The notes under the pieces were generated by a model. That model was given only the letters and a program-made list of their open reading frames with translations, was not told the origin of the DNA and searched no databases. A DNA stretch of 64,000 nt. It comes from Comamonadaceae bacterium OTU4NAUVB1 (GTDB taxonomy: Bacteria > Pseudomonadota > Gammaproteobacteria > Burkholderiales > Burkholderiaceae_C). This document shows, piece after piece, positions 1 to 64,000 of the stretch (position 1 is its first letter; each line of letters begins with the position of its first letter). A program made the translations under genes and the position numbers. The stretch is taken from assembly GCA_024372625.1 (NCBI GenBank), contig CP099605.1:2666001-2730000 (forward strand), read 5' to 3'.

Positions 1-408
1 TCGGGCGTCGGCCTGGCGCTCACCGGGGCCGCCTTCATGGCCGGCTGGCTCGACGCGCTGACGCAGGCGCTGTGCTGGTCGGCGGTGTTCTTCCTCGCCT
101 CGGCGGCGGCGAGCTCGGCCTACCTGACGGTCAGCGAGGTGTTCCCGCTGGAGATGCGCGCGCTGGCCATCTCGCTGTTCTACGCCGTGGGCACGGGCGC
201 CGGCGGCTTCGCCGCGCCGTTCCTGTTCGGCCTGCTGATCGAGACCGGCAGCCGGGGCGCGGTGGCCGCGGGCTATGCCCTGGGCGCCGTGCTGGTCGTG
301 GCCGCCGGCCTGATCGCGCTGCGCTGGGGCGTGGACGCGGAGCGGCGCTCGCTGGAGGACATCGCCCCGCCGATGGGCAGCGAGGACGGATCGCGCTACT
401 CGACCTGA
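1..408 (+). CDS. MFS transporter, C-terminal part (5' end outside window)
   Basis: The frame is open from the first base and stops at 406-408, so only the last 135 residues of a membrane transporter are present. Hydrophobic helices are separated by the loop motif SEVFPLEMRA, which resembles the E-x-FP-x-x-x-R signature between late helices of sugar or metabolite:H+ symporters. The C-terminus is a hydrophilic tail. The gene converges on the Bug receptor gene and the two 3' ends overlap by 13 bp. Substrate cannot be read from this fragment. The neighbouring sugar-acid type catabolic genes suggest an organic acid or sugar acid, which is inference only. Confidence 0.85.
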   Translation, partial: SGVGLALTGAAFMAGWLDALTQALCWSAVFFLASAAASSAYLTVSEVFPLEMRALAISLFYAVGTGAGGFAAPFLFGLLIETGSRGAVAAGYALGAVLVVAAGLIALRWGVDAERRSLEDIAPPMGSEDGSRYST

Positions 409-1376
409 ACGTTGCCTTCCCTGGCGATCCGGGCGAACCGGGCGGTCTCCGAGGCGATGCGCGCCTCGAACTCCTCCACCGAGCCCCCCAGGGGTTCGCA
501 GCCGCCCAGGGCGATGCGCTTGACGAATTCCGGGCTCCGGATGACCGCCAGCATCTGGGCGTTGAGGCGCGCCACGATCGGCTTGGGGGTCGCCGCCGGG
601 GCGAGCACGCCGTACCAGGTCTCGATGCCGAAGCCCTTTAGGCCCGCCTCCTCCAGGGTCGGCACGTCCGGCAGGAACGGCGTGCGCGCGCGCGTCGTCA
701 CGGCCAGGGCGCGCAGCTTGCCGGTGGCGATGTGCTGCGTCAGCGTCGTGATGCTGTCGAAGGACATGTTGACCTGGCCGCCGAGCAGGTCGGTGGTGAG
801 CGGCGCGCTGCCCTTGTAGGGCACGTGCAGCAGGGTGGTGCCGGTCGAGCTCTGGAACAGCATGCCCATGAGGTGCTGGGCGGTGCCGTTGCCGTTCGAG
901 CCGAAGGACAGCCGGCCGGGCGACGCCTTGGCCAGCGCGACGAGTTCCGCGACGTTCCTGGCGGGCGTGAACTCGGGATTCACGACCAGCGCGTTGGGCA
1001 CCATCGCCACGGTCGTGATCGGCGCGAGGTCCTGCGTGAAATCGTAGGGCAGCTTCCGGTAGACGCTCGGCGCGATGGTGTGGTGCACCGCGCCCATCAG
1101 CAGCGTGTGGCCGTCGGGCCGGGACTTGGCCACGTGGTCCGCGCCCAGGGTGGTGCCAGCGCCGGGCCGGTTCTCCACGACGACCGGCTGACCGAGGCTG
1201 CGGCCGAGCTGGTCGCCCAGCGCGCGCGCCACGAGGTCGGTGGTGCCGCCGGCCGCGAAGGGCACCACGATGACGACCGGCCGGGTGGGCCAGTCCTGGG
1301 CGAAGGCGCCGCGGGCGGCGGCGGCGAGGCAGGCGCCGGTGAGCAGGGCCGCGCGGCGTGTCGGGCGAAGGTTCAT
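396..1376 (-). CDS. Bug/TctC-family periplasmic solute-binding receptor
   Basis: The 326-residue protein has an N-terminal export signal with twin arginines (PTRRAALLTG) ending near AFAQ. It then shows family hallmarks: WPTRPV, the PFAAGGTTDLVAR loop, VVENRPGAG and the HVPYKGSAP segment. Bug receptors bind carboxylates and similar solutes in the periplasm; some feed TctAB permeases and many are orphans, as here. The start lies one base after the stop of the upstream DHDPS-family gene, so the two are almost certainly co-translated. This suggests the ligand is related to the substrate or inducer of that lyase. The ligand itself is unknown. Confidence 0.92.
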   Translation of the reverse strand: MNLRPTRRAALLTGACLAAAARGAFAQDWPTRPVVIVVPFAAGGTTDLVARALGDQLGRSLGQPVVVENRPGAGTTLGADHVAKSRPDGHTLLMGAVHHTIAPSVYRKLPYDFTQDLAPITTVAMVPNALVVNPEFTPARNVAELVALAKASPGRLSFGSNGNGTAQHLMGMLFQSSTGTTLLHVPYKGSAPLTTDLLGGQVNMSFDSITTLTQHIATGKLRALAVTTRARTPFLPDVPTLEEAGLKGFGIETWYGVLAPAATPKPIVARLNAQMLAVIRSPEFVKRIALGGCEPLGGSVEEFEARIASETARFARIAREGNVQVE

Positions 1377-1377
1377 G

Positions 1378-2310
1378 TCATGTCTCCTGGGGTGCGCGGG
1401 GGTAGCCGGGCATGGCGAAGCCGATGGCTTCCAGGTCGCCGCGAAGCCGGCGCCCGGCGTCCTCGCCGAGCGGGGTCAGCGGCGGGCGGACGGTCCGCCA
1501 GACCGGCTGGCCGGCGTGCAGGGCCACGGCATGCTTCATGGCGGGGATCATGCTGGCGCCCTGGAACGCCTGGCGGACCCGGTCGGCCGCGCGCTGCAGG
1601 TCGGGCCCCTCGGGGCCGCGCCAGCCCTCGATCAGGCGCTGGATGCCCCCCGGGTTCACGTTCACGGTGGCGCTGATGCAGCCGGCCGCGCCCAGCGGGA
1701 GCGCCGCCGACAGGAGCGATTCGCTGGCGGGAAAGACATCGAAGCCGCCGGCGGCGAAGTTCTCGAGCAACGCGCGGGTGTTGTCCCAGTCGCCCGAGGA
1801 GTCCTTGGCGCCCGCGATCACGCCTGGGTAGCGCGCGAGCAGGCGCTCGACGAGCGCGGGCGTGACGGGCACGCAGGTGAACTGGGGGATGTGATAGAGG
1901 TAGATGGGCGCGCAGCCGCTGCCCACGCGCTCGATGAGCTCGGCGTAATAGGCGAACACGCCGTCCTCGGAGACGCCCTTGAAGAAGAACGGCGGCAGCA
2001 CCAGGAGGCCGCCCGCGCCCGCCCGGCTCGCGTGACGCGAGAGCGCCACCGCGTCGGACAGCGCGCAGGCGCCCGTCCCGGGCATGAGCCGGCCGGCCGG
2101 GACGCCGGCCTCCAGCAGCGCGTCGGTCAGCGCGATGCGCTCGCCGGTGGACAGGGACGCGGCCTCGGAGTTGGTGCCGAAGACCGCCAGGCCGACGCCA
2201 TGCCCGGCGAGCCAGCGGCAATGGGCGACGAACCGCTCGGTGTCGGGCGCCAGGTCGGCCGTGAACGGGGTGAGGACCGGCGCCAGCGCGCCGCGGATTC
2301 TGTGCGTCAT
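1378..2310 (-). CDS. Dihydrodipicolinate synthase-family aldolase/dehydratase
   Basis: A 310-residue class I (Schiff-base) TIM-barrel enzyme. The family motif GTNSEA is near residue 45, the catalytic tyrosine is in YLYHIP (Y139) and the Schiff-base lysine is in AGAKDSSGD (K169). Relatives act as KDG aldolases, 5-dehydro-4-deoxyglucarate dehydratases or N-acetylneuraminate lyases. The neighbouring IlvD/Edd-family sugar-acid dehydratase favours a 2-keto-3-deoxy sugar acid as substrate (inference). It is divergent from the LysR gene and transcribed with the Bug receptor. The start at 2310 was chosen because the frame further upstream only reads through the antisense of lysR. Confidence 0.9.
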   Translation of the reverse strand: MTHRIRGALAPVLTPFTADLAPDTERFVAHCRWLAGHGVGLAVFGTNSEAASLSTGERIALTDALLEAGVPAGRLMPGTGACALSDAVALSRHASRAGAGGLLVLPPFFFKGVSEDGVFAYYAELIERVGSGCAPIYLYHIPQFTCVPVTPALVERLLARYPGVIAGAKDSSGDWDNTRALLENFAAGGFDVFPASESLLSAALPLGAAGCISATVNVNPGGIQRLIEGWRGPEGPDLQRAADRVRQAFQGASMIPAMKHAVALHAGQPVWRTVRPPLTPLGEDAGRRLRGDLEAIGFAMPGYPRAPQET

Positions 2311-2363
2311 GACGCCGGAGTCTCGTGGACGCCCGGGGGCGGAACCCGCCGCGACCAGACAGT

Positions 2364-2377
2364 CAGACAACAAGATT
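2364..2377 (+). promoter_or_regulatory. Candidate LysR-type binding site in the divergent promoter
   Basis: The sequence CAGACAACAAGATT lies in the 105-bp gap between the divergent lyase and lysR genes. A 12-of-14 match in inverted orientation sits at 3293-3306, just after lysR and before the dehydratase gene. AACA and TGTT half-sites flank 2369-2385 as an imperfect dyad, as expected for an LTTR operator. Binding is inferred. Confidence 0.45.
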
Positions 2378-2403
2378 CTTATGTTCCGCGCCACCGGCGC
2401 CCG

Positions 2404-2409
2404 TACATT
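2404..2409 (+). promoter_or_regulatory. -10 box of lysR, 6 nt before ATG
   Basis: TACATT ends six bases before the lysR ATG and no Shine-Dalgarno sequence precedes that start. The spacing predicts transcription beginning at or next to the A of ATG, that is, a leaderless mRNA. The same geometry recurs at the PHP, M50 and serS genes. Confidence 0.4.
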
Positions 2410-2415
2410 CGCCGC

Positions 2416-3294
2416 ATGGACACGCGCTACCTGCAGAGCTTCGTGGCCGTGGTCGAACTGGGGTCGATGGCCGAAGCCGCGCGACGCCTGGACCTGACCC
2501 CGGCGGCCATCGCCGCGCGCGTGAAGGCGCTGGAGGCCGACCTCGGCATCGCCCTGGTGCAGCGCTCGGGCCGGTCCGTGCGGCCGACGGAGGCCGGCCT
2601 CGGGATGCTCGAGCGCGCGCGCAACCTGCTGCGCGAGGTGCGCGACCTGCGCGCGGCCGCGGACGACGGCATGTCCCCGGGGGAACTGCGCCTGGGCGTC
2701 TTCGGATCGGCCATGACGGGCGTGCTGCCGCCGGTGCTCAGGCGCCTCTACGACCGGCATCCCGCGCTGTCCGTGCTGGTCCTCCAGGGCAGTTCGGTCG
2801 AGCTGTGCCGGCAGGTGGCCGCCGGCGCGCTGGACGCGGCCATCGTGGTGGAGCCGCAGTTCGCCATCGGCAAGGGCTGCGAGTGGAGCCTGCTGATCGA
2901 GGAGCCGCTGCTGGTGGTGGCGCCCCGACGCCTGCAGGGCGGATCGGCCCACGACCTCCTGGCCCGCCAGCCCTTCATCCGCTACGACCGCTCGGTCCTC
3001 GGCGGCCAGCTGGCCGACCGCTACCTGCGCGACCACGGCATCGCGGTGCGCCAGCGCCTGGAGATCGACAGCCTCATGGCCATCGCCGCGTTCGTGGACC
3101 AGGGACTGGGCGTCGCCCTGCTGCCCGACTGGGCGCCCATGTGGCACAGCGGTTTCGACATCGTCCGCCTCCCGCTGCCCGGGCGCGCGCCGGTGCGGCG
3201 CATGGGCGTCGTGTGGGCGAAGCAGGGACCGCGGGCGACCCTCGCCCGGGCGCTGCTCGACGAAGCCCGGGCGCTCTACGGGGGACCACAATAA
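2416..3294 (+). CDS. LysR-family transcriptional regulator
   Basis: A 292-residue LTTR. The N-terminal winged helix-turn-helix (about residues 1-60) includes FVAVVELGSMAEAARRL and TPAAIAARVKALE, followed by the linker helix. The C-terminal two-lobed effector domain starts near residue 90. It is divergent from the lyase-bug pair and lies just upstream of the dehydratase gene in the same direction. Matching sequence boxes flank the gene, so it probably controls both transcription units in response to a pathway acid. The ATG at 2416 is chosen because a TACATT -10 element ends six bases before it. Confidence 0.92.
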   Translation: MDTRYLQSFVAVVELGSMAEAARRLDLTPAAIAARVKALEADLGIALVQRSGRSVRPTEAGLGMLERARNLLREVRDLRAAADDGMSPGELRLGVFGSAMTGVLPPVLRRLYDRHPALSVLVLQGSSVELCRQVAAGALDAAIVVEPQFAIGKGCEWSLLIEEPLLVVAPRRLQGGSAHDLLARQPFIRYDRSVLGGQLADRYLRDHGIAVRQRLEIDSLMAIAAFVDQGLGVALLPDWAPMWHSGFDIVRLPLPGRAPVRRMGVVWAKQGPRATLARALLDEARALYGGPQ

Positions 3295-3306
3295 ATTTGT
3301 TGTCTG
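3293..3306 (-). promoter_or_regulatory. Second copy of the LysR-gene flanking box
   Basis: Read on the minus strand this is CAGACAACAAATTT, matching the box at 2364-2377 in 12 of 14 positions, the first ten perfectly. It overlaps the lysR stop codon and sits about 90 bp before the dehydratase start, where an activator site would be expected. Confidence 0.4.
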
Positions 3307-3393
3307 TCGCTGGTGGCGCCGCTTCGTCGCGGCCCGCGCGTTCGTCACACTGGCCAGGCCCCGTCCCCTCATCACGAAGAAAGCGCCAAGACC

Positions 3394-5151
3394 ATGCAAG
3401 AAGCGGAAAAATCACCTTTCGAACCGGACGCGGACATGGTCGACGCCGGCATGCGCAAGGGCCTGACCAGCTATGGCGACCAGGGCTTCTCCCTGTTCCT
3501 GAGAAAGGCCTTCATCAAGGGCGCCGGCTACACCGACACCGCGCTGGACCGGCCGGTCGTGGGCATCGCCAACACGGGCAGCGCCTACAACCCCTGCCAT
3601 GGCAACGCGCCGCAGCTCATCGAGGCGGTCAAGCGCGGGGTGATGCTCGCCGGCGGCCTGCCGATGGACTTTCCCACCATCTCCATCCACGAGAGCTTCG
3701 CCGCGCCCACGAGCATGTACCTGCGCAACCTCATGGCGATGGACACCGAGGAGATGGTGCGGGCCCAGCCGATGGACGCGGTCGTCCTCATCGGCGGGTG
3801 CGACAAGACCGTGCCGGCGCAGCTCATGGGCGCCGCCTCCGCCGGCATTCCGGCCATCCAGCTCATCACCGGCTCGATGCTGACGGGCAGCCACCGGGGC
3901 GAGCGGGTGGGCGCCTGCACGGACTGCCGCCGCTACTGGGGGCGCTTCCGTGCCGGCGAGATCGACGTGCAGGAATCGGTGGACGTCAACAACCAGCTCG
4001 TCGCCAGCGTGGGCACCTGCTCGGTGATGGGCACGGCCAGCACCATGGCGTGCATCGCCGAGGCCCTGGGCATGACGGTGCCGGGGGGCGCCTCGCCACC
4101 GGCCGTGACGGCCGAGCGCATCCGCGTCGCCGAGCAGACCGGCGCGCAGGCGGTGGCGATGGCGCGCACCGGCCTGACCATCGACAGGATCCTCACGCCC
4201 GATGCCTTCGAGAACGCGATGCGGGTGCTGCTGGCCATCGGCGGCTCGACCAACGGCATCGTCCACCTGGCCGCCATCGCCGGACGCATGGGCCTGGAGA
4301 TCGACATGGCCGCGCTCGACCGCATGGGGCGCGAGACGCCGGTGCTGCTGGACCTGAAGCCGTCCGGCCAGCACTACATGGAGGACTTCCACGCCGCCGG
4401 CGGCATGGCCACGCTGCTGCGCGAACTCCGGCCGCTGATGAAGCTGGACGCCCTGACCGTGACGGGCCGCACCCTGGGCGAGGAACTCGACCGGGCCGGC
4501 CCGGGTTTCAGGCAGGACGTCGTGCGCCCGATGGCCGACCCCATCTACCCGCAAGGCGCCATCGCCGTGCTCCGGGGCAACCTCGCGCCCGGCGGCGCCA
4601 TCATCAAGCAGTCGGCGGCCGACCCGCGCCTCATGGAGCACGAGGGCCGCGCGGTGGTCTTCGAGGGCATCGAGGACCTGGTCGAGCGCATCGACCGCGA
4701 CGACCTCGACGTCACGGCCGACGACATCCTGGTGCTCAAGCGCATCGGCCCCAAGGGCGCGCCCGGGATGCCGGAGGCGGGTTACATCCCCATCCCGCGC
4801 AAACTGGCCCGCTCGGGTGTGAAGGACATCGTGCGCGTCTCCGACGGCCGCATGAGCGGCACCGCCTTCGGCACCATCGTGCTGCACGTGACGCCGGAGT
4901 CGGCCGTCGGCGGCCCGCTGGCCCACGTCCGCAACGGCGACCGGATCCGCCTGAGCGTCAAGGACCGCGAGATCCGCCTGCTCGTGTCCGACGACGAACT
5001 CGCCCGGCGCGCCCTGGAATCCCCGGTGACGCCGCCGAGCGCCGAGCGCGGCTACCGCAAGCTGTTCCTGCAGGCGGTGACGCAGGCCGACCAAGGCGTG
5101 GACTTCGATTTCCTGCGCGCCGCGAAGATGGTCGGCAAGACGCCGCGCTAG
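3394..5151 (+). CDS. IlvD/Edd-family dehydratase, probably for a sugar acid
   Basis: A 585-residue iron-sulfur dehydratase. The three conserved cluster cysteines are at NPCHGN (C68), GGCDKT (C136) and GTCSVMG (C209), and the catalytic serine is in DGRMSGTAFG near residue 490. The family dehydrates dihydroxy acids in branched-chain amino acid synthesis or aldonic acids such as arabonate and galactonate. The CTDCRRYWG segment and the DHDPS-family neighbour favour the sugar-acid group over true IlvD (inference). The start at 3394 follows an AAGAAAG-type ribosome site; a start upstream at 3313 would add an unconserved leader. It would form a 2-keto-3-deoxy acid for the lyase encoded at 1378-2310. 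Confidence 0.9.
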   Translation: MQEAEKSPFEPDADMVDAGMRKGLTSYGDQGFSLFLRKAFIKGAGYTDTALDRPVVGIANTGSAYNPCHGNAPQLIEAVKRGVMLAGGLPMDFPTISIHESFAAPTSMYLRNLMAMDTEEMVRAQPMDAVVLIGGCDKTVPAQLMGAASAGIPAIQLITGSMLTGSHRGERVGACTDCRRYWGRFRAGEIDVQESVDVNNQLVASVGTCSVMGTASTMACIAEALGMTVPGGASPPAVTAERIRVAEQTGAQAVAMARTGLTIDRILTPDAFENAMRVLLAIGGSTNGIVHLAAIAGRMGLEIDMAALDRMGRETPVLLDLKPSGQHYMEDFHAAGGMATLLRELRPLMKLDALTVTGRTLGEELDRAGPGFRQDVVRPMADPIYPQGAIAVLRGNLAPGGAIIKQSAADPRLMEHEGRAVVFEGIEDLVERIDRDDLDVTADDILVLKRIGPKGAPGMPEAGYIPIPRKLARSGVKDIVRVSDGRMSGTAFGTIVLHVTPESAVGGPLAHVRNGDRIRLSVKDREIRLLVSDDELARRALESPVTPPSAERGYRKLFLQAVTQADQGVDFDFLRAAKMVGKTPR

Positions 5152-5202
5152 GCGACCAGCGCCCGCTCCCGGGCGCCGCGCCGCGCCGCGCCAGGGCCCC
5201 GC

Positions 5203-6447
5203 TCAGGCGTGCGCGGCCGCGCCGCGCCGCGTGCGCCGTTCCACCGACAGCGACCACGCGAACATCCCCAGGCCGGCGATGCCCAGCAGCGCGCCGACCC
5301 AGCCGGTCGAGGTCCAGCCCAGGCCGGCCGTGATGGCCACGCCGCCGAGCCACGCGCCCAGCGCGTTGGCCATGTTGAAGGCCGAATGGTTGAGCGCGGC
5401 GGCCAGGGTCTGCGCCTCGCCGGCCACGTCCATCAGCCGGATCTGCAGGGCCGGGCCGATGGCGACGATGGTGCCGATCAGGAAGGTGCCCAGCGCCGCC
5501 GTCGCCACGTGGTGCGCCATGAAGACGAAGGCCACGAGCACCAGCACCGACCACACCAGCAGCGTGCCGATGGTCCGCATCAGCGCCTGGTCCGCCAGCC
5601 GCGCCCCCACCAGGTTGCCCGTGACCATGCCCAGCCCGAACAGCGCCAGCACGAACGGCACGCCGCCCAGGGGCATGCCCGCGACCTCCGTGAGCGTGGG
5701 CTTGATGTAGCTGAAGACCGCGAACATGCCGCCGAAGCCGATGGCCGCGATGCCCAGCGTCAGCCAGACCTGCTTGCGGCGCAGCGCGTCGAGCTCGCGC
5801 ATCGGGCTGGCGCCGGGCGTGGGCGCCATGTCGGGCAGGCCCCGGCGCAGCATGACCATGGCCAGCAGCGCGATCGCGCCGACGAAGACGAAGGCCGCGC
5901 GCCAGCCGAATTCCTGCCCCAGCCAGGCCGCGATGGGCACGCCCACCAGCGTCGCCCCGGTGAGTCCCAGCATCACCAGCCCGACGGCGCGGGCGCGCTT
6001 GCCCGGCGGAGCCAGCGAGGCCGCCACCAGCGCCGCCACGCCGAAGTACGTGCCGTGCGGCAGGCCGGTCAGGAAGCGCATGAGGTTCAGCGAGAGGTAG
6101 CCCGGCGCCAGCGCCGAGGCGAAGTTGCCCAGCGCGAAGACCGCCATCAGGGCGATGAGCAGCGTGCGCCGGCGCCAGCCCGCCGCCAGCACCGCCAGCA
6201 GCGGCGCGCCCAGCACCACGCCCACGGCATAGGCGCTGATCACGTGGCCGGCCTGCGGGATGCTCACGCCGATGTCCTGGGCCACCTCGGGCAGCAGGCC
6301 CATGATGACGAATTCCCCGGTGCCCAGCGCGAAGCCCCCCACGCCCAGCGCCAGCACGGCGCGCAGCAGCGTGCGGTCGGCCTCGGCGCTGCGCGCGGGC
6401 ATGGTCGAGGGATCGGCGAGGTCGTCGGAAAGGATGGGCGTGGTCAT
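5203..6447 (-). CDS. MFS transporter of the AraJ/YdhP-like drug or sugar efflux type
   Basis: A 414-residue, twelve-helix major facilitator. It carries the GTGEFVIMGLLPEVA motif of helix 1, typical of the DHA1 efflux subgroup, and an RFLTGLPHGTYFG segment in helix 4. Such proteins export arabinose-like sugars, amino acids or drugs. It converges with the dehydratase gene (51 bp apart) and is monocistronic. The start at 6447 was chosen over 6504 because the longer N-terminus is low-complexity and the helical domain begins soon after. Substrate is unknown. Confidence 0.88.
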   Translation of the reverse strand: MTTPILSDDLADPSTMPARSAEADRTLLRAVLALGVGGFALGTGEFVIMGLLPEVAQDIGVSIPQAGHVISAYAVGVVLGAPLLAVLAAGWRRRTLLIALMAVFALGNFASALAPGYLSLNLMRFLTGLPHGTYFGVAALVAASLAPPGKRARAVGLVMLGLTGATLVGVPIAAWLGQEFGWRAAFVFVGAIALLAMVMLRRGLPDMAPTPGASPMRELDALRRKQVWLTLGIAAIGFGGMFAVFSYIKPTLTEVAGMPLGGVPFVLALFGLGMVTGNLVGARLADQALMRTIGTLLVWSVLVLVAFVFMAHHVATAALGTFLIGTIVAIGPALQIRLMDVAGEAQTLAAALNHSAFNMANALGAWLGGVAITAGLGWTSTGWVGALLGIAGLGMFAWSLSVERRTRRGAAAHA

Positions 6448-6516
6448 GGCGGGAGGGCGCGGGCGCGGACGGGATGCGGATGATGCCGGGCCGCGTAACG
6501 GCATGGCGGTCTAGGG

Positions 6517-6541
6517 GTTAACCCTGTCGATCGACCTTAAC
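6517..6541. promoter_or_regulatory. Palindromic operator candidate upstream of the MFS gene
   Basis: GTTAA and TTAAC half-sites enclose the perfect palindrome GTCGATCGAC (6526-6535), about 75 bp upstream of the MFS start. It is the only notable dyad in the 207-bp gap (6448-6654) between that gene and urtE. It could bind a local repressor; none is encoded next to it. Confidence 0.3.
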
Positions 6542-6654
6542 ACGCACCCCTCGAAAAGGCAGCCGGCGCGCGCCCGTTTCAGGCGGGACGCCTTCGTCCC
6601 GAGGTCGCCCTGGCGCCGCCGGACCCTCGGCCGCCGGCGCGCCCGCCGGCCGCG

Positions 6655-7347
6655 TCAGATCGCGACGAGCTGGCGCACGCCCTGCGCTTCCATGTCCTTG
6701 CCCTGGCCGCGCGCGATGACCTCGCCGCGCTCCATCACCAGGTACTCGTCGGCCAGTTCCTGGGCGAAGTCGTAGTACTGCTCGCACAGCACGATGGCCA
6801 TGTCGCCCCGGTCGGCCAGCATGCGGATGACGCGGCCGATGTCCTTGATGATGGAGGGCTGGATGCCCTCGGTGGGCTCGTCCAGGATCAGCAGCTTGGG
6901 CCCGGGCGCCAGCGCGCGGGCGATGGCGAGCTGCTGCTGCTGGCCGCCGGAGAGGTCGCCGCCGCGCCGGTGCAGCATCTGCTTCAGCACCGGGAACAGC
7001 GTGTACAGCTCGGCCGGGATCGGCGTGCCGCCGCGCTTGTAGGCCAGACCCATGCGCAGGTTCTCCTCGACCGTCAGCCGGGCGAATATCTCGCGGCCCT
7101 GCGGCACGAAGCCCATGCCGGCGCGCGCGCGTTCGTAGGGCGTCCGCTTCTGGATGGGCTGACCGTCGAACTCGATGCTGCCGCTCTTGATGGGCACCAG
7201 GCCCATGAGCGACTTCAGCAGCGTCGTCTTGCCCACGCCGTTGCGCCCGAGCAGCACCGTGACCTTGCCGAGCGTGGCCGTGAAGCTGACGTCGCGCAGG
7301 ATGTGCGAGCCGCCGTAGTACTGGTGGATGTTCTTCACCGTGAGCAT
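6655..7347 (-). CDS. urtE: Urea ABC transporter ATPase UrtE
   Basis: A 230-residue ATPase with Walker A GRNGVGKTT, signature LSGGQQQQLAIARAL and Walker B LLILDEPTEGI. It belongs to the branched-chain amino acid/urea (HAAT) type and is the second of two ATPases ending the urt operon. It energises urea uptake through UrtBC. It lies 30 bp after urtD with an AAAGGA ribosome site. LivF-like proteins are similar, but the gene order with UrtA, the extended UrtB and the LSHGQ-type UrtD makes urea the better call. Confidence 0.93.
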   Translation of the reverse strand: MLTVKNIHQYYGGSHILRDVSFTATLGKVTVLLGRNGVGKTTLLKSLMGLVPIKSGSIEFDGQPIQKRTPYERARAGMGFVPQGREIFARLTVEENLRMGLAYKRGGTPIPAELYTLFPVLKQMLHRRGGDLSGGQQQQLAIARALAPGPKLLILDEPTEGIQPSIIKDIGRVIRMLADRGDMAIVLCEQYYDFAQELADEYLVMERGEVIARGQGKDMEAQGVRQLVAI

Positions 7348-7377
7348 GGCGTGTCCTTTCGGAAGGGATGTCCCGCG

Positions 7378-8256
7378 CTATCGACCAAGGTACACCTCGA
7401 TCACGCGTTCGTCGGCCTGCACCTCGTCCAGCGTTCCCTGCGCCAGCACCGAACCGTCGCACAGCACGGTGACGATCTCGGAGATCGTGCGGATGAAGCT
7501 CATGTCGTGCTCCACCACCATCAGCGAATGCCGGCCCTTGAGCGTGAGGAACAGCTCGGCCGTGCGGGCGGTCTCCTCGTCGGTCATGCCCGCGACCGGC
7601 TCGTCGAGCAGCAGCAGCTTGGGGTCCTGCATCAGCAGCATGCCGATCTCCAGCCACTGCTTCTGGCCGTGGCTGAGCGTGCCGGCCAGGCGCGTGACGC
7701 TGTCGGCCAGGTGGATGGTGGCGATGATCTCGGCGAGCCGGTCGCTCTGCGCCGAGTCGAGCCGGAAGCGCATCGAGCGCGCCACGCCCTTGTCGGTCTT
7801 GAGCGCCAGTTCCAGGTTCTCGAACACCGTCAGCTGCTCGAACACCGTGGGCTTCTGGAACTTGCGCCCGATGCCCAACTGCGCGATCTCGGCCTCGCGG
7901 TAGCGCAGCAGGTCGATGGTGCTGCCGAAGAACACCGTGCCCGAATCGGGCCGGGTCTTGCCGGTGATGATGTCCATCATCGTGGTCTTGCCCGCGCCGT
8001 TGGGGCCGATGATGCAGCGCAGCTCGCCCGGGGCGATGTCCAGCGACAGCTTGTTGATGGCCTTGAAGCCGTCGAAGCTCACGCACACGTCCTCCAGGTA
8101 GAGGATGCGGCCGTGCGTGACGTCGACCTCGCCCGGCGTGGCGATGCGCCCCGAGCCGGCCTCGCGCCCGCCCGATTCGGTGTTGCCCGTCGGGGCGAGC
8201 GCGCCGCCGCGTGTCGACAGGCGCTGGGCGCCCGCTTCCATCAGATCGGGCGTCAT
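7378..8256 (-). CDS. urtD: Urea ABC transporter ATPase UrtD
   Basis: A 292-residue ATPase with Walker A GPNGAGKTT. Its signature is the unusual LSHGQKQWLEIGMLL, with His replacing the second signature Gly, which is characteristic of UrtD. Walker B is LLLLDEPVAGM. The first 45 or so residues are a polar extension not found in LivG. The start overlaps the urtC stop by ATGA (8253-8256), implying coupled translation. It works with UrtE to drive the UrtBC channel at the inner membrane. Confidence 0.93.
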   Translation of the reverse strand: MTPDLMEAGAQRLSTRGGALAPTGNTESGGREAGSGRIATPGEVDVTHGRILYLEDVCVSFDGFKAINKLSLDIAPGELRCIIGPNGAGKTTMMDIITGKTRPDSGTVFFGSTIDLLRYREAEIAQLGIGRKFQKPTVFEQLTVFENLELALKTDKGVARSMRFRLDSAQSDRLAEIIATIHLADSVTRLAGTLSHGQKQWLEIGMLLMQDPKLLLLDEPVAGMTDEETARTAELFLTLKGRHSLMVVEHDMSFIRTISEIVTVLCDGSVLAQGTLDEVQADERVIEVYLGR

Positions 8257-9497
8257 GCGCGCGCTCCCTTCGTCTCGATGCCGGCGGCGGTGGCGACGCC
8301 CGCGGGCGGCAGCGCTTCCGGTTCCATGCCCTCGCCGGCGGCCAGCGCGCGCTGCGCCTCCTGCCGGGCGTCGCCCGACGCCGCCGCGCCCTGGGCCTGG
8401 GGAGCGCGCCACTTGCGCACCAGCCCGACGATGCCCTGGGGCAGGAACAGCGTCACGGCGATGAACAGCGCGCCGAGGAAGTAGAGCCAGTACTCCGGGT
8501 ACGCCACCGTCAGCCAGCTCTTGGCGCCGTTGACGATGAAGGCGCCCACGATCGGGCCGATCAGCGTGGCGCGCCCTCCCACCGCCGCCCAGATCGCGAT
8601 CTCGATCGAGTTGGCCGCGCTCATCTCGCCCGGATTGATGATGCCCACCTGCGGCACGTAGAGCGCGCCGGCCACGCCGCACATCACGGCCGAGATCACC
8701 CAGATCGTCAGCTTGTAGGGCAACGGGTTGTAGCCCGAGAACATGACCCGCGTCTCGGCGTCGCGGATGGCCTGCAGCACGCGGCCGAACTTGCTCGCCA
8801 CCAGCCACTTCGCGAACAGGAAGGAGGCGAGCAGCGTGAGTCCGGTGATGGCGAACAGCGTCATGCGCGTGGCCTGCGTGGCGATGGGGATGTCCAGGAT
8901 GCGCTTGAAGTCGGTGAAGCCGTTGTTGCCGCCGAAGCCGGTCTCGTTGCGGAAGAACAGCAGCATCGCCGCGAAGGTCAGGGCCTGCGTGATGATCGAG
9001 AAGTACACGCCCTTGATGCGCGAGCGGAAGGCGAAGAAGCCGAACACCAGCGCGATCAGGCCCGGCACCGCGACGATCAGCACCAGCGTCATCGCGAAGC
9101 TGCCGCTGAAGGTCCAATGCCAGGGGAGCTCCTTCCAGTCGAGGAACACCATGAAGTCGGGCAGGTCGCTCTTGTAGTTGCCGTCGCGCCCGATCTGGCG
9201 CATCAGGTACATGCCCATCATGTAGCCGCCCAGCGCGAAGAACAGCCCGTGGCCGAGCGACAGGATGCCCGTGTAGCCCCAGATCAGGTCCATCGCCAGC
9301 GCGCAGATGGCGTAGCACATGATCTTGGCCGTCAGGGCCACGGCGTAGTCGCTCAGGTGGAAGGGGCTGTCCGGGCTCACCCACATGTTGAGCATCGGCG
9401 CCACCGCGCACACCGCGATCAGCGCCACGAAGAACGCGGTCCAGCCCTTGCCGCGCAGCAGCGGCCCCCTGGTCGGCAGAGTCACTGCGGCGGTCAT
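8253..9497 (-). CDS. urtC: Urea ABC transporter permease UrtC
   Basis: A 414-residue LivM-type permease with about ten membrane helices. Family segments include GYTGILSLGHGLFFALGGY and GGRATLIGPIVGA. A hydrophilic tail of about 45 residues follows the last helix. It pairs with UrtB to form the urea channel. Both ends overlap neighbours by ATGA (9494-9497 with urtB and 8253-8256 with urtD), showing a tightly coupled operon. Confidence 0.93.
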   Translation of the reverse strand: MTAAVTLPTRGPLLRGKGWTAFFVALIAVCAVAPMLNMWVSPDSPFHLSDYAVALTAKIMCYAICALAMDLIWGYTGILSLGHGLFFALGGYMMGMYLMRQIGRDGNYKSDLPDFMVFLDWKELPWHWTFSGSFAMTLVLIVAVPGLIALVFGFFAFRSRIKGVYFSIITQALTFAAMLLFFRNETGFGGNNGFTDFKRILDIPIATQATRMTLFAITGLTLLASFLFAKWLVASKFGRVLQAIRDAETRVMFSGYNPLPYKLTIWVISAVMCGVAGALYVPQVGIINPGEMSAANSIEIAIWAAVGGRATLIGPIVGAFIVNGAKSWLTVAYPEYWLYFLGALFIAVTLFLPQGIVGLVRKWRAPQAQGAAASGDARQEAQRALAAGEGMEPEALPPAGVATAAGIETKGARA

Positions 9498-11074
9498 GCT
9501 TCCCGTCCCTTCATGGCGAAGATGCCCTGGGGCCGCTTCTGGATGAACACGATGATGAACACCAGCACCGCGATCTTGGCCAGCACCGCGCCGGCCCAGC
9601 CCTCGATGAACTTGTTGAGGATGCCCAGCCCCATGGCCGCGTACACCGTGCCGGCGAGCTGGCCGACGCCGCCCATCACCACCACCATGAACGAGTCGAC
9701 GATGTAGCTCTGGCCGAGGTCCGGGCCGACGTTGCCGATCTGGCTGAGCGCGCAGCCCGCCAGGCCGGCGATGCCCGAGCCCAGCGCGAAGGCATAGGTG
9801 TCGATGCGCGCCGTGTTCACGCCCATGCAGGAGGCGATCGGGCGGTTCTGCGTGACCCCGCGCACGAACAGCCCGAGCCGCGTGCGGCCGATGAGCCAGC
9901 CCATGGCCAGCAGCACCGCCACCGCGAACACGATGATGCCGATGCGGTTCCAGGGCAGCGAGACGTTGCCCAGCATGGTGAAGCCGCCGCTCATCCAGGC
10001 CGGGTTCTCCACGCCGACGTTCTGCGCGCCGAAGATCGAGCGCACCAGCTGCTGCAGCATCAGGCTGATGCCCCAGGTGGCCAGCAGCGTCTCCAGCGGG
10101 CGGCCGTACAGGAAGCGGATCACGCCGCGCTCGAGCACCGCGCCCACCAGCGCCGCGGCCAGGAACGACACCGGGATCGCGGCGAGCAGGTAGCCGCCGA
10201 ACCAGGCCTCGGGCAGGTAGCGCTGGAACACGCCCTGCATCAGGTAGGTGGCGTAGGCGCCGATCATCATCAGCTCGCCGTGCGCCATGTTGATCACGCC
10301 CATCAGGCCGTAGGTGATCGCCAGGCCGAGCGCGGCGAGCAGCAGCACCGAGCCCAGGCTGATGCCGCTGAAGACGGCGTTGATGCGGTCGCCCCAGACC
10401 AGGCGGTCGTCGATGCTCCGGATCGCGGCCGTCAGCGCGGCCTTGACCTCGGCGTCGTCCTCCTTGCCCAGGCGCTCGTTGAGCAGCAGCTTGACCTCGG
10501 GGCTGCCGCTGGTGGCCAGGGCGCCGGCGGCCTCGATGCGGCGCGCGCGGTCGGCGCTGTCGAGCAGGCTGGCCGCGCGCACGCGCTCCAGCCGGGCCTT
10601 GATGGCGGGCACCTGCTCGGCGGCCAGGGCCTTCTCGATCAGCGGCAGGCGCGATTCGTCGGGCTCGTTCAGCAGCGTCTGCACGGCGTCGCCACGCACC
10701 TTCTCGTCCGCGCTCGTGAGCTGGAGCGCGGCCATCGCCGAGGCCAGCGTGCTGCGCAGCAGGTTGTTGTTGACGATGTCCTCGGCGTCGTCGGGTACCT
10801 TGGCTTCGGCGCCGGTGACGGGATCGAAGCCCTTGTCGTCCTTCGTCACGAAGACGCGCTCGGGCGTGGTCTTCACGGCGTCGTCGGCCATCGCCTGGAA
10901 AAAGTCGGCCGTCCTCGCATCGGCCGTGAGCACGGCCTTGTTGATGGCGACGACGCGGTCGTCGGTCTCGCCCGATGCCATGGCCCGCGCCTCGTCGGAC
11001 GTCAGCGCCTGGGCCGGCCAGGCCGCCAGCAGCGCGAGCGCCGTCGCGCAGGAGTAGAGAAAGCGCATGGTCAT
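9494..11074 (-). CDS. urtB: Urea ABC transporter permease UrtB
   Basis: About 526 residues: a signal peptide (ending near AQA), a periplasmic helical region (about 25-220, including ERVFVTKDDKGFDPVTG) and a LivH-type permease half with GLAITYGLMGVINMAHGE. The long N-terminal domain is typical of UrtB and absent from LivH, supporting urea specificity. The start at 11074 (MTMRFL) is preferred because the signal peptide begins there; the frame is open to 11146 without conserved content. No good Shine-Dalgarno is visible for either choice. Confidence 0.9.
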   Translation of the reverse strand: MTMRFLYSCATALALLAAWPAQALTSDEARAMASGETDDRVVAINKAVLTADARTADFFQAMADDAVKTTPERVFVTKDDKGFDPVTGAEAKVPDDAEDIVNNNLLRSTLASAMAALQLTSADEKVRGDAVQTLLNEPDESRLPLIEKALAAEQVPAIKARLERVRAASLLDSADRARRIEAAGALATSGSPEVKLLLNERLGKEDDAEVKAALTAAIRSIDDRLVWGDRINAVFSGISLGSVLLLAALGLAITYGLMGVINMAHGELMMIGAYATYLMQGVFQRYLPEAWFGGYLLAAIPVSFLAAALVGAVLERGVIRFLYGRPLETLLATWGISLMLQQLVRSIFGAQNVGVENPAWMSGGFTMLGNVSLPWNRIGIIVFAVAVLLAMGWLIGRTRLGLFVRGVTQNRPIASCMGVNTARIDTYAFALGSGIAGLAGCALSQIGNVGPDLGQSYIVDSFMVVVMGGVGQLAGTVYAAMGLGILNKFIEGWAGAVLAKIAVLVFIIVFIQKRPQGIFAMKGREA

Positions 11075-11201
11075 GGATGGATGCGACACGGATGGATTGA
11101 ACGTGGGAACCCGGCGCGACCGGCGTTGCCGGCCCGCGGACATCACCGCCCGGAGGCCGGGCTCGGCCCGCGAGGCAGGCCGGCCGGGGGGTATTGCCGG
11201 A

Positions 11202-11236
11202 ACACCGTGGAACCGGCTCCGCCGGTCCGCCGGTGT
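11202..11236 (-). repeat. Nested hairpin in the urtA-urtB spacer
   Basis: ACACCG (11202-11207) pairs with CGGTGT (11231-11236) around an inner ACCGG/CCGGT stem. The structure sits in the 216-bp spacer between urtA and urtB. Such a hairpin could stabilise the urtA 3' end or attenuate read-through, giving more receptor than permease. There is no T-tract, so it is not a classic terminator. The rest of the spacer is GC-rich and shows no gene. Confidence 0.4.
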
Positions 11237-11290
11237 CGCCCCCGGCAGGGGGTCGGGCGAAGCGGCACGCAGTGCGCGAGCCCCGGGGGG

Positions 11291-12562
11291 TTACATCTTC
11301 CCGGCGGGCTGGTCGGGCTTCTTGTCGTTGCCTTCGATGAACGGGCTCCACGGCTGGGCCTTGATCGGCGCCGGGGTCTTCCACACCACGCCGAACTGGC
11401 CGTCGGCCTTGATCTCGCCGATGAACACCGGCTTGTGCAGGTGATGGTTCTTGGCGTCCATCTCGACCGTGAAGCCGTCCGGCGCCTTGAAGGTCTGGCC
11501 GGCCATGGCGGCGATGACCTTGTCGGTGTCGGTCGACTTGGCCTTCTCCACGGCCTGCTTCCACATGTGCATGCCGATGTAGGTGGCTTCCATCGGGTCG
11601 TTGGTCAGGGGCTTGTCGGCCTGGCCGGGCAGCTTCTTGGCCTTGGCGTAGTCGCTCCACTGCTTGATGAACGCCGTGTTGGTCGGGTTCTTGATCGACA
11701 TGAAGTAGTTCCAGGCGGCCAGGTGACCCACCAGCGGCTTGGTGTCGACGCCGCGCAGTTCCTCCTCACCCACCGAGAAGGCGACGACCGGCACGTCCTT
11801 GGCCTTCAGGCCGGCGTTGCCCAGTTCCTTGTAGAACGGCACGTTGGAGTCGCCGTTGATGGTGGAGATCACAGCCGTCTTGCCGCCCTGGGAGAACTTC
11901 TTGATGTCGGCGACGATGGTCTGGTAGTCGCTGTGGCCGAACGGGGTGTACTTCTCCTCGATGTCCGAATCCTTCACGCCCTTGCTCTTGAGGAAGGCGC
12001 GCAGGATCTTGTTGGTGGTGCGCGGGTAGACGTAGTCGGTGCCCAGCAGCACGAAGCGCTTGGCGCCGCCGCCGGCCTTGCTCATCAGGTATTCGACGGC
12101 CGGGATGGCCTGCTGGTTGGGCGCCGCGCCCGTGTAGAACACGTTCTTCGACAGCTCCTCGCCCTCGTACTGCACGGGGTAGAACAGCAGGCCGTTCTGC
12201 TCCTCGACCACCGGCAGGACCGACTTGCGCGACACCGAGGTCCAGCAGCCGAAGATCACGGCGACCTTATCCTGGCCGAGCAGCTGCTTGGTCTTCTCGG
12301 CGAACAGCGGCCAGTTGGAGGCCGGGTCGACGATCACGGGTTCGAGCTTCTTGCCCATCACGCCGCCCTTGGCGTTGATCTCCTCGATGGTCATCAGCGC
12401 CACGTCCTTGAGCGCGGTCTCGGAGATGGCCATGGTGCCCGAGAGCGAGTGCAGGATGCCGACCTTGATGGTGTCGGCGGCGAAGGCCGGCGCGGCGGCG
12501 AAGCCGGCGAGCGCGGCGGCGGCGGTGATCGCCTTGAGGGTGAAACGGCGTTGCTGCTGCAT
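11291..12562 (-). CDS. urtA: Urea ABC transporter substrate-binding protein UrtA
   Basis: A 423-residue periplasmic receptor. The signal peptide runs to about residue 29 (AAPAFAADTIKVG), followed by the Leu/Ile/Val-type receptor fold with GILHSLSGTMAISET near the start. VIFGCWTSVSRKSVLP and the NGLLFYPVQYEG segment are strongly conserved in UrtA/FmdD proteins. It captures urea (or short amides) for UrtBCDE. A strong AAGGA ribosome site precedes the ATG. It is first in the operon; no urease or amidase is encoded in the window. Confidence 0.95.
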   Translation of the reverse strand: MQQQRRFTLKAITAAAALAGFAAAPAFAADTIKVGILHSLSGTMAISETALKDVALMTIEEINAKGGVMGKKLEPVIVDPASNWPLFAEKTKQLLGQDKVAVIFGCWTSVSRKSVLPVVEEQNGLLFYPVQYEGEELSKNVFYTGAAPNQQAIPAVEYLMSKAGGGAKRFVLLGTDYVYPRTTNKILRAFLKSKGVKDSDIEEKYTPFGHSDYQTIVADIKKFSQGGKTAVISTINGDSNVPFYKELGNAGLKAKDVPVVAFSVGEEELRGVDTKPLVGHLAAWNYFMSIKNPTNTAFIKQWSDYAKAKKLPGQADKPLTNDPMEATYIGMHMWKQAVEKAKSTDTDKVIAAMAGQTFKAPDGFTVEMDAKNHHLHKPVFIGEIKADGQFGVVWKTPAPIKAQPWSPFIEGNDKKPDQPAGKM

Positions 12563-12672
12563 GGTGACTTCCTTCTCCGTTGGTGTCTGGGATGGAGGCG
12601 AGTCTGCGCAGCGGGACCGTTTCGACCAATACGCCGGGTGGCGTACGGCGGACGGGCGCGCGGCCCGGCGGG

Positions 12673-13650
12673 TCAGGCCCCGGGCATCGGGCGCGGCAGC
12701 GGCGCGCCGTCCAACCAGGCCTCCACGCCCTCGACCGCGTCCCGGTAGAAGCGCTCGAACACCGGCTGCGACACGAAACCCAGGTGCGGCGACAGCAGCG
12801 CGTTGGGGAGTTCGCGCAGCGGGTGCGCGGCGGGCAGCGGCTCGATCGCGTGGACGTCGAGCGCCGCCGCGCCCGGACGACCGGCGCGCAGGGCGGCGAC
12901 CAGCGCGTCCTCGTCCACGAGGCCGGCGCGCGAGGTGTTCACGAACACGGCGTCCGTGCGCATCCGCGCCAGCCGCTGCGCGTCGAACAGGTGGCGCGTC
13001 GCCTCGGTCATCACCAGGTGCAGGCTCACGACCTTCGAGGTGCGCACCAGTTCGTCGAGCGCGACCGCGCGCGCGCCGTGTTCGGCGGCCCGCGCGTCGG
13101 TCATGCGCGGACTCCACGTCACCACCTCCATGCCGAAGGCCTGGGCCACGCGCGCCACGCGTCCGCCGATCTCGCCGAGGCCGACCAGCCCGAGCCGCTC
13201 GCCGTGCAGCACCTGCCCGAGCGGGCCGCCATCGCGCCATCGCCCCTCCCGCAACGCCTCGAGGGCCTGCGGCAGGCGCTTGACCGCCGCCAGGATCAGC
13301 GCCCAGGCGAGCTCGCAGGTGCTCTCCTTGGACGGCCCCCAGGCCGTGTGGCAGACCGGCACGCCCCGCGCGTGCAACGCGGCGACGTCGAGCGCCGCGT
13401 TGCGCGTGCCGGTGAAGGCGAGGTACTTCAGCCGGGGCATGGCCGCGACCAGCGCGGCATCGACCGGCGTGCGGTCGCGCATCAGCACCAGCGCGTCGGC
13501 GTCCTTCACGGCGTCGAGCAGCGCGTCGCCCCGCAGCGGCGAGGTGTGGATGCGCAGGTCGGCGCGCCGCTCGACGCCGGACCAGTCGGCCAGCCGGCGG
13601 GCGGCGTCTTCATGGTCGTCGAGCACGACGACGAGGGGGCGGGTGTTCAT
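12673..13650 (-). CDS. D-2-hydroxyacid dehydrogenase family protein
   Basis: A 325-residue NAD(P)-dependent oxidoreductase. The Rossmann motif is GLGEIGGRVA near residue 160. The catalytic triad is Arg in NTSRAGL, Glu in HAIEPLP and His in SPHLGF. The family interconverts 2-keto and D-2-hydroxy acids. The start overlaps the stop of the upstream 127-residue gene by ATGA. It closes a minus-strand unit containing a Bug receptor, suggesting catabolism of a hydroxy or keto acid. Substrate is unresolved. Confidence 0.9.
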   Translation of the reverse strand: MNTRPLVVVLDDHEDAARRLADWSGVERRADLRIHTSPLRGDALLDAVKDADALVLMRDRTPVDAALVAAMPRLKYLAFTGTRNAALDVAALHARGVPVCHTAWGPSKESTCELAWALILAAVKRLPQALEALREGRWRDGGPLGQVLHGERLGLVGLGEIGGRVARVAQAFGMEVVTWSPRMTDARAAEHGARAVALDELVRTSKVVSLHLVMTEATRHLFDAQRLARMRTDAVFVNTSRAGLVDEDALVAALRAGRPGAAALDVHAIEPLPAAHPLRELPNALLSPHLGFVSQPVFERFYRDAVEGVEAWLDGAPLPRPMPGA

Positions 13651-14030
13651 GTCGGATCGATCAGGAGACCGGCGTCCAGCGCGCGGATGCGTGGGTCGAC
13701 GTAGTAGCCGCCGTATTCCGTGTAGCGCAGGAACGGCCGGGCGCAGTTCACGCAGCGCCACAGTTCGCAGCGGTTGTAGGGGAAATGGGCGAGGGAGACG
13801 GGCGCGTCGGGCGCGTCGTAGCGCGTGCCGTGGGGGTGGAACTCCTCCAGGGTCGGCTCGTCGTAGGCGTCGCCCGCGCGCAGGCTGCCGACGCGTTCGA
13901 GCAACGCGCCGTCGAAGGTCGCCGGCAGGCTCTCCCAGCCCCGGCACCGCAAGGCACCGCACGGGCAGGCCGGGTCGGGCGCATGGCGCGCGGCGGCCTC
14001 CCGGAGGTCCTTGATCGTCAGGGCCGCCAT
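13647..14030 (-). CDS. Conserved small Cys-rich protein of unknown function
   Basis: A 127-residue protein I do not recognise as a named family. It has no signal peptide or membrane helix. Two cysteine clusters (CPCGALRC near residues 22-29 and CVNC near residues 93-96) could bind zinc or iron. Aromatic and His-rich stretches such as EFHPHGTRYD and YTEYGGYYVD lie between or after them. It starts one base after the stop of the Bug receptor and overlaps the dehydrogenase by four bases, so it is translated with both. A role tied to that pathway is plausible but undemonstrated. Confidence 0.75.
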   Translation of the reverse strand: MAALTIKDLREAAARHAPDPACPCGALRCRGWESLPATFDGALLERVGSLRAGDAYDEPTLEEFHPHGTRYDAPDAPVSLAHFPYNRCELWRCVNCARPFLRYTEYGGYYVDPRIRALDAGLLIDPT

Positions 14031-14031
14031 G

Positions 14032-15003
14032 TCAGTCGGGCGTCGCGCCGGAGGTCTTGACGACCTTGGTCCACTTGTCCAGGTCCTTCTGCGCGAAGGC
14101 CTGGAAGTCGGCCGTCGACATGTCCATCGGCTCGGCGCCGAGGGCGAAGATGCGCGCCTTCATCTCGGTGGCGGCGAGCGCCTCGCGCACGGCCTCGTTG
14201 AGGCGCTTCGCGATGGCCGGGTCCAGGCCCGCCGGCGCCAGGAGGCCGTACCACGGCTTGGCATCGAAGCCCGGCAGGCCCAGTTCGGCCACCGTCGGAA
14301 TGTCGGGGAACGCGGCCGAACGCGTGAGGCCGGTGCTGGCCAGCACCTTGATCTTGCCGGCCTTCACGTGCGGCATCGCCGGCACGGGGTTCTCGAACGA
14401 CACCGGCACCTGGCCCGCCAGCAGGTCGTTCATGGCCGGGCCCGACCCCTTGTACGGGATGTGCTGCATCTTGATGCCGGCGCTCTGGTTGAACATCTCG
14501 CCGATGATGTGCTGCGGGGTGCCCGAGCCGGCGGAGGCGAAATTGACCTTGTCGCCCTTCTTCGCGCGCGCGACGAGATCGGGGATGGAGGTGATGCCCG
14601 AGGCCGGGTTCGCCAGCACCACGAACGCCGCGTTGGCGACCGGCGCGACGAAGGTGAAGTCGGCGATCGGCTGGTAGGGAATCCGGGCGTAGAGCGAGGG
14701 CGAGATCACGATCGGCCCGCTCGCGGCCAGCAGCAGGGTGTAGCCGTCGGGCGCGGCCTTGGAGACGAAGTCGGTGCCGACGTTGCCGCCGGCCCCGCCC
14801 CGGTTCTCCACCACCACGGTCTGGCCGAGCTTCTGCTGCAGCGGGATCGCCAGCAGGCGCGCCATCACGTCGGTGGTGCCGCCCGGCGCGTAGGGCGAGA
14901 TGATCCTGATGGGCTGCCGGGCGGGCCAGGCCTGCGCCAGCGCGACGGCCGGCAGGAACGCGGCGGCGACGAGCGCCGGGACGAAGAGGCGGCGAGGGAT
15001 CAT
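14032..15003 (-). CDS. Bug/TctC-family periplasmic receptor (second copy)
   Basis: A 323-residue receptor with a signal peptide ending AVALAQAWPARQP and family motifs PYAPGGTTDVMAR, VVVENRGGAGGN and HIPYKGSGPAMN. It is clearly a paralogue of the protein at 396-1376 but divergent. A good AAGGAGA ribosome site precedes the ATG. It is followed after one base by the Cys-rich gene, the same one-base spacing seen for the first Bug gene. No TctAB permease is nearby. Ligand is unknown. Confidence 0.92.
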   Translation of the reverse strand: MIPRRLFVPALVAAAFLPAVALAQAWPARQPIRIISPYAPGGTTDVMARLLAIPLQQKLGQTVVVENRGGAGGNVGTDFVSKAAPDGYTLLLAASGPIVISPSLYARIPYQPIADFTFVAPVANAAFVVLANPASGITSIPDLVARAKKGDKVNFASAGSGTPQHIIGEMFNQSAGIKMQHIPYKGSGPAMNDLLAGQVPVSFENPVPAMPHVKAGKIKVLASTGLTRSAAFPDIPTVAELGLPGFDAKPWYGLLAPAGLDPAIAKRLNEAVREALAATEMKARIFALGAEPMDMSTADFQAFAQKDLDKWTKVVKTSGATPD

Positions 15004-15044
15004 GGAAGTCTCCTTGTGATGGTTTGGACGGAAAGGCGCGGCGT

Positions 15045-16106
15045 TCATGCCACGGCCTTGAACTGCTTCTCCGCGAACGCCCACACCAGGCGCGTGGCGT
15101 CGGGTCCGGCCGGGTCGCTGTAGGCGACGCTCTTGAGCCCGCCGCTCCAGGCGTGGCCGAGCCGCTCGATCTCGCAGAGGGTGACGTGGACGCGGCGCCC
15201 GCGCTTGAAGTCGGTCACGCGCATCGGATGGCGCTGTCCGCGCCGCACCAGGCGCTCGGCCACCGGCCGCGCCGCCGTCGCCGAGGCCCACACCATCGCG
15301 GCGCTGCGGGCGTTGTTCGACGCCACCACGTGGTCGGCGTCGCCGTGCAGCACCAGCAGCGGCGGCAGCACCGCGCCTTGCGCCGCCGCGCCGATGGCCT
15401 TGCCCACGGCGGTGGTCGGGATGGAGGCGGCGCGGCGCCCGTGCATCGCGCTGATGGCCGTGGCCGTGGACTGCGCGGCGCCCGGCGCCACGCCCGAATG
15501 CATCGCCACCGCCGCGAAGCGATGGGGATGGCGCGTGGCCAGCAGCGCCGCCATGCCGGCGCCGGCGGACAGGCCGGCCACCGCCACGCGCGCGCGGTCG
15601 ACGGCGTAGAGCAGGCAGACCTGGTCGATGGCCGCCATCAGCGTGGCGGCCTCGCGGTCGGCGTGGCCCGAGCGCGTGTCGTACCAGTTCCAGCAGCCCT
15701 TGGGGTGGTGCAGGCGGTCCTGTTCGGGATAGAGGACCAGGAAGCGCCCGCGCGCGGCGATGCGGTTCATGCGGGTGCTGGTGGCGAACTCGCGCCCGGT
15801 CTGGTCGCAGCCGTGGAGCATCACCATCAGCGGCAGCTTCTCGCCGACGGCGAGCTTCAGGCCCGGCGGGCGGTAGAGGTGGTAGCCGCGCGTGCCGGCC
15901 GGGCCCATGGCCATGCCGCCGATCCAGTCGCCCGGCCCGGGCGGCGGCTTGCGCTGCTCGGCCGCGGCGTCGACGACCTTCTTCGTCACCTGCTTGGTGA
16001 TGCGGCGGGTGCTGGTGATGGCGGCCTTGGTGAAGGCCTGGAGGTTGCGCTGGTAGGCGCGCGTGAAGGCGGTCGTGGCGGCGGAGGAAAGGGAACGTCG
16101 GGACAT
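15045..16106 (-). CDS. PHB depolymerase-family esterase (LpqC-like)
   Basis: A 353-residue alpha/beta hydrolase. The oxyanion region is MLHGCDQTG, the nucleophile serine is in GLSAGAG, the likely Asp is in LHGDADHVV and the His is in RLGHAWSGG. It resembles the poly(3-hydroxybutyrate) depolymerase/feruloyl esterase (LpqC) family. No clear signal peptide is present; the N-terminus is basic and helical, which points to an intracellular enzyme. It lies upstream of the second Bug receptor on the same strand with a 41-bp gap. Confidence 0.87.
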   Translation of the reverse strand: MSRRSLSSAATTAFTRAYQRNLQAFTKAAITSTRRITKQVTKKVVDAAAEQRKPPPGPGDWIGGMAMGPAGTRGYHLYRPPGLKLAVGEKLPLMVMLHGCDQTGREFATSTRMNRIAARGRFLVLYPEQDRLHHPKGCWNWYDTRSGHADREAATLMAAIDQVCLLYAVDRARVAVAGLSAGAGMAALLATRHPHRFAAVAMHSGVAPGAAQSTATAISAMHGRRAASIPTTAVGKAIGAAAQGAVLPPLLVLHGDADHVVASNNARSAAMVWASATAARPVAERLVRRGQRHPMRVTDFKRGRRVHVTLCEIERLGHAWSGGLKSVAYSDPAGPDATRLVWAFAEKQFKAVA

Positions 16107-16178
16107 GGCGCACAGTGTGACGCGTCGCCGCGCGCCCGGGCGTCGGCCTTCGGCCCCAATGCAGGCCGCCCGTCGCCC

Positions 16179-17093
16179 TCAGTAGATCTCGGGGACGATC
16201 ATGGTCCCGGGGACCGGCTGGCGGAAATAGTCCGGGTTGCGCATCCGCGCGGGCAGGCTGATGGGCGCGTGCTCGGTCTCGTGGTAGGGCAGCTGGCCCA
16301 GCAGGTGGGCGATGCAGTTCAGGCGCGCCTTCTTCTTGTCGACCGCCTGCACCACCCACCAGGGCGCCTCCTCGATGTGGGTGCGCTCCAGCATGATCTC
16401 CTTGGCCTTGGTGTATTCCTCCCAGCGGCGGCGGCTCTCCAGGTCCATCGGGCTGAGCTTCCACTGCTTGAGCGGATCGTGGATGCGACCGAGGAAGCGC
16501 AGGTGCTGCTCGTCGTCGGTGATGGAGAACCAGTACTTGATCAGCTTGATGCCCGAGCGCACCAGCATGCGCTCGAAGTCCGGCACGCTGCGGAAGAACT
16601 CCTCGTACTCGTCGTCGCTGCAGAAGCCCATGACGCGCTCGACGCCGGCGCGGTTGTACCAGCTGCGGTCGAACAGCACGATCTCGCCGGCGGCCGGCAG
16701 ATGGGCGACGTAGCGCTGGAAATACCACTGCGTGCGTTCGCGGTCGTTGGGCGCGGGCAGCGCCGCCACGCGCGCCACGCGCGGATTGAGCCGCTGCGTG
16801 ATGCGCTTGATCACGCCGCCCTTGCCGGCCGCGTCGCGGCCCTCGAACAGGATCACGACCTTCTGCTTGCTGTGCTGCACCCAGTCCTGCAGCTTGACCA
16901 GCTCGCCCTGCAGGCGGAACAGTTCCTTGAAGTAGGAGGCCCGCGCCGCGCGGTCGACGCCGATCGGGTCGCCGGCCTCGTCGACGTGGCGGTCCTCGAT
17001 CTCCAGCTCCAGTTCCTCGTCGTAGCTGTCGACGAGGTCGCGGGCGATGCGCTGCATCAGGTCGTCTTGGTCGGGGGTGAAGCTGGCCGGCAT
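16179..17093 (-). CDS. ppk2: Polyphosphate kinase 2 family protein
   Basis: A 304-residue cytoplasmic enzyme with the PPK2 P-loop FEGRDAAGKGG (near residue 83) and the lid/Walker B region LFDRSWYNRAGVE. PPK2 enzymes transfer phosphate between polyphosphate and nucleotides, usually making GTP or ATP from the diphosphate. Class I is likely from the single-domain length, but class cannot be proven here. It is divergent from the CorA-like transporter gene, and the 164-bp gap holds a remarkable composite palindrome. Confidence 0.92.
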   Translation of the reverse strand: MPASFTPDQDDLMQRIARDLVDSYDEELELEIEDRHVDEAGDPIGVDRAARASYFKELFRLQGELVKLQDWVQHSKQKVVILFEGRDAAGKGGVIKRITQRLNPRVARVAALPAPNDRERTQWYFQRYVAHLPAAGEIVLFDRSWYNRAGVERVMGFCSDDEYEEFFRSVPDFERMLVRSGIKLIKYWFSITDDEQHLRFLGRIHDPLKQWKLSPMDLESRRRWEEYTKAKEIMLERTHIEEAPWWVVQAVDKKKARLNCIAHLLGQLPYHETEHAPISLPARMRNPDYFRQPVPGTMIVPEIY

Positions 17094-17150
17094 GGTGTCG
17101 TCGCTCGAAGGGAAGGAAAGGATGGAAAGGCGGGCCCGCGATGCTGCCGG

Positions 17151-17210
17151 GCCGGCATGACCGCCGCATGACAGTTTCGCGAAACCGACACGCGCCTGTC
17201 ACATGCCGGC
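17151..17210. promoter_or_regulatory. 60-bp composite palindrome between ppk2 and the CorA-like gene
   Basis: Outer arms GCCGGCATG (17151-17159) and CATGCCGGC (17202-17210) enclose inner arms TGACAG (17169-17174) and CTGTCA (17196-17201). A perfect 12-bp palindrome GTTTCGCGAAAC lies at 17174-17185. It is located in the divergent promoter gap. The nesting suggests a paired operator, or a cruciform or mRNA hairpin at the 5' end of one transcript. Confidence 0.5.
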
Positions 17211-17257
17211 GCGACCATCCTCGCACCGCTCCCCTTTCCGACGCAACGCGAGTTTCC

Positions 17258-18301
17258 ATGACGACGCCCGTGCCCCCCGCAACGGGCCTCCCGCCCTCCT
17301 CCGGCGACGACGCCGGCCTGATCTGCGGCTACCTCTTCACCGGCACCGCCGCGGGCGCCGTCCGCCCGCTCGACCCCGCCGGCGCCGCCGACTGGCTCGC
17401 CCAAGGCGACGCGGCCGCGCCCGGCGCCTTCGCGTGGCTGCACTTCAATCTCAGCCACGCCCAGGCCGAGCGCTGGATCGAGCGCCATGCCGGACTCTCC
17501 GACGCCTTCTTCGAGGCCCTGAAGGACGGCTCGCACTCGACCCGCATCGAGCGCGACGACGACGCCCTCGTCGCGGTGGTCAACGACGTGCATTTCGATT
17601 TCGGCTTCGAGCCCTCGGACATCGCCACGCTGTGGGTCAGCGTCGGCCCGCGCCTGGTGGTGACGGCGCGCACGCGCCCGCTGCGCTCGGTGGACGTCCT
17701 GCGCACGGCCGTGCGCCGGGGCGACGTGCCGGGCTCCAGCATCGGTCTGCTGGAGCAGCTCATGCGCACGCAGGCCGACGGCCTGGTGGGCATCGTGCGA
17801 GGCGTGACCACGCGCGTGGACGACGTCGAGGACGCGCTCCTGAGCGGCCGCCTCGACCGCAAGCGCGCGCGCCTGGGCGCCCTGCGCCGGCTGCTGGTGC
17901 GGCTGCAGCGCCTGCTCGCGCCCGAGCCGGCCGCCCTGTTCCGCCTGCTGCAGCACCCGCCGGCCTGGGTGCCCGAGGACGACCTGCAGGAACTGCGCGG
18001 GGCGAGCGAGGAGTTCTCGGTCGTGCTGCGCGACATGCAGGGACTGCAGGAGCGCATCAAGCTGCTGCAGGAGGAGATCGCCGCCAGCGTCAACGAGGAC
18101 AACAACCGCAGCCTGTTCGTGCTGACGGTGGTCACGGTGCTGGCGCTGCCGATCAACATCCTCGCCGGCCTGTTCGGCATGAACGTGGGCGGCATCCCGC
18201 TGGCCGAGGACGCGCACGGCTTCTGGATCGTCATGGCGATCGTGCTGGGCTTCACGGCCGTGGCGGGCTGGGTCGCGCTGCGGCGCCACCGCAAGGGCTG
18301 A
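17258..18301 (+). CDS. CorA/ZntB-family divalent cation transporter
   Basis: A 347-residue protein with a large N-terminal cytoplasmic funnel domain, a long helical stalk (about residues 150-285) and two C-terminal membrane helices. The pore motif GMN (in LFGMNVGGIPL) lies at the end of the first helix. After GMN the sequence reads VGGIP, which is ZntB-like and unlike the Mg channels that often have MPE. It may therefore move zinc with protons (inference). It is divergent from ppk2; polyphosphate and divalent cation homeostasis are linked in other bacteria, so co-regulation is possible. Confidence 0.87.
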   Translation: MTTPVPPATGLPPSSGDDAGLICGYLFTGTAAGAVRPLDPAGAADWLAQGDAAAPGAFAWLHFNLSHAQAERWIERHAGLSDAFFEALKDGSHSTRIERDDDALVAVVNDVHFDFGFEPSDIATLWVSVGPRLVVTARTRPLRSVDVLRTAVRRGDVPGSSIGLLEQLMRTQADGLVGIVRGVTTRVDDVEDALLSGRLDRKRARLGALRRLLVRLQRLLAPEPAALFRLLQHPPAWVPEDDLQELRGASEEFSVVLRDMQGLQERIKLLQEEIAASVNEDNNRSLFVLTVVTVLALPINILAGLFGMNVGGIPLAEDAHGFWIVMAIVLGFTAVAGWVALRRHRKG

Positions 18302-18388
18302 AGGAGCCCGCGCCGGCACCGTCGCGGGAGGCTGACGCGGCAGCGGGGGCTTGTCGTCCGGGCACCACGGCCGGCCGGCCTTCGCGCA

Positions 18389-18394
18389 TAGACT
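18389..18394 (+). promoter_or_regulatory. -10 box of the PHP gene, 6 nt before GTG
   Basis: TAGACT is followed by exactly six bases and then the GTG start at 18401, with no ribosome-binding site. A leaderless transcript is predicted. Confidence 0.4.
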
Positions 18395-18400
18395 CGACGG

Positions 18401-19255
18401 GTGCCTTCCATCCTCAACGCCGACCTGCACTGCCACTCCGTCGTCTCCGACGGCACCCTCACGCCCGAGGCGCTGGCCGGGCGCGCCGCGGCCAACGGCG
18501 TCGAGCTCTGGGCACTGACCGACCACGACGAGGTCGCCGGCCAGCAGCGTGCCCGTGACGCGGCGCACGCCCACGGCCTGCGCTACCTGACCGGGGCCGA
18601 GATCTCCGTCACCTTTGCCGGCGAGACCGTGCACATCGTCGGCCTGGGCTTCGATGCCGACGACACGCGCATCCGCGAAGGCTTGCGCGCCACGCGGGGC
18701 GGCCGCGGCGCGCGGGCGCAGGAGATGGCAGCCGGCCTGGCCAAGGTCGGCATCGCCGACGCCTACGAGGGTGCCCTGCGCTTCGTCGGCAATCCCGAAC
18801 TGGTCTCGCGCACGCATTTCGCGCGTTTCCTGGTCGAGACCGGCGTCTGCAGGGACACGCCCGAGGTGTTCCGCAAATACCTCACCGAAGGCAAGCCCGG
18901 CTACGTCCCGCACCGCTGGGCCAGCCTGAAGGACGCGGTCCACTGGATCACCGAGGCCGGCGGCGTCGCGGTGGTGGCCCATCCCGGGCGCTACCGCTTC
19001 ACGGCCAACGAGGAGCACGCCCTCTTCACCGAGTTCCAGGCCCACGGCGGCCGCGCGATCGAGGTCGTGACCGGCAGCCATTCGCCGGCCGAGTACGTCG
19101 AGTACGCCGAGAAGGCGATCGAGTACGGTTTCGCCGCCTCGCGCGGCAGCGATTTCCACAGCCCCGACGAGAGCCACACCGATCTCGGCCAGCTGCCCTG
19201 GCTGCCCGGCACCCTGACGCCGGTCTGGGAACTGCTCGAAGACCGGATCCGGTGA
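18401..19255 (+). CDS. PHP-domain phosphoesterase, RNase AM/TrpH (YciV)-like
   Basis: A 284-residue metal-dependent phosphoesterase. Metal ligands appear in the DLHCHSVVSDG motif, TDHDEVAG, the glutamate of GAEIS and the C-terminal GSDFHSP. The E. coli relative YciV/TrpH acts on 3',5'-nucleotides and short RNA 5' ends. The GTG start is fixed by the -10 box six bases upstream and by family length. The gene overlaps the EamA permease by GTGA. The run PHP, permease, YciO-like, site-2 protease, trpS echoes the yciV-yciO neighbourhood of E. coli. Confidence 0.9.
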   Translation: MPSILNADLHCHSVVSDGTLTPEALAGRAAANGVELWALTDHDEVAGQQRARDAAHAHGLRYLTGAEISVTFAGETVHIVGLGFDADDTRIREGLRATRGGRGARAQEMAAGLAKVGIADAYEGALRFVGNPELVSRTHFARFLVETGVCRDTPEVFRKYLTEGKPGYVPHRWASLKDAVHWITEAGGVAVVAHPGRYRFTANEEHALFTEFQAHGGRAIEVVTGSHSPAEYVEYAEKAIEYGFAASRGSDFHSPDESHTDLGQLPWLPGTLTPVWELLEDRIR

Positions 19256-20196
19256 GCGCCGCGCCCGGCGACCGGCCCCGGGGCGTGACGAAGCAGACGC
19301 GCGACCTCGAATCCGAACGCATCCTCGCAGGCATCGGCCTGCTCATCCTGGCCGTGGCGTGCTTCACCACGCTCGACACCGCGACCAAGATCTCCGTGAG
19401 CACGGTGCCCATCCTGATGGGCGTCTGGTTCCGCTACGCCTTCCAGGCCGTGGCGACCACGGCCTTCCTGCTGCCGCGCCATGGCACGGCCATCCTGCGC
19501 ACCTCGCATCCGGCCTACCACGTGCTGCGCGGGGCCTTGCTGCTGAGCACCAGCATCTTCGCGTTCCTGAGCCTGCGCTACATGCCGCTGCCGGAGTTCA
19601 CCGCCGTCGTGCTGATCGCGCCGCTGGTGGTCACGCTGCTGGCGGCGACCGTCCTGAAGGAGCAGGTCTCGGCCTTGCGCTGGAGCCTGGTGGCGGGCGG
19701 CTTCGCCGGCACCCTGGTGATCCTGCGGCCGGGCAGCGGCACGTTCAGCTGGGCGATCCTGCTGCCCCTCGGGCTGGTGCTGACCAACGCCTGTTTCCAG
19801 GTGCTCACGAGCAAGCTGGCGCAGACCGAGAACCCGCTGACGATGCACTTCTACACCGGCTGGGTCGGCACGCTGATCGCGTCGTGCGTGCTGCCTTTCG
19901 CCTGGACGAGCCTGCCCTCCTGGCATCCCTGGGGCGTGCTGTGCATCATGGGCGTGATGGGCACGGTCGGACATTTCCTGCTGATCCTGGCTTACCAGCG
20001 CGCACCGGCCTCCACCCTCACACCCTACCTCTACGCGCAGATCGGCTTCGCGACCCTCGGCGGCTGGCTGGTCTTCTCGCACGTTCCCGACACCGGCTCG
20101 CTGATCGGCATGGGCATGATCGCCGCCTGCGGGGCCGCCGGCGCGTGGCTCACGGTGCGCGAGCGGCGCGTGCCCATCGAACCCGCCGAGACCTGA
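19252..20196 (+). CDS. EamA/DMT-family membrane transporter
   Basis: A 314-residue protein with ten predicted membrane helices in two EamA halves; FLSLRYMPLPEFTAVVLIAP is a typical helix 3-4 segment. DMT proteins export or import small metabolites, and this one is closest in style to the RhaT/YdcZ-like drug/metabolite group. It begins with GTG in a GTGA overlap with the PHP gene, so translation is coupled. Substrate is unknown. Confidence 0.88.
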   Translation: MSAAPGDRPRGVTKQTRDLESERILAGIGLLILAVACFTTLDTATKISVSTVPILMGVWFRYAFQAVATTAFLLPRHGTAILRTSHPAYHVLRGALLLSTSIFAFLSLRYMPLPEFTAVVLIAPLVVTLLAATVLKEQVSALRWSLVAGGFAGTLVILRPGSGTFSWAILLPLGLVLTNACFQVLTSKLAQTENPLTMHFYTGWVGTLIASCVLPFAWTSLPSWHPWGVLCIMGVMGTVGHFLLILAYQRAPASTLTPYLYAQIGFATLGGWLVFSHVPDTGSLIGMGMIAACGAAGAWLTVRERRVPIEPAET

Positions 20197-20217
20197 GCGA
20201 AACCCAAGGAATCCGTC

Positions 20218-20853
20218 ATGGCACAGTTCTTCGAAGTCCACCCGGACAACCCCCAGCAGCGGCTGCTCAAGCAGGCCGTGACCCTGCTCCAGCGCGGCGA
20301 GGTGATCGCCGTGCCGACCGATTCGAGCTATGCGTTCGTCTGCCACCTGGACGACAAGGACGCGGTCGACCGCCTGCGTCGCGTGCGCGGCGTCGACGAC
20401 AAGCACCACCTGACCCTCCTGTGCCGCGACCTGGGCGAACTGTCGAACTACGCCCGCGTCGACAACAAGCAGTACCGCCTGCTCAAGGCCGCGACGCCGG
20501 GCGCCTACACCTTCATCCTGGAGGCCACCAAGGAGGTACCGCGCCGCGTGAGCCATCCGCAGCGCAAGACCATCGGCCTGCGCGTGCCCGACCACAAGGT
20601 GCTGTGCGACCTGCTGACGCTGCTGGGCGAGCCGCTGCTGGCGACCACGCTCATCCCGCCGGGCGAGACCGAGCCGCTCAACGACGCCCAGGAGATCCGC
20701 GGGCGCTTCGAGAAGCTCATCGGCGCGGTGATCGACGCCGGCGCCTGCGCCTCGGAGCCCACCACGGTGGTCGACCTGACGCCCGTGGGCGAGGGCGAGG
20801 AGCCGCTCGTCCTGCGCCAGGGCCGGGGGGCGCTGGGGCCGCTCGGGCTGTAG
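20218..20853 (+). CDS. Sua5/YciO/YrdC-family protein (YciO-like)
   Basis: A 211-residue YrdC-fold protein with the nucleotide/RNA-binding features AVPTDSSYAF, RLRRVRGVDDKHHLTLL and the ATKEVPRR loop. YrdC/Sua5 makes threonylcarbamoyl-AMP for t6A in tRNA. YciO-type members are often annotated the same way, although their activity in t6A synthesis is doubtful or weak. The gene order beside a YciV-like protein supports the YciO assignment. It sits 21 bp after the permease gene with an AAGGAA ribosome site. Confidence 0.87.
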   Translation: MAQFFEVHPDNPQQRLLKQAVTLLQRGEVIAVPTDSSYAFVCHLDDKDAVDRLRRVRGVDDKHHLTLLCRDLGELSNYARVDNKQYRLLKAATPGAYTFILEATKEVPRRVSHPQRKTIGLRVPDHKVLCDLLTLLGEPLLATTLIPPGETEPLNDAQEIRGRFEKLIGAVIDAGACASEPTTVVDLTPVGEGEEPLVLRQGRGALGPLGL

Positions 20854-20871
20854 GCCCTTCGAGGGCTCTGA

Positions 20872-20877
20872 GACAAT
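20872..20877 (+). promoter_or_regulatory. -10-like box of the site-2 protease gene, 6 nt before GTG
   Basis: GACAAT matches the -10 consensus in four of six bases and is followed by CGATCG and the GTG start. No Shine-Dalgarno is visible. It fits the leaderless pattern seen at several genes here. Confidence 0.3.
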
Positions 20878-20883
20878 CGATCG

Positions 20884-21555
20884 GTGGACATTTCCCAACT
20901 CGCTCAGACCGTCCTGATCTACGCCCTGCCGGTCGTCTTCGCCATCACGGTCCACGAAGCGGCGCACGGCTACGCGGCGCGCCATTTCGGCGACGACACC
21001 GCCTACGTCCTCGGACGCATGACGCTCAATCCGCTGCGCCACATCGACCCCGTCGGCACGGTGCTGATGCCGCTGCTGCTGTACTTCGCGACCTCCGGTG
21101 CCTTCCTGTTCGGCTACGCCAAGCCGGTGCCGGTGCAGTTCGCCAACCTGCGCCATCCCCAGCGCGACATGATCTGGGTCGCGCTGGCCGGGCCGGCGTC
21201 CAACTTCGTCATGGCGATCGGCTGGGCGCTGGTGCTGCTCGCGCTGGTGGCGCTGGGCATCGACGAGTCCTTCTTCATCCGCATGGCGCAGGGCGGCATC
21301 CTGGTCAACCTCGTGATGTGGGCGTTCAACCTCTTTCCCCTGCCCCCGCTCGACGGTGGCCGCGTGCTCGCCGGCCTGCTGCCGCGCGGCCGCGCGCAGG
21401 ACCTGCTGGCGCGCATCGAACCCTTCGGCTTCTTCATCGTCCTCGCGCTGGTGCTCGCCGGCGTCGTGGGCACGTGGTGGCTGCGGCCGCTGATGGACGT
21501 CGGCCTGAAGGCGATCGGCCTGATCGTGTCGCCGCTCGACTTCCTGCTGCGCTAG
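20884..21555 (+). CDS. Site-2 protease family (M50) membrane metalloprotease
   Basis: A 223-residue polytopic membrane protein. The zinc motif HEAAH (H24, E25, H28) is in the first helix and the second conserved site FNLFPLPPLDGGRV is near residue 150. It belongs to the short SpoIVFB/RseP-like group without a PDZ domain. Such proteases cleave membrane-embedded substrates, but the substrate here is unknown. It is placed just upstream of trpS, an arrangement common in Burkholderiales. The start is GTG. Confidence 0.92.
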   Translation: MDISQLAQTVLIYALPVVFAITVHEAAHGYAARHFGDDTAYVLGRMTLNPLRHIDPVGTVLMPLLLYFATSGAFLFGYAKPVPVQFANLRHPQRDMIWVALAGPASNFVMAIGWALVLLALVALGIDESFFIRMAQGGILVNLVMWAFNLFPLPPLDGGRVLAGLLPRGRAQDLLARIEPFGFFIVLALVLAGVVGTWWLRPLMDVGLKAIGLIVSPLDFLLR

Positions 21556-21592
21556 CCGCACCGCTCCCTCACCTCTTCCGACCGTGCTCCCC

Positions 21593-22918
21593 ATGACGAC
21601 GCCCTCCACGCCGACCGCTCCCACCCGCTTCCTCACCGGCATCACGACCACCGGCACGCCGCACCTGGGCAACTACGTCGGCTCGGTGCGCCACTCGGTG
21701 CGCTTCAGCCGCCGCGACGACGTGCAGAGCTTCTACTTCCTGGCCGACTACCACGCGCTGATCAAGGTCGACGACCCGGCGCGCATCCAGCGCTCGACGC
21801 TGGAGATCGCAGCCACCTGGCTGGCCTGCGGGCTCGATCCCGAGCGCGTGACCTTCTACCGCCAGTCCGACATTCCCGAGATCGCCGAACTGACCTGGTT
21901 CCTGACCTGCGTCACCGGCAAGGGCCTCCTCAACCGCGCCCATGCCTACAAGGCGTCGGTCGACCGCAACGCGGCACGCGGCGAGGACCCCGACGCCGAC
22001 GTGACCGCCGGCCTGTTCATGTATCCGGTGCTGATGGGCGCCGACATCCTGATGTTCAACGCCCACAAGGTGCCCGTGGGCCGCGACCAGGTCCAGCACA
22101 TCGAGATGGCGCGGGACATGGCCCAGCGCTTCAACCACCTCTACGGCGACCACTTCACGCTGCCCGAGGCCGAGATCGACGAAGCGGTGGCCACCCTGCC
22201 CGGCCTCGACGGCCGCAAGATGAGCAAGAGCTACGACAACACGATCCCGCTGTTCACGCCGCGCGCCCAGCTGCAGAAGCTCATCGGCGGCATTGTGACC
22301 GACTCGCGCGCGCCGGGCGAGCCCAAGGACACCGAAGGCTCGGCCCTGTTCCAGCTCTACCGCGCCTTCGCCGACGCCGAGGAAACCGCCGCCCTGGGCC
22401 GCGCGCTCGCCGAGGGCATCGGCTGGGGCGATGCGAAGCAGGTGGTGTTCGAGCGCGTCGATCGCGAGATCGCGCCGATGCGCGCCCATCACGACGCGCT
22501 CATGGCGGATCCGGCGCACATCGAGCGCATCCTGCTGGCCGGCGCGGAGAAGGCCCGTGCGATCTCGCGCCCCTTCATCGCCGAACTGCGCCAAGCGGTG
22601 GGCCTGCGCCGGCTGGAACCTCCGAAGCAGGCCGCCGCCGCCAAGGGCGTCAAGGCGGCGCGGCCGACGTTCAAGCAGTACCGCGAGCGCGACGGCCGCT
22701 TCCATTTCAAGTTCCTCGACGCCCAGGGCGGGCTGCTGCTGCAGAGCCTGGGTTTCGAGACACCCCAGGAAGTGGGCCGGGCCATCGCCTTGCTTCAGGC
22801 GCAACGGGGCGAAGCAGTGAACTTTCTCGCCAATCGCCTGGAACCGGCCGACAATGAAACAATACGTATGACAATCGAAGCACTGGAAACGCTGGCCCGT
22901 GCGTCCGGCGACGTTTGA
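21593..22918 (+). CDS. trpS: Tryptophanyl-tRNA synthetase with C-terminal extension
   Basis: A 441-residue class I aminoacyl-tRNA synthetase with the HIGH-equivalent GTPHLGNY near residue 21 and the KMSKS loop GRKMSKSYDN near residue 209. It is about 100 residues longer than E. coli TrpS (334). The extra C-terminal part (about 345-441) has an Ala/Lys linker followed by HFKFLDAQGGLLLQS, which resembles a YegP/DUF1508-type fold. The ATG at 21593 is chosen; a GTG nine bases upstream is possible. Confidence 0.93.
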   Translation: MTTPSTPTAPTRFLTGITTTGTPHLGNYVGSVRHSVRFSRRDDVQSFYFLADYHALIKVDDPARIQRSTLEIAATWLACGLDPERVTFYRQSDIPEIAELTWFLTCVTGKGLLNRAHAYKASVDRNAARGEDPDADVTAGLFMYPVLMGADILMFNAHKVPVGRDQVQHIEMARDMAQRFNHLYGDHFTLPEAEIDEAVATLPGLDGRKMSKSYDNTIPLFTPRAQLQKLIGGIVTDSRAPGEPKDTEGSALFQLYRAFADAEETAALGRALAEGIGWGDAKQVVFERVDREIAPMRAHHDALMADPAHIERILLAGAEKARAISRPFIAELRQAVGLRRLEPPKQAAAAKGVKAARPTFKQYRERDGRFHFKFLDAQGGLLLQSLGFETPQEVGRAIALLQAQRGEAVNFLANRLEPADNETIRMTIEALETLARASGDV

Positions 22919-22982
22919 ACAGCAGCGAATCTCGCTCCGGAGTCGATCGCGGCCGCCGGGGCATCTACCAAGAGAGCAGACC

Positions 22983-23588
22983 ATGAGTATCTATGTCATC
23001 GACGACCACCCCCTGATGCGCGACGCCATCGTCATGGTGCTGAGACGCCTGCGGCCCGCCGAGAGCATCGTGGAACTGGAGCGGCTCGACAAGCTGACCG
23101 GCGCCGTCAAGCAGCACGGCCTGCCCGACCTGTTCTGCCTCGACCTCAAGCTGCCCGACACCACCGGCTGCTCGGGCGTGATCGCGGTCAAGGAGGTCTA
23201 TCCGAACGTGCCGATCGCGGTGTATTCGGCGTCTCCGGCGGCCGACATGGAGGAAGCCTGCATCGAGGCGGGCGCCGACACCTACATCGAGAAGTCGGCC
23301 AGTTCGGCCGAACTCACCGCCGCCCTGCGCGGCCTGCTGATGGCAGACAGCGAGGTCGAGGAACCCGTCGCGGCCTCGGCCAGCGGCAAGCTCTCCAAGC
23401 GCCAGACCCAGCTGATCGCCATGCTCGACAAGGGCATGAGCAACCGCGACATCGCCACGGAACTGGAGATCAGCGAACACACCGTGAAGGTGCACCTGTG
23501 GCGCCTGTTCCGTCGCCTGGGCGTCAAGAGCCGTACCCAGGCCCTGCACCACGCGCGCAGCCACGGCTTGCTGTCGGGTTCGATGTGA
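22983..23588 (+). CDS. NarL/FixJ-family response regulator
   Basis: A 201-residue two-component regulator. The receiver domain has the phospho-acceptor Asp in FCLDLKLPD (D54), acidic residues at YVIDDHP and the conserved Lys in YIEKSAS. A LuxR-type DNA-binding helix-turn-helix is at the C-terminus (SNRDIATELEISEHTVKVHL). It converges with the histidine kinase encoded at 23645-25081, the two genes sharing a perfect hairpin, so they probably form a cognate pair. Target genes are unknown. Confidence 0.92.
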   Translation: MSIYVIDDHPLMRDAIVMVLRRLRPAESIVELERLDKLTGAVKQHGLPDLFCLDLKLPDTTGCSGVIAVKEVYPNVPIAVYSASPAADMEEACIEAGADTYIEKSASSAELTAALRGLLMADSEVEEPVAASASGKLSKRQTQLIAMLDKGMSNRDIATELEISEHTVKVHLWRLFRRLGVKSRTQALHHARSHGLLSGSM

Positions 23589-23604
23589 CCCGGCGCTGAG
23601 GCCG

Positions 23605-23660
23605 GGGCGCCGTCGGCTGATTCCGGGCATTCGCCCGACCGGAATCAGCCGACGGCGCCC
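23605..23660. terminator. Perfect 22-bp inverted repeat between convergent regulator and kinase
   Basis: Arms 23605-23626 and 23639-23660 are exact reverse complements (22 bp each) around a 12-base loop. The right arm includes the kinase stop codon and its last few codons. There is no strong T-tract, but the stem is very stable and is placed to act as a bidirectional transcription stop or 3' end protector. Confidence 0.75.
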
Positions 23661-25081
23661 GAGATGCGGGTCTGGGCCGTCGACTCGTCGGCGTCGTGCA
23701 GGGCGACGCGGAACACGCTTCCCCGGCCCAGGCGCGAACGCACGCTGACCGGATGCCCCAGCGCATGCGAGAGGCGCGCCACGATCGCCAGACCCAGCCC
23801 GAAGCCGTCCGACGTGCCGGCATGGTCGGCCACCTTGTAGAACTCCAGGAAGACGTCGCGCAGGTGCTCGCGCGCGATGCCGATGCCGGTGTCCCACACC
23901 TCGACGCGCAGACCGTCGCGCGTCTGCCGCGCCGCCAGCAGCACGCCCCCCTCGGCGGTGTACTTGATGGCATTGGCCAGCAGGTTGCCCAGCATGCGGC
24001 GCACGCGGATCGGATCGGTGAGGATCACGCCCGAACTCGCGTGCACGCGGAAACGCAGGCCCTTGGCCTCAGCCACCGGCCGGTACTGCAGTTCGAGGTC
24101 ATGCAGCAGCTGCGCCACGTCGACGCGCTCGATGTGCAGCTTCACCTGGCCGGAGTCGATGCGCGCCAGATCGAACAGCGAATCGAACAGCGCGTTGACC
24201 GCGTGCGTCGCGCGCACGATCTTCGGCGCGATCTCCTCCACCAGCTCGGGCTCGTTGCGCAGCCAGTCGGCATACAGCGAGAGCGCGAGCACGGGCTGGC
24301 GCATGTCGTGGGCGGCGCTGGCGAGGAAGCGGTTCTTCATCGCCACGGCCGACACGGCGGCCTGGCGCTGCTGCGTCAGCGAACTGATGAGGATGTGGTT
24401 GTGGAACAGCAGCTCGAAACTGTTGCGCGCGGTCTCGTGGATGCGGCGTCCCGAGCGCAGCAGCAGTCCCCAATGCAGGACCGGCAGCAACAGGAAACCG
24501 TAATGGAAGTGCGGCCGCATGAACTCCAGCTGCACCACGCGGTAGGCGACGGCTGCCATCATGGTAATGAACAGCACGTTCACATAGCGCTTGAGCAGCG
24601 GCGGATAGAGCGCCAGGCCGTTGAGCGGGAAGGTCGCCACGCCCGCGACGATGAGCCAGCTCATGAACTGGTTCACGATCGGCGTGCGCTCGAAGAAGAT
24701 CAGGATCGACAGGCCCCAGGCGAAGGCGCTGCCCATCCAGAGGAAACTGTAGCGGTCGACGTACTTCTGCTGCGCCGTCGAATCCTTGTCGGCGTAGTCG
24801 CGCACGTAGACGCGTTCGCCCCAGACGCGCAGGCCCGTGGCGACGATGCCCAGGCACAACCACAGGAACAGCTGCCAGCGCGGCACGTGACCCCAGCTCA
24901 GTCCGACCATGGCCGGCATCAGGGCGGCGGCCAGCAGGTAGGAGCCCCGGGCCGCGCGCATCAGGCTGCGGATGAGTTCGCCACGCACCCACGGTTCGGC
25001 TTCGTCCGCCGTGGCCGGCGCGGGCGTCAGGCTCGCGAACGAGGAATTGCCGAGGCCCACGAAAGACGAATTACCCTTCAT
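23645..25081 (-). CDS. Membrane sensor histidine kinase
   Basis: A 478-residue kinase. About six membrane helices occupy residues 45-210. The phospho-acceptor His is in SAAHDMRQPV (H258). The ATPase domain follows with N-box LLANAIKYTAEGG, G1 DTGIGIA and G2 FGLGLAIV. There is no periplasmic sensor domain, so the signal is probably sensed in or at the membrane. It is convergent with the NarL-type regulator gene. The last codons lie in the shared hairpin. Confidence 0.92.
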   Translation of the reverse strand: MKGNSSFVGLGNSSFASLTPAPATADEAEPWVRGELIRSLMRAARGSYLLAAALMPAMVGLSWGHVPRWQLFLWLCLGIVATGLRVWGERVYVRDYADKDSTAQQKYVDRYSFLWMGSAFAWGLSILIFFERTPIVNQFMSWLIVAGVATFPLNGLALYPPLLKRYVNVLFITMMAAVAYRVVQLEFMRPHFHYGFLLLPVLHWGLLLRSGRRIHETARNSFELLFHNHILISSLTQQRQAAVSAVAMKNRFLASAAHDMRQPVLALSLYADWLRNEPELVEEIAPKIVRATHAVNALFDSLFDLARIDSGQVKLHIERVDVAQLLHDLELQYRPVAEAKGLRFRVHASSGVILTDPIRVRRMLGNLLANAIKYTAEGGVLLAARQTRDGLRVEVWDTGIGIAREHLRDVFLEFYKVADHAGTSDGFGLGLAIVARLSHALGHPVSVRSRLGRGSVFRVALHDADESTAQTRISGAVG

Positions 25082-25184
25082 GACTCGCTACCTTTGTGGG
25101 TCTGTCCGGGAAAGTGCATTGGATCCATCGCTCTCAGACTAATGGACTTCGTGGAACCGGGCATGAAACCCGAGTGCCGGAAAC

Positions 25185-25212
25185 AAAAAAAATGGCGCCT
25201 GGTTAGGCGCCA
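25185..25212 (-). terminator. Rho-independent terminator of tRNA-Ser
   Basis: On the minus strand TGGCGCC, a six-base loop and GGCGCCA are followed by eight T residues. It starts right after the tRNA-Ser 3' end, a textbook intrinsic terminator. Confidence 0.9.
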
Positions 25213-25213
25213 C

Positions 25214-25303
25214 TGGAGGAGAGGGAGGGATTCGAACCCTCGGTACGTTCGCACGTACGCCTGATTTCGAGTCAGGTACATTCGACCACTCTGCCACCTC
25301 TCC
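25214..25303 (-). tRNA. tRNA-Ser (anticodon CGA)
   Basis: The minus strand folds as a class II tRNA. The acceptor GGAGAGG pairs with CCTCTCC, the anticodon loop CTCGAAA gives CGA (reads UCG), there is a long variable arm, and the T-loop is TTCGAAT. CCA is encoded at 25216-25214. The discriminator base reads U instead of the usual G, which is odd. It lies directly downstream of serS on the same strand. Confidence 0.95.
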
Positions 25304-25322
25304 GGTGTCTGTCGAGCCTTCG

Positions 25323-25328
25323 ATTCTA
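25323..25328 (-). promoter_or_regulatory. -10 box of tRNA-Ser
   Basis: TAGAAT on the minus strand lies about 20 bases before the tRNA 5' end, the normal spacing for a stable RNA promoter with a short leader. The -35 region is weak. It lies in the 92-bp gap after serS. Confidence 0.45.
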
Positions 25329-25395
25329 GCAGCAAGTCGCATCGTTTCTTACGGCGACCGCACATAAAAATCCGTCGGACCCGCGCCTCGCAGGC

Positions 25396-26739
<1,344 letters not shown>

Positions 26740-26798
26740 GGAGACCGCCCGGCGCCCTCCGCCCACGCCGGGGCGCCTCCGCGCCCCGGAATGCGGCC

Positions 26799-27785
26799 TC
26801 AGGCCGGCCGGCCCGGATCGATGGCGGCGCCGCCGTCGGCGAGCGGCGCGTCGTCCAGCTTCAGGCCCTTGGGCAGCGGGAACTTGAGCGTCTCCTTGAC
26901 GCCGTCCATGGTGCGCACCGAGACGGCGCCGAGCGCCTTGAGCCGGTCGATGACCTCGCGCACCAGCACCTCGGGGGCCGAGGCGCCGGCCGTGACGCCC
27001 ACGCGCGTCTTGCCCTCGAACCACTCGGCGCGCAGCTCCGCGGCGGAGTCGACCATGTGGCTCTCGGTGCCCAGGCGCTCGGCCAGTTCGCGCAGGCGGT
27101 TGCTGTTGGAACTCGTCGGGCTGCCCACCACGATCACGATGTCGACGTTCGGGCTCATCACCTTCACGGCGTCCTGGCGGTTCTGCGTGGCGTAGCAGAT
27201 GTCCTGGTGCTTGGGCTCGCGCACCAGCGGAAAGCGCTCGCGCACGGCCCGGGCGATCTCGGCGGCGTCGTCGACCGACAGCGTGGTCTGCGTCACCACG
27301 GCGAGCTTCTCGCGCTGCGCCGGCTGCACGCGCGCCACGTCGGCCACGTCCTCCACCAGGTGGATGCCGCTGGCGAGCTGGCCCATCGTGCCCTCGACCT
27401 CGGGGTGGCCCTTGTGGCCGATCATGATGAATTCGTAGCCCTCGCGCGCCAGCTTGGCGACCTCGACGTGGACCTTGGTGACCAGCGGGCAGGTGGCGTC
27501 GAAGACGTCGAAGCCGCGCGCGCGCGCCTCGGCCTGCACCGCCTTGCTCACGCCGTGGGCGCTGAAGACCAGCGTCGCGCCGGGCGGCACGTCGGCCAGG
27601 TCCTCGATGAAGATCGCGCCCTTGGCCTTGAGGTCGTTGACGACGAAGGTGTTGTGCACGATCTCGTGGCGCACGTAGATGGGCGCGCCGAACTTGGCCA
27701 GCGCCCGCTCGACGATCTCGATGGCGCGGTCGACGCCGGCGCAGAAGCCGCGCGGCTCGGCGAGAAGGATGTCGTCGATCGCCAT
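26799..27785 (-). CDS. ispH: 4-hydroxy-3-methylbut-2-enyl diphosphate reductase
   Basis: A 328-residue enzyme of the last MEP-pathway step, giving IPP and DMAPP. The three [4Fe-4S] cysteines are C15 (RGFCAGV), C99 (DATCPLV) and C197 (DICYAT). Substrate-binding residues appear in RHEIVHN and in the TSSNSNRL loop. It shares one base with the stop of the FKBP gene (TGATG), a conserved fkpB-ispH pairing also seen in enterobacteria. Confidence 0.97.
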
Positions 27786-28243
27786 CACAGCACGCCGATC
27801 AGCTGGACTTCGAAGGTGACCGGCTGGCCGGCGAGCGGGTGGTTGAAGTCGAACTGCACCGCGCTGTCGTTGGAGGCGACGACCGCCCCGGCGTAGCTGC
27901 CCTGGCCGTCGGGCGTGGGGAACTGCACCACGTCGCCGGTCGCGTAGCGCTCGTCGGGATCGCCCAGGCGCGCGAGCAGCGTGCGCGCCACCCACTGCAG
28001 CATCTCCGGATTGCGATCGCCGAAGGCCTCGCCCGCGGGCAGGTCGAAACGCGTGTGCGTGCCCTCGGCCAGGCCCAGCAGGCGCTGCTCGACCGCCGGC
28101 GAGAGTTCGCCGGTGCCCAGCGACAGCGTGGCGGGCTTGTCGGCGAAGGTGTTGATGATGTCGCCCGCCGGGCCGGCCAGCCGGTAGTGCAGCGTGAGGA
28201 AGGAACCGGCCGTGACGACCGCGGAGGTGGAGGGCAAAGACAA
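27785..28243 (-). CDS. fkpB: FKBP-type peptidyl-prolyl isomerase, SlpA/FkpB-like
   Basis: A 152-residue cytoplasmic isomerase with an inserted-flap domain: LTLHYRLAG at the start, [16 protein letters not shown], the flap near [11 protein letters not shown], then [13 protein letters not shown]. It acts as a proline isomerase and chaperone. The frame begins with TTG at 28243, the only plausible start in a short divergent gap with radC; the exact start is uncertain. A TATAGG box lies upstream. It is co-translated with ispH. Confidence 0.88.
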
Positions 28244-28292
28244 GATGGGCGTCCCTATAAACTGAACCGACCGATTTTAGGGAGCCCTCCTC

Positions 28293-28985
28293 GTGCCTGC
28301 CGTCGCAATGACTTTCAAGGACCTGCCGCCGGACCTGCGCCCGCGCGAGAAGCTCGTCGCGCGCGGCGCCGCCGCGCTGGGCGACGCCGAGCTGCTCGCC
28401 CTCCTGCTGCGCACCGGCCTGCCGGGCAAGAACGTGCTGCAGCTGGCGCAGGAGGTGCTCGAGCGCTTCGGCGGCCTGGCCGGCCTGCTGCGCGCCAGCC
28501 TGGACGACCTCAAGACGGTCAAGGGCCTGGGTGGCACCGCCAAGCGCGCCCAGCTCGCCGCCGTGCTCGAACTCGCCCGGCGCGCGCTGGCCGAGCAGCT
28601 GAAGGCGCGTGCCGTCTTCGATTCGCCCGACGCCGTCGGCCAGTACCTGCTGCTGAACCTCGGCGACCGCCCGCACGAGGTCTTCGCGGTGCTGTTCCTG
28701 GACGCCCAGCACCGGCTGATCGCGCTGGAGGAACTGTTTCGCGGCACGCTGACACAGACCAGCGTCTACCCGCGCGAGGTGGTGGTGCGCGCCCTGCACC
28801 ACCACGCCGCCGCCGTGGTGCTGGCGCACAACCATCCGAGCGGGGACGTCGAGCCCTCGCGCGCCGACGAGCTGCTCACGCGGGCGCTGCAGGGCGCGCT
28901 GGCGCTGGTCGACGTGCGGGTGCTCGACCACGTCATCGTCGGCGCCGGACGCACCCTGTCGATGGCCCGGAAAGGATTGATCTGA
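28293..28985 (+). CDS. radC: RadC-family JAB/MPN-domain protein
   Basis: A 230-residue protein. The N-terminal UPF0758 helix-hairpin-helix region includes [13 protein letters not shown]. The C-terminal JAMM metal site is [17 protein letters not shown]. Once thought to act in DNA repair, its true role is unresolved. The GTG at 28293 is chosen because GGGAG lies eight bases before it; an internal ATG at 28308 has no such site. It shares one base with the Smr gene (TGATG). Confidence 0.93.
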
Positions 28986-29659
28986 TGCCCACGCCGTCCC
29001 GCCCACCTGCCAAGCCGGCGGGCCTGAAGAGCCTGTCCGACCTCAAGGGCGTGCAGCGCGCCCTGGCCGAGGCGCGCGAGCGCGAGGCCGCCGAGGCCGC
29101 CGCCCGCGCCGAGGCCGAACGCCGCCAGACGGCCGAGAAGGACCTGTTCAACCGCGCCGTGGGCGCCACGCAGCCGCTGCGCCGCGTGGCGTCGGTGCCG
29201 CTGGCGCCCGAGCGGCCGCCGCCGATCCCCGTGCAGCACCAGCTCGACGAGCAGCGCGTGCTGCGCGAGTCGCTCTCCGACGAGTTCGATGTCGAGACGT
29301 TGCTCGACGTCGACGACGCCATGAGCTTCCGCCGCCCCGGCATCGGCACCGAGATCACGCGGCGCCTGCGCGCGGGCGAGTGGACGATCCAGCAGCAGCT
29401 CGACCTGCACGGCATGCGCAGCGACGAGGCGCGCGAGGCCCTGGGCGCCTTCATCCGCACGGCCAACCGCCAGGGCGTGCGCTGCGTGCGCGTGGTCCAC
29501 GGCAAGGGGCTGGGTTCGCCCGGCAAGCAGCCGGTGCTCAAGAACAAGACCCAGCGCTGGCTGATCCAGAAGAACGAGGTGCTGGCCTTCGTGCAGGCCA
29601 AGCCGGCCGAGGGCGGCGCCGGGGCGCTGGTCGTGCTGCTAGCCCCCGTCAGGCGCTAG
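28985..29659 (+). CDS. Smr-domain protein (putative endonuclease)
   Basis: A 224-residue protein. The N-terminal half is charged, Ala/Glu-rich and probably coiled coil (about residues 20-50). A C-terminal Smr domain starts near residue 135 with the signature [15 protein letters not shown], followed by [13 protein letters not shown]. Smr domains nick DNA or cleave RNA. E. coli SmrA/SmrB are of similar layout, and SmrB cuts mRNA on collided ribosomes. It is co-translated with radC by TGATG overlap. Confidence 0.9.
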
Positions 29660-29671
29660 GCCGGCCCGGAC

Positions 29672-30094
29672 TCAGGTCCGCATCCAGTCGGCGGTCTGGA
29701 AGAACGAGCCGCGCAGGCGCTCGCGCAACGGCGGGTCGACGGCGATGTCGCCCATGGCCTGGTCCATGCAGGCGAGCCATTCGTCGCGCTCGCGGAGGCC
29801 GATCGAATGCCCGCCGATGCTGCGCGGCAGGTGGCGCGCGCGCAGCATCGGGTGACCGAAACGGTCGGTGTAGTGCTGCGGCCCGCCCAGCCAGCCGCAC
29901 AGGAACCAGAACAGGCGCTGGCGCGCGTTCTCCAGCGTCGTGCCGTGCACCGCGCGCAACCGCGCGTAGGCCGGCTCCAGTTCCATCAGGTCGTAGAACC
30001 GGTCCACCAGCGCCCTCACCCGCTCCTCGCCCCCGATCCATTCGAAGGGCGTGTCGAACGGTGGTTTGTCCTGGATCTGCATGGCGCCGATCAT
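29672..30094 (-). CDS. Group II truncated haemoglobin
   Basis: A protein of 136-140 residues with the 2-over-2 globin fold. The haem pocket is indicated by the YTDRFGHPMLRARHLP segment, whose last His is the expected proximal ligand, and by W residues typical of group II. It likely binds O2 or detoxifies NO or peroxide. The start at 30094 overlaps the upstream permease stop by ATGA; an internal ATG at 30082 is the alternative. It converges with the Smr gene, 12 bp apart. Confidence 0.92.
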   Translation of the reverse strand: MIGAMQIQDKPPFDTPFEWIGGEERVRALVDRFYDLMELEPAYARLRAVHGTTLENARQRLFWFLCGWLGGPQHYTDRFGHPMLRARHLPRSIGGHSIGLRERDEWLACMDQAMGDIAVDPPLRERLRGSFFQTADWMRT

Positions 30095-32604
30095 CCCCTG
30101 CGCAGGGTCTCGACGACCGGGCGGCGCAGGATGTCGCGCAGGCCCCACCAGCCCGCGGCGAGCGCCAGCGCGGCGCCGGCCAGCGCGCCGGCGACCGGCA
30201 CCAGCGGCGAGGCGCGCCAGGCGAACTCGAAGACGTAGCGCGCCAGTCCCCAGCCGATGGCCGAGGCCGCGATGCTGGCCAGGAACCCCGCCAGCAGGCC
30301 GACCCCGGCCAGCTCGGCGCGCTGCACCTGTCGCAACAGGCTGGCGCGGGCGCCGACGGCGCGCATCACGGCGAACTCCTGCGCGCGCTCCTCGCGCGTG
30401 GCGGTGACGGCGGCGAACAGCACCACCAGCCCGGCCGCCAGCGTGAAGCCGAACAGGAACTCGACCGCGCGGATTACCTGGTCGAGAACGCGCTGCACCT
30501 GGCCGATGGTGGCGCTCATGTCGACGTTGGTCACGTTCGGGTAGGCGCGCACTAGGGCGTTGTCGAAGCCCTTGGTCTCGGGCGCGCGGAAGGCGCCCAT
30601 GTAGGTCACGGGGATGTCGTCCGAGAGCCGGGCGACGCTGTACATGACGAAGAAGTTGGCGTGCAGCGAGCCCCAGTCGACCTTGCGCAGCGAAGTGACG
30701 CGCGCCTCGTTGGGCACGCCGCCGATGTCGAAGCGCAGGGTGTCGCCCAGCTTCAGGCCCAGCGTCTCGGCCAGGCCCTGCTCGACGCTCATCTCGCCGG
30801 CCGCGTCGGGCGTCCAGGCGCCGGCCACGACCTGGTTGTGCGGCGGCGCCTCGGCGCTGTTGCTGAGGTTGAACTCGCGGTCGACCAGGCGCTTGGCGCG
30901 GTCCTCCGTGTAGTCGTCGGGGCCGACCGCGCGGCCGTTGACCGCCACCAGCCGGCCGCGGATCATCGGATACCAGTCGAAGCCCTTGACGCCGCCCTCG
31001 CGCAGCGACTGCTGGAAGGCTTCGCTCTGGTCGGGCATGACGTTGATGACGAAGCGGTTGGGCGCGTCCGGGGGCGTCGCCTGGCGCCAGCTCGCGACCA
31101 GGTCGGTGCGCAGCAGCACCAGCAGCACCAGCGCCAGCAGACCGACCGCCAGCGCGCTGACCTGCACCACCGCGTAGGCCGGCCGGGCCGAGATCTGGCG
31201 CGTCGCCAGCACCAGCCAGCGCGGCGCGGTGGATTCGTTGACGGCGCGCCGCAGCACCTTCACCGCCAGCCAGCTCAGGAGCGCGAACACGGCCACCGCG
31301 CCCGCGAAGCCGCCCACCGCGATCAGGCCGAGCTTCAGGTCGCTGCTGGCCGCCAGCAGCAGCGCGACGAAGCCCAGCGCGCCCACGCCCAGCACCGCCA
31401 GCGAGGCCGGCTTGAGCCCGCCGACGTCGCGCCGGATGACGCGCAGCGGCGGCACCTGGGCGAGCTGCAGCACCGGCGGCAGGCCGAAGGTGAACAGCAG
31501 CGTCAGGCCCATGCCGATGCCGAAGGCGGCCGGCCGCAGGGTCGGCGCGGGCAGCGCGGTCTCCACCAGGCCGGCGAGCAGCAGCACGAAGGCGTGATGC
31601 ACGGCGAAGCCGATCGCCACGCCCAGTGCGCTGGCGCCCAGGCCGACCAGCGCGAACTCGAAGGCGTAGGCGCCGGCGATGGTGCGCTGGCTCTGGCCGA
31701 GCACGCGCAGCATGGCGCAGTCGTCGAGGTGGCTGGCCGCGAAGCCGCGCGCGGCCAGCGCCACCGCCACCGCGCTCAGGAGCGCGGCCAGCAGCGCCAC
31801 GAGGTTCAGGAATTTCTCGGCCCGGTCGAGCGTCTGGCGCATTTCCGGGCGGCCGCTCTCGAAGGATTCGAGCCGCGCGCCGCGCAGTTCGCCCTTCTTC
31901 AGCACGGCGTCGGCGGAATCGGTGAAGGCCTTGACGGCGGCATCGCCGCCCGCCACAGCGAATCGGTAGTTGACGCGGCTGGCCGGCTGCACGAGCGCGG
32001 TGCGCGCCACGTCGGCCTGGTTGAGCATCACGCGCGGCGAGAAGCTCATGAAGCCGCCGCCACGGTCGGGTTCCAGAACAATCACGCGCGCGACGCGCAG
32101 GCTGGCGTCGCCCAGCAGCAGCGGGTCGCCCACGCGCAGACCCAGCGCGTCGAGCAGCGAGGCATCCACCCAGACCTCGCCGGGCGCCGGGACGTCGCGC
32201 GTGGCCTGCCCGGGGGCGTCGGCGGCGGTGGTGGTCAGCAGGGTGCCGCGCAGCGGATAGCCCGGGGCGACGGCCTTGAGCGACACCAGCTTGCTCGCGC
32301 CGCCCTGGGCGTCGGTGGCGCGCGCCATGGTCGGAAAACCGTAGGTCATGGCACCCTGCAGTCCCAGCGTCGCGGCCTGCGCGGTGAAGGCGGCCGGCGT
32401 CGCGCTGTCGGTGACCAGCACGGCGTCCCCGCCCAGCAGCTGGCGGGCGTCGCGCTGCAGGCCGCCCTGGAGCCGGTCGGCGAAGAAGCCGACGGCGGTC
32501 AGCGCCGCCACGGCCAGCACCACGGCCACGATGAGCAGGCGCAGTTCGCCGGCGCGCAGGTCGCGCCACAACGTGCGCCAACCGAGACGGAGGGAGGGGT
32601 TCAT
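30091..32604 (-). CDS. FtsX/MacB-type ABC transporter permease (YbbP-like)
   Basis: An 837-residue membrane protein. One N-terminal helix and a large periplasmic domain are followed by FtsX-type helices (about 245-470), a second periplasmic domain and a final FtsX block (from about 705) with EFAVMRAVGARASLLRQVQ. It resembles E. coli YbbP, whose ATPase YbbA is usually adjacent; no ATPase gene flanks it here. The ATG at 32604 is preferred over a GTG at 32613. It may move lipids or lipoproteins (inference). Confidence 0.9.
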   Translation of the reverse strand: MNPSLRLGWRTLWRDLRAGELRLLIVAVVLAVAALTAVGFFADRLQGGLQRDARQLLGGDAVLVTDSATPAAFTAQAATLGLQGAMTYGFPTMARATDAQGGASKLVSLKAVAPGYPLRGTLLTTTAADAPGQATRDVPAPGEVWVDASLLDALGLRVGDPLLLGDASLRVARVIVLEPDRGGGFMSFSPRVMLNQADVARTALVQPASRVNYRFAVAGGDAAVKAFTDSADAVLKKGELRGARLESFESGRPEMRQTLDRAEKFLNLVALLAALLSAVAVALAARGFAASHLDDCAMLRVLGQSQRTIAGAYAFEFALVGLGASALGVAIGFAVHHAFVLLLAGLVETALPAPTLRPAAFGIGMGLTLLFTFGLPPVLQLAQVPPLRVIRRDVGGLKPASLAVLGVGALGFVALLLAASSDLKLGLIAVGGFAGAVAVFALLSWLAVKVLRRAVNESTAPRWLVLATRQISARPAYAVVQVSALAVGLLALVLLVLLRTDLVASWRQATPPDAPNRFVINVMPDQSEAFQQSLREGGVKGFDWYPMIRGRLVAVNGRAVGPDDYTEDRAKRLVDREFNLSNSAEAPPHNQVVAGAWTPDAAGEMSVEQGLAETLGLKLGDTLRFDIGGVPNEARVTSLRKVDWGSLHANFFVMYSVARLSDDIPVTYMGAFRAPETKGFDNALVRAYPNVTNVDMSATIGQVQRVLDQVIRAVEFLFGFTLAAGLVVLFAAVTATREERAQEFAVMRAVGARASLLRQVQRAELAGVGLLAGFLASIAASAIGWGLARYVFEFAWRASPLVPVAGALAGAALALAAGWWGLRDILRRPVVETLRRG

Positions 32605-32658
32605 CGCGCCCACGATAGCCGAGGGCCAAAGGGCCGGGCGGTTGCGGGTTGATCACAG

Positions 32659-32686
32659 GACAGGGATAAGAACCTGTCGCTAGACT
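32659..32686 (+). promoter_or_regulatory. Promoter region of the lipoprotein gene
   Basis: The inverted repeat GACAGG (32659-32664) and CCTGTC (32673-32678) is followed by the -10 box TAGACT (32681-32686), giving a leader of about 45 bases before the TTG start. The repeat overlaps the -35 position and could be a repressor site. Confidence 0.35.
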
Positions 32687-32736
32687 GTTTCAAAATCTTT
32701 ACGGCGGGCGTCCACGCCGTCTCGAAGGAGAACACC

Positions 32737-33111
32737 TTGCACCCACGACACCTTATTTCCGGCGCCACGGGCGCGACGCTGGCCGCGCTGGCGCTGGCCG
32801 CGTCGGCCGCCCTCGCGGGTTGCGACCGCAAGCCTTCGGCGCCGCCCGCGCCGTCGGCCGGTGGCACGTCCATGGGGCCGACCGCCGCCTCGGGCGGCGC
32901 GCCGACGGCGGGCTACCCGGCGGGCATCAAGGCGGCGCCGTCGGGCGACACGGTGGCCAAGTCCGGCACCCACGACGGTCCCGGCGAGGGCGCCACCGCC
33001 ATCGGCGGAGTGACCCCGAGCGCCAACGTGACGCCGCCGCCCATCGGCAATTCGACCGTCCCGACCGGCGGCGACGGCCGCCCCGCCACGCCCGACGCCC
33101 CCAAGCCCTGA
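32737..33111 (+). CDS. Small putative lipoprotein
   Basis: A 124-residue secreted protein. The signal peptide ends in the lipobox LAGC (C29), so it should be lipid-anchored. The mature part is Pro/Gly/Thr-rich with no recognisable domain and looks disordered. The start is TTG, fixed by a strong AAGGAG site six bases upstream (32725-32730). It precedes the formate dehydrogenase operon by 178 bp but is separated from it by a strong hairpin. Function unknown. Confidence 0.72.
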   Translation: MHPRHLISGATGATLAALALAASAALAGCDRKPSAPPAPSAGGTSMGPTAASGGAPTAGYPAGIKAAPSGDTVAKSGTHDGPGEGATAIGGVTPSANVTPPPIGNSTVPTGGDGRPATPDAPKP

Positions 33112-33122
33112 GGCCGCGCGGC

Positions 33123-33150
33123 CCGACCGGTCGCCCAGGCGTCCGGTCGG
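33123..33150 (+). terminator. Hairpin after the lipoprotein gene
   Basis: CCGACCGG (33123-33130) and CCGGTCGG (33143-33150) form a perfect 8-bp stem with further GC flanks. It sits 11 bases after the lipoprotein stop. No T-run follows directly, so it may act as a weak or Rho-assisted terminator. Confidence 0.45.
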
Positions 33151-33183
33151 TCGCGCCATCGCGGGCACGATCCGTTCTTGTTT

Positions 33184-33204
33184 CCGTTTTCCGTTTTCCG
33201 TTTT
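33184..33204 (+). repeat. Three tandem CCGTTTT units upstream of fdnG
   Basis: Three perfect 7-bp copies of CCGTTTT lie in an AT-richer stretch about 90 bp before fdnG. They may be a binding array or part of the promoter of the formate dehydrogenase operon. They are unusual in this GC-rich sequence. Confidence 0.5.
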
Positions 33205-33251
33205 CTCTCAGTCCAGTCCCGTTCGCTTGTTCCCCCACGAGAAGAATCACG

Positions 33252-33299
33252 ATGAAGCACCACAACCCTTGTCCGGCGGAGGTGTCCCTATGGACATGA
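33252..33299 (+). other. Possible 15-codon leader peptide ORF overlapping the fdnG start
   Basis: ATG at 33252 opens a 15-codon frame (ending SLWT) whose TGA at 33297-33299 overlaps an in-frame ATG of fdnG at 33296 as ATGA. GAGAAG precedes its start. It contains the fdnG ribosome site, so its translation could control access to fdnG. It may also be chance. Confidence 0.25.
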
Positions 33300-36200
33300 G
33301 TCGCCGCCAGTTCTTCCGCGTCAGCGGTGCCGGCCTGGTCGGCTCCAGCATCGCGGCGCTCGGCTTCTCGCCGGCCGCCGCGCTGGCCGAGACGCGCAAC
33401 TTCAAGCTCGCCCGCACCACCGAGACGCGCAACACCTGCCCGTACTGCTCGGTCGGCTGCGGTCTGATCATGTACAGCCTGGGCGACAACGCGAAGAACG
33501 TCGTCCCGGCCATCCTGCACATCGAGGGCGACCCGGACCACCCGGTCAACCGCGGCACGCTGTGCCCCAAGGGCGCCGGCCTGCTCGACTTCGTGCACAG
33601 TCCCAACCGCCTGAAGTTCCCCGAGGTCCGCGAGGCGGGCAGCAACGAGTGGAAGCGCATCAGCTGGGACAGCGCGCTCGACCGCATCGCCAAGCTGCTC
33701 AAGGACGACCGCGACGCCAACTTCCAGCGCACCAGCGCCGACGGCAAGATCGTCAACCGCTGGACCACCTCCGGCATGCTGGCCGCGTCGGCCTCCTCCA
33801 ACGAGACCGGCTACATCACGCACAAGGCATTCCGCTCGCTGGGGATGCTGGTCTTCGACAACCAGGCCCGCGTTTGACACGGACCGACGGTGGCCAGTCT
33901 GGCCCCGACGTTCGGCAGAGGCGCGATGACCAACCATTGGCAGGACATCCAGCATGCGGATGTCGTGCTCATCATGGGCGGCAACGCGGCGGAGGCGCAT
34001 CCGTGCGGCTTCAAGTGGGTGATCGAGGCGAAGAAGCACAACAAGGCCCGCCTGGTGGTGGTCGACCCGCGCTTCACGCGCTCGGCGGCCATGGCGGACT
34101 ACTACGCGCCCATCCGGGCGGGTTCGGACATCGCGTTCCTCTCGGGGGTGCTCAACTACCTGCTGAGCAACGACCGGATCCAGACCGAGTACGTGCGCCA
34201 CTACACCAACGCGCCGTTCATCGTCGGGCCTGACTACAGGTTCGAGGACGGCCTCTTCAGCGGCTACGACGCGGACAACCGCAAGTACGACGCCAAGTCC
34301 TGGGGCTACGCGCTCGACGAGCAGGGCATGGCGCGCGTCGACATGACGATGCAGGACCCGCAGTGCGTGCTCCAGGTGATGAAGCGCCACTATTCGCGCT
34401 ACACGCCCGAGATGGTGAGCCGCATCACCGGCACGCCGCAGGACAAGTTCCTCAAGGTCTGCGAACACATCGCCAGCACGTCCACGCCCGACCGCACCAT
34501 GACGGTGATGTATGCGCTCGGCTGGACCCAGCACAGCCAGGGCTCGCAGATCATCCGCACCGGCGCGATCATGCAGCTGCTGCTGGGCAACATCGGCGTG
34601 ATGGGCGGGGGCATGAACGCCCTGCGCGGCCACAGCAACATCCAGGGCCTGACCGACCTGGGACTGCTGTCGAACTCGCTGCCGGGCTACCTGTCGCTGG
34701 CGCGCGATGGCGAGCAGACGCTGCCGGACTACTACAAGACCCGCGCGCTCAAGCCGCTGCGTCCCAACCAGATGAGCTACTGGCAGAACTACCCCAAGTT
34801 CTTCGTCAGCCTGCAGAAGGCCTGGTGGGGCGACGCCGCGACGGCGGAGAACGAATGGGCCTTCCACTACCTGCCCAAGCTCGACAAGCTCTACGACGTG
34901 CTGCAGGCCTTCGAGCTGATGAACAAGGGCCTGATCAACGGCTACATCTGCCAGGGCTTCAACCCGGTCGCCTCGTTCCCCAACAAGCACAAGACGGTCG
35001 CCGGGCTGTCCAAGCTCAAGTTCCTGGTCACCATCGATCCGCTGGTGACCGAGACGAGCGAGTTCTGGAAGAACTACGGCGAGTACAACGACGTCAGGAC
35101 GGCCGACATCCAGACCACCGTCTTCCGCCTGCCCTCGACCTGCTTCGCGGAGGAGGAAGGCTCGCTGACCAATTCCACGCGCTGGCTGCAGTGGCACTGG
35201 AAGGGCGCCGAGCCCCCGGGCGAGGCGATGGGCGACATCGAGATCGTGGCGGGCATCTTCAACCGCATCCGCGCGGCCTACGCCAAGGACGGCGGCGCCT
35301 TCCCCGATCCGATCGTCAACCTGAACTGGCCCTACAAGATCCCGCACGCGCCCTCCCCCCAGGAGCTGGCGATGGAATACAACGGCAAGGCGCTGGTCGA
35401 CCTGATCGATCCGAAGGACCCGACCAAGGTGCTGGCCAGGGCCGGCGAGCAGTTGCCGGGCTTCGGGCTGCTGCGCGACGACGGCAGCACGTCGTCGGGC
35501 TGCTGGGTCTACTCGGGCGCCTGGACGCAGGCGGGCAACCAGATGGCGCGGCGCGACAACGCCGACCCCTACGGCGTCGGCCAGGCGCTGAACTGGTCGT
35601 GGGCCTGGCCGGCCAACCGGCGCGTGCTCTACAACGCCGCCTCGGTCGATCCGAAGACGGGGCAGCCGTGGATCGCCCGGCGCATGCTGGTGAAGTGGGA
35701 CGGCACGAAGTGGATGGGCTCGGACATTCCCGACATCCGCCCGGACGCCAACCCGATGGAGGCCGACGCCGTGCGTCCGTTCATCTTCACGGCCGAAGGC
35801 GTGGCGCGCCTGTTCGCGCCCACCGGCATGGCCGAGGGGCCGCTGCCGGAGCACTACGAGCCGTTCGAGTCGCCCCTGGTGAACAACCCGATGCACCCGA
35901 ACAACCCGGTGGCACGCGCCAACCCGGCCGCGCGGGTGTTCCAGGGCGACCTGGAGATGCTGGGCGTCCCCAAGGACTTCCCGTACGTCGCCACCAGCTA
36001 CCGGCTCACCGAGCACTTCCACTATTGGACCAAGAACGTCCGCTCCAACGCCATCATCCAGCCGCAGCAGTTCGTCGAGATCGGCGTCGAGCTGGCGGAA
36101 CTCAAGGGCATCACCAACGGCTCGCTGGTGAAGGTGAGCAGCAAGCGCGGCTACATGCGGGCGGTGGCGCTGGTCACGCGGCGCATCCAGGCGCTGCAGG

Positions 36201-36364
36201 TGCAGGGACAGACCGTGCACACGGTCGGGCTGCCCAACCACTGGGGCTTCATCGGCCTCACCAAGCCGGGCTTCCTGGTGAACACGCTGACGCCCGTCGT
36301 CGGCGATGCCAACACCCAGACGCCGGAATACAAGTCCTTCACGGTCAACATCGAAAAGGCCTGA
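33290..36364 (+). CDS. fdnG: Formate dehydrogenase-N alpha subunit, selenocysteine-containing
   Basis: A 1024-residue selenoprotein read through an in-frame UGA at 33875-33877 (residue 196, flanked by NQARV and [10 protein letters not shown]). E. coli FdnG also has Sec at 196 in a matching context. It has a Tat signal (SRRQFFR), a [4Fe-4S] site (CPYCSVGCG and later TLCPKG) and bis-MGD molybdopterin domains. It oxidises formate in the periplasm and passes electrons to FdnH and FdnI. The ATG at 33290 has GGAGG seven bases upstream. Both parts share one frame, so the stop is recoding and not a mutation. Confidence 0.97.
33888..33907 (+). promoter_or_regulatory. Bacterial SECIS hairpin for UGA recoding
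   Basis: Ten bases after the UGA, CGG and CCG form a lower stem, U33891 is bulged, and GGCCA pairs with UGGCC around a GUC loop. A bulged U and a GU-bearing apical loop are the SelB-recognised features of the E. coli fdhF element. It lies inside the fdnG coding sequence and should deliver Sec-tRNA through the SelB encoded at 40526-42466. Confidence 0.88.
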
Positions 36365-36368
36365 GCCC

Positions 36369-37376
36369 ATGTCGTCCCTTCAAACCCTCGACATCGCGGC
36401 GCGCTCGGCCACCACCGTGCAGCCGCCCGACGCCCGCCACCGCCCCCAGGTGCAGGAGGTCGCCAAGCTGATCGACGTGTCCGCCTGCATCGGCTGCAAG
36501 GCCTGCCAAGTGGCGTGCATGCAGTGGAACGACCTGCGCGACGAGGTCGGCGTCACCACCGGCACCTACAACAACCCCAACGACCTGACGCCGGACTCCT
36601 GGACGGTGATGCGCTTCGCGGAGGTCGAGCCCGAGCCCGGCCACCTCGAGTGGCTGATCCGCAAGGACGGCTGCATGCACTGCGAGGACCCGGGCTGCCT
36701 GAAGTCGTGCCCGGCGCCCGGCGCCATCGTCAAGTACAGCAACGGCATCGTCGACTTCATCAGCGAGCACTGCGTGGGCTGCGGCAACTGCGTGACGGGC
36801 TGCCCGTTCGACGTGCCGCGCATCAGCAAGACCGACAACCGCGCCTACAAGTGCTCGCTGTGCTCCGACCGCGTCACCGTGGGCCTGGAGCCGGCCTGCG
36901 TGAAGGCCTGCCCGACCGGCGCCATCCACTTCGGCACCAAGGAGGCCATGCACCAGTACGCCGACGAGCGCATCGTCGACCTCAAGGAGCGCGGCTTCAA
37001 GAACGCCGGTACCTACGACCCGGCCGGCGTCGGCGGCACGCACGTCATGTACGTGCTGCAGCACGCCGACCGCCCCGGCCTCTACAGCAACCTGCCCAAG
37101 GACCCGCACATCAGCCCGCTGGTGTCGCTCTGGAAGGGCGTGGCCAAGCCGCTGGCGGTGCTGGCGATGGTCGGCACGGTGGTGGGCAGCTTCTTCCACT
37201 ACATGAAGGTCGGCCCGGTGGAGGCCAAGGAAGGCGCCAGCGACGAGGACGAGGACGGCCACGGCGTCAAGGCCGAGATCATCGAGGCGCCGCCGGCGCC
37301 GGGGGCGCCACCGCCCTCGTCCGTGCCGCCCGTGCGGACGGTGCACGATCCCGCCGCCCCGCCGCCCCGCGTCTGA
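36369..37376 (+). CDS. fdnH: Formate dehydrogenase beta (iron-sulfur) subunit
   Basis: A 335-residue electron-transfer subunit with four ferredoxin-type cysteine sets ([35 protein letters not shown], and CSLC with CVKAC) for four [4Fe-4S] clusters. A C-terminal membrane anchor spans about residues 258-280 ([15 protein letters not shown]). A Pro-rich tail, longer than in E. coli, follows. It links FdnG to the cytochrome FdnI. It lies four bases after fdnG. Confidence 0.96.
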
Positions 37377-37392
37377 ACCAGGAGCCTCCGCG

Positions 37393-38019
37393 ATGTCGAC
37401 CGTCCGCTACCTGCGCCGCTACCGCGACGCCACGCGCATGAACCACTGGTACGTGGTGCTCATGTTCATCGCCGCCGCGCTCTCGGGCCTGGCGTTCTTC
37501 CATCCCTCGCTGTTCTTCTTCAGCGCCTTCTTCGGCGGCGGCCAGTGGACGCGCATCCTGCACCCCTTCTTCGGACTGGGCATGGTGGGGGGGTTCGCGT
37601 TCCTGTTCTTCACGATGTGGCGCGAGAACGTGCTCGACCGCGCCGACCGCGAATGGCTCGCGAAGGCGCCGGAGATGCTCAAGGGCAACAAGGAGGGCAT
37701 GCCGGCCGTGGGCAAGTACAACGCCGGCCAGAAGCTGGTGTTCTGGGCCTTCGCGGTCAGCCTGCTGCTGCTGCTGGTGACCGGCTTCATGTTCTGGAGC
37801 CCGTGGTTCGTGCACTTCTTCCCGATCACGCTGCGGCGCGTCGCCGTGGTGGTGCATGCCGCCTCGGCCGTCGTGCTGGTGGTCTCGGTGATGACGCACA
37901 TCTACGCTGCGATCTGGATCAAGGGCACCATGCGCGCCATGACGCGCGGCACCGTCACCGAGGGCTGGGCCAAGCTGAATCACCCGCTGTGGCACCGGAA
38001 GATGACGCGCGGCGAATAA
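37393..38019 (+). CDS. fdnI: Formate dehydrogenase gamma subunit, cytochrome b556
   Basis: A 208-residue membrane protein with four helices. Haem-ligand histidines include H in MNHWYVVL of helix 1 and those near VVVHAASAVVLVVSVMTHIY in the last helix. It takes electrons from FdnH to reduce quinone. It sits 16 bp after fdnH with an AGGAG ribosome site, so fdnGHI form one operon that continues into fdhE and selAB. Confidence 0.94.
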   Translation: MSTVRYLRRYRDATRMNHWYVVLMFIAAALSGLAFFHPSLFFFSAFFGGGQWTRILHPFFGLGMVGGFAFLFFTMWRENVLDRADREWLAKAPEMLKGNKEGMPAVGKYNAGQKLVFWAFAVSLLLLLVTGFMFWSPWFVHFFPITLRRVAVVVHAASAVVLVVSVMTHIYAAIWIKGTMRAMTRGTVTEGWAKLNHPLWHRKMTRGE

Positions 38020-38026
38020 TTCCTCG

Positions 38027-39061
38027 ATGACCCGCAACGACCACGACGCTTCCTCCCCCGCCGCCGCACCGCGACCGGCCTACACCACGCGCGTCCTCTC
38101 GGCCGAGGAGATCGCGCTGCAGGCCGGGCGGCAGATGCCCTTCCTGCGCCTGCCCCGGCGCGCGCTGGTGTTCTCCGACCGCGCGCTGCGGCTGCGCCAG
38201 CTCGCCCCCGCCCACGCCATGCGCGACTACCTGCTGTTCGTGGCCGAACTGGCCTCGGCCCAGCACCGCGTGCTGCAGGACCATCCGGACGTCGCCCTGC
38301 CCGACGGCGCGGCCTGCGCCGCCGCCGCCAAGGCGCTCAAGCCGCCCGTGCCGGCCTTCGGCTGGCCGCGCGACGCGCTCTGGCGCACCGGCCTGCGGCG
38401 CCTGCTCGGCCACGTGCGCGAGCGGCTGCCCGACGGCGCGGCGCGCGCGACCGTCGAGCGCATGATCGACAGCGAGGACGACTGGCTCGAGGACCAGGCC
38501 GACCGCCTGCTGCGGCGCCAGACGCTCGGCCTCGACCTGGCCACCGCGCCCCTGATCGGCGCCGGCCTGCAGGTGTACTGGACCCAGCTGGCGCTGCAGA
38601 GCGCCGACGTGCACGGCGAGCGCGTCTTCGGCCACACCGACCCCGCCACCGAGTGCCCGTGCTGCGGCAGCGCGCCGACGGCCTCGGTCACCCGCATCGG
38701 CGCGGACGACGCCGGCTTCCGCTACCTGCAGTGCGCCCTGTGCGCCACGCAGTGGCACTACGTGCGCGTCAAGTGCGCCCACTGCGAGAGCACCAAGGGC
38801 ATCCACTACGAGGCGCTCGCGCCGGCGCACGACGGCCTGGAGGCGTCCGCCACCGGCGCGCGTCCCGGCGCCGTCAAGGCCGAGTGCTGCGACACCTGCG
38901 GCCACTACCTCAAGCAGGTGTCGATGGAGAAGGACCACGAGGTCGAGCCCGTGGCCGACGACCTCGCCAGCGTGGCGCTCGACCTGCTGGTGGCCGACGC
39001 CGGCTTCGCGCGCAGCGGGCACAACCTGATGCTGCTCTTCGGCGACGGCGGGGACGCCTGA
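38027..39061 (+). CDS. fdhE: Formate dehydrogenase accessory protein FdhE
   Basis: A 344-residue cytoplasmic maturation factor. The C-terminal half carries rubredoxin-like CxxC pairs (CPCC, CALC, CAHC, CDTC) that bind iron. It is needed for assembly or activity of the respiratory formate dehydrogenases before Tat export. It is eight bases after fdnI, and its TGA shares a base with the selA ATG (TGATG), tying enzyme maturation to Sec synthesis. Confidence 0.94.
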   Translation: MTRNDHDASSPAAAPRPAYTTRVLSAEEIALQAGRQMPFLRLPRRALVFSDRALRLRQLAPAHAMRDYLLFVAELASAQHRVLQDHPDVALPDGAACAAAAKALKPPVPAFGWPRDALWRTGLRRLLGHVRERLPDGAARATVERMIDSEDDWLEDQADRLLRRQTLGLDLATAPLIGAGLQVYWTQLALQSADVHGERVFGHTDPATECPCCGSAPTASVTRIGADDAGFRYLQCALCATQWHYVRVKCAHCESTKGIHYEALAPAHDGLEASATGARPGAVKAECCDTCGHYLKQVSMEKDHEVEPVADDLASVALDLLVADAGFARSGHNLMLLFGDGGDA

Positions 39062-40515
39062 TGGGCGCGTCCGGCGGACCCGCGGTCCACGGTGCCCAGG
39101 CGCGGCCCCAGGACCTGCCCTCGGTCGACCGGCTGATGCGCGCGCCGGGCGTGCCCGAACTGCTCGCCGCCCACGGCCACACGCTGGTCGCCGGCGAGAT
39201 CCGCGCCCTGCTCGACGCCTTGCGCGCCCGGGTCCTGGCCGGCGGGCTCGACCGCGCCGAAGTCGCCCCCGATGCGCTCGCCACCGCCCTGGCCGCGCGC
39301 GTCGACGCGCGGCTCGCGCCGCGCATGCGCACCGTGTTCAACCTCACCGGCACCGTCATCCACACCAACCTCGGGCGCGCCGTGCTGGCCGATGCCGCCC
39401 TGGAGCGGCTCATGGTGCTGATGGCGTCGCCCGCCAACCTCGAGTACGACCTCGCCACCGGCGGCCGGGGCGAGCGCGACGCGCTGGTCGAGGAGCTGCT
39501 GTGCACCCTCACCGGCGCCGAGGCCGCCACGGTGGTCAACAACAACGCCGCCGCCGTGCTGCTGACCATCGGCGCGCTGGCGCACGGGCGCGAGGCGATC
39601 GTCTCGCGCGGCGAACTGGTGGAGATCGGCGGCGCCTTCCGCATGCCCGACGTGATGGCCGCCGCCGGCGCGCGCCTGGTGGAGGTCGGCACCACCAACC
39701 GCACGCACCCGGCGGACTACGAACGCGCCATCGGCGCGGACACGGCGCTGGTGATGAAGGTGCACACCAGCAACTACGAGGTCCAGGGCTTCACCGCCGC
39801 CGTCGGCGAGGCCGTGCTCGCGCCCATCGCCCACGCGCGCGGCGTGCCGCTGGCCACCGACCTGGGCAGCGGCTCGCTGGTCGACCTGGCCCACCACGGC
39901 CTGCCGCGCGAACCCCTCCCGCAGGAGATGATCGCCGCAGGCTGCGACGTCGTCACCTTCTCCGGCGACAAGCTGATGGGTGGCCCCCAGGCCGGGCTGA
40001 TCGTCGGCGGCAAGGCCGCCATCGAGCGCATCCGCACGTACCCGCTCAAGCGCGCGCTGCGCGTGAGCAAGCTGCCCCTGGCCGCGCTGGAGGCGACCCT
40101 GTCGCTCTACCTGCGGCCCGAACGCCTGACGCAGGACCTGCCGACGCTGCGCCTGCTCACGCGTCCGGTCGCGGCGATCCGCGCGACGGCCGAGGCGCTG
40201 CTCGCGCGGGTCGCCGCCGCCGTCGCGCCGCGCTTCACGGTCGCGGTGGTGGCGCTCCAGGGGCAGATCGGCTCGGGCTCGCTGCCGGTCGAGCGCCTGG
40301 CCTCGGCCGGACTGGCGCTGGCGCCGGCGGGCACGACGCGCAAGGGCCTCGGCGGCGCGCTCGACGCCCTGGCGACGGTGCTGCGCGGCCTGCCGCGCCC
40401 GGTGATCGGCCGCATCGCCGACGACCGCCTGCTGCTGGACCTGCGCTGCCTGGAGGACCACGACCGCGCCGCCTTCGCGGCCCAGCTCGACACGCTGCGC
40501 GAGCGGCTCGGCTGA
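39061..40515 (+). CDS. selA: L-seryl-tRNA(Sec) selenium transferase
   Basis: A 484-residue PLP enzyme. The cofactor lysine is K304 in FSGDKLMGGPQAG. An N-terminal tRNA-binding helical domain precedes the catalytic fold, with TGTVIHTNLGRA near residue 97. It converts Ser-tRNA-Sec to Sec-tRNA-Sec with selenophosphate from the SelD encoded at 45209-46315. Length fits the family (about 460). Translation is coupled to fdhE. Confidence 0.97.
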   Translation: MGASGGPAVHGAQARPQDLPSVDRLMRAPGVPELLAAHGHTLVAGEIRALLDALRARVLAGGLDRAEVAPDALATALAARVDARLAPRMRTVFNLTGTVIHTNLGRAVLADAALERLMVLMASPANLEYDLATGGRGERDALVEELLCTLTGAEAATVVNNNAAAVLLTIGALAHGREAIVSRGELVEIGGAFRMPDVMAAAGARLVEVGTTNRTHPADYERAIGADTALVMKVHTSNYEVQGFTAAVGEAVLAPIAHARGVPLATDLGSGSLVDLAHHGLPREPLPQEMIAAGCDVVTFSGDKLMGGPQAGLIVGGKAAIERIRTYPLKRALRVSKLPLAALEATLSLYLRPERLTQDLPTLRLLTRPVAAIRATAEALLARVAAAVAPRFTVAVVALQGQIGSGSLPVERLASAGLALAPAGTTRKGLGGALDALATVLRGLPRPVIGRIADDRLLLDLRCLEDHDRAAFAAQLDTLRERLG

Positions 40516-40525
40516 CGGCTGCGCC

Positions 40526-42466
40526 ATGATCATCGGCACGGCCGGTCACATCGACCACGGCAAGACCACGCTGGTGCGCGCCCTCACCGGCGTCGACACC
40601 GACCGCCTGCCCGAGGAGAAGCGCCGCGGCATCACCATCGAACTCGGCTACGCCTACCTGCGCGCGGACGACGGCGCCACGCTGGGCTTCGTCGACGTGC
40701 CCGGCCACGAGCGCCTGCTGCACACCATGCTCGCCGGCGCCACCGGCATCGACCACGCCCTGCTGGTGGTGGCCGCCGACGACGGCGTGATGCCGCAGAC
40801 GCGCGAGCACCTGGCCGTGATGGCGTTGCTGGGCCTGCCGCGCGGCAGCGTCGCGCTGACCAAGATCGATCGCGTCGACATCGCCGAGCGCCCGGCCCGG
40901 CTGGCGCGCGTGCGCGCCGAGATCGACGCCCTGCTGGCGTCGACGCCCCTGGCCGGCGCGCCGGTCTTCGCGCTGTCCGCGGCCACCGGCGAAGGGCTCG
41001 ACGCCCTGCGCGCGCACCTGGGCGACGCGGCGCGCGCCGTGCGTTCGCAGGACGCGGCCACGGCCTTCCGCATGGCGGTCGACCGCGCCTTCACGCTGGC
41101 GGGCGTCGGCACGGTGGTGACCGGCTCGGCGGTGGCCGGCCGCGTCGCCGTGGGCGACGAGCTGGTGCTGATGCCCGGCGAGCGCCGGGTGCGGGTGCGC
41201 GGCATCCACGCGCAGAACGCACCGGCCGAGCAGGCCCACGCCGGCCAGCGCTGCGCCCTGGCGCTGGCCGGCGTGGCCCGCGACGAGGTCCGGCGCAGCC
41301 AGTGGGTCTGCGATGCGGGCGTCGCGCTGGCCACGTCGCGCATCGACGTCGAACTCGCGCTCTGGCCCGGCGAGTCGCGCGCGCTGCGCTCCGGCGCCCC
41401 CGTGCACGCGCACCTGGGCACGAGCGACGTCATGGCGTCGGTCGCGCTGCTCGACCGCGACGCCCTGGCGCCGGGCGAGACCGCGCTGGCCCAGCTGGTG
41501 CTGCGCGAGCCGGTGGGCGCCTGGCACGGCGATCGCGGCGTGTTGCGCGACGCCTCGGCCACGCGCACCGTCGCCGGCGTGCGCGTGCTCGACCCCTTCG
41601 CGCCGGTGCGCCATCGCCGCACGCCGCAGCGCCTGGCCCAGCTCGCGGCCTGGCGCTCCGACGACCGGGCCGCGCGCGTCGCCGCCCTGCTCGACGCCAC
41701 GCCCGCCGGCCTGGACACCGCGCGACTCGCGCGCGCGCTCGGGCTGCGCGCCGACGCGGCGCTGCCGCTGCCTGACGACGCGGTGCGCCTGGAGCGCGCG
41801 GCCATCGCCGGCGCGCACGCCGGGGCCCTGCGGCGGCAGGTCGTCGAGCGGCTGGACGCGTTCCATCGCGCGACGCCCGACGAGGTCGGCCCCGACGCCC
41901 GTCGCCTGAAGCGCCTGGCCGCGCCCCGCGTGGACGACGCGCCGTGGCGCCATGCGATCGAGACCCTGCTGAGCGACGGCCGCATCGCGCGCAGCGGCCA
42001 CTGGCTGCACCTGCCCGCCCACGCGGCGGTGCTCGGCGCCGTCGAGGAGCGCCTGGCGCAGAAGCTGCTGCCCGCGCTGGCCGAAGGCGGCTTCGATCCG
42101 GCCTGGGTGCGCGACCTGGCCCGGGACACCGGCGCCACCGAGCCCGTGGTGCGCCAGACGCTCGCTAGCCTGGCGCGACGCGGCCAGACCTTCCAGGTCG
42201 TCAAGGATCTCTACTACCCCGCGGGGACGATCGAGCGGCTCGCGGCGCTGGCGCGCGATTGCCTGCAGAATCCGGCCGGTCTGCAGGCCGCGAGTTTCCG
42301 CGATGCGACCGGGCTGGGCCGCAAGCGCGCGATCCAGCTGCTCGAGTTCTTCGACCGCATCGGCTACACGCGGCGCGTGAAGGACACGCACCTGCTGCGG
42401 CCCGACACGCTGCTCTTCGGTGGCTCGGGCGCCGCGGCCGGCGCAGACGAGCAACCCGTGCCATAG
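40526..42466 (+). CDS. selB: Selenocysteine-specific elongation factor SelB
   Basis: A 646-residue factor. The N-terminal GTPase has [18 protein letters not shown] and TKID, followed by EF-Tu-like domains 2-3. C-terminal winged helices (about 430-640) bind the SECIS hairpin. It delivers Sec-tRNA to UGA in fdnG. The gene starts ten bases after selA, and its TAG is six bases before the tRNA-Sec gene, so selA, selB and selC are probably on one transcript. Confidence 0.97.
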
Positions 42467-42472
42467 GTCCAC

Positions 42473-42567
42473 GGGAGGGAAGCGTCCCCGGTGGGACGGC
42501 CGGGCTTCAAACCCGGTGGGTGGCGCCACGCGTCGCCGGGCGGGTTCGACTCCCTCTCCCTCCCGCC
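42473..42567 (+). tRNA. selC: tRNA-Sec (anticodon UCA)
   Basis: An unusual tRNA: an 8-bp acceptor stem (GGGAGGGA with TCCCTCCC), a long D-stem, an anticodon loop with TTCAAA giving UCA, a long variable arm, and a T-loop TTCGACT. The 3' end reads G then CCT, so CCA is not fully encoded and must be added or repaired. It begins six bases after selB. It reads the UGA in fdnG. Confidence 0.96.
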
Positions 42568-42612
42568 TTCCCGCGTACTCCTCCGCCCGCCCGCCGCCGC
42601 CTTCGTCCGGCC

Positions 42613-45171
42613 TCAGCGCCGGCCGGTCATGGCACCCACGCAGCCGGCGAAGGCATCGAGCGCGAACGGCTTGGTCAGCAGCTGGTCGTTCGGCGTGAGC
42701 AGGCCCTCGCCGACGACGGCGCTCTCCGCGTAGCCCGTCACGTAGAGTACCCGCAGGTCCGGCCGCAAGGGCCGCGCCGCCTCGATCATCTGACGCCCGT
42801 TCATGCCCCCCGGCAGGCCGATGTCGGTCACCACCAGGTCGATCGCGACGGGCGAGCGCAGGATGCGCAGCCCGGCGGCGCCGTGATCGGCCTCGCGCAC
42901 GTCCAGGCCCTGCTCGCGCAGCACCTCGGCCATCAGCATCCGCATGGACGGCTCGTCCTCCACCAGCAGCACCGTGCCGGCGCGCTCGTTGGCCCCGTAG
43001 CTCGACCCGCGCGGGGGCTGCGGTGCCTCGCCCGGGCCGACGTGGCGCGGGAAGTACAGGGCGACGCAGGTGCCCCGGCCCGGCCGCGATTCGATGCGCG
43101 CCTGGCCGCCCGACTGCCGCGCGAAGCCGTAGACCATCGACAGCCCGAGCCCCGTGCCCTGGCCCATCGGCTTGGTGGTGAAGAAGGGTTCGAAGGCGCG
43201 CGTGCGCGTGTCCTCGGACATGCCCGCGCCGTCGTCGCTCACGCGCACCGACACGTAGGCGCCGGCGGGCAGGTCGCGCTCGCGGCCCGCGCCGTCGTCG
43301 AGGTCGTGGTTGGCCGTGGAGATGACGATGCGCCCGCCCCCGGGCATGGCGTCGCGCGAGTTGATGCACAGGTTGAGGATCGCGTTCTCCAGCTGGTGGG
43401 CGTCCAGCAGGGCCGACCACAGGCCCGGCGCGGGCGGCGTCTGGACCTCGATGGTCGGACCGACGGTGCGCTGCACGAGCTCGCGCATGTCGGCGACGCG
43501 CGCGTCGATGTCGACCGGGCGCGGGTCGAGCGGCTGGCGGCGCGAGAAGGCCAGCAGCCGGTGGGTGAGCGAGGCCGCGCGCGTCGCCGCGCCCCGCGCG
43601 GTGGCGATGTAGCGGTCCTGCGTCTCGGGCGTGAGCTGGCCGAGCGCCAGGCGCCGCTGCATCAGCTCCAGCGCGCCCATGATCCCCGCGAGCAGGTTGT
43701 TGAAGTCGTGCGCCAGCCCGCCGGTGAGCTGGCCGACGGCTTCCATCTTCTGCGACTGGCGCAGCTGCTCCTCGAGGTGGCGCCGCGACGCCTCCGCCGC
43801 GAGGCGGGCGGTGACGTCGCGTCCCACGGCGTTGAAGCCGCCGCCTTCGGGATTGGGCGAGAGCGACCAGTCGATGGTGCGCCACGAGCCGTCGGCGTGC
43901 CGCAGGCGGGTCGCGCGCCGGGTGGACCGGCCCTCGCGCCGCAGCACCCGCATGTTGGCGATCACGCCCTCCACGTCCTCGGGATGCACCAGCTCCAGGT
44001 AGGGCGTGGCCGCCAGGAAAGCCGGGTCGTGGCCCAGCGTGCGGCTCCACGACGGGCTGCGGCGGAAGATCGTGCCGTCGAAGTCCCCATGCACGAGCAG
44101 GTCGACGCTGGTCTCCCAGAGCCGGTCGCGCTCGCGCGTGCGGTCGTCGACCTGGTGCTCCAGCGACGTGGCCAGGCGGCGCAGGTCGAGCTCGGCGCGC
44201 CGGCGCTCGATGTTCAGCCGCGCGCGCTCGGCGACGTTGCGGATGAAACCCAGCTCCGAGGGCGTCCAGTGGCGCGCCCGCTCGGACAGCACGAAGAACA
44301 TCGCGACATAGCGTCCGTTCTCCAGCACCGGCACGTTGACGGCGGCGCGCACCCCCAGCACCCGCCAGCCGGCCGGGGTGGCGGCCGTGCGCGGATCGCC
44401 CTCGATGTCGCCGACGACGAAGTCGTGGCCCCGGCGCAGCAGCCCGACGAAGTCGCCGTAGTCCGCCAGCCGGTGGCGCCCGACGACGCTGGCCGCGCCC
44501 GGGGCGCTCCAGCCGCGCGCGACCTCCAGCGTCTCGTCGTCGGCGAGCATGGTGCCGAAGCCGGTGATCGCGGCGTCGAGCGTCTCGCCCACCACCTGCG
44601 CGCACAGGCCGGCGATGGTGTCGGGATCGTCCAGGTCGCGCAGCCGGTCGTCGAGCCGGCCGACGACGTGGCGCAGGTCGGCGTCCTCCATGCCGCGCCG
44701 CGCGTCGGCCAGGCTCATCAGCATGCGCGAGCGCAGGGTGTGCGTGGTCAGGTCGCGCGCCCGGTGGAAGGCGCCGAAGACGACGCCGGCCGCGTCGCGC
44801 AGCGGCGTGTACGAGATCTCCCACTGCGGCACGCCCAGCTCCGGCTTGCCGAAGGCCTCCACCACCGTGAACGCTTCGCCGGCGAGCGCGCGCGCCATCA
44901 GGCCGCGCATGAGCCCGGCCTGCTCGCCGGTGAAGAGGTCGGGGAAGACGTCGCCCGGGTGCGTGCGGAACCCGTTGACGCGATGGAACTCGTCGTCGTG
45001 GGCCTGGTTGAAGGCGATCAGCCGGTAGCCGGTGTCGAAGACGCAGATCGGCTCGGGGTCGAGCTGCCCCACCAGTTGCCAGAGATCGAGGTCGTTGGAT
45101 TCCATGAGACGGCGCGGCTCGCCGTCGACGCGTGTCGCGCGGCTGGTTTCGGAATCGGCGGATTCTGCCAT
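42613..45171 (-). CDS. Hybrid sensor histidine kinase with PAS, GAF, PAS and receiver domains
   Basis: An 852-residue soluble sensor: PAS (about 27-145), GAF (185-325), PAS (350-460), HisKA with GLAHDFNNLLAG (H488), HATPase with TGLGLSMVYGF, and a C-terminal receiver with TDIGLPGGMNG (Asp near 785). No membrane helices, so it senses a cytoplasmic signal. It lies 37 bp downstream of senC/selD on the same strand and may be in that operon, although a short GC hairpin (45190-45203) lies between. It converges on tRNA-Sec. A second start at 45105 is possible. A link to selenium is positional only. Confidence 0.9.
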   Translation of the reverse strand: MAESADSETSRATRVDGEPRRLMESNDLDLWQLVGQLDPEPICVFDTGYRLIAFNQAHDDEFHRVNGFRTHPGDVFPDLFTGEQAGLMRGLMARALAGEAFTVVEAFGKPELGVPQWEISYTPLRDAAGVVFGAFHRARDLTTHTLRSRMLMSLADARRGMEDADLRHVVGRLDDRLRDLDDPDTIAGLCAQVVGETLDAAITGFGTMLADDETLEVARGWSAPGAASVVGRHRLADYGDFVGLLRRGHDFVVGDIEGDPRTAATPAGWRVLGVRAAVNVPVLENGRYVAMFFVLSERARHWTPSELGFIRNVAERARLNIERRRAELDLRRLATSLEHQVDDRTRERDRLWETSVDLLVHGDFDGTIFRRSPSWSRTLGHDPAFLAATPYLELVHPEDVEGVIANMRVLRREGRSTRRATRLRHADGSWRTIDWSLSPNPEGGGFNAVGRDVTARLAAEASRRHLEEQLRQSQKMEAVGQLTGGLAHDFNNLLAGIMGALELMQRRLALGQLTPETQDRYIATARGAATRAASLTHRLLAFSRRQPLDPRPVDIDARVADMRELVQRTVGPTIEVQTPPAPGLWSALLDAHQLENAILNLCINSRDAMPGGGRIVISTANHDLDDGAGRERDLPAGAYVSVRVSDDGAGMSEDTRTRAFEPFFTTKPMGQGTGLGLSMVYGFARQSGGQARIESRPGRGTCVALYFPRHVGPGEAPQPPRGSSYGANERAGTVLLVEDEPSMRMLMAEVLREQGLDVREADHGAAGLRILRSPVAIDLVVTDIGLPGGMNGRQMIEAARPLRPDLRVLYVTGYAESAVVGEGLLTPNDQLLTKPFALDAFAGCVGAMTGRR

Positions 45172-45208
45172 CGCCAGGGCCGGGGACCCGGGCCGTCCGG
45201 CCCGGCCC

Positions 45209-46315
45209 TCAGGCGAGGACCCGCAGCCCCGGCGCGCCGGCCTCGACGCGGCCGATCACTGCGGCCTGCGCGAAGCCCTCGGCCCGGAAGATCGCCAGCA
45301 CGTCGTCCAGCGCCTCGGCCGCGCAGCTCACGAGCAGCCCGCCGGAGGTCTGCGGGTCGGTGAGCAGGTCGAGCGCGGTGGCCGGCAGGTCGTCGGCCAG
45401 CGTCACCCCGGCGCCGTAGCCGTCCCAGTTGCGGCCCGACGCGCCGGTGACGAAACCCGCCGCCGCCAGCGCCTCGACCTCCTCGATCAGCGGCACCTTC
45501 GACCACTCGATCACGGCCGCGAGGCCCGCGCCGCGCGCCAGCTCCAGGGTGTGGCCGGCCAGGCCGAAGCCGGTGACGTCGGTCAGGGCGTGCACGCCCT
45601 CCAGGGCCGCCAGCGCGATGCCGGGCGTGTTCAGGCGCGTGGTGGTGTCGATCATCCGCCGGTAGCCGGCGTCCGAGAGCTGCTCCTGCTTGAGCGCGGC
45701 CGAGAGCACGCCCACGCCCAGGGGCTTGCCCAGCACCAGGACGTCGCCGGGCCGGGCGCCGGCGTTGCGGCGCACGCGGTCGGGATGCACCAGGCCGAGC
45801 GCGACCAGGCCGTAGATCGGCTCGACCGAGTCGATGGTGTGGCCGCCGGCGATCGGGATGCCGGCGGCGCGGCAGACGTCCTGGCCGCCGCGCACGATCT
45901 CCCCGATCACCGCCACCGGCAGCTGGGCCACCGGCATCGCCACCAGGGCCAGCGCTAGGATCGGCCGCCCGCCCATCGCGTAGACGTCGCTGATGGCGTT
46001 GGTGGCGGCGATGCGGCCGAACTCGTAGGGGTCGTCCACGATCGGCATGAAGAAGTCGGTGGTGGCGATCAGCGCCTGGGTGTCGTTCAGGCGGTAGACG
46101 GCGGCGTCGTCGGCGGTCTCGATGCCCACCATGAGTTCGGGCGGGATCAGGCCGCCGGCGCTGTTGCGCAGGATCTCCGAGAGCACGCCGGGCGCGATCT
46201 TGCAGCCGCAGCCGCCGCCGTGGGAGAGCGAGGTCAGGCGCGGGCCGCGCGGCGCCGGCGGCGCATCGGCGGCCGGAGCCCCCAGGGAGGAAGCGGACAT
46301 CGGTGGGGTGGTCAT
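45209..46315 (-). CDS. selD: Selenophosphate synthetase SelD/SenC
   Basis: A 368-residue ATP-dependent enzyme making selenophosphate from selenide. The active-site GGGCGCKI has C36 and K39, equivalent to Cys17 and Lys20 of E. coli, with cysteine at the Sec/Cys position. Mg-ATP sites appear in TTDFFMPIVDDPYEFG and the AGGHT loop. Its ATG overlaps the senB stop (ATGA), placing it in the selenoneine operon where the enzyme is called SenC. It is the only such gene in the window, so it likely feeds Sec, 2-selenouridine and selenoneine alike. Confidence 0.96.
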   Translation of the reverse strand: MTTPPMSASSLGAPAADAPPAPRGPRLTSLSHGGGCGCKIAPGVLSEILRNSAGGLIPPELMVGIETADDAAVYRLNDTQALIATTDFFMPIVDDPYEFGRIAATNAISDVYAMGGRPILALALVAMPVAQLPVAVIGEIVRGGQDVCRAAGIPIAGGHTIDSVEPIYGLVALGLVHPDRVRRNAGARPGDVLVLGKPLGVGVLSAALKQEQLSDAGYRRMIDTTTRLNTPGIALAALEGVHALTDVTGFGLAGHTLELARGAGLAAVIEWSKVPLIEEVEALAAAGFVTGASGRNWDGYGAGVTLADDLPATALDLLTDPQTSGGLLVSCAAEALDDVLAIFRAEGFAQAAVIGRVEAGAPGLRVLA

Positions 46316-47277
46316 GCAGAGGTCTCCAGCATTGCGGCCAGCAGGGCGCGCAGGGTCGCGCGCTCGCGGGCCGGGTCGAACAGGGGGGCGCGCAACGCGC
46401 ATTGCGCCGCCAGGCGATCGAGTATCGCCCGGTCGTCGCGGCAGCTTTCGAGGAGGGCCGCGAGCCCGGCATCGTCGCCGGGTTCGAAGTAGCCGGCGTA
46501 GTCGGGGCCCAGCATGCCGACGTTGCCGGCGATGCGGCTGGCGAGCACCGGCGTGCCGCTGCGCACGGCCTCCATCACGACGTGGGCGCCGCCCTCCATC
46601 AGGCTCGGATGCACCAGCACGTGCGCGGCCTGGATGCGGCGGCGCGCCTCGGCATGCGGCCGGGCGCCGAGCCAGCGGTAGGCGGGCTGCGCGGCCTGCA
46701 GCGCCTGGGCCTCGCGCCCGAGCGCCGCGTCGAGCGCGGCGCCGACGTGGTCGAGCCGGATTTCCGGCCGCCCGGCCAGCCGGCGCGCGGCGGCGAAGTA
46801 CGTCCCGGGCGACTTCTCCTCCCGCAGGTGCCCCACCATGACCGCGCGCAGGTGGCGCCGGGGCTTGGCCGCCGGCACGCGCGACGTCGTCGACTGGAAA
46901 CAGGCGACGGCCTTGGCGCGGAAGGCCGGCGGCAGGTCCGCGACGGCGCGCTCGTGCAGCACCACCAGCCGGTCGGCCAGCCGCAGCGAACGCACGGCCA
47001 CGGGGTCGTGGAGGATGTCGCGGTAGAGGTCGGTGCCGGTGAGCACCACGGCCGACGGCCGCCCCGGCGCCGCCTCGGCCCAGCGCGCGACCGAGTCGGC
47101 CGAACGCCGCGCGTGCAGGGCGATGAGGGCGTCCGCCGGCGTGCCGTCCCAGCGCGCCACGAGGTCGATCCGATAATTGCCGCCCAGCATCCGGGACCAC
47201 CGCCGGGCCGTCTGCCAGTTGCCGTTGTTGGCATCGGCCAGGGCCGGCGTGACGATGCAGATCGAAGGGCGATTCAT
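46312..47277 (-). CDS. senB: Selenosugar synthase SenB (selenoneine biosynthesis)
   Basis: A 321-residue GT-B glycosyltransferase-like protein. The C-terminal nucleotide-sugar motif is SLMEGGAHVVMEAVRSGTPV (an E-x7-E pattern) and an N-terminal Rossmann half begins ICIVTPALADANNGNWQTA. In the described sen pathway SenB joins selenophosphate to a UDP-amino sugar to form a 1-seleno sugar. It overlaps selD by ATGA, and its start codon overlaps that of senA on the other strand. TATAAG lies seven bases before the ATG. It could be misread as an ordinary glycosyltransferase without this context. Confidence 0.9.
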   Translation of the reverse strand: MNRPSICIVTPALADANNGNWQTARRWSRMLGGNYRIDLVARWDGTPADALIALHARRSADSVARWAEAAPGRPSAVVLTGTDLYRDILHDPVAVRSLRLADRLVVLHERAVADLPPAFRAKAVACFQSTTSRVPAAKPRRHLRAVMVGHLREEKSPGTYFAAARRLAGRPEIRLDHVGAALDAALGREAQALQAAQPAYRWLGARPHAEARRRIQAAHVLVHPSLMEGGAHVVMEAVRSGTPVLASRIAGNVGMLGPDYAGYFEPGDDAGLAALLESCRDDRAILDRLAAQCALRAPLFDPARERATLRALLAAMLETSA

Positions 47278-48571
47278 GAACGAGCTTATAGCCAAGGATG
47301 GCGATCCCGGGGCGCGTGGGGCCGCGGCCGCGGCGCAGGAGGGGCCCGCGGGCGGGCCCGGCGAGGCGATGAGGCACGCCGGGCCGGCCGCCATCGAGGC
47401 CGCGCTGGGCGCCGGGCGGGAGCGGCTGCTGGCGCTGTTCGAGGGATTCCGCGCCGCGCTCGGGCCCGGGGGCCTGCGCATCGCCCGGGACGCGGCGGTC
47501 AACCTGCCGCTGTGGGAACTCGGCCACATCGGCTGGTTCGAGGAGGTCTGGGTCTCGCGCAACACGGCCCGGCCGCAGGGCGTGGACGGCGATCCGCTGG
47601 CGCCTCGCACGGCGTCGCTGCTGCCCGGCGCCGATGCGTTCTACGACTCCTCGGCCGTGGCGCACGCCACCCGCTGGCACCTCGCGCTGCCCGACGTCGA
47701 GGCCACGCTGGCCTACCTGGATGCCGTGCGCGCGGCCACGCTGGGGCTGCTGCGCGCGAGCGCGCCGTCCGACCGCGCGCTCTACTTCTTCCGGCTGGCG
47801 CTGTTCCACGAATCGATGCACTGCGAGGCCTGGCATTTCATGGCCGACCGGCTGGGCATCGATCCGGGGCCGGGCGCGCAGGGCCGCGGTCCCCGGGCGC
47901 GGCCGACCGACGCCGGCGAACTGCGCGTGGCGGCGGGCCGCCACGTCCTGGGCACGACGGCGCCGGGGTTCGCGTTCGACAACGAACTCGGCGCCCACGC
48001 GGTCGACCTGGAAGCCTTCGCCATCGACCGCGCGCCGGTCGCCTGGGGGGCGTTCCTGCCCTTCGTCGAGGCCGGCGGCTACGCCGACGAGGCGGCCTGG
48101 ACCCCGGCCGGACGCGACTGGCTGCGCCGCACCGGCACCGGGGCGCCGCTGAACCTGCGCCGCGGGACGCACGGCTGGGAGCAGCGGGTGTTCGGGCGCT
48201 GGACGCCGCTCGATGCGGCCGCGCCGGCCTGGCACCTGACCGTGCACGAGGCCGAGGCCTGGTGCCGCTGGGCCGGGCGCCGCCTGCCGACGGAGGCGCA
48301 ATGGGAGGCCGCCGCCACCCAGGCGACGCGCGCCGGGGACTTCGCCTGGGGAGAGGTCTGGGAATGGACCGCCAGCGCGTTCGAGCCCTACCCGGGCTTC
48401 GCGCCGCATCCTTACCGCGACTACTCGCAGCCGTGGTTCGACGGCCGGCGCGTGCTGCGCGGCGCCTCCTTCGCGACCGCGCCGTGGCTGCGCCATCCGC
48501 GCTACCGCAACTTCTTCCCCGGGGAGCGCAGCGACGTCTTCGCGGGCCTGCGCAGCTGCGCGCGGCCATAG
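47276..48571 (+). CDS. senA: Selenoneine synthase SenA (EgtB-like)
   Basis: A 431-residue non-haem iron enzyme. The DinB-type helical domain carries the iron ligands H84 (GHIGWF) and H178/H182 in HESMHCE (the H-x3-H-x-E pattern of EgtB). The C-terminal formylglycine-generating/sulfatase-modifying fold ends in GASFATAPWLRHPRYRNFF. SenA joins a seleno sugar to hercynine, leading to selenoneine. GAAGGG six bases before 47276 supports that ATG, but the first 31 residues look unconserved and an ATG at 47369 is the alternative, leaving room for divergent promoters. Hercynine synthase (EgtD) is not in this window. Confidence 0.9.
   Translation: MNELIAKDGDPGARGAAAAAQEGPAGGPGEAMRHAGPAAIEAALGAGRERLLALFEGFRAALGPGGLRIARDAAVNLPLWELGHIGWFEEVWVSRNTARPQGVDGDPLAPRTASLLPGADAFYDSSAVAHATRWHLALPDVEATLAYLDAVRAATLGLLRASAPSDRALYFFRLALFHESMHCEAWHFMADRLGIDPGPGAQGRGPRARPTDAGELRVAAGRHVLGTTAPGFAFDNELGAHAVDLEAFAIDRAPVAWGAFLPFVEAGGYADEAAWTPAGRDWLRRTGTGAPLNLRRGTHGWEQRVFGRWTPLDAAAPAWHLTVHEAEAWCRWAGRRLPTEAQWEAAATQATRAGDFAWGEVWEWTASAFEPYPGFAPHPYRDYSQPWFDGRRVLRGASFATAPWLRHPRYRNFFPGERSDVFAGLRSCARP
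47285..47290 (-). promoter_or_regulatory. -10 box of senB, 7 nt before ATG
   Basis: TATAAG on the minus strand is seven bases before the senB ATG, with no clear ribosome site. It suggests a near-leaderless senB-selD transcript and lies inside the senA frame if senA starts at 47276. Confidence 0.4.
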
Positions 48572-48604
48572 CCCCGGCGCCACGCCCGGTGCGGACCCGC
48601 TTCC

Positions 48605-48610
48605 TACAAT
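48605..48610 (+). promoter_or_regulatory. -10 box for the ABC transporter/mnmH unit
   Basis: TACAAT lies 34 bases after the senA stop and 79 bases before the substrate-binding protein start. The -35 region is poorly defined. It could give the transporter its own promoter separate from senA. Confidence 0.35.
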
Positions 48611-48689
48611 GCGGCCTCCCCGCGCCCGCCGCGCGGTGCGACCGTCCTTCCACCGCCCCCTCCACGGCATTCTCCCGAGGCCTTCCCCG

Positions 48690-49565
48690 ATGCTCCCCGT
48701 CTCATTCCGCTCGTCGCTCCTCCGCCGCCTGGGCGTGGCGTTCGCCCTGACCTTCACCGCCCTCGGCGCCCTGGCCCAGGGCGTGCTGCGCGTCTCGGCC
48801 ATTCCCGACGAGGCGCCCACCGAACTGCAGCGCAAGTTCACGCCGCTGGGCGACTACCTGAAAAAGGCCACCGGCATGGACGTGCAGTTCACGCCCGTGA
48901 CCGACTACGCCGCCGTGGTGGAGGGCCTGGCGACCAACAAGATCGACCTGGCCTGGCTCGGCGGCTTCACCTTCGTGCAGGCGCGCATCCGCACCCAGGG
49001 CGGCGCCGTGCCGATCGTCCAGCGCGCCGAGGACGAGGTCTTCACCAGCAAGTTCATCGTCCCCGTCGACAGCCCCGCCCGGACGCTGGCCGACCTCAAG
49101 GGCAAGACCTTCGCCTTCGGCGCGCCCTCGTCGACCTCGGGCAGCCTGATGCCGCGCTATTTCCTGCTGCAGGCCGGCATCGATCCCGAGAAGGACTTCA
49201 GGAGCGTGGCGTTTTCCGGCGCGCACGACGCCACGGTGGCCTTTGTCGCCGCCTCGCGCGCCGAGGCCGGGGTGCTCAACGCCTCGGTCTGGGACAAGCT
49301 GGTCGAGTCGAAGAACCCGAACGCCGCCAAGGTGCGCGTGCTGGCCACCACCCCGACCTACTACGACTACAACTGGACCGTGCGCCCCGGCATGGACCCG
49401 GCGCTGCAGAAGAAGCTGACCGATGCGTTCCTGAAGCTCGATCCGGCCGATCCGGCGCACCGGGACATCATGGCGCTGCAGCGCGCCAGCCGGTTCATCC
49501 CCACGAAGTCGTCCAACTACGACGGCATCGAGGCGGCCGCCCGGTCCGCCGGGCTGGTCAAGTAG
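48690..49565 (+). CDS. PhnD-like ABC substrate-binding protein, putative selenium oxyanion receptor
   Basis: A 291-residue periplasmic receptor with a signal peptide ending near [11 protein letters not shown] and the PhnD-type fold (LWLGGFTF-like [14 protein letters not shown], then the [16 protein letters not shown] loop). PhnD relatives bind phosphonate or phosphite. Placed between senA and mnmH, this one more likely binds selenate or selenite, matching a family I recall being annotated as a putative selenate receptor. Ligand is inferred from context. The start at 48690 gives a normal signal peptide; an upstream frame start at 48609 would not. Confidence 0.85.
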
Positions 49566-49584
49566 GCGCGGCGCGGCCTCCCCC

Positions 49585-50430
49585 ATGGGCTTCGGGCTCG
49601 ACGCCGTCGGCGTGGTGCATCCCAACGGCCAGCGCGCGCTGGCCGCACTGTCGCTCGCGGCGGCGCCGGGCGAGCGCATCGCGGTGATCGGGCCGTCGGG
49701 CGCGGGCAAGACGACGCTGCTGCGGGTGCTGGGCACCGCGCTGCGGCCGGCCGAGGGCGCCGTGCGCGTGCTCGGCGAGGCGCCCTGGGGCCTGTCGGCC
49801 GGGACCCTGCGGGCGCTGCGCGGGCGCATCGGCACGGTGCACCAGTCGCCGCCGATCGCCCCGCGCCTGCGGGTGGTGACGGCGGTGCTGTCGGGCCGGC
49901 TGGGGCGCTGGTCCACGGCGCGCGCGCTGCGCTCGCTGGTCCATCCGTCGGACATCGAGGGCGCGCACGAGGTGCTCGCGCGGCTGGGGCTGGAGGACCG
50001 CCTGTTCGAGCGCTGCGACCGGCTCTCCGGCGGCCAGCTCCAGCGCGTGGGCGTGGCCCGCGCGCTCTACCAGCGGCCCGACCTGCTGCTGGCCGACGAG
50101 CCGGTCTCCGCCCTCGACCCGACGCTGGCCGACGCCACGCTCGGCGCCCTGGTCGCGCAGGCCGAGGCCACGGGCGCGACCCTGGTCGCCTCGCTGCACG
50201 CGGTCGACCTGGCCCTGCGCTGGTTCCCGCGCGTCGTCGGCCTGCGCGAGGGTGCCCTGGCCTTCGACCGCCCGACGGCGGAGGTCACCCCGGCGCTGCT
50301 GGAGGCGCTCTATGCGAGCGAGGGCGGGCCGGCCACGCAGGCGCCGCCCGGCGGCGCCGGCGCGGCGAGCATGGCGTCCTCCGGGGCCGCGTCCGCTCCG
50401 GTCCGGCGTCCGGCGCCGGTCTGCCGTTGA
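49585..50430 (+). CDS. PhnC-like ABC transporter ATPase (putative selenium uptake)
   Basis: A 281-residue ATPase with Walker [10 protein letters not shown] (from residue 36), Q-loop VHQSPPI, signature [15 protein letters not shown] and Walker [13 protein letters not shown]. It belongs to the phosphonate (PhnC) type. A disordered Ala/Gly-rich tail of about 35 residues ends the protein. It would power uptake by the two permeases encoded next. Its stop overlaps the TTG start of the first permease (TTGA). Confidence 0.88.
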
Positions 50431-51284
50431 ACGCCCCGTCCGTGTCCCTCGCGCGGCGCCCCGGGCGCGTGTCCCATGCCGATCCGCAGGCACGGCGCCG
50501 GCTGGCGGGCACGCTCGCCGCGCTGGCGATCGCCTGGCCGATGCTGGCGCTGTCGGAATTCCAGCCCTGGCGGCTCTTCGACCGCGACAGCCTGGCCGTG
50601 CTGGGCGGCTTCCTCGGCGGCTTCCTGCCGCCGGCGACGGCGCCGGATTTCCTGCGCCTGCTCGGACGCGCCACGCTGGAGACCCTGGCCATGGCCACCG
50701 CCGGCATCGCCCTGGCGTTCGTCATCGGCGCACCGCTCGCGTTCCTGGGCACGCGCGCGCTGTCGGTCTCGCGCATCGGGCCGGGTCCGGGACGGTGGCG
50801 CGGCGCGCTGCTGCGGCGGGCGGTGCGCCTGCTGCTGATGGGGCTGCGCGCCATCCCCGAGATCGTGTGGGCCCTGCTGTTCGTGCGCGCGCTCGGCCTG
50901 GGGCCGGCCGCCGGCGTGCTGGCGCTGGCCATCACCTACGGCGGCATGCTGGGCAAGGTGTACGCCGAGATCCTCGAATCCACCGACACCCGCCCGGCAC
51001 GCGCGCTGCTGGAGGCCGGCGGCGGGCGGCTGGCGGCGCTGGGCTACGGGCTGCTGCCCAACACCGCACAGGAACTGGTGTCCTACACCGTCTACCGCTG
51101 GGAATGCGCGGTGCGCGCCTCGGTGGTGATGGGTTTCGTCGGCGCCGGCGGGCTGGGCCAGCTGATGGACCAGTCGATGAAGATGCTCAACGGCGGCGAG
51201 GCCAGCAGCATCCTGCTGGTGTTCCTGGCTCTGGTGCTGCTGGCCGATCTGCTGAGCAACGCCCTGCGCAGGATGCTGGCATGA
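50427..51284 (+). CDS. PhnE-like ABC permease 1 (putative selenium uptake)
   Basis: A 285-residue inner-membrane permease with about six helices and the permease loop [19 protein letters not shown] (the EAA-type ATPase-coupling site). The C-terminal [15 protein letters not shown] is typical of PhnE. The start is TTG in a TTGA overlap with the ATPase stop, implying translational coupling. It pairs with the second permease as a heterodimer. Confidence 0.86.
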
Positions 51285-52096
51285 ACCCGCCTCCCCGCTC
51301 GCCCACGCTGGCCCGGCGTCCCGCGCCGTGCCTGCGCTGCCGGCTCGTGCCGGTGGCGGTGCTGGCGGCGGTGGTGGCCAGCTTCGTCTACCTGGACCTG
51401 GGCTTCGGCGCGCTGGCGTCGGCGGAATCGCTCGGCCACATGGGCCGCTTCGTCGCCGAATTCTTCCCGCCGGACCTGACGCCCGCGTTCCTGCGCAAGG
51501 TCGCAGCGGGCGCGCTGCAGACGCTGGCGGTGTCGGCGCTGGGCACCGTGCTGGCCGCCCTGGCCGGGGCGCTGCTGGCGCTGCCGGCCTCGGGCCGCGC
51601 CGGTCCGGTGGCGAGCGAGGCGTCGCGCTTCACGCTCAACGTGCTGCGCAGCGTGCCCGAACTGGTGTGGGCCGCCGTGATGGTGCTGGCCGCCGGCATC
51701 GGCCCCTTCGCCGGCGCACTGGCGCTGGCGCTGCACACCACCGGCGTGCTCGGCCGGCTGTTCGGCGAGACGCTGGAGAACGTGCCGCGCGAACCCGAGG
51801 CGGCGCTCGCCCTGTCGGGCGCCGGTCCGGTCGCGGCCTTCGCCTACGCCAGCCTGCCGATCGCGCTGCCGCAGTGGGTCGCCTACGCGCTCTATCGCTG
51901 GGAGATGAACATCCGCATGGCGGCGGTGCTGGGCTTCGTCGGCGGCGGCGGGCTCGGGCAGCTGCTGTACTTCCACCTGTCGATCTTCCAGCAGTCCCAG
52001 GCCATGACGGTGCTGATCGCCATGTTCGCGATCGTCGCCGCGGTGGACGCGGCCAGCGCCCGGTCGCGGCGCGGTCTCGGTCCGGCCTACGCCTGA
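51281..52096 (+). CDS. PhnE-like ABC permease 2 (putative selenium uptake)
   Basis: A 271-residue permease with one N-terminal helix (about 24-40) and a five-helix core. The coupling loop is ALALSGAGPVAAFAYASLP and the end motif FVGGGGLGQLLYFH. It is only distantly similar to permease 1. It overlaps the first permease by ATGA. It completes a binding protein, ATPase and two-permease set that runs into mnmH. Confidence 0.86.
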   Translation: MNPPPRSPTLARRPAPCLRCRLVPVAVLAAVVASFVYLDLGFGALASAESLGHMGRFVAEFFPPDLTPAFLRKVAAGALQTLAVSALGTVLAALAGALLALPASGRAGPVASEASRFTLNVLRSVPELVWAAVMVLAAGIGPFAGALALALHTTGVLGRLFGETLENVPREPEAALALSGAGPVAAFAYASLPIALPQWVAYALYRWEMNIRMAAVLGFVGGGGLGQLLYFHLSIFQQSQAMTVLIAMFAIVAAVDAASARSRRGLGPAYA

Positions 52097-52130
52097 GCCT
52101 CCGCTTCCCTTCCCTTTTCCCCGCATCGCC

Positions 52131-53237
52131 ATGAACTCGCATCGCCAACCCGTCCAGGTCAAGGACATCGCCGGCTTCGACACCGTGATCGACGCCCGCA
52201 GCCCGGCCGAATTCGCGCTCGACCACATTCCCGGCGCCATCAACCTGCCGGTGCTCGACGACGCCGAGCGCGTCGTCGTGGGCACGCTCTACAAGCAGCA
52301 GGGCGCCTTCGAGGCCCGCCGCGTGGGCGGCGCGATGGTCGCGGCCAACCTCGCGCGCCATCTGCAGACCCGGCTGGCCGACCAGCCGATCAAGTGGCGA
52401 CCGCTGGTCTACTGCTGGCGCGGCGGCCTGCGCAGCGGCTCCATGGTCGCCTGGCTGCGCCTGGTGGGCTGGGACGCGCAGCAGCTCGCCGGCGGCTACA
52501 AGGGCTTCCGTCACGACGTGATCGAGCGCATCGAGGCGCTGTCGCCCCGGCTCGACCTGCGCGTGCTGTGCGGCGCGACCGGCAGCGCCAAGACGCGCGT
52601 GCTGCAGGCCCTGGCCGCGCGCGGCGAACAGGTGCTCGACCTGGAGGATTTCGCGCGCCACAAGGGTTCGCTGCTGGGCAATCTGCCAGGCATCCCGCAG
52701 CCCGCGCAGAAGGCCTTCGAGACCCGCATCGCCACGGTGCTCGGCACGCTCGACCTCGCGCGCCCGCTCTACGTCGAGGGCGAGAGCGCGCGCATCGGCC
52801 GGTTGTCGGTCCCCATGCCGCTGGTGGCGCGCATGCGCGAGGCCGCCTGCATCGAGATCGCCGCCACGCCCGCCGCGCGGCTGGACTACCTGCTGCGCGA
52901 CTACGCCTACCTGGGCGACGACCGCGCCGGCCTGGCCGAGAAGCTGGGCGCGCTCAAGGAACTGCAGGGCAAGGAGACGGTGACGCGCTGGCAGCAGTGG
53001 GCGCGCGAGGCCGAGCTGCCGCGCCTGTTCGCCGAACTGATGTCGCTGCACTACGACCCGCATTACGAGGCCTCGCAGTCTCGGCATTTCAAGGCCTGGA
53101 CGCGGCGCCAGGTGGTGGCGGCCGGCGACCTGACGGACGCCGGCATCGACGCGGCGGCCGACGCGGTGCGGGCGCTGGCGGGGTCGCCGGACGCTCAGCC
53201 GCCCGGGGCGCCGGCGTCGGGCAGCCCGTCGGCGTAG
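52131..53237 (+). CDS. mnmH: tRNA 2-selenouridine synthase MnmH/SelU
   Basis: A 368-residue enzyme. The N-terminal rhodanese domain has the catalytic cysteine in VYCWRGGLRSGSM (C95). A P-loop domain (CGATGSAKTRVL, near residue 143) binds geranyl diphosphate or nucleotide. It swaps sulfur for selenium at the wobble 2-thiouridine of Lys, Glu and Gln tRNAs using selenophosphate. It is 34 bp after the transporter genes, linking uptake to use. Its 3' end overlaps fdhD antisense by 43 bp. Confidence 0.95.
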   Translation: MNSHRQPVQVKDIAGFDTVIDARSPAEFALDHIPGAINLPVLDDAERVVVGTLYKQQGAFEARRVGGAMVAANLARHLQTRLADQPIKWRPLVYCWRGGLRSGSMVAWLRLVGWDAQQLAGGYKGFRHDVIERIEALSPRLDLRVLCGATGSAKTRVLQALAARGEQVLDLEDFARHKGSLLGNLPGIPQPAQKAFETRIATVLGTLDLARPLYVEGESARIGRLSVPMPLVARMREAACIEIAATPAARLDYLLRDYAYLGDDRAGLAEKLGALKELQGKETVTRWQQWAREAELPRLFAELMSLHYDPHYEASQSRHFKAWTRRQVVAAGDLTDAGIDAAADAVRALAGSPDAQPPGAPASGSPSA

Positions 53238-54097
53238 AGCACCGCGCGCGGCGCCCGGCACAGGCCCCAGAAGCGCACCCCGCCGAGCTCGGCCATGCGC
53301 ACCCCCATGGCCGTGGGCGCCGAGATGGTCGCCATGGCGGCGATGCCCAGCCGGGCGCACTTGCGCACCAGTTCGTGGCTGCCCCGGCTCGACATCACGA
53401 CGAAGCCGGGCTCCCGCAGGCGATCCATCCGCGCGAGGCGGCCGAGCAGCTTGTCGAGCGCGTTGTGGCGCCCGACGTCCTCCAGCACGTCGACGAGCGC
53501 GCCGTCGAGCGTCGCCCAGCCGGCCGCGTGGATGGCACCGGCCCGGGCGTTGAGCGTCTGGCGCGCGGGCAACGCGGCGAAGGCGCGCAGCACCGTGGCG
53601 GCATCGACGCGGCCGATCCAGTCGCGCGGGGGCACGCGCTGCGGCGCGATGTCCAGCGCGGCGAAGCTCTCGACGCCGCAGATGCCGCAGCCGGTGCGCC
53701 CGGCGATGCTGCGGCGGCGGCCCTTCAGGCGCTCGAAGCTGCGGGTGGAGACCTCCAGGCGCACCTCGACGCCGGGAACGCCCTCGGGCAGGCCGGCATC
53801 GGCGGCGGACACCGCCCGGACCTCGACGCCACGGCAGTCATCGGCCGCGTCGAGGATGCCCTCGCTGAGCGCGAAGCCGAGCGCGAAGTCCTCCAGATCC
53901 TGCGGCGTGGCCATCATCACGGCATGCGAGATGCCGTTGAAGACCAGCGCGACGGGCACCTCGGCGGCCAGCACGTCCTCGCGCGCCGCGCCTTCGGACG
54001 GCACGCCGGGCTCGCCGTGCACCCGCACGGGCCGGTGCGCGAGCGGGGACGGGACGGGCGGATCGGTGTCGATGTCGATGTCGATGTCGGCGGTCAT
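53195..54097 (-). CDS. fdhD: Formate dehydrogenase sulfurtransferase FdhD
   Basis: A 300-residue protein that passes sulfur from IscS to the molybdenum cofactor of formate dehydrogenase. The conserved C-x-x-C is CGIC (C137, C140), then EDVGRHNALDK, SSRGSHELVRK and a C-terminal AELGGVRFWGLCR. The N-terminus is poorly conserved and contains an (Asp-Ile) run encoded by four GATGTC repeats. It serves FdnG encoded 17 kb away, so the island is bracketed by formate dehydrogenase genes. It lies 62 bp downstream of the Mrp gene on the same strand. Confidence 0.95.
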   Translation of the reverse strand: MTADIDIDIDTDPPVPSPLAHRPVRVHGEPGVPSEGAAREDVLAAEVPVALVFNGISHAVMMATPQDLEDFALGFALSEGILDAADDCRGVEVRAVSAADAGLPEGVPGVEVRLEVSTRSFERLKGRRRSIAGRTGCGICGVESFAALDIAPQRVPPRDWIGRVDAATVLRAFAALPARQTLNARAGAIHAAGWATLDGALVDVLEDVGRHNALDKLLGRLARMDRLREPGFVVMSSRGSHELVRKCARLGIAAMATISAPTAMGVRMAELGGVRFWGLCRAPRAVLYADGLPDAGAPGG

Positions 54098-54159
54098 GGG
54101 CACGGGAGCGGAAGCGGAAGCGAGGTGGCCGACGGCGCGCGCGGCCGCGCGGTCCCGCC

Positions 54160-55251
54160 TCAGGTGTCCTTGCTGACCGTGATGGTGGGGAACTTCGCCG
54201 AGAAGTCCTTCGATTTCTCCGCGATGCCCACCGCCACGCGGCGCGCCACGTCCTTGTAGATGGCGGCGATCTCGCCGTCGGGCTCGGCCACCACGGTGGG
54301 CGTGCCGCTGTCGGCCTGCAGGCGGATGCCCATGGCCAGCGGCAAGGCGCCCAGGTAGTCCATCCTGTATTCCGCCGCCATCTTCTTGCCGCCCTCGGCG
54401 CCGAAGATGTGCTCGACGTGGCCGCAGTTCGTGCACACGTGCACCGCCATGTTCTCCACGATGCCCAGGATCGGCACGCCGACCTTCTCGAACATGCGGA
54501 TGCCCTTCTTGGCGTCGAGCAGGGCGATGTCCTGCGGCGTGGTGACGATCACCGCGCCGGTCATGGGCACGCGCTGGCTGAGCGTGAGCTGGATGTCGCC
54601 GGTGCCCGGCGGCATGTCGACGATGAGGTAGTCCAGGTCCTTCCAGGCGGTCTGGCGCAGCAGCTGCTCCAGGGCCTGCGTGGCCATGGGACCGCGCCAG
54701 ATCAGCGCCTGGTCGGCATCGACCAGGAAGCCGATCGACATCACCTGCACGCCGTGGGCCAGAAGCGGCTGCATGACCTTGCCGTCGGTGCTCTCGGGCT
54801 GGCCGGAGACGCCCATCATCATGGGCTGGCTCGGACCGTAGATGTCGGCGTCGAGCAGGCCGACGGTGGCGCCCTCGGCGGCCAGCGCCAGCGCCAGGTT
54901 GGCGGCGGTGGTGCTCTTGCCCACGCCGCCCTTGCCCGAGGCCACGGCGACGATGTTCTTCACGCCCGGCAGCAGCTGCACGCCGCGCTGCACGGCATGG
55001 CTGGCGACCTTGGTGGTGATGTTGACCGAGACGTTGCCCACGCCGGGCACGGCGCGCGCCGCGGCGACGAAGGCGCTGCGCAGGGCCGCGTGCCGGCTTT
55101 TCGCGGGATAGCCCATCTCGACGTCGAAGGCGACATCGCCTTCGTCGATCTGCACGTTCTTCACCGCGCGGGCGGCGACGAAGGACTTGGACGTGTGGGG
55201 ATCGAGGACGGACGCGAGCGCCTCCAGAAGCGCCGCTTGCGTGACTGACAT
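54160..55251 (-). CDS. apbC: Mrp/ApbC-type iron-sulfur cluster carrier ATPase
   Basis: A 363-residue P-loop NTPase. The N-terminal MIP18/DUF59 domain (about 1-85) precedes the deviant Walker A SGKGGVGKST near residue 105. The cluster-binding CTNC is in VHVCTNCGH. It carries [4Fe-4S] clusters to target proteins. A TGGAG ribosome site and a TAGACT -10 box precede the ATG at 55251. It is upstream of fdhD in the same direction, which could supply cluster-rich formate dehydrogenase, although Mrp is a general factor. Confidence 0.95.
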   Translation of the reverse strand: MSVTQAALLEALASVLDPHTSKSFVAARAVKNVQIDEGDVAFDVEMGYPAKSRHAALRSAFVAAARAVPGVGNVSVNITTKVASHAVQRGVQLLPGVKNIVAVASGKGGVGKSTTAANLALALAAEGATVGLLDADIYGPSQPMMMGVSGQPESTDGKVMQPLLAHGVQVMSIGFLVDADQALIWRGPMATQALEQLLRQTAWKDLDYLIVDMPPGTGDIQLTLSQRVPMTGAVIVTTPQDIALLDAKKGIRMFEKVGVPILGIVENMAVHVCTNCGHVEHIFGAEGGKKMAAEYRMDYLGALPLAMGIRLQADSGTPTVVAEPDGEIAAIYKDVARRVAVGIAEKSKDFSAKFPTITVSKDT

Positions 55252-55326
55252 GTGTTCAAACTCCAGAGTGGCCGGTAGTCTAGTGCGCCACCCAAGTCCT
55301 TCGGGGACCACAGTCTTGGCGCGGAT

Positions 55327-55947
55327 TCAGCCCGTCGCGCCCAGCCGCTCGCGGACGATGCCGGCCACGCACGCGCTGGCCGGCAGCAGCGTGTGGACGA
55401 CCGGCAGGCGGACCGGATCGGTGGCCCAGTCGGCCGCCACCTCGGACAGCGCCACGACGCCATCGTTGACTTCCATGCCGAAGGGACTGCGCGGCCCGGT
55501 CCAGCCGCGCGTGCCGACCACGCTGGTGACCGGGACGGCCGGCCGGCCGATCGCCGCCATCCGTTCAGGCGAGGCCAGCATCTGCCCGCAGTCGCGCGTG
55601 AGCAGGCGGTACACCGGCTGGCCCCGCAGCCGCACGGCGAGCCGCGCCGCGCCGACCGGCGAGCCCAGCAGGAACAGGTGGCGTGGCCGCATGGCATCGC
55701 CCGGCAGTCGCGCGATGGCCGCGCGCAGCAGCACGCCGCCGAGCGAATGGCCGATCGCGACGTGGTCGCCCTCCGCACCCAGCACGGCCAGCCGCGAGGC
55801 CAGCCGTTCGACGATGGCGTCGGCGTCCTCCAGGCTCGTCATGTAGCCGAAGGTGGCGGTGCGAAAACCCGCGCGGCGCAGCGTCGCCAGCAGCGGCCAG
55901 CCCGAGAGGGGGCTGCGCCCCATGCCGTGGACGAAGAGGATCCGCAT
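55327..55947 (-). CDS. Alpha/beta-fold hydrolase (PGAP1/lipase-like)
   Basis: A 206-residue hydrolase. It begins with the oxyanion region LFVHGMGRS, the nucleophile elbow is GHSLGGVL, and a late VNDGVVALSE supplies the acid with VVHTLLP giving the His. It resembles PGAP1-like serine hydrolases that act on esters. Start chosen at MRILFVHGMG. Substrate is unknown; it lies between yceH and apbC on the minus strand. Confidence 0.83.
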   Translation of the reverse strand: MRILFVHGMGRSPLSGWPLLATLRRAGFRTATFGYMTSLEDADAIVERLASRLAVLGAEGDHVAIGHSLGGVLLRAAIARLPGDAMRPRHLFLLGSPVGAARLAVRLRGQPVYRLLTRDCGQMLASPERMAAIGRPAVPVTSVVGTRGWTGPRSPFGMEVNDGVVALSEVAADWATDPVRLPVVHTLLPASACVAGIVRERLGATG

Positions 55948-55981
55948 GCGTCGGTGTCGTTCGCGAAACCGGCCGGCCGCC

Positions 55982-56704
55982 TCAGGCCGACGCGATCCCG
56001 AGTTCGTCGCACACGCGCGCCAGCAGGGTGCGCAGGGCCGCAACCTCGGCCTCCAGCCTCGCCACGTTCGACTTCAGCGCCGCGACCTCGCCCTGCGTCA
56101 CGTCCGCGCCGCCCTGGCCGCCGCCGGCGTCGGCGCCGCGCGCGGGCGCGAAGTCCTCCGGCGGCGCGCCGGACAGCAGCTGCGCCCAGCGCCCCTCGCG
56201 CGCGCCGGGCAGCCGCGCGAGCTTGGCCACCAGCGCGCCGGCCGGCCGCTCGGCCATCTCGTCGAGGAAGCCCTCGACCGAGGAGATGTCGGCGAAGTTG
56301 TGCATGCGGTCGCAGGCGATGCGCAGTTCGCCCGCCGTCTGCGGCCCGCGCAGCATCAGCACGGCCAGCAGGATGGTCGACTGCGAGGGCAGCTTCAGCA
56401 CCCGGTCGAGGTTGTGGGAGTAGCGGAAGGTGCGCCCGCCGCTGGTCTCGCCGACCAGGCTGCGGCCTTTGAGGCTGTCGAGCGCGTCCTGCGCCTGGGC
56501 GTCGGAGACCTCCAGCACCGGGTTGCGGCTGGTCTTCTGGTTGCAGCCGGAGACCAGCGCGTTGAGCGTGAGCGGGTAGCTGTCGGGCACGGTGCGCTGC
56601 TTCTCGATCAGCACGCCGAGCACGCGCGTCTCCAGCAGTGACAGCGTCGCCAGGGGAGAACCCATGGCGGTGTGGATGACGGGGGGCGAAAGCATGTCGT
56701 CCAT
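55982..56704 (-). CDS. YceH/DUF480-family protein
   Basis: A 240-residue cytoplasmic protein with two winged-helix domains (about 18-180), seen in [20 protein letters not shown] and [17 protein letters not shown] short coiled coil follows at the C-terminus (about 205-235). The family function is unknown. The start at 56704 is the longest; family alignment may support 56665 ([10 protein letters not shown]). It is 13 bp after the dehydrogenase gene. Confidence 0.88.
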
Positions 56705-56717
56705 CGATGCGCGCGCC

Positions 56718-57749
<1,032 letters not shown>

Positions 57750-57902
57750 GGCGGCACGCTCGCTTCCGTGGAGTCTGAAGGCCTTCATCCTAGCCTCGGG
57801 CGGCCCCCACTTAAAATGCCCGATCCGCCCGGGCGTCGCCACGGCCCCGGCGTCCCGCCTCTCCAAGCCGTTCGTCCCCTCCCCCCAGAAAGCGCCCTCC
57901 CG

Positions 57903-60092
57903 ATGTCCCCGCGCAAGCTCTTCGTCACCACCGCCCTGCCCTACGCCAACGGTAAGTTCCACATCGGCCACATCATGGAATACATCCAGGCCGACATCTG
58001 GGTGCGGTTCCAGCGCATGAACGGGGCCGAGGTCGACTTCGTCTGCGCCGACGACGCCCACGGCGCGGCCATCACCATCGCGGCGGACAAGGCCGGCGTC
58101 ACGCCGCAGGCCTTCGTCGCGGAGATCGCCGCCGGGCGCAAGCCCTACCTCGACGGTTTCCACATCGCCTTCGACAACTGGCACTCCACCGACGCGCCGG
58201 AGAACCACGAACTCGCCCGGGACATCTACCGCGACCTGCGCGACACCGCCGGCCTGATCGAGACGCGCAGCGTCGAGCAGTTCTACGACCCCGAGAAGGG
58301 CATGTTCCTGGCCGACCGCTTCATCAAGGGCGAATGCCCCAACTGTCACGCCAGGGACCAGTACGGCGACAACTGCGAGGTCTGCGGCGCGGTCTACGCG
58401 CCCACCGAGCTGATCGCGCCCTACTCCGCGCTCTCGGGCGCCAAGCCGGAACTGCGCAGCTCCGAGCACTTCTTCTTCCGGCTCTCCGATCCGCGCTGCG
58501 AGGCCTTCCTGAAGCAGTGGACCGCCGCGGCCGGCCACGTCCAGCCCGAGGTGCAGAACAAGATCCGCGAATGGCTCTACCGGGAGGAGCCGACCGACGC
58601 GCCGGCCGACACGCCGGCCGGGGACGGCGCCGCGAAGCCCGCGCGCGCCGGCCTGGGCGACTGGGACATCAGTCGCGACGCGCCCTACTTCGGCATCGAG
58701 ATCCCGGACGCGCCGGGCAAGTACTTCTACGTCTGGCTCGACGCCCCGGTGGGCTACCTGGCCTCGCTGAAGAACCTGCTGGACCGCCGCCGCGCCCAGG
58801 CCCTCGAGGCCGGCGGCGACGCCGTCACCTATGCCGACTACATGGCCGACCCGGCGCTGGAGCAGGTGCACTTCATCGGCAAGGACATCATCACCTTCCA
58901 CACCCTGTTCTGGCCGGCGATGCTGCACTTCAGCGGCCGCAAGGCGCCCGATGCCGTGTACGTGCACGGCCACCTCACCGTCGGCGGCGAGAAGATGAGC
59001 AAGAGCCGCGGCACCGGCATCGACCCGCTGCGCTACCTCTCGGTCGGGCTCGACCCCGGGCACCTGCGCTACTACCTCGCGGCCAAGCTCAACGGGCGCA
59101 ACGAGGACATCGACTTCAACCCCGAGGACTTCATCGCCCGCGTGAACAGCGACCTGGTGGGCAAGTACATCAACATCGCCAGCCGCGCGGCCGGTTTCAC
59201 CGCCAAGCGCTTCGGCGGCCGGCTGGGCGAGGTGTCGGCCGACGGCGCGGCGCTGCTGCAGGCCCTGCGGGAGGCCGGGGCCGGGCTGCGCACGCTGCAG
59301 GACGCGCGCGACACCGCGCGCGCCATGCGCGACACCATGGCGCTGGCCGACCGCGTGAACGAGTACGTCGATGTCAACAAGCCCTGGGAACTGGCCAAGC
59401 AGGACGGCGCCGAGGCCCGCCTGCACGACGTCTGCACGACCTGCATCCAGGCCTTCCGCCTGCTCACGATCTACCTCAAGCCGGTGCTGCCGGCGCTGGC
59501 CGCCGACGTCGAGCGCTTCCTGAACATCGCGCCGCTGCGCTGGCAGGACGCCGACGCGCTGCTGCCGCCGGGCCACGTCATCGCCGACTACCGCCACCTG
59601 ACGCAGCGCGTCGATCCCAAACGCGTCGACGCCCTGTTCGAGTCCGACGCGCCGAAGGCCGAGGCGCCGGCGGCGGGTGGCGCGACGGCGGCGACCGCCG
59701 TGGCGCCCGTCGACGGCGACGCCCCCCGGCCCGGCGGCGAGGCGATCGCGCCGGTCATCGGCATCGACGATTTCGCGAAGATCGACCTGCGCATCGCCCG
59801 CATCGTGGCCTGCGAGGCCGTCGAGGGCTCGACCAAGCTGCTGCGCCTGACGCTCGACGTCGGCGAGGGCCGCACGCGCAACGTCTTCAGCGGCATCGCC
59901 TCGGCCTACGCGCCCGGGCAGCTGGTGGGCAAGCTCACGGTGATGGTCGCCAACCTGGCGCCGCGCAAGATGAAGTTCGGCGTCAGCGAGGGCATGGTGC
60001 TGGCCGCCAGCCATGCCGACGAGAAGGCCACCCCCGGCATCCACGTGCTCGAACCCTGGGCCGGCGCGGTGCCCGGCATGCGGGTGCGCTGA
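57903..60092 (+). CDS. metG: Methionyl-tRNA synthetase
   Basis: A 729-residue class I synthetase. It has the HIGH motif [10 protein letters not shown], the zinc knuckle [17 protein letters not shown] (near 146-162) and the KMSKS loop GEKMSKSRG (near residue 362). An anticodon domain is followed by an Ala/Pro linker and a C-terminal EMAP/Trbp-type tRNA-binding dimer domain (about 620-729). It charges initiator and elongator tRNA-Met. An insertion around 235-250 is Ala/Asp-rich and unconserved. Confidence 0.97.
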
Positions 60093-60103
60093 GCATCGGC
60101 GCC

Positions 60104-60370
60104 ATGGCTTCGCCCCTCGAGGACACCCCTGGGCGCCGGCGCCTCGCCGGCCCCGCCCTGGCCGTCTGCGCCGCCATCGCGCTGTCGGGCCTGGGCGGCT
60201 GCGCCGTGATCGGCGTGGCCGGCGCCGCCGTCTCGGTGGCGGGCACGGCGGTGGGCGTCGGCGCTTCGGTGGTCGGGCTGGCGGCCGACGCGGCGGTCGG
60301 CACCGTGCGCCTGGGCGGCAAGGCGATCGGCGCGGCGGCCGACGCCGTCCTGCCCGATCCAGCGCCCTGA
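60104..60370 (+). CDS. Small putative lipoprotein
   Basis: An 88-residue protein with a basic N-terminus (GRRRLAG), a hydrophobic stretch and a lipobox-like LGGC (C33). The rest is a Gly/Ala/Val-rich membrane-associating region, similar in style to small NF038104-type lipoproteins. It starts 11 bases after metG and may be co-transcribed. Function is unknown. Confidence 0.65.
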   Translation: MASPLEDTPGRRRLAGPALAVCAAIALSGLGGCAVIGVAGAAVSVAGTAVGVGASVVGLAADAAVGTVRLGGKAIGAAADAVLPDPAP

Positions 60371-60410
60371 CGTCCGCACCCTGTGAACTGGGGCACACGG
60401 CGTGCCCAAC

Positions 60411-60477
60411 GTGATCGTTTTGTTTACAAAACGTCCAATACTTCCATAGTTTTTGTAAGACTTTGCCCTACGATCAC
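60411..60477. promoter_or_regulatory. Palindrome-rich region before the SCO1 gene
   Basis: GTGATCGT (60411-60418) and ACGATCAC (60470-60477) are perfect inverted copies 51 bases apart. Overlapping the first is the hairpin CGTTTTG-TTTA-CAAAACG (60416-60433). The 157-bp gap is strikingly AT-rich for this sequence and holds no gene. It could bind a copper-responsive or redox regulator (inference). Confidence 0.4.
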
Positions 60478-60497
60478 GGCCTTGCTGGTCTTGTTCT

Positions 60498-60513
60498 GAA
60501 TACTTAGGTATTC
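60498..60513 (+). promoter_or_regulatory. Small dyad just before the SCO1 start
   Basis: GAATAC-TTAG-GTATTC is followed by five T residues, 15 bases before the first ATG. It may be an operator in the leader or a small attenuator hairpin covering the approach to the ribosome site. Confidence 0.3.
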
Positions 60514-60527
60514 TTTTTGGGGTAAAG

Positions 60528-61238
60528 ATGATGTCAGGAAGCCATCGGGGCGCGTCGCCGGACGACGTCGACCCCGGCCCACCTCGGTTGCGGGCCTTCG
60601 GTGCGCCCGGCCGGGCCGGCATCGCCGCCGCCGCGCTGTTGCTCGCCCTGCTGACCGGCGTGGTCCTGGCCCTGGGCAACGCGGCGCTGCCGGGATCGAA
60701 GGCGACGGCGGCGACGCCGGCCCCGAGTTTCTACGACCATCTCCAGGGCATGCAGCTGGTCGACCAGGACGGCAAGGCCTTCCGGCCCGCCGGACTGGCC
60801 GGCCGGATCGTCCTGCTCAACTTCGTCTTCACCGGCTGCGCCACCACCTGCCCGACCCAGACGCGCGAACTCGCCGCCGTGCAGCAGTCGCTGCCCGCGT
60901 CGGTGCGCCGCGACGTGCGCTTCGTGTCGATCTCGGTCGATCCGCTGGGCGACACGCCCGCCCTGCTGCGCGCCTACGGACGCAGCGCCGGCGCGGATTT
61001 CTCTTCGTGGACCTTCGCCACCGGGCGCCCGCAGGACATCGAGCGGCTGGGCGAGCGGCTGCGGCTGTTCCGCGACGCCGCCTCGCCGCCGCGCCCCCAG
61101 GACCATGCCACGGGCCTGTGGCTGGTCGACGGCGCGGGCCGGCTGATGCAGCGCTACGGCGGCGTCGACACCGCGCGGCTGGCCGGCGAGCTGACGCGGT
61201 TGCGCGACATGGCCGACCCCGCCCGCCGGACGCCCTAG
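60528..61238 (+). CDS. SCO1-family copper chaperone
   Basis: A 236-residue membrane-anchored thioredoxin-fold protein. One N-terminal helix (about 30-52) precedes the copper site CATTC (C104, C108, a C-x3-C) and the third ligand His in QDHATGL (H193). It hands copper to an extracytoplasmic target. The family is often labelled SCO1/SenC, an old name unrelated to selenoneine SenC. The next gene encodes a copper-radical oxidase, a likely client. Confidence 0.92.
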   Translation: MMSGSHRGASPDDVDPGPPRLRAFGAPGRAGIAAAALLLALLTGVVLALGNAALPGSKATAATPAPSFYDHLQGMQLVDQDGKAFRPAGLAGRIVLLNFVFTGCATTCPTQTRELAAVQQSLPASVRRDVRFVSISVDPLGDTPALLRAYGRSAGADFSSWTFATGRPQDIERLGERLRLFRDAASPPRPQDHATGLWLVDGAGRLMQRYGGVDTARLAGELTRLRDMADPARRTP

Positions 61239-61287
61239 CCGGACGCCCCGTCCGCGGGCGGCCGCCCACGCGCCACCCTGTCTGTGC

Positions 61288-61317
61288 CGCGATCTCCCGC
61301 GATCTCCCGCGATTTCC
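61288..61317 (+). repeat. Three 10-bp direct repeats before the copper oxidase gene
   Basis: CCGCGATCTC occurs twice in tandem (61288-61307), followed by CCGCGATTTC (61308-61317). One helical turn separates each copy. It lies in the 170-bp gap between the SCO1 and oxidase genes and could be a regulator-binding array. Confidence 0.4.
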
Positions 61318-61408
61318 GATCCCCGCTCCCGCGCGCACCGCGCCGCGTGGCTTCGCCGTGCCCGCCCGGGGCCGATGTCGCCGACCCCAGAACCGAAGAA
61401 GAACCACC

Positions 61409-64000
61409 ATGTCGCACCCGCCCCAAGCCTCCGCTGCCGCGCCTCCGTCACGCATCGCCCTGCGCCCGGGGCGCCCGGGGCGCCCGGTGCCCCGTCCCTG
61501 GCCACGCCGCGCGCTGGCCCTGCTGGTCGCGGCGGGCCTGTCAGCCTGTGGCGGCGACGGCGACAACGCCGCGGCGACGGGCGCGTCCCCGGTGGCGAGC
61601 GGCACGGTCGCGGCCGTCGCGCAGCAGCGCGCGCCGGCGCTCAAGCCGTCGAGCTGGGTCACGGTGCCGGCGGTGGCCGATCCGACGCTGCAGAACCTGG
61701 CCATCCCGGCGAGCGCGCCCACGCAGGGCCTGTGGTCGGGCGTGCAGAACTGGCCGCTCAACGCGCTGCACGCCGCCGTGCTGCCCAACGGCCGCGTCCT
61801 GAGCTATGGCTCCACGCCCGACGGCGCGGGGCAGAACGGCCGCTACTTCGACGTCTGGGACCCGACGCTGGGTTTCGGCGACAACGCCCATCGCACCACC
61901 TACCGCGACGGCCAGCAGGACAGCTTCTGTTCCGCCGCCGCCTACCTGGGCGACGGTCGGCTGATGATCTCCGGCGGCAACGGCGCCGTCACGACCACGC
62001 TCTACACGCCCGCCACCGACGGCGTGACGACCTCCGCCGCCAACCTGGCCGACGAGCGCTGGTACGCCACGATGCTCAACCTGCCCGACGGCCGCCCGGT
62101 GGTGCTCGGAGGCATGAACCCCTATGCCGAGGGCATGCAGGACAACCCGGCCCAGTCGGTCGCCCAGGGTCTGGCGTCGATGACGCCGGAAGTGTTGGAG
62201 AACGGCGCTTGGCGTTCCCTGTTCGGCGCCTACAGCCGGGACGCCTTCGGCCCGGACTACCTGCGCGCCTCCTACCCGCGCGCCTGGGTGGCGCCGGACG
62301 GCCGCGTCTTCGGCGTCTCGGCCGAGACCATGTGGTACCTCGACCCCGCCGGCAACGGCACGCTGTCGGTGGCCGGCCGCTTCAAGGAGGCGCCCAACGC
62401 GACCACGCGGCCCAACGTCGGCGCGACCAACACCGCCGTCATGTACGCGCCGGGCCGCATCCTGGTGGTCGGCGGCAACGGCTCGTTCAACGGCGACGGC
62501 CTGCCCGCGAGCGCCGGGGCGACGATGATCGACATCAGCGGCGGCGCGCCCCGGCTCGCGGAACAGCCGGCGATGAAGACCGCGCGCCGCTTCCCCAACG
62601 CGATCGTGCTGCCGACCGGCCGCGTGCTGATCACCGGCGGCACGCGGCAGGGCAACGAGAACGGCGTCAACGCGGTCTATGCCGCCGAGACCTGGGACCC
62701 GGCCTCGGGCACCTGGAGCACCGGAGCGAACGCGGCCATCTTTCGCGGCTACCACTCCTTCAGCGTGCTGATGCCCAACGGCACGGTGCTCTCCACCGGC
62801 GGCGGCGCCCCCGGCCCGGTGACCAACCGCAACGCCGAGGCCTATTACCCGCCCTACCTGTTCCGCACGGTCAACGGCGCCGCGCAGCTCGCGCCGCGCC
62901 CGGTCATGGCGGCCCTGAGCGGGCTGACCTACGCCAACGGCGACGCCCTGCAGGTCGACATGGCCGGCGCCGGCGCCATCGCGCAGATGGTGCTGGTGGG
63001 CCTGAGCGCCGGCACGCACTCGTTCAACCCGGGCCAGCGCCGCATCCCGCTCGCGTTCTCCCAGGACACCTACCGCCTGACCACCACCGTGCCCGACAGG
63101 AACACCGTGCCGCCGGGCTACTACCAGCTGGTGGCGATCGACGCGGCGGGCGTGCCCTCGCGCGGCACCATCGTCGCCATCGGCGCCAACACCAGCGCAC
63201 CGCCGGTGGCCACCACGCCCTACAACCCGCCGGACCTGTCGGCCACCGTCAACGCACCGGTCATCGTGGCCGGCGGCACGGCCAGCTATGGCGTCTCGGC
63301 GGTCGCCGGCACCACCTACAGCTGGGACTTCGGCGACGGCTCCGCCGCCACCGCCTTCGCCACGGCCGCCACCGCCACCCACGTCTACGCCCAGCCGGGG
63401 GTCTACGCCGTCGTGCTGACGGCCCGGGCGGCCGACGGCTCGCTGGGGCGCCGCAGCTTCGTCCAGGCCGTGGGCGCGACGCCGACGGCGCGCAGGCCCA
63501 ACGCATCGGGCGCCACGGCGCTGGAGGCCCGCGCCAACGCCTCGGCGCGCCTGTGGATCGCCAACCCGGACAACGACTCGGTCGCCGTCGTCGACACCGC
63601 CACCAACGCCCGCGTGGCGGAGATCGCCGTGGGCGCCTCGCCGCGCAGCGTCGCGGTGGCGCCGGACGGCCGCGTCTGGGTCGTCAACAAGGCCTCGGCG
63701 AGCATCAGCATCGTCAACCCGGCCACGCTGGCGGTCGTGCAGACCGTGGCTCTGGCGCGTGCCTCGCAGCCGCACGGGCTGGTCTTCGCGCCCGGCGGCG
63801 GTGCCGCCTTCGTGGTGCTGGAGGCGCTCGGCCAGCTCCAGCGGCTCGACGCCGCCAGCGGCGCCGTGCAGGCGACCGCGGCCGTCGGCGCCAATCCCCG
63901 CCACCTGTCGATCGGCGCCGACGCGGCGACCGTGCTGGTCTCGCGCTTCGTCACCGCGCCGCTCGCGGGCGAAGGCACGGCGACGGTCAACACCGCCCTC
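61409..64000 (+). CDS. Copper-radical oxidase lipoprotein (galactose oxidase/GlxA-like) with PKD and beta-propeller extensions, 3' end outside window
   Basis: At least 864 residues, open to the window end. The signal ends in a lipobox (LSAC, near C48). A kelch-type oxidase domain keeps all five copper ligands: C174 (DSFCSAA) and Y219 (ERWYATM), which form the Cys-Tyr cofactor, and Y448/H449 (GYHSFS) and H537 (GTHSFNPGQRRIPL). A C-terminal early-set Ig domain follows, then a PKD domain (YSWDFGDG near 637), then YVTN-type propeller repeats (VAVVDTATNARV, VAVAPDGRVWVVN). It probably oxidises an alcohol or glycan to an aldehyde and makes H2O2. Copper could come from the adjacent SCO1 protein. Confidence 0.9.
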   Translation, partial: MSHPPQASAAAPPSRIALRPGRPGRPVPRPWPRRALALLVAAGLSACGGDGDNAAATGASPVASGTVAAVAQQRAPALKPSSWVTVPAVADPTLQNLAIPASAPTQGLWSGVQNWPLNALHAAVLPNGRVLSYGSTPDGAGQNGRYFDVWDPTLGFGDNAHRTTYRDGQQDSFCSAAAYLGDGRLMISGGNGAVTTTLYTPATDGVTTSAANLADERWYATMLNLPDGRPVVLGGMNPYAEGMQDNPAQSVAQGLASMTPEVLENGAWRSLFGAYSRDAFGPDYLRASYPRAWVAPDGRVFGVSAETMWYLDPAGNGTLSVAGRFKEAPNATTRPNVGATNTAVMYAPGRILVVGGNGSFNGDGLPASAGATMIDISGGAPRLAEQPAMKTARRFPNAIVLPTGRVLITGGTRQGNENGVNAVYAAETWDPASGTWSTGANAAIFRGYHSFSVLMPNGTVLSTGGGAPGPVTNRNAEAYYPPYLFRTVNGAAQLAPRPVMAALSGLTYANGDALQVDMAGAGAIAQMVLVGLSAGTHSFNPGQRRIPLAFSQDTYRLTTTVPDRNTVPPGYYQLVAIDAAGVPSRGTIVAIGANTSAPPVATTPYNPPDLSATVNAPVIVAGGTASYGVSAVAGTTYSWDFGDGSAATAFATAATATHVYAQPGVYAVVLTARAADGSLGRRSFVQAVGATPTARRPNASGATALEARANASARLWIANPDNDSVAVVDTATNARVAEIAVGASPRSVAVAPDGRVWVVNKASASISIVNPATLAVVQTVALARASQPHGLVFAPGGGAAFVVLEALGQLQRLDAASGAVQATAAVGANPRHLSIGADAATVLVSRFVTAPLAGEGTATVNTAL

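Follow-up and report, generated by a model that had tools for sequence, protein, structure and literature searches.

A chromosomal selenium locus in a Comamonadaceae bacterium with a probable dedicated importer beside its only selD

Results

A single selD serves three selenium consumers beside a candidate importer

Upon analysis of a 64,000-nucleotide stretch of the chromosome of Comamonadaceae bacterium OTU4NAUVB1 (the window), we found a selenium locus in which a dedicated importer, most likely for selenite, probably feeds the sole SelD and three consumers. The importer is retained while the selenium consumers near selD vary. The ABC transporter of family TIGR04553 in the window is probably that importer, in keeping with the probable selenium import suggested by an earlier sequence-only reading of this DNA.

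Table 1. Features of the selenium locus, with positions in the window
Feature	Position	Strand	Evidence
fdnG, formate dehydrogenase catalytic subunit	33290..36364	+	named by sequence reading
SECIS_3 element (RF01989)	33872..33930	+	71.2 bits; gathering score 63
fdnH, iron-sulfur subunit	36369..37376	+	TIGR01582, 437 bits
fdnI, cytochrome b556 subunit	37393..38019	+	TIGR01583, 168 bits; cut-off 115.85
fdhE	38027..39061	+	three Pfam domains, FdhE_N/central/C
selA	39061..40515	+	TIGR00474, 566.8 bits; cut-off 267.9
selB	40526..42466	+	TIGR00475, 472.9 bits; cut-off 242.25
tRNA-Sec (selC), anticodon TCA	42472..42567	+	
PAS/GAF hybrid histidine kinase with receiver domain, 852 aa	42613..45171	-	domain matches
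selD (senC role)	45209..46315	-	NF002098, 527.6 bits; cut-off 299
senB	46312..47277	-	TIGR04348, 446.2 bits; cut-off 300
senA	47276..48571	+	NF041186, 494.7 bits; cut-off 420
periplasmic binding protein of ABC importer	48693..49565	+	TIGR04553, 366.7 bits; cut-off 250
ABC ATPase (PhnC-like)	49585..50430	+	204.6 bits, under PhnC cut-off 266.1
permease 1 (PhnE-like)	50427..51284	+	203.8 bits, under PhnE cut-off 216.7
permease 2 (PhnE-like)	51281..52096	+	TIGR01097, 227.1 bits; PhnE cut-off 216.7
mnmH (selU/ybbB)	52131..53237	+	NF008752, 499.2 bits; cut-off 266; rhodanese domain
fdhD	53195..54097	-	TIGR00129, 174.8 bits; cut-off 140.9; PF02634

All genes named in the sequence-only reading were present, as confirmed by profile matches, the SECIS and tRNA-Sec (Table 1). 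The selenocysteine trait is represented by SelA, SelB, tRNA-Sec, SelD and a UGA gene with a SECIS, namely fdnG, whose Sec codon is the TGA at 33875-33877 (residue 196). SelD and MnmH, both over cut-off, represent the 2-selenouridine trait, and SenA and SenB, also over cut-off, adjoin SelD as a sen cluster. The TIGR04553 binding protein, at more than 250 bits, is accompanied by its ATPase and permeases. When we searched the genome for a second selD, a single copy was over cut-off, as expected for one selenophosphate supply; selA, senA, senB, mnmH and the binding protein likewise have one copy each, and none of selD, selA, senA or senB recurs elsewhere over cut-off. Two further EgtB-like genes score 330 and 325 bits. 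The senB and selD genes share a 4-base overlap, and the listed senA start overlaps that of senB; since residue 33 is the first that the SenA family profile matches, translation more likely starts at the ATG at 47366. The gene list of the sequence-only reading did not contain fdnH, fdnI or the hybrid histidine kinase, and this kinase had no match above a threshold of 200 bits in the selA regions of 25 congeners, of which several were short.

In the pathway that we propose, the importer (48693-52096), if expressed and working inward, would take up a selenium oxyanion, most likely selenite, which general thiols may reduce to selenide. The only SelD would then convert selenide to selenophosphate. 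From there, SelA, SelB and tRNA-Sec are predicted to insert selenocysteine at FdnG residue 196, MnmH would draw on selenophosphate to form 2-selenouridine in tRNA, and SenB would produce a selenosugar, with SenA transferring selenium to hercynine to yield selenoneine. The hercynine could come from an EgtD-like methyltransferase encoded elsewhere in the genome, where an EgtD-family protein (PF10017, 376 bits) adjoins an EgtB-like gene (L269). Calling these "all three" bacterial selenium-use pathways, as had been done, leaves others out: according to the portions available of two sources, the Se-cofactor trait (yqeB/yqeC) also depends on SelD (PMC5322559), and ovoselenol is listed alongside selenoneine (PMC13188914).

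Parts of the locus resemble known clusters. As in Variovorax paradoxus DSM 30034, the bearer of the sen cluster of Kayrouz 2022 according to a commentary (PMC9814287), senA, senB and selD (senC) are clustered and the proposed chemistry is alike, whereas the window adds the Sec machinery, mnmH and the importer. Paraburkholderia haematera (L141) and Pseudogemmobacter humi (L149) share the order fdnGHI-fdhE-selA-selB, adjoining selD; unlike the window, their clusters have no senAB or importer match within 10 kb.

The binding-protein pocket favours a trigonal oxyanion

The window binding protein is 41% identical to picocyanobacterial PhnD1 7S6G and keeps 7 of the 7 anion contacts of that structure (Y44, STS 124-126, H156, D203 and Y204), at its residues 72, 147-149, 178, 225 and 226. 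The two PhnD1 sequences that we checked, 7S6G and 5LQ5, both exceed the TIGR04553 cut-off (338.3 and 302.4 bits). Phosphite and selenite are both pyramidal anions with three oxygens. Since selenite resembles phosphite, we propose that the importer carries selenite, and its pocket points to a trigonal oxyanion of this kind, whereas the NCBIfam label of TIGR04553, "putative selenate", suggests selenate. That label has the type hypoth_equivalog, i.e. a hypothesis; it counts against the selenite reading, as does the binding of phosphorus anions by the nearest solved relatives. A literature search gave no match for TIGR04553, and in the portions of the literature examined "selenate ABC transporter" is an annotation and no member of the family has a reported measurement of selenium binding. 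In the part of PMC10284923 available, PhnD1 is described as a phosphate transporter, and its family prefers phosphite and reportedly needs three oxygens; the string "seleni" has no match in the main text of that paper, so no selenium link is drawn there.

The importer accompanies selD across genomes

We compared an order sample of 160 genomes and a phylum sample of 398, both drawn evenly, with a genus sample of 61, for which the selD regions of 56 congeners were read (none for G166, G181, G196 and G209). The genus is presumably Variovorax, the closest named selD locus being that of a Variovorax MAG (L070). Phylum carriers of the importer are shared with the order sample in G000, G049, G076, G093 and G133 and with the genus sample in G000 and G191. 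Across the phylum sample, 32 of 34 importer carriers have selD, itself found in 128 of the 398 genomes (Fisher 2.8e-15, kinship ignored), and the importer lies within 10 kb of selD in 14 of those 32. The order sample likewise has selD in 32 of 34 carriers, with the importer within 20 kb of it in 8/32 and not within 20 kb in 24/32; 86 of its 118 selD genomes are without the importer. Carriers with no selD over cut-off were G358 (listed as 100% complete) and G471 (78%) in the phylum sample, and G002 (210 contigs) and G159 (680 contigs) in the order sample. These carriers, the importer loci far from selD and the selD genomes that have no importer weigh against a selenium importer.

Within the genus the association is tighter. 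In 50 of 56 genomes the binding-protein gene and selD are no more than 9 kb apart, and selD is found with mnmH in 40 of 56. Sorted by the consumer within 9 kb of selD, the importer-selD loci have mnmH (22), mnmH and selA (13), senA and senB (13) or, more rarely, mnmH with senAB (1) or no consumer (1); this neighbourhood count excludes 25 of 80 named loci, whose flanks were too short. Most members of the genus thus pair selD and the importer, as a rule together with mnmH, and around this pair the consumers come, go or replace one another. The importer-selD-mnmH arrangement recurs elsewhere in the phylum (L251-L253 and L257), the importer adjoins selA at L264, and a SelD fusion-senB-importer arrangement is found at L254-L256, L266 and L267. 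Such fusions (TIGR03169 + SelD) accompany senB and the importer in five loci and in G003. At 33 order importer loci, the identified neighbours recurring in at least 4 loci at a consistent position were selD (7), senB (4), SenA/EgtB-like genes (4) and EgtD-like PF10017 genes (4); these counts cover identified genes only.

Phosphorus and organic substrates are less probable

The transporter might instead import phosphorus as phosphite, phosphate or phosphonate and stand near selD incidentally, which we consider unlikely. Its subunits are PhnC/PhnE-like, and the sources on its picocyanobacterial family member PhnD1, available in part, give affinities of 0.05-4.3 uM for phosphite and 7-182 uM for phosphate and report that PhnD1 co-purified with phosphate, which is bound in 7S6G. 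In Pseudomonas putida BIRD-1, a protein annotated as a "phosphonate/selenate" binding protein rose about threefold upon phosphate depletion, from 0.309 to 0.959%, while PstS1 in the same comparison went from 0.328 to 2.680 (PMC9426549, in part). However, the association with selD spans several families of the phylum, and no phosphorus gene is among the identified recurring neighbours, a count made with no dedicated search for such genes. Moreover, in the available part of PMC10284923, the picocyanobacteria WH8102, MITS9220, MED4 and MIT9313 did not grow on phosphite and the abundance of PhnD1 in the ocean did not track phosphate.

Far less probable still is that the importer scavenges selenoneine, ergothioneine or another organic compound, as might be supposed from the many loci where it adjoins senA and from the EgtD-like and distant SenA/EgtB-like genes that adjoin it in Duganella and kin. 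The binding pocket is of the oxyanion type, and in 36 of 56 genus genomes the importer stands by selD with no senA or senB within 9 kb, mostly with mnmH. Because the importer persists where senAB are absent, a selenoneine-specific importer is disfavoured.

The locus is not one mobile unit

The sequence-only reading held that the selenium traits are usually met separately and took their co-location as the sign of one transferable module. Rarity of three selenium traits in one genome can be rejected, since selD, selA, mnmH and senB are together in 21 of 160 order genomes and mnmH is present in 47 of 47 senB genomes. What is rare is the tight set: these four genes lie within 20 kb in 1 of 160 order genomes, only this one, and the locus as a whole was not found in unrelated genomes of that sample. 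In the genus, G194 has a looser version (1 of 60 other congeners sampled).

Transfer of the entire 21 kb as a single selenium island is highly improbable. Its compactness, its status as the sole set of such genes within 20 kb in 160 genomes and a GC content in 2-kb windows that reaches 0.780 inside the locus (0.665-0.780, vs 0.654-0.748 outside) would fit such an event. Yet 13 congeners keep the order of the window minus sen, with selA; downstream of the locus, apbC is followed in the window, G185 and G215 alike by what we take to be yceH and metG; and a scan of 7 proteins flanking the locus or at its edges showed no mobile-element gene, integrase or transposase. The trees disagree as well. 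The window binding protein groups mostly with sen-less congeners (SH-aLRT 82-92 by a quick method, moderate support), in conflict with the SenB tree (53 rows; L049 omitted for its long branch and L103, L168 and L171 as duplicates), in which senB of the genus is polyphyletic and window SenB forms a lineage of its own, outside the group that holds most sen loci of the genus, in a tree without the DSM 30034 sequence. On these grounds of gene content, flanks and trees, with parts varying independently at the locus, we reject the whole as one mobile unit. By this sequence evidence, senAB of the genus derive from several lineages, and the senA-senB pair, taken alone, does look mobile. A plasmid origin was also rejected: in a megablast of 45209-50430 against 72,556 plasmids, none of 25 records covered 80% of the query, and the best 20 of the 25 covered the selD part only. 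The nearest other tRNA is a tRNA-Ser at 25214-25303, 8 kb from the locus.

Discussion

According to the portions available of reviews from 2022 and 2026 (PMC9312934, PMC13188914), prokaryotes have no identified high-affinity system (or none that is specific) for selenium transport, and a 2024 archaeal deletion study, also available in part, gave no clear evidence of one (PMC11097638). The neighbourhoods described here point to a concrete importer candidate that accompanies whichever selenium consumer the genome has. As a tentative extension, TIGR04553 transporters, PhnD1CE included, could be the dedicated high-affinity selenite importers of prokaryotes, with the phosphite preference of PhnD1 a case of mimicry; we regard this broader idea as possible, though rather doubtful. 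PhnD1CE has, in the sources available in part, long been regarded as a phosphorus transporter, although most of its picocyanobacterial hosts cannot use phosphite, and the binding protein is present in 97 of 97 picocyanobacterial genomes of one database. If the candidate is right, it would also explain why oceanic picocyanobacteria retain a phosphite-binding transporter that most of them cannot use for phosphite, and it would open selenium limitation, in soils as in the sea, to genetic study. In two cyanobacteria, a SelD homologue joined to an NADH-dehydrogenase-like domain, as in the fusions described above, is distinguished from true SelD orthologues in the available part of PMC1273633.

Gene content of the selenium locus

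Both strands were read from 33 to 54 kb of the window, and this reading, together with family scores, upheld the gene set named in the sequence-only reading (Table). In profile searches the enzymes scanned exceeded their curated family cut-offs, while the ATPase and first permease of the importer, an ABC transporter with a TIGR04553 binding protein, fell below the phosphonate-specific PhnC/PhnE cut-offs. Coordinates gave overlaps of a few bases for selD/senB, ATPase/permease 1, and permease 1/permease 2, and a gap of 34 bases between permease 2 and the mnmH start. Genome-wide, selD, selA, mnmH, senB, senA, and the binding protein each gave one copy over cut-off; the expectation of no second selD thus held, likewise for selA, senA, and senB. 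Since an EgtD-family histidine methyltransferase gene (PF10017) adjoins an EgtB-like gene elsewhere in this genome, a hercynine supply for SenA is plausible.

The divergent genes senB and senA have listed start codons that overlap at window positions 47275-47278; as SenA matches its family only from residue 33 onward, the ATG at 47366 is the likelier start. The 25 selA regions from congeners, which include short ones, gave no match to the histidine kinase of the window.

Table. Features of the selenium locus and fused SelD genes (L, locus read)
Feature	Position	Strand	Remarks
fdnG		plus	UGA codon = residue 196; SECIS_3 element over UGA
fdnH, fdnI, fdhE, selA, selB, tRNA-Sec		plus	after fdnG in that order
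hybrid histidine kinase	window 42613-45171	minus	between tRNA-Sec and selD; PAS, GAF, receiver domains
selD, senB		minus	after the kinase
senA, binding protein, ATPase, two permeases, mnmH		plus	after senB
fdhD		minus	last gene, after mnmH
SelD fusion	L254:6808-9084
SelD fusion	L255:7196-9466
SelD fusion	L256:5140-7560
SelD fusion	L266:10886-13162
SelD fusion	L267:12262-14550
SelD fusion	L033:13434-15941

Arrangements in the order and genus

Families over cut-off were counted in 160 genomes of the order, including this one. Most had selD (118) and mnmH (116); fewer had senB (47), selA (46), or the binding protein (34). The claim that the three selenium uses are usually met separately did not survive this count, as selD, selA, mnmH, and senB co-occurred in 21/160 genomes. 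Ten genomes had all five families, and only that of the window held them within 20 kb (13.1 kb from first to last match). Three selenium uses in one genome are therefore ordinary; a single locus for all of them is not.

Of 61 genus genomes, 60 had selD over cut-off and 56 the binding protein; selA reached its cut-off in 26 and senA in 18. We read the selD regions of 56 other genus genomes and counted neighbors within 9 kb of selD: importer and mnmH in 22 (selA lying farther off in some, namely G160, G185, and G216), these two plus selA in 13, importer with senA and senB in 13, and mnmH alone in 4. Single genomes had importer, mnmH, and senAB (G194, with selA 15 kb off), senAB alone (G171, contig of 12.4 kb), the importer alone, or none of these genes (G217, contig of 4.2 kb). 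From these counts, fdnGHI-fdhE-selA-selB-tRNA-Sec-selD-importer-mnmH is an established arrangement in the genus; in the window and in G194 it is extended by senB-senA, placed between selD and importer.

The importer tracks selD

In the phylum sample (398 genomes), 34 carried the binding protein; 32 of these had selD, versus 128/398 overall. Regions around 20 of these carriers were annotated with selenium-gene queries. Importer-selD-mnmH appeared in four (three in one family, one in the family of the window), and SelD fusion-senB-importer in five. One region had selD adjoining two binding-protein genes and another had selA adjoining the importer; the other nine had no queried selenium gene, save a weak selB match 9 kb off (L262). 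Across 33 importer loci of the order, the identified neighbors recurring at consistent places in four or more were selD (7), senB (4), a SenA/EgtB-like gene (4, two only 30-34% identical to SenA of the window), and an EgtD-like methyltransferase (4: L033, L043, L049, and L060). An ORF without Pfam match occurred in four loci and a class-III aminotransferase in three; five loci had a short-chain dehydrogenase, whose position varied. Further clusters were confined to three related genomes. Named selD loci flanked by 8 kb or more on each side numbered 55, and 16 of these had the binding protein nearby. The importer tracks selD rather than any one consumer of selenophosphate.

G358, listed as 100% complete, has no selD over cut-off and is an exception to this rule; its locus L249 (G358:C1:22500-42400) gave a TIGR04553-family binding protein (326.6 bits) and nothing else by our queries. 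In L060, L108, L121, L139, and others, an EgtD-like gene lies between binding protein and senA, which would put hercynine supply inside the sen locus. Four Duganella and Telluria loci (L081, L098, L101, and L129) have an EgtD-like gene and a distant SenA/EgtB-like gene (30-32% identical), divergent to the importer and some kb past senB-selD; this pair is perhaps an ergothioneine locus.

At six loci, senB and the importer adjoin a gene for a SelD fusion whose partner is a pyridine-nucleotide oxidoreductase (TIGR03169). The fusions scored 284-304 bits on TIGR00476 SelD (cut-off 125) and 456-481 bits on fusion_not_SelD, below its cut-off of 700. G387 and G583 have a second, unfused selD elsewhere.

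What the importer may carry

Because selenite is the selenium anion closest in likeness to phosphite, we propose it, by analogy, over the "selenate" of the library as importer substrate. Among 18 solved sequences matched, the nearest was PhnD1, the picocyanobacterial phosphite/phosphate binding protein, of Synechococcus (7S6G), then that of Prochlorococcus (5LQ5), then PtxB; both PhnD1 proteins exceed the TIGR04553 cut-off. The reported 7S6G phosphate contacts (Y44, S124-T125-S126, H156, D203, and Y204; PMC10284923) are all kept in the window protein and each in 75-79 of 79 aligned family rows. The two PtxB rows have Q in place of D203. Of 18 further binding proteins from the phylum sample that could be aligned, three have N there, with the remaining contacts kept. 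PhnD1 is described as binding phosphite more tightly than phosphate, and not hypophosphite, with a ligand said to require three oxygens in a trigonal arrangement; the authors call it "paradoxical" that most hosts are without known phosphite use (PMC10284923).

Some details of the same account speak against a selenium reading: PhnD1CE is induced under phosphorus stress in some strains (WH8102), phosphate co-purified with PhnD1, a first-pass screen shifted with phosphorus sources only, and the conserved neighbor it names is tesA, not a selenium gene (PMC10284923). A P. putida protein annotated as phosphonate/selenate binding also rose about threefold in phosphate-depleted culture (PMC9426549). 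Further points against a selenium reading are that cyanobacterial SelD fusions are described as kept separate from true SelD (PMC1273633) and that a related NCBIfam model is named fusion_not_SelD. Selenium transport by the TIGR04553 importer is what we propose, from sequence and neighborhood. All protein families at the locus are known, and the NCBIfam label of the binding protein already guesses at a link to selenium. New to our knowledge, within the literature searched, are the quantified TIGR04553-selD tie, the way TIGR04553 alternates from one selenium consumer to another, its association with loci of fused SelD and senB, and the counting of picocyanobacterial PhnD1 in this family.

Separate histories of the parts

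SenB of the genus fell into several groups (with Ramlibacter, inside a Roseateles group, a main group, and that of the window), and a single clade for the 18 genus rows was rejected (p-AU 2.5e-5, tree of 53 rows). The binding protein of the window was placed, with moderate support, among mostly sen-less congeners. In G185 the Sec/importer/mnmH locus is free of sen, and a senB-senA pair lies 0.7 Mb distant; in G206, neither selD nor the importer occurs within the 20 kb read around a second such pair. These split groups and detached pairs suggest that the sen pair moves or is exchanged, with selD and importer mostly remaining together. The locus thus does not behave as the one transferable module that had been suggested, as the sen pair shifts separately and the SenB and binding-protein placements differ.

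G174, G206, and G211 carry a different selA-selB (selA 55-56% identical to that of the window), and the other locus genes were absent from the stretch read around it. In the congener locus L168 (4301-7572), and likewise in L152 and L153, a cassette lies between selA and selB; L155, L159, L161, L163, L164, and L165 have binding-protein-like matches at this position. It encodes a FadE16-like acyl-CoA dehydrogenase (402.5 bits, below the cut-off of 600), an Rv1680-like binding-protein homologue (223.9 bits, below 400; signal peptide apparently absent), and an AurF-like protein, and is possibly a selenium-related side pathway.
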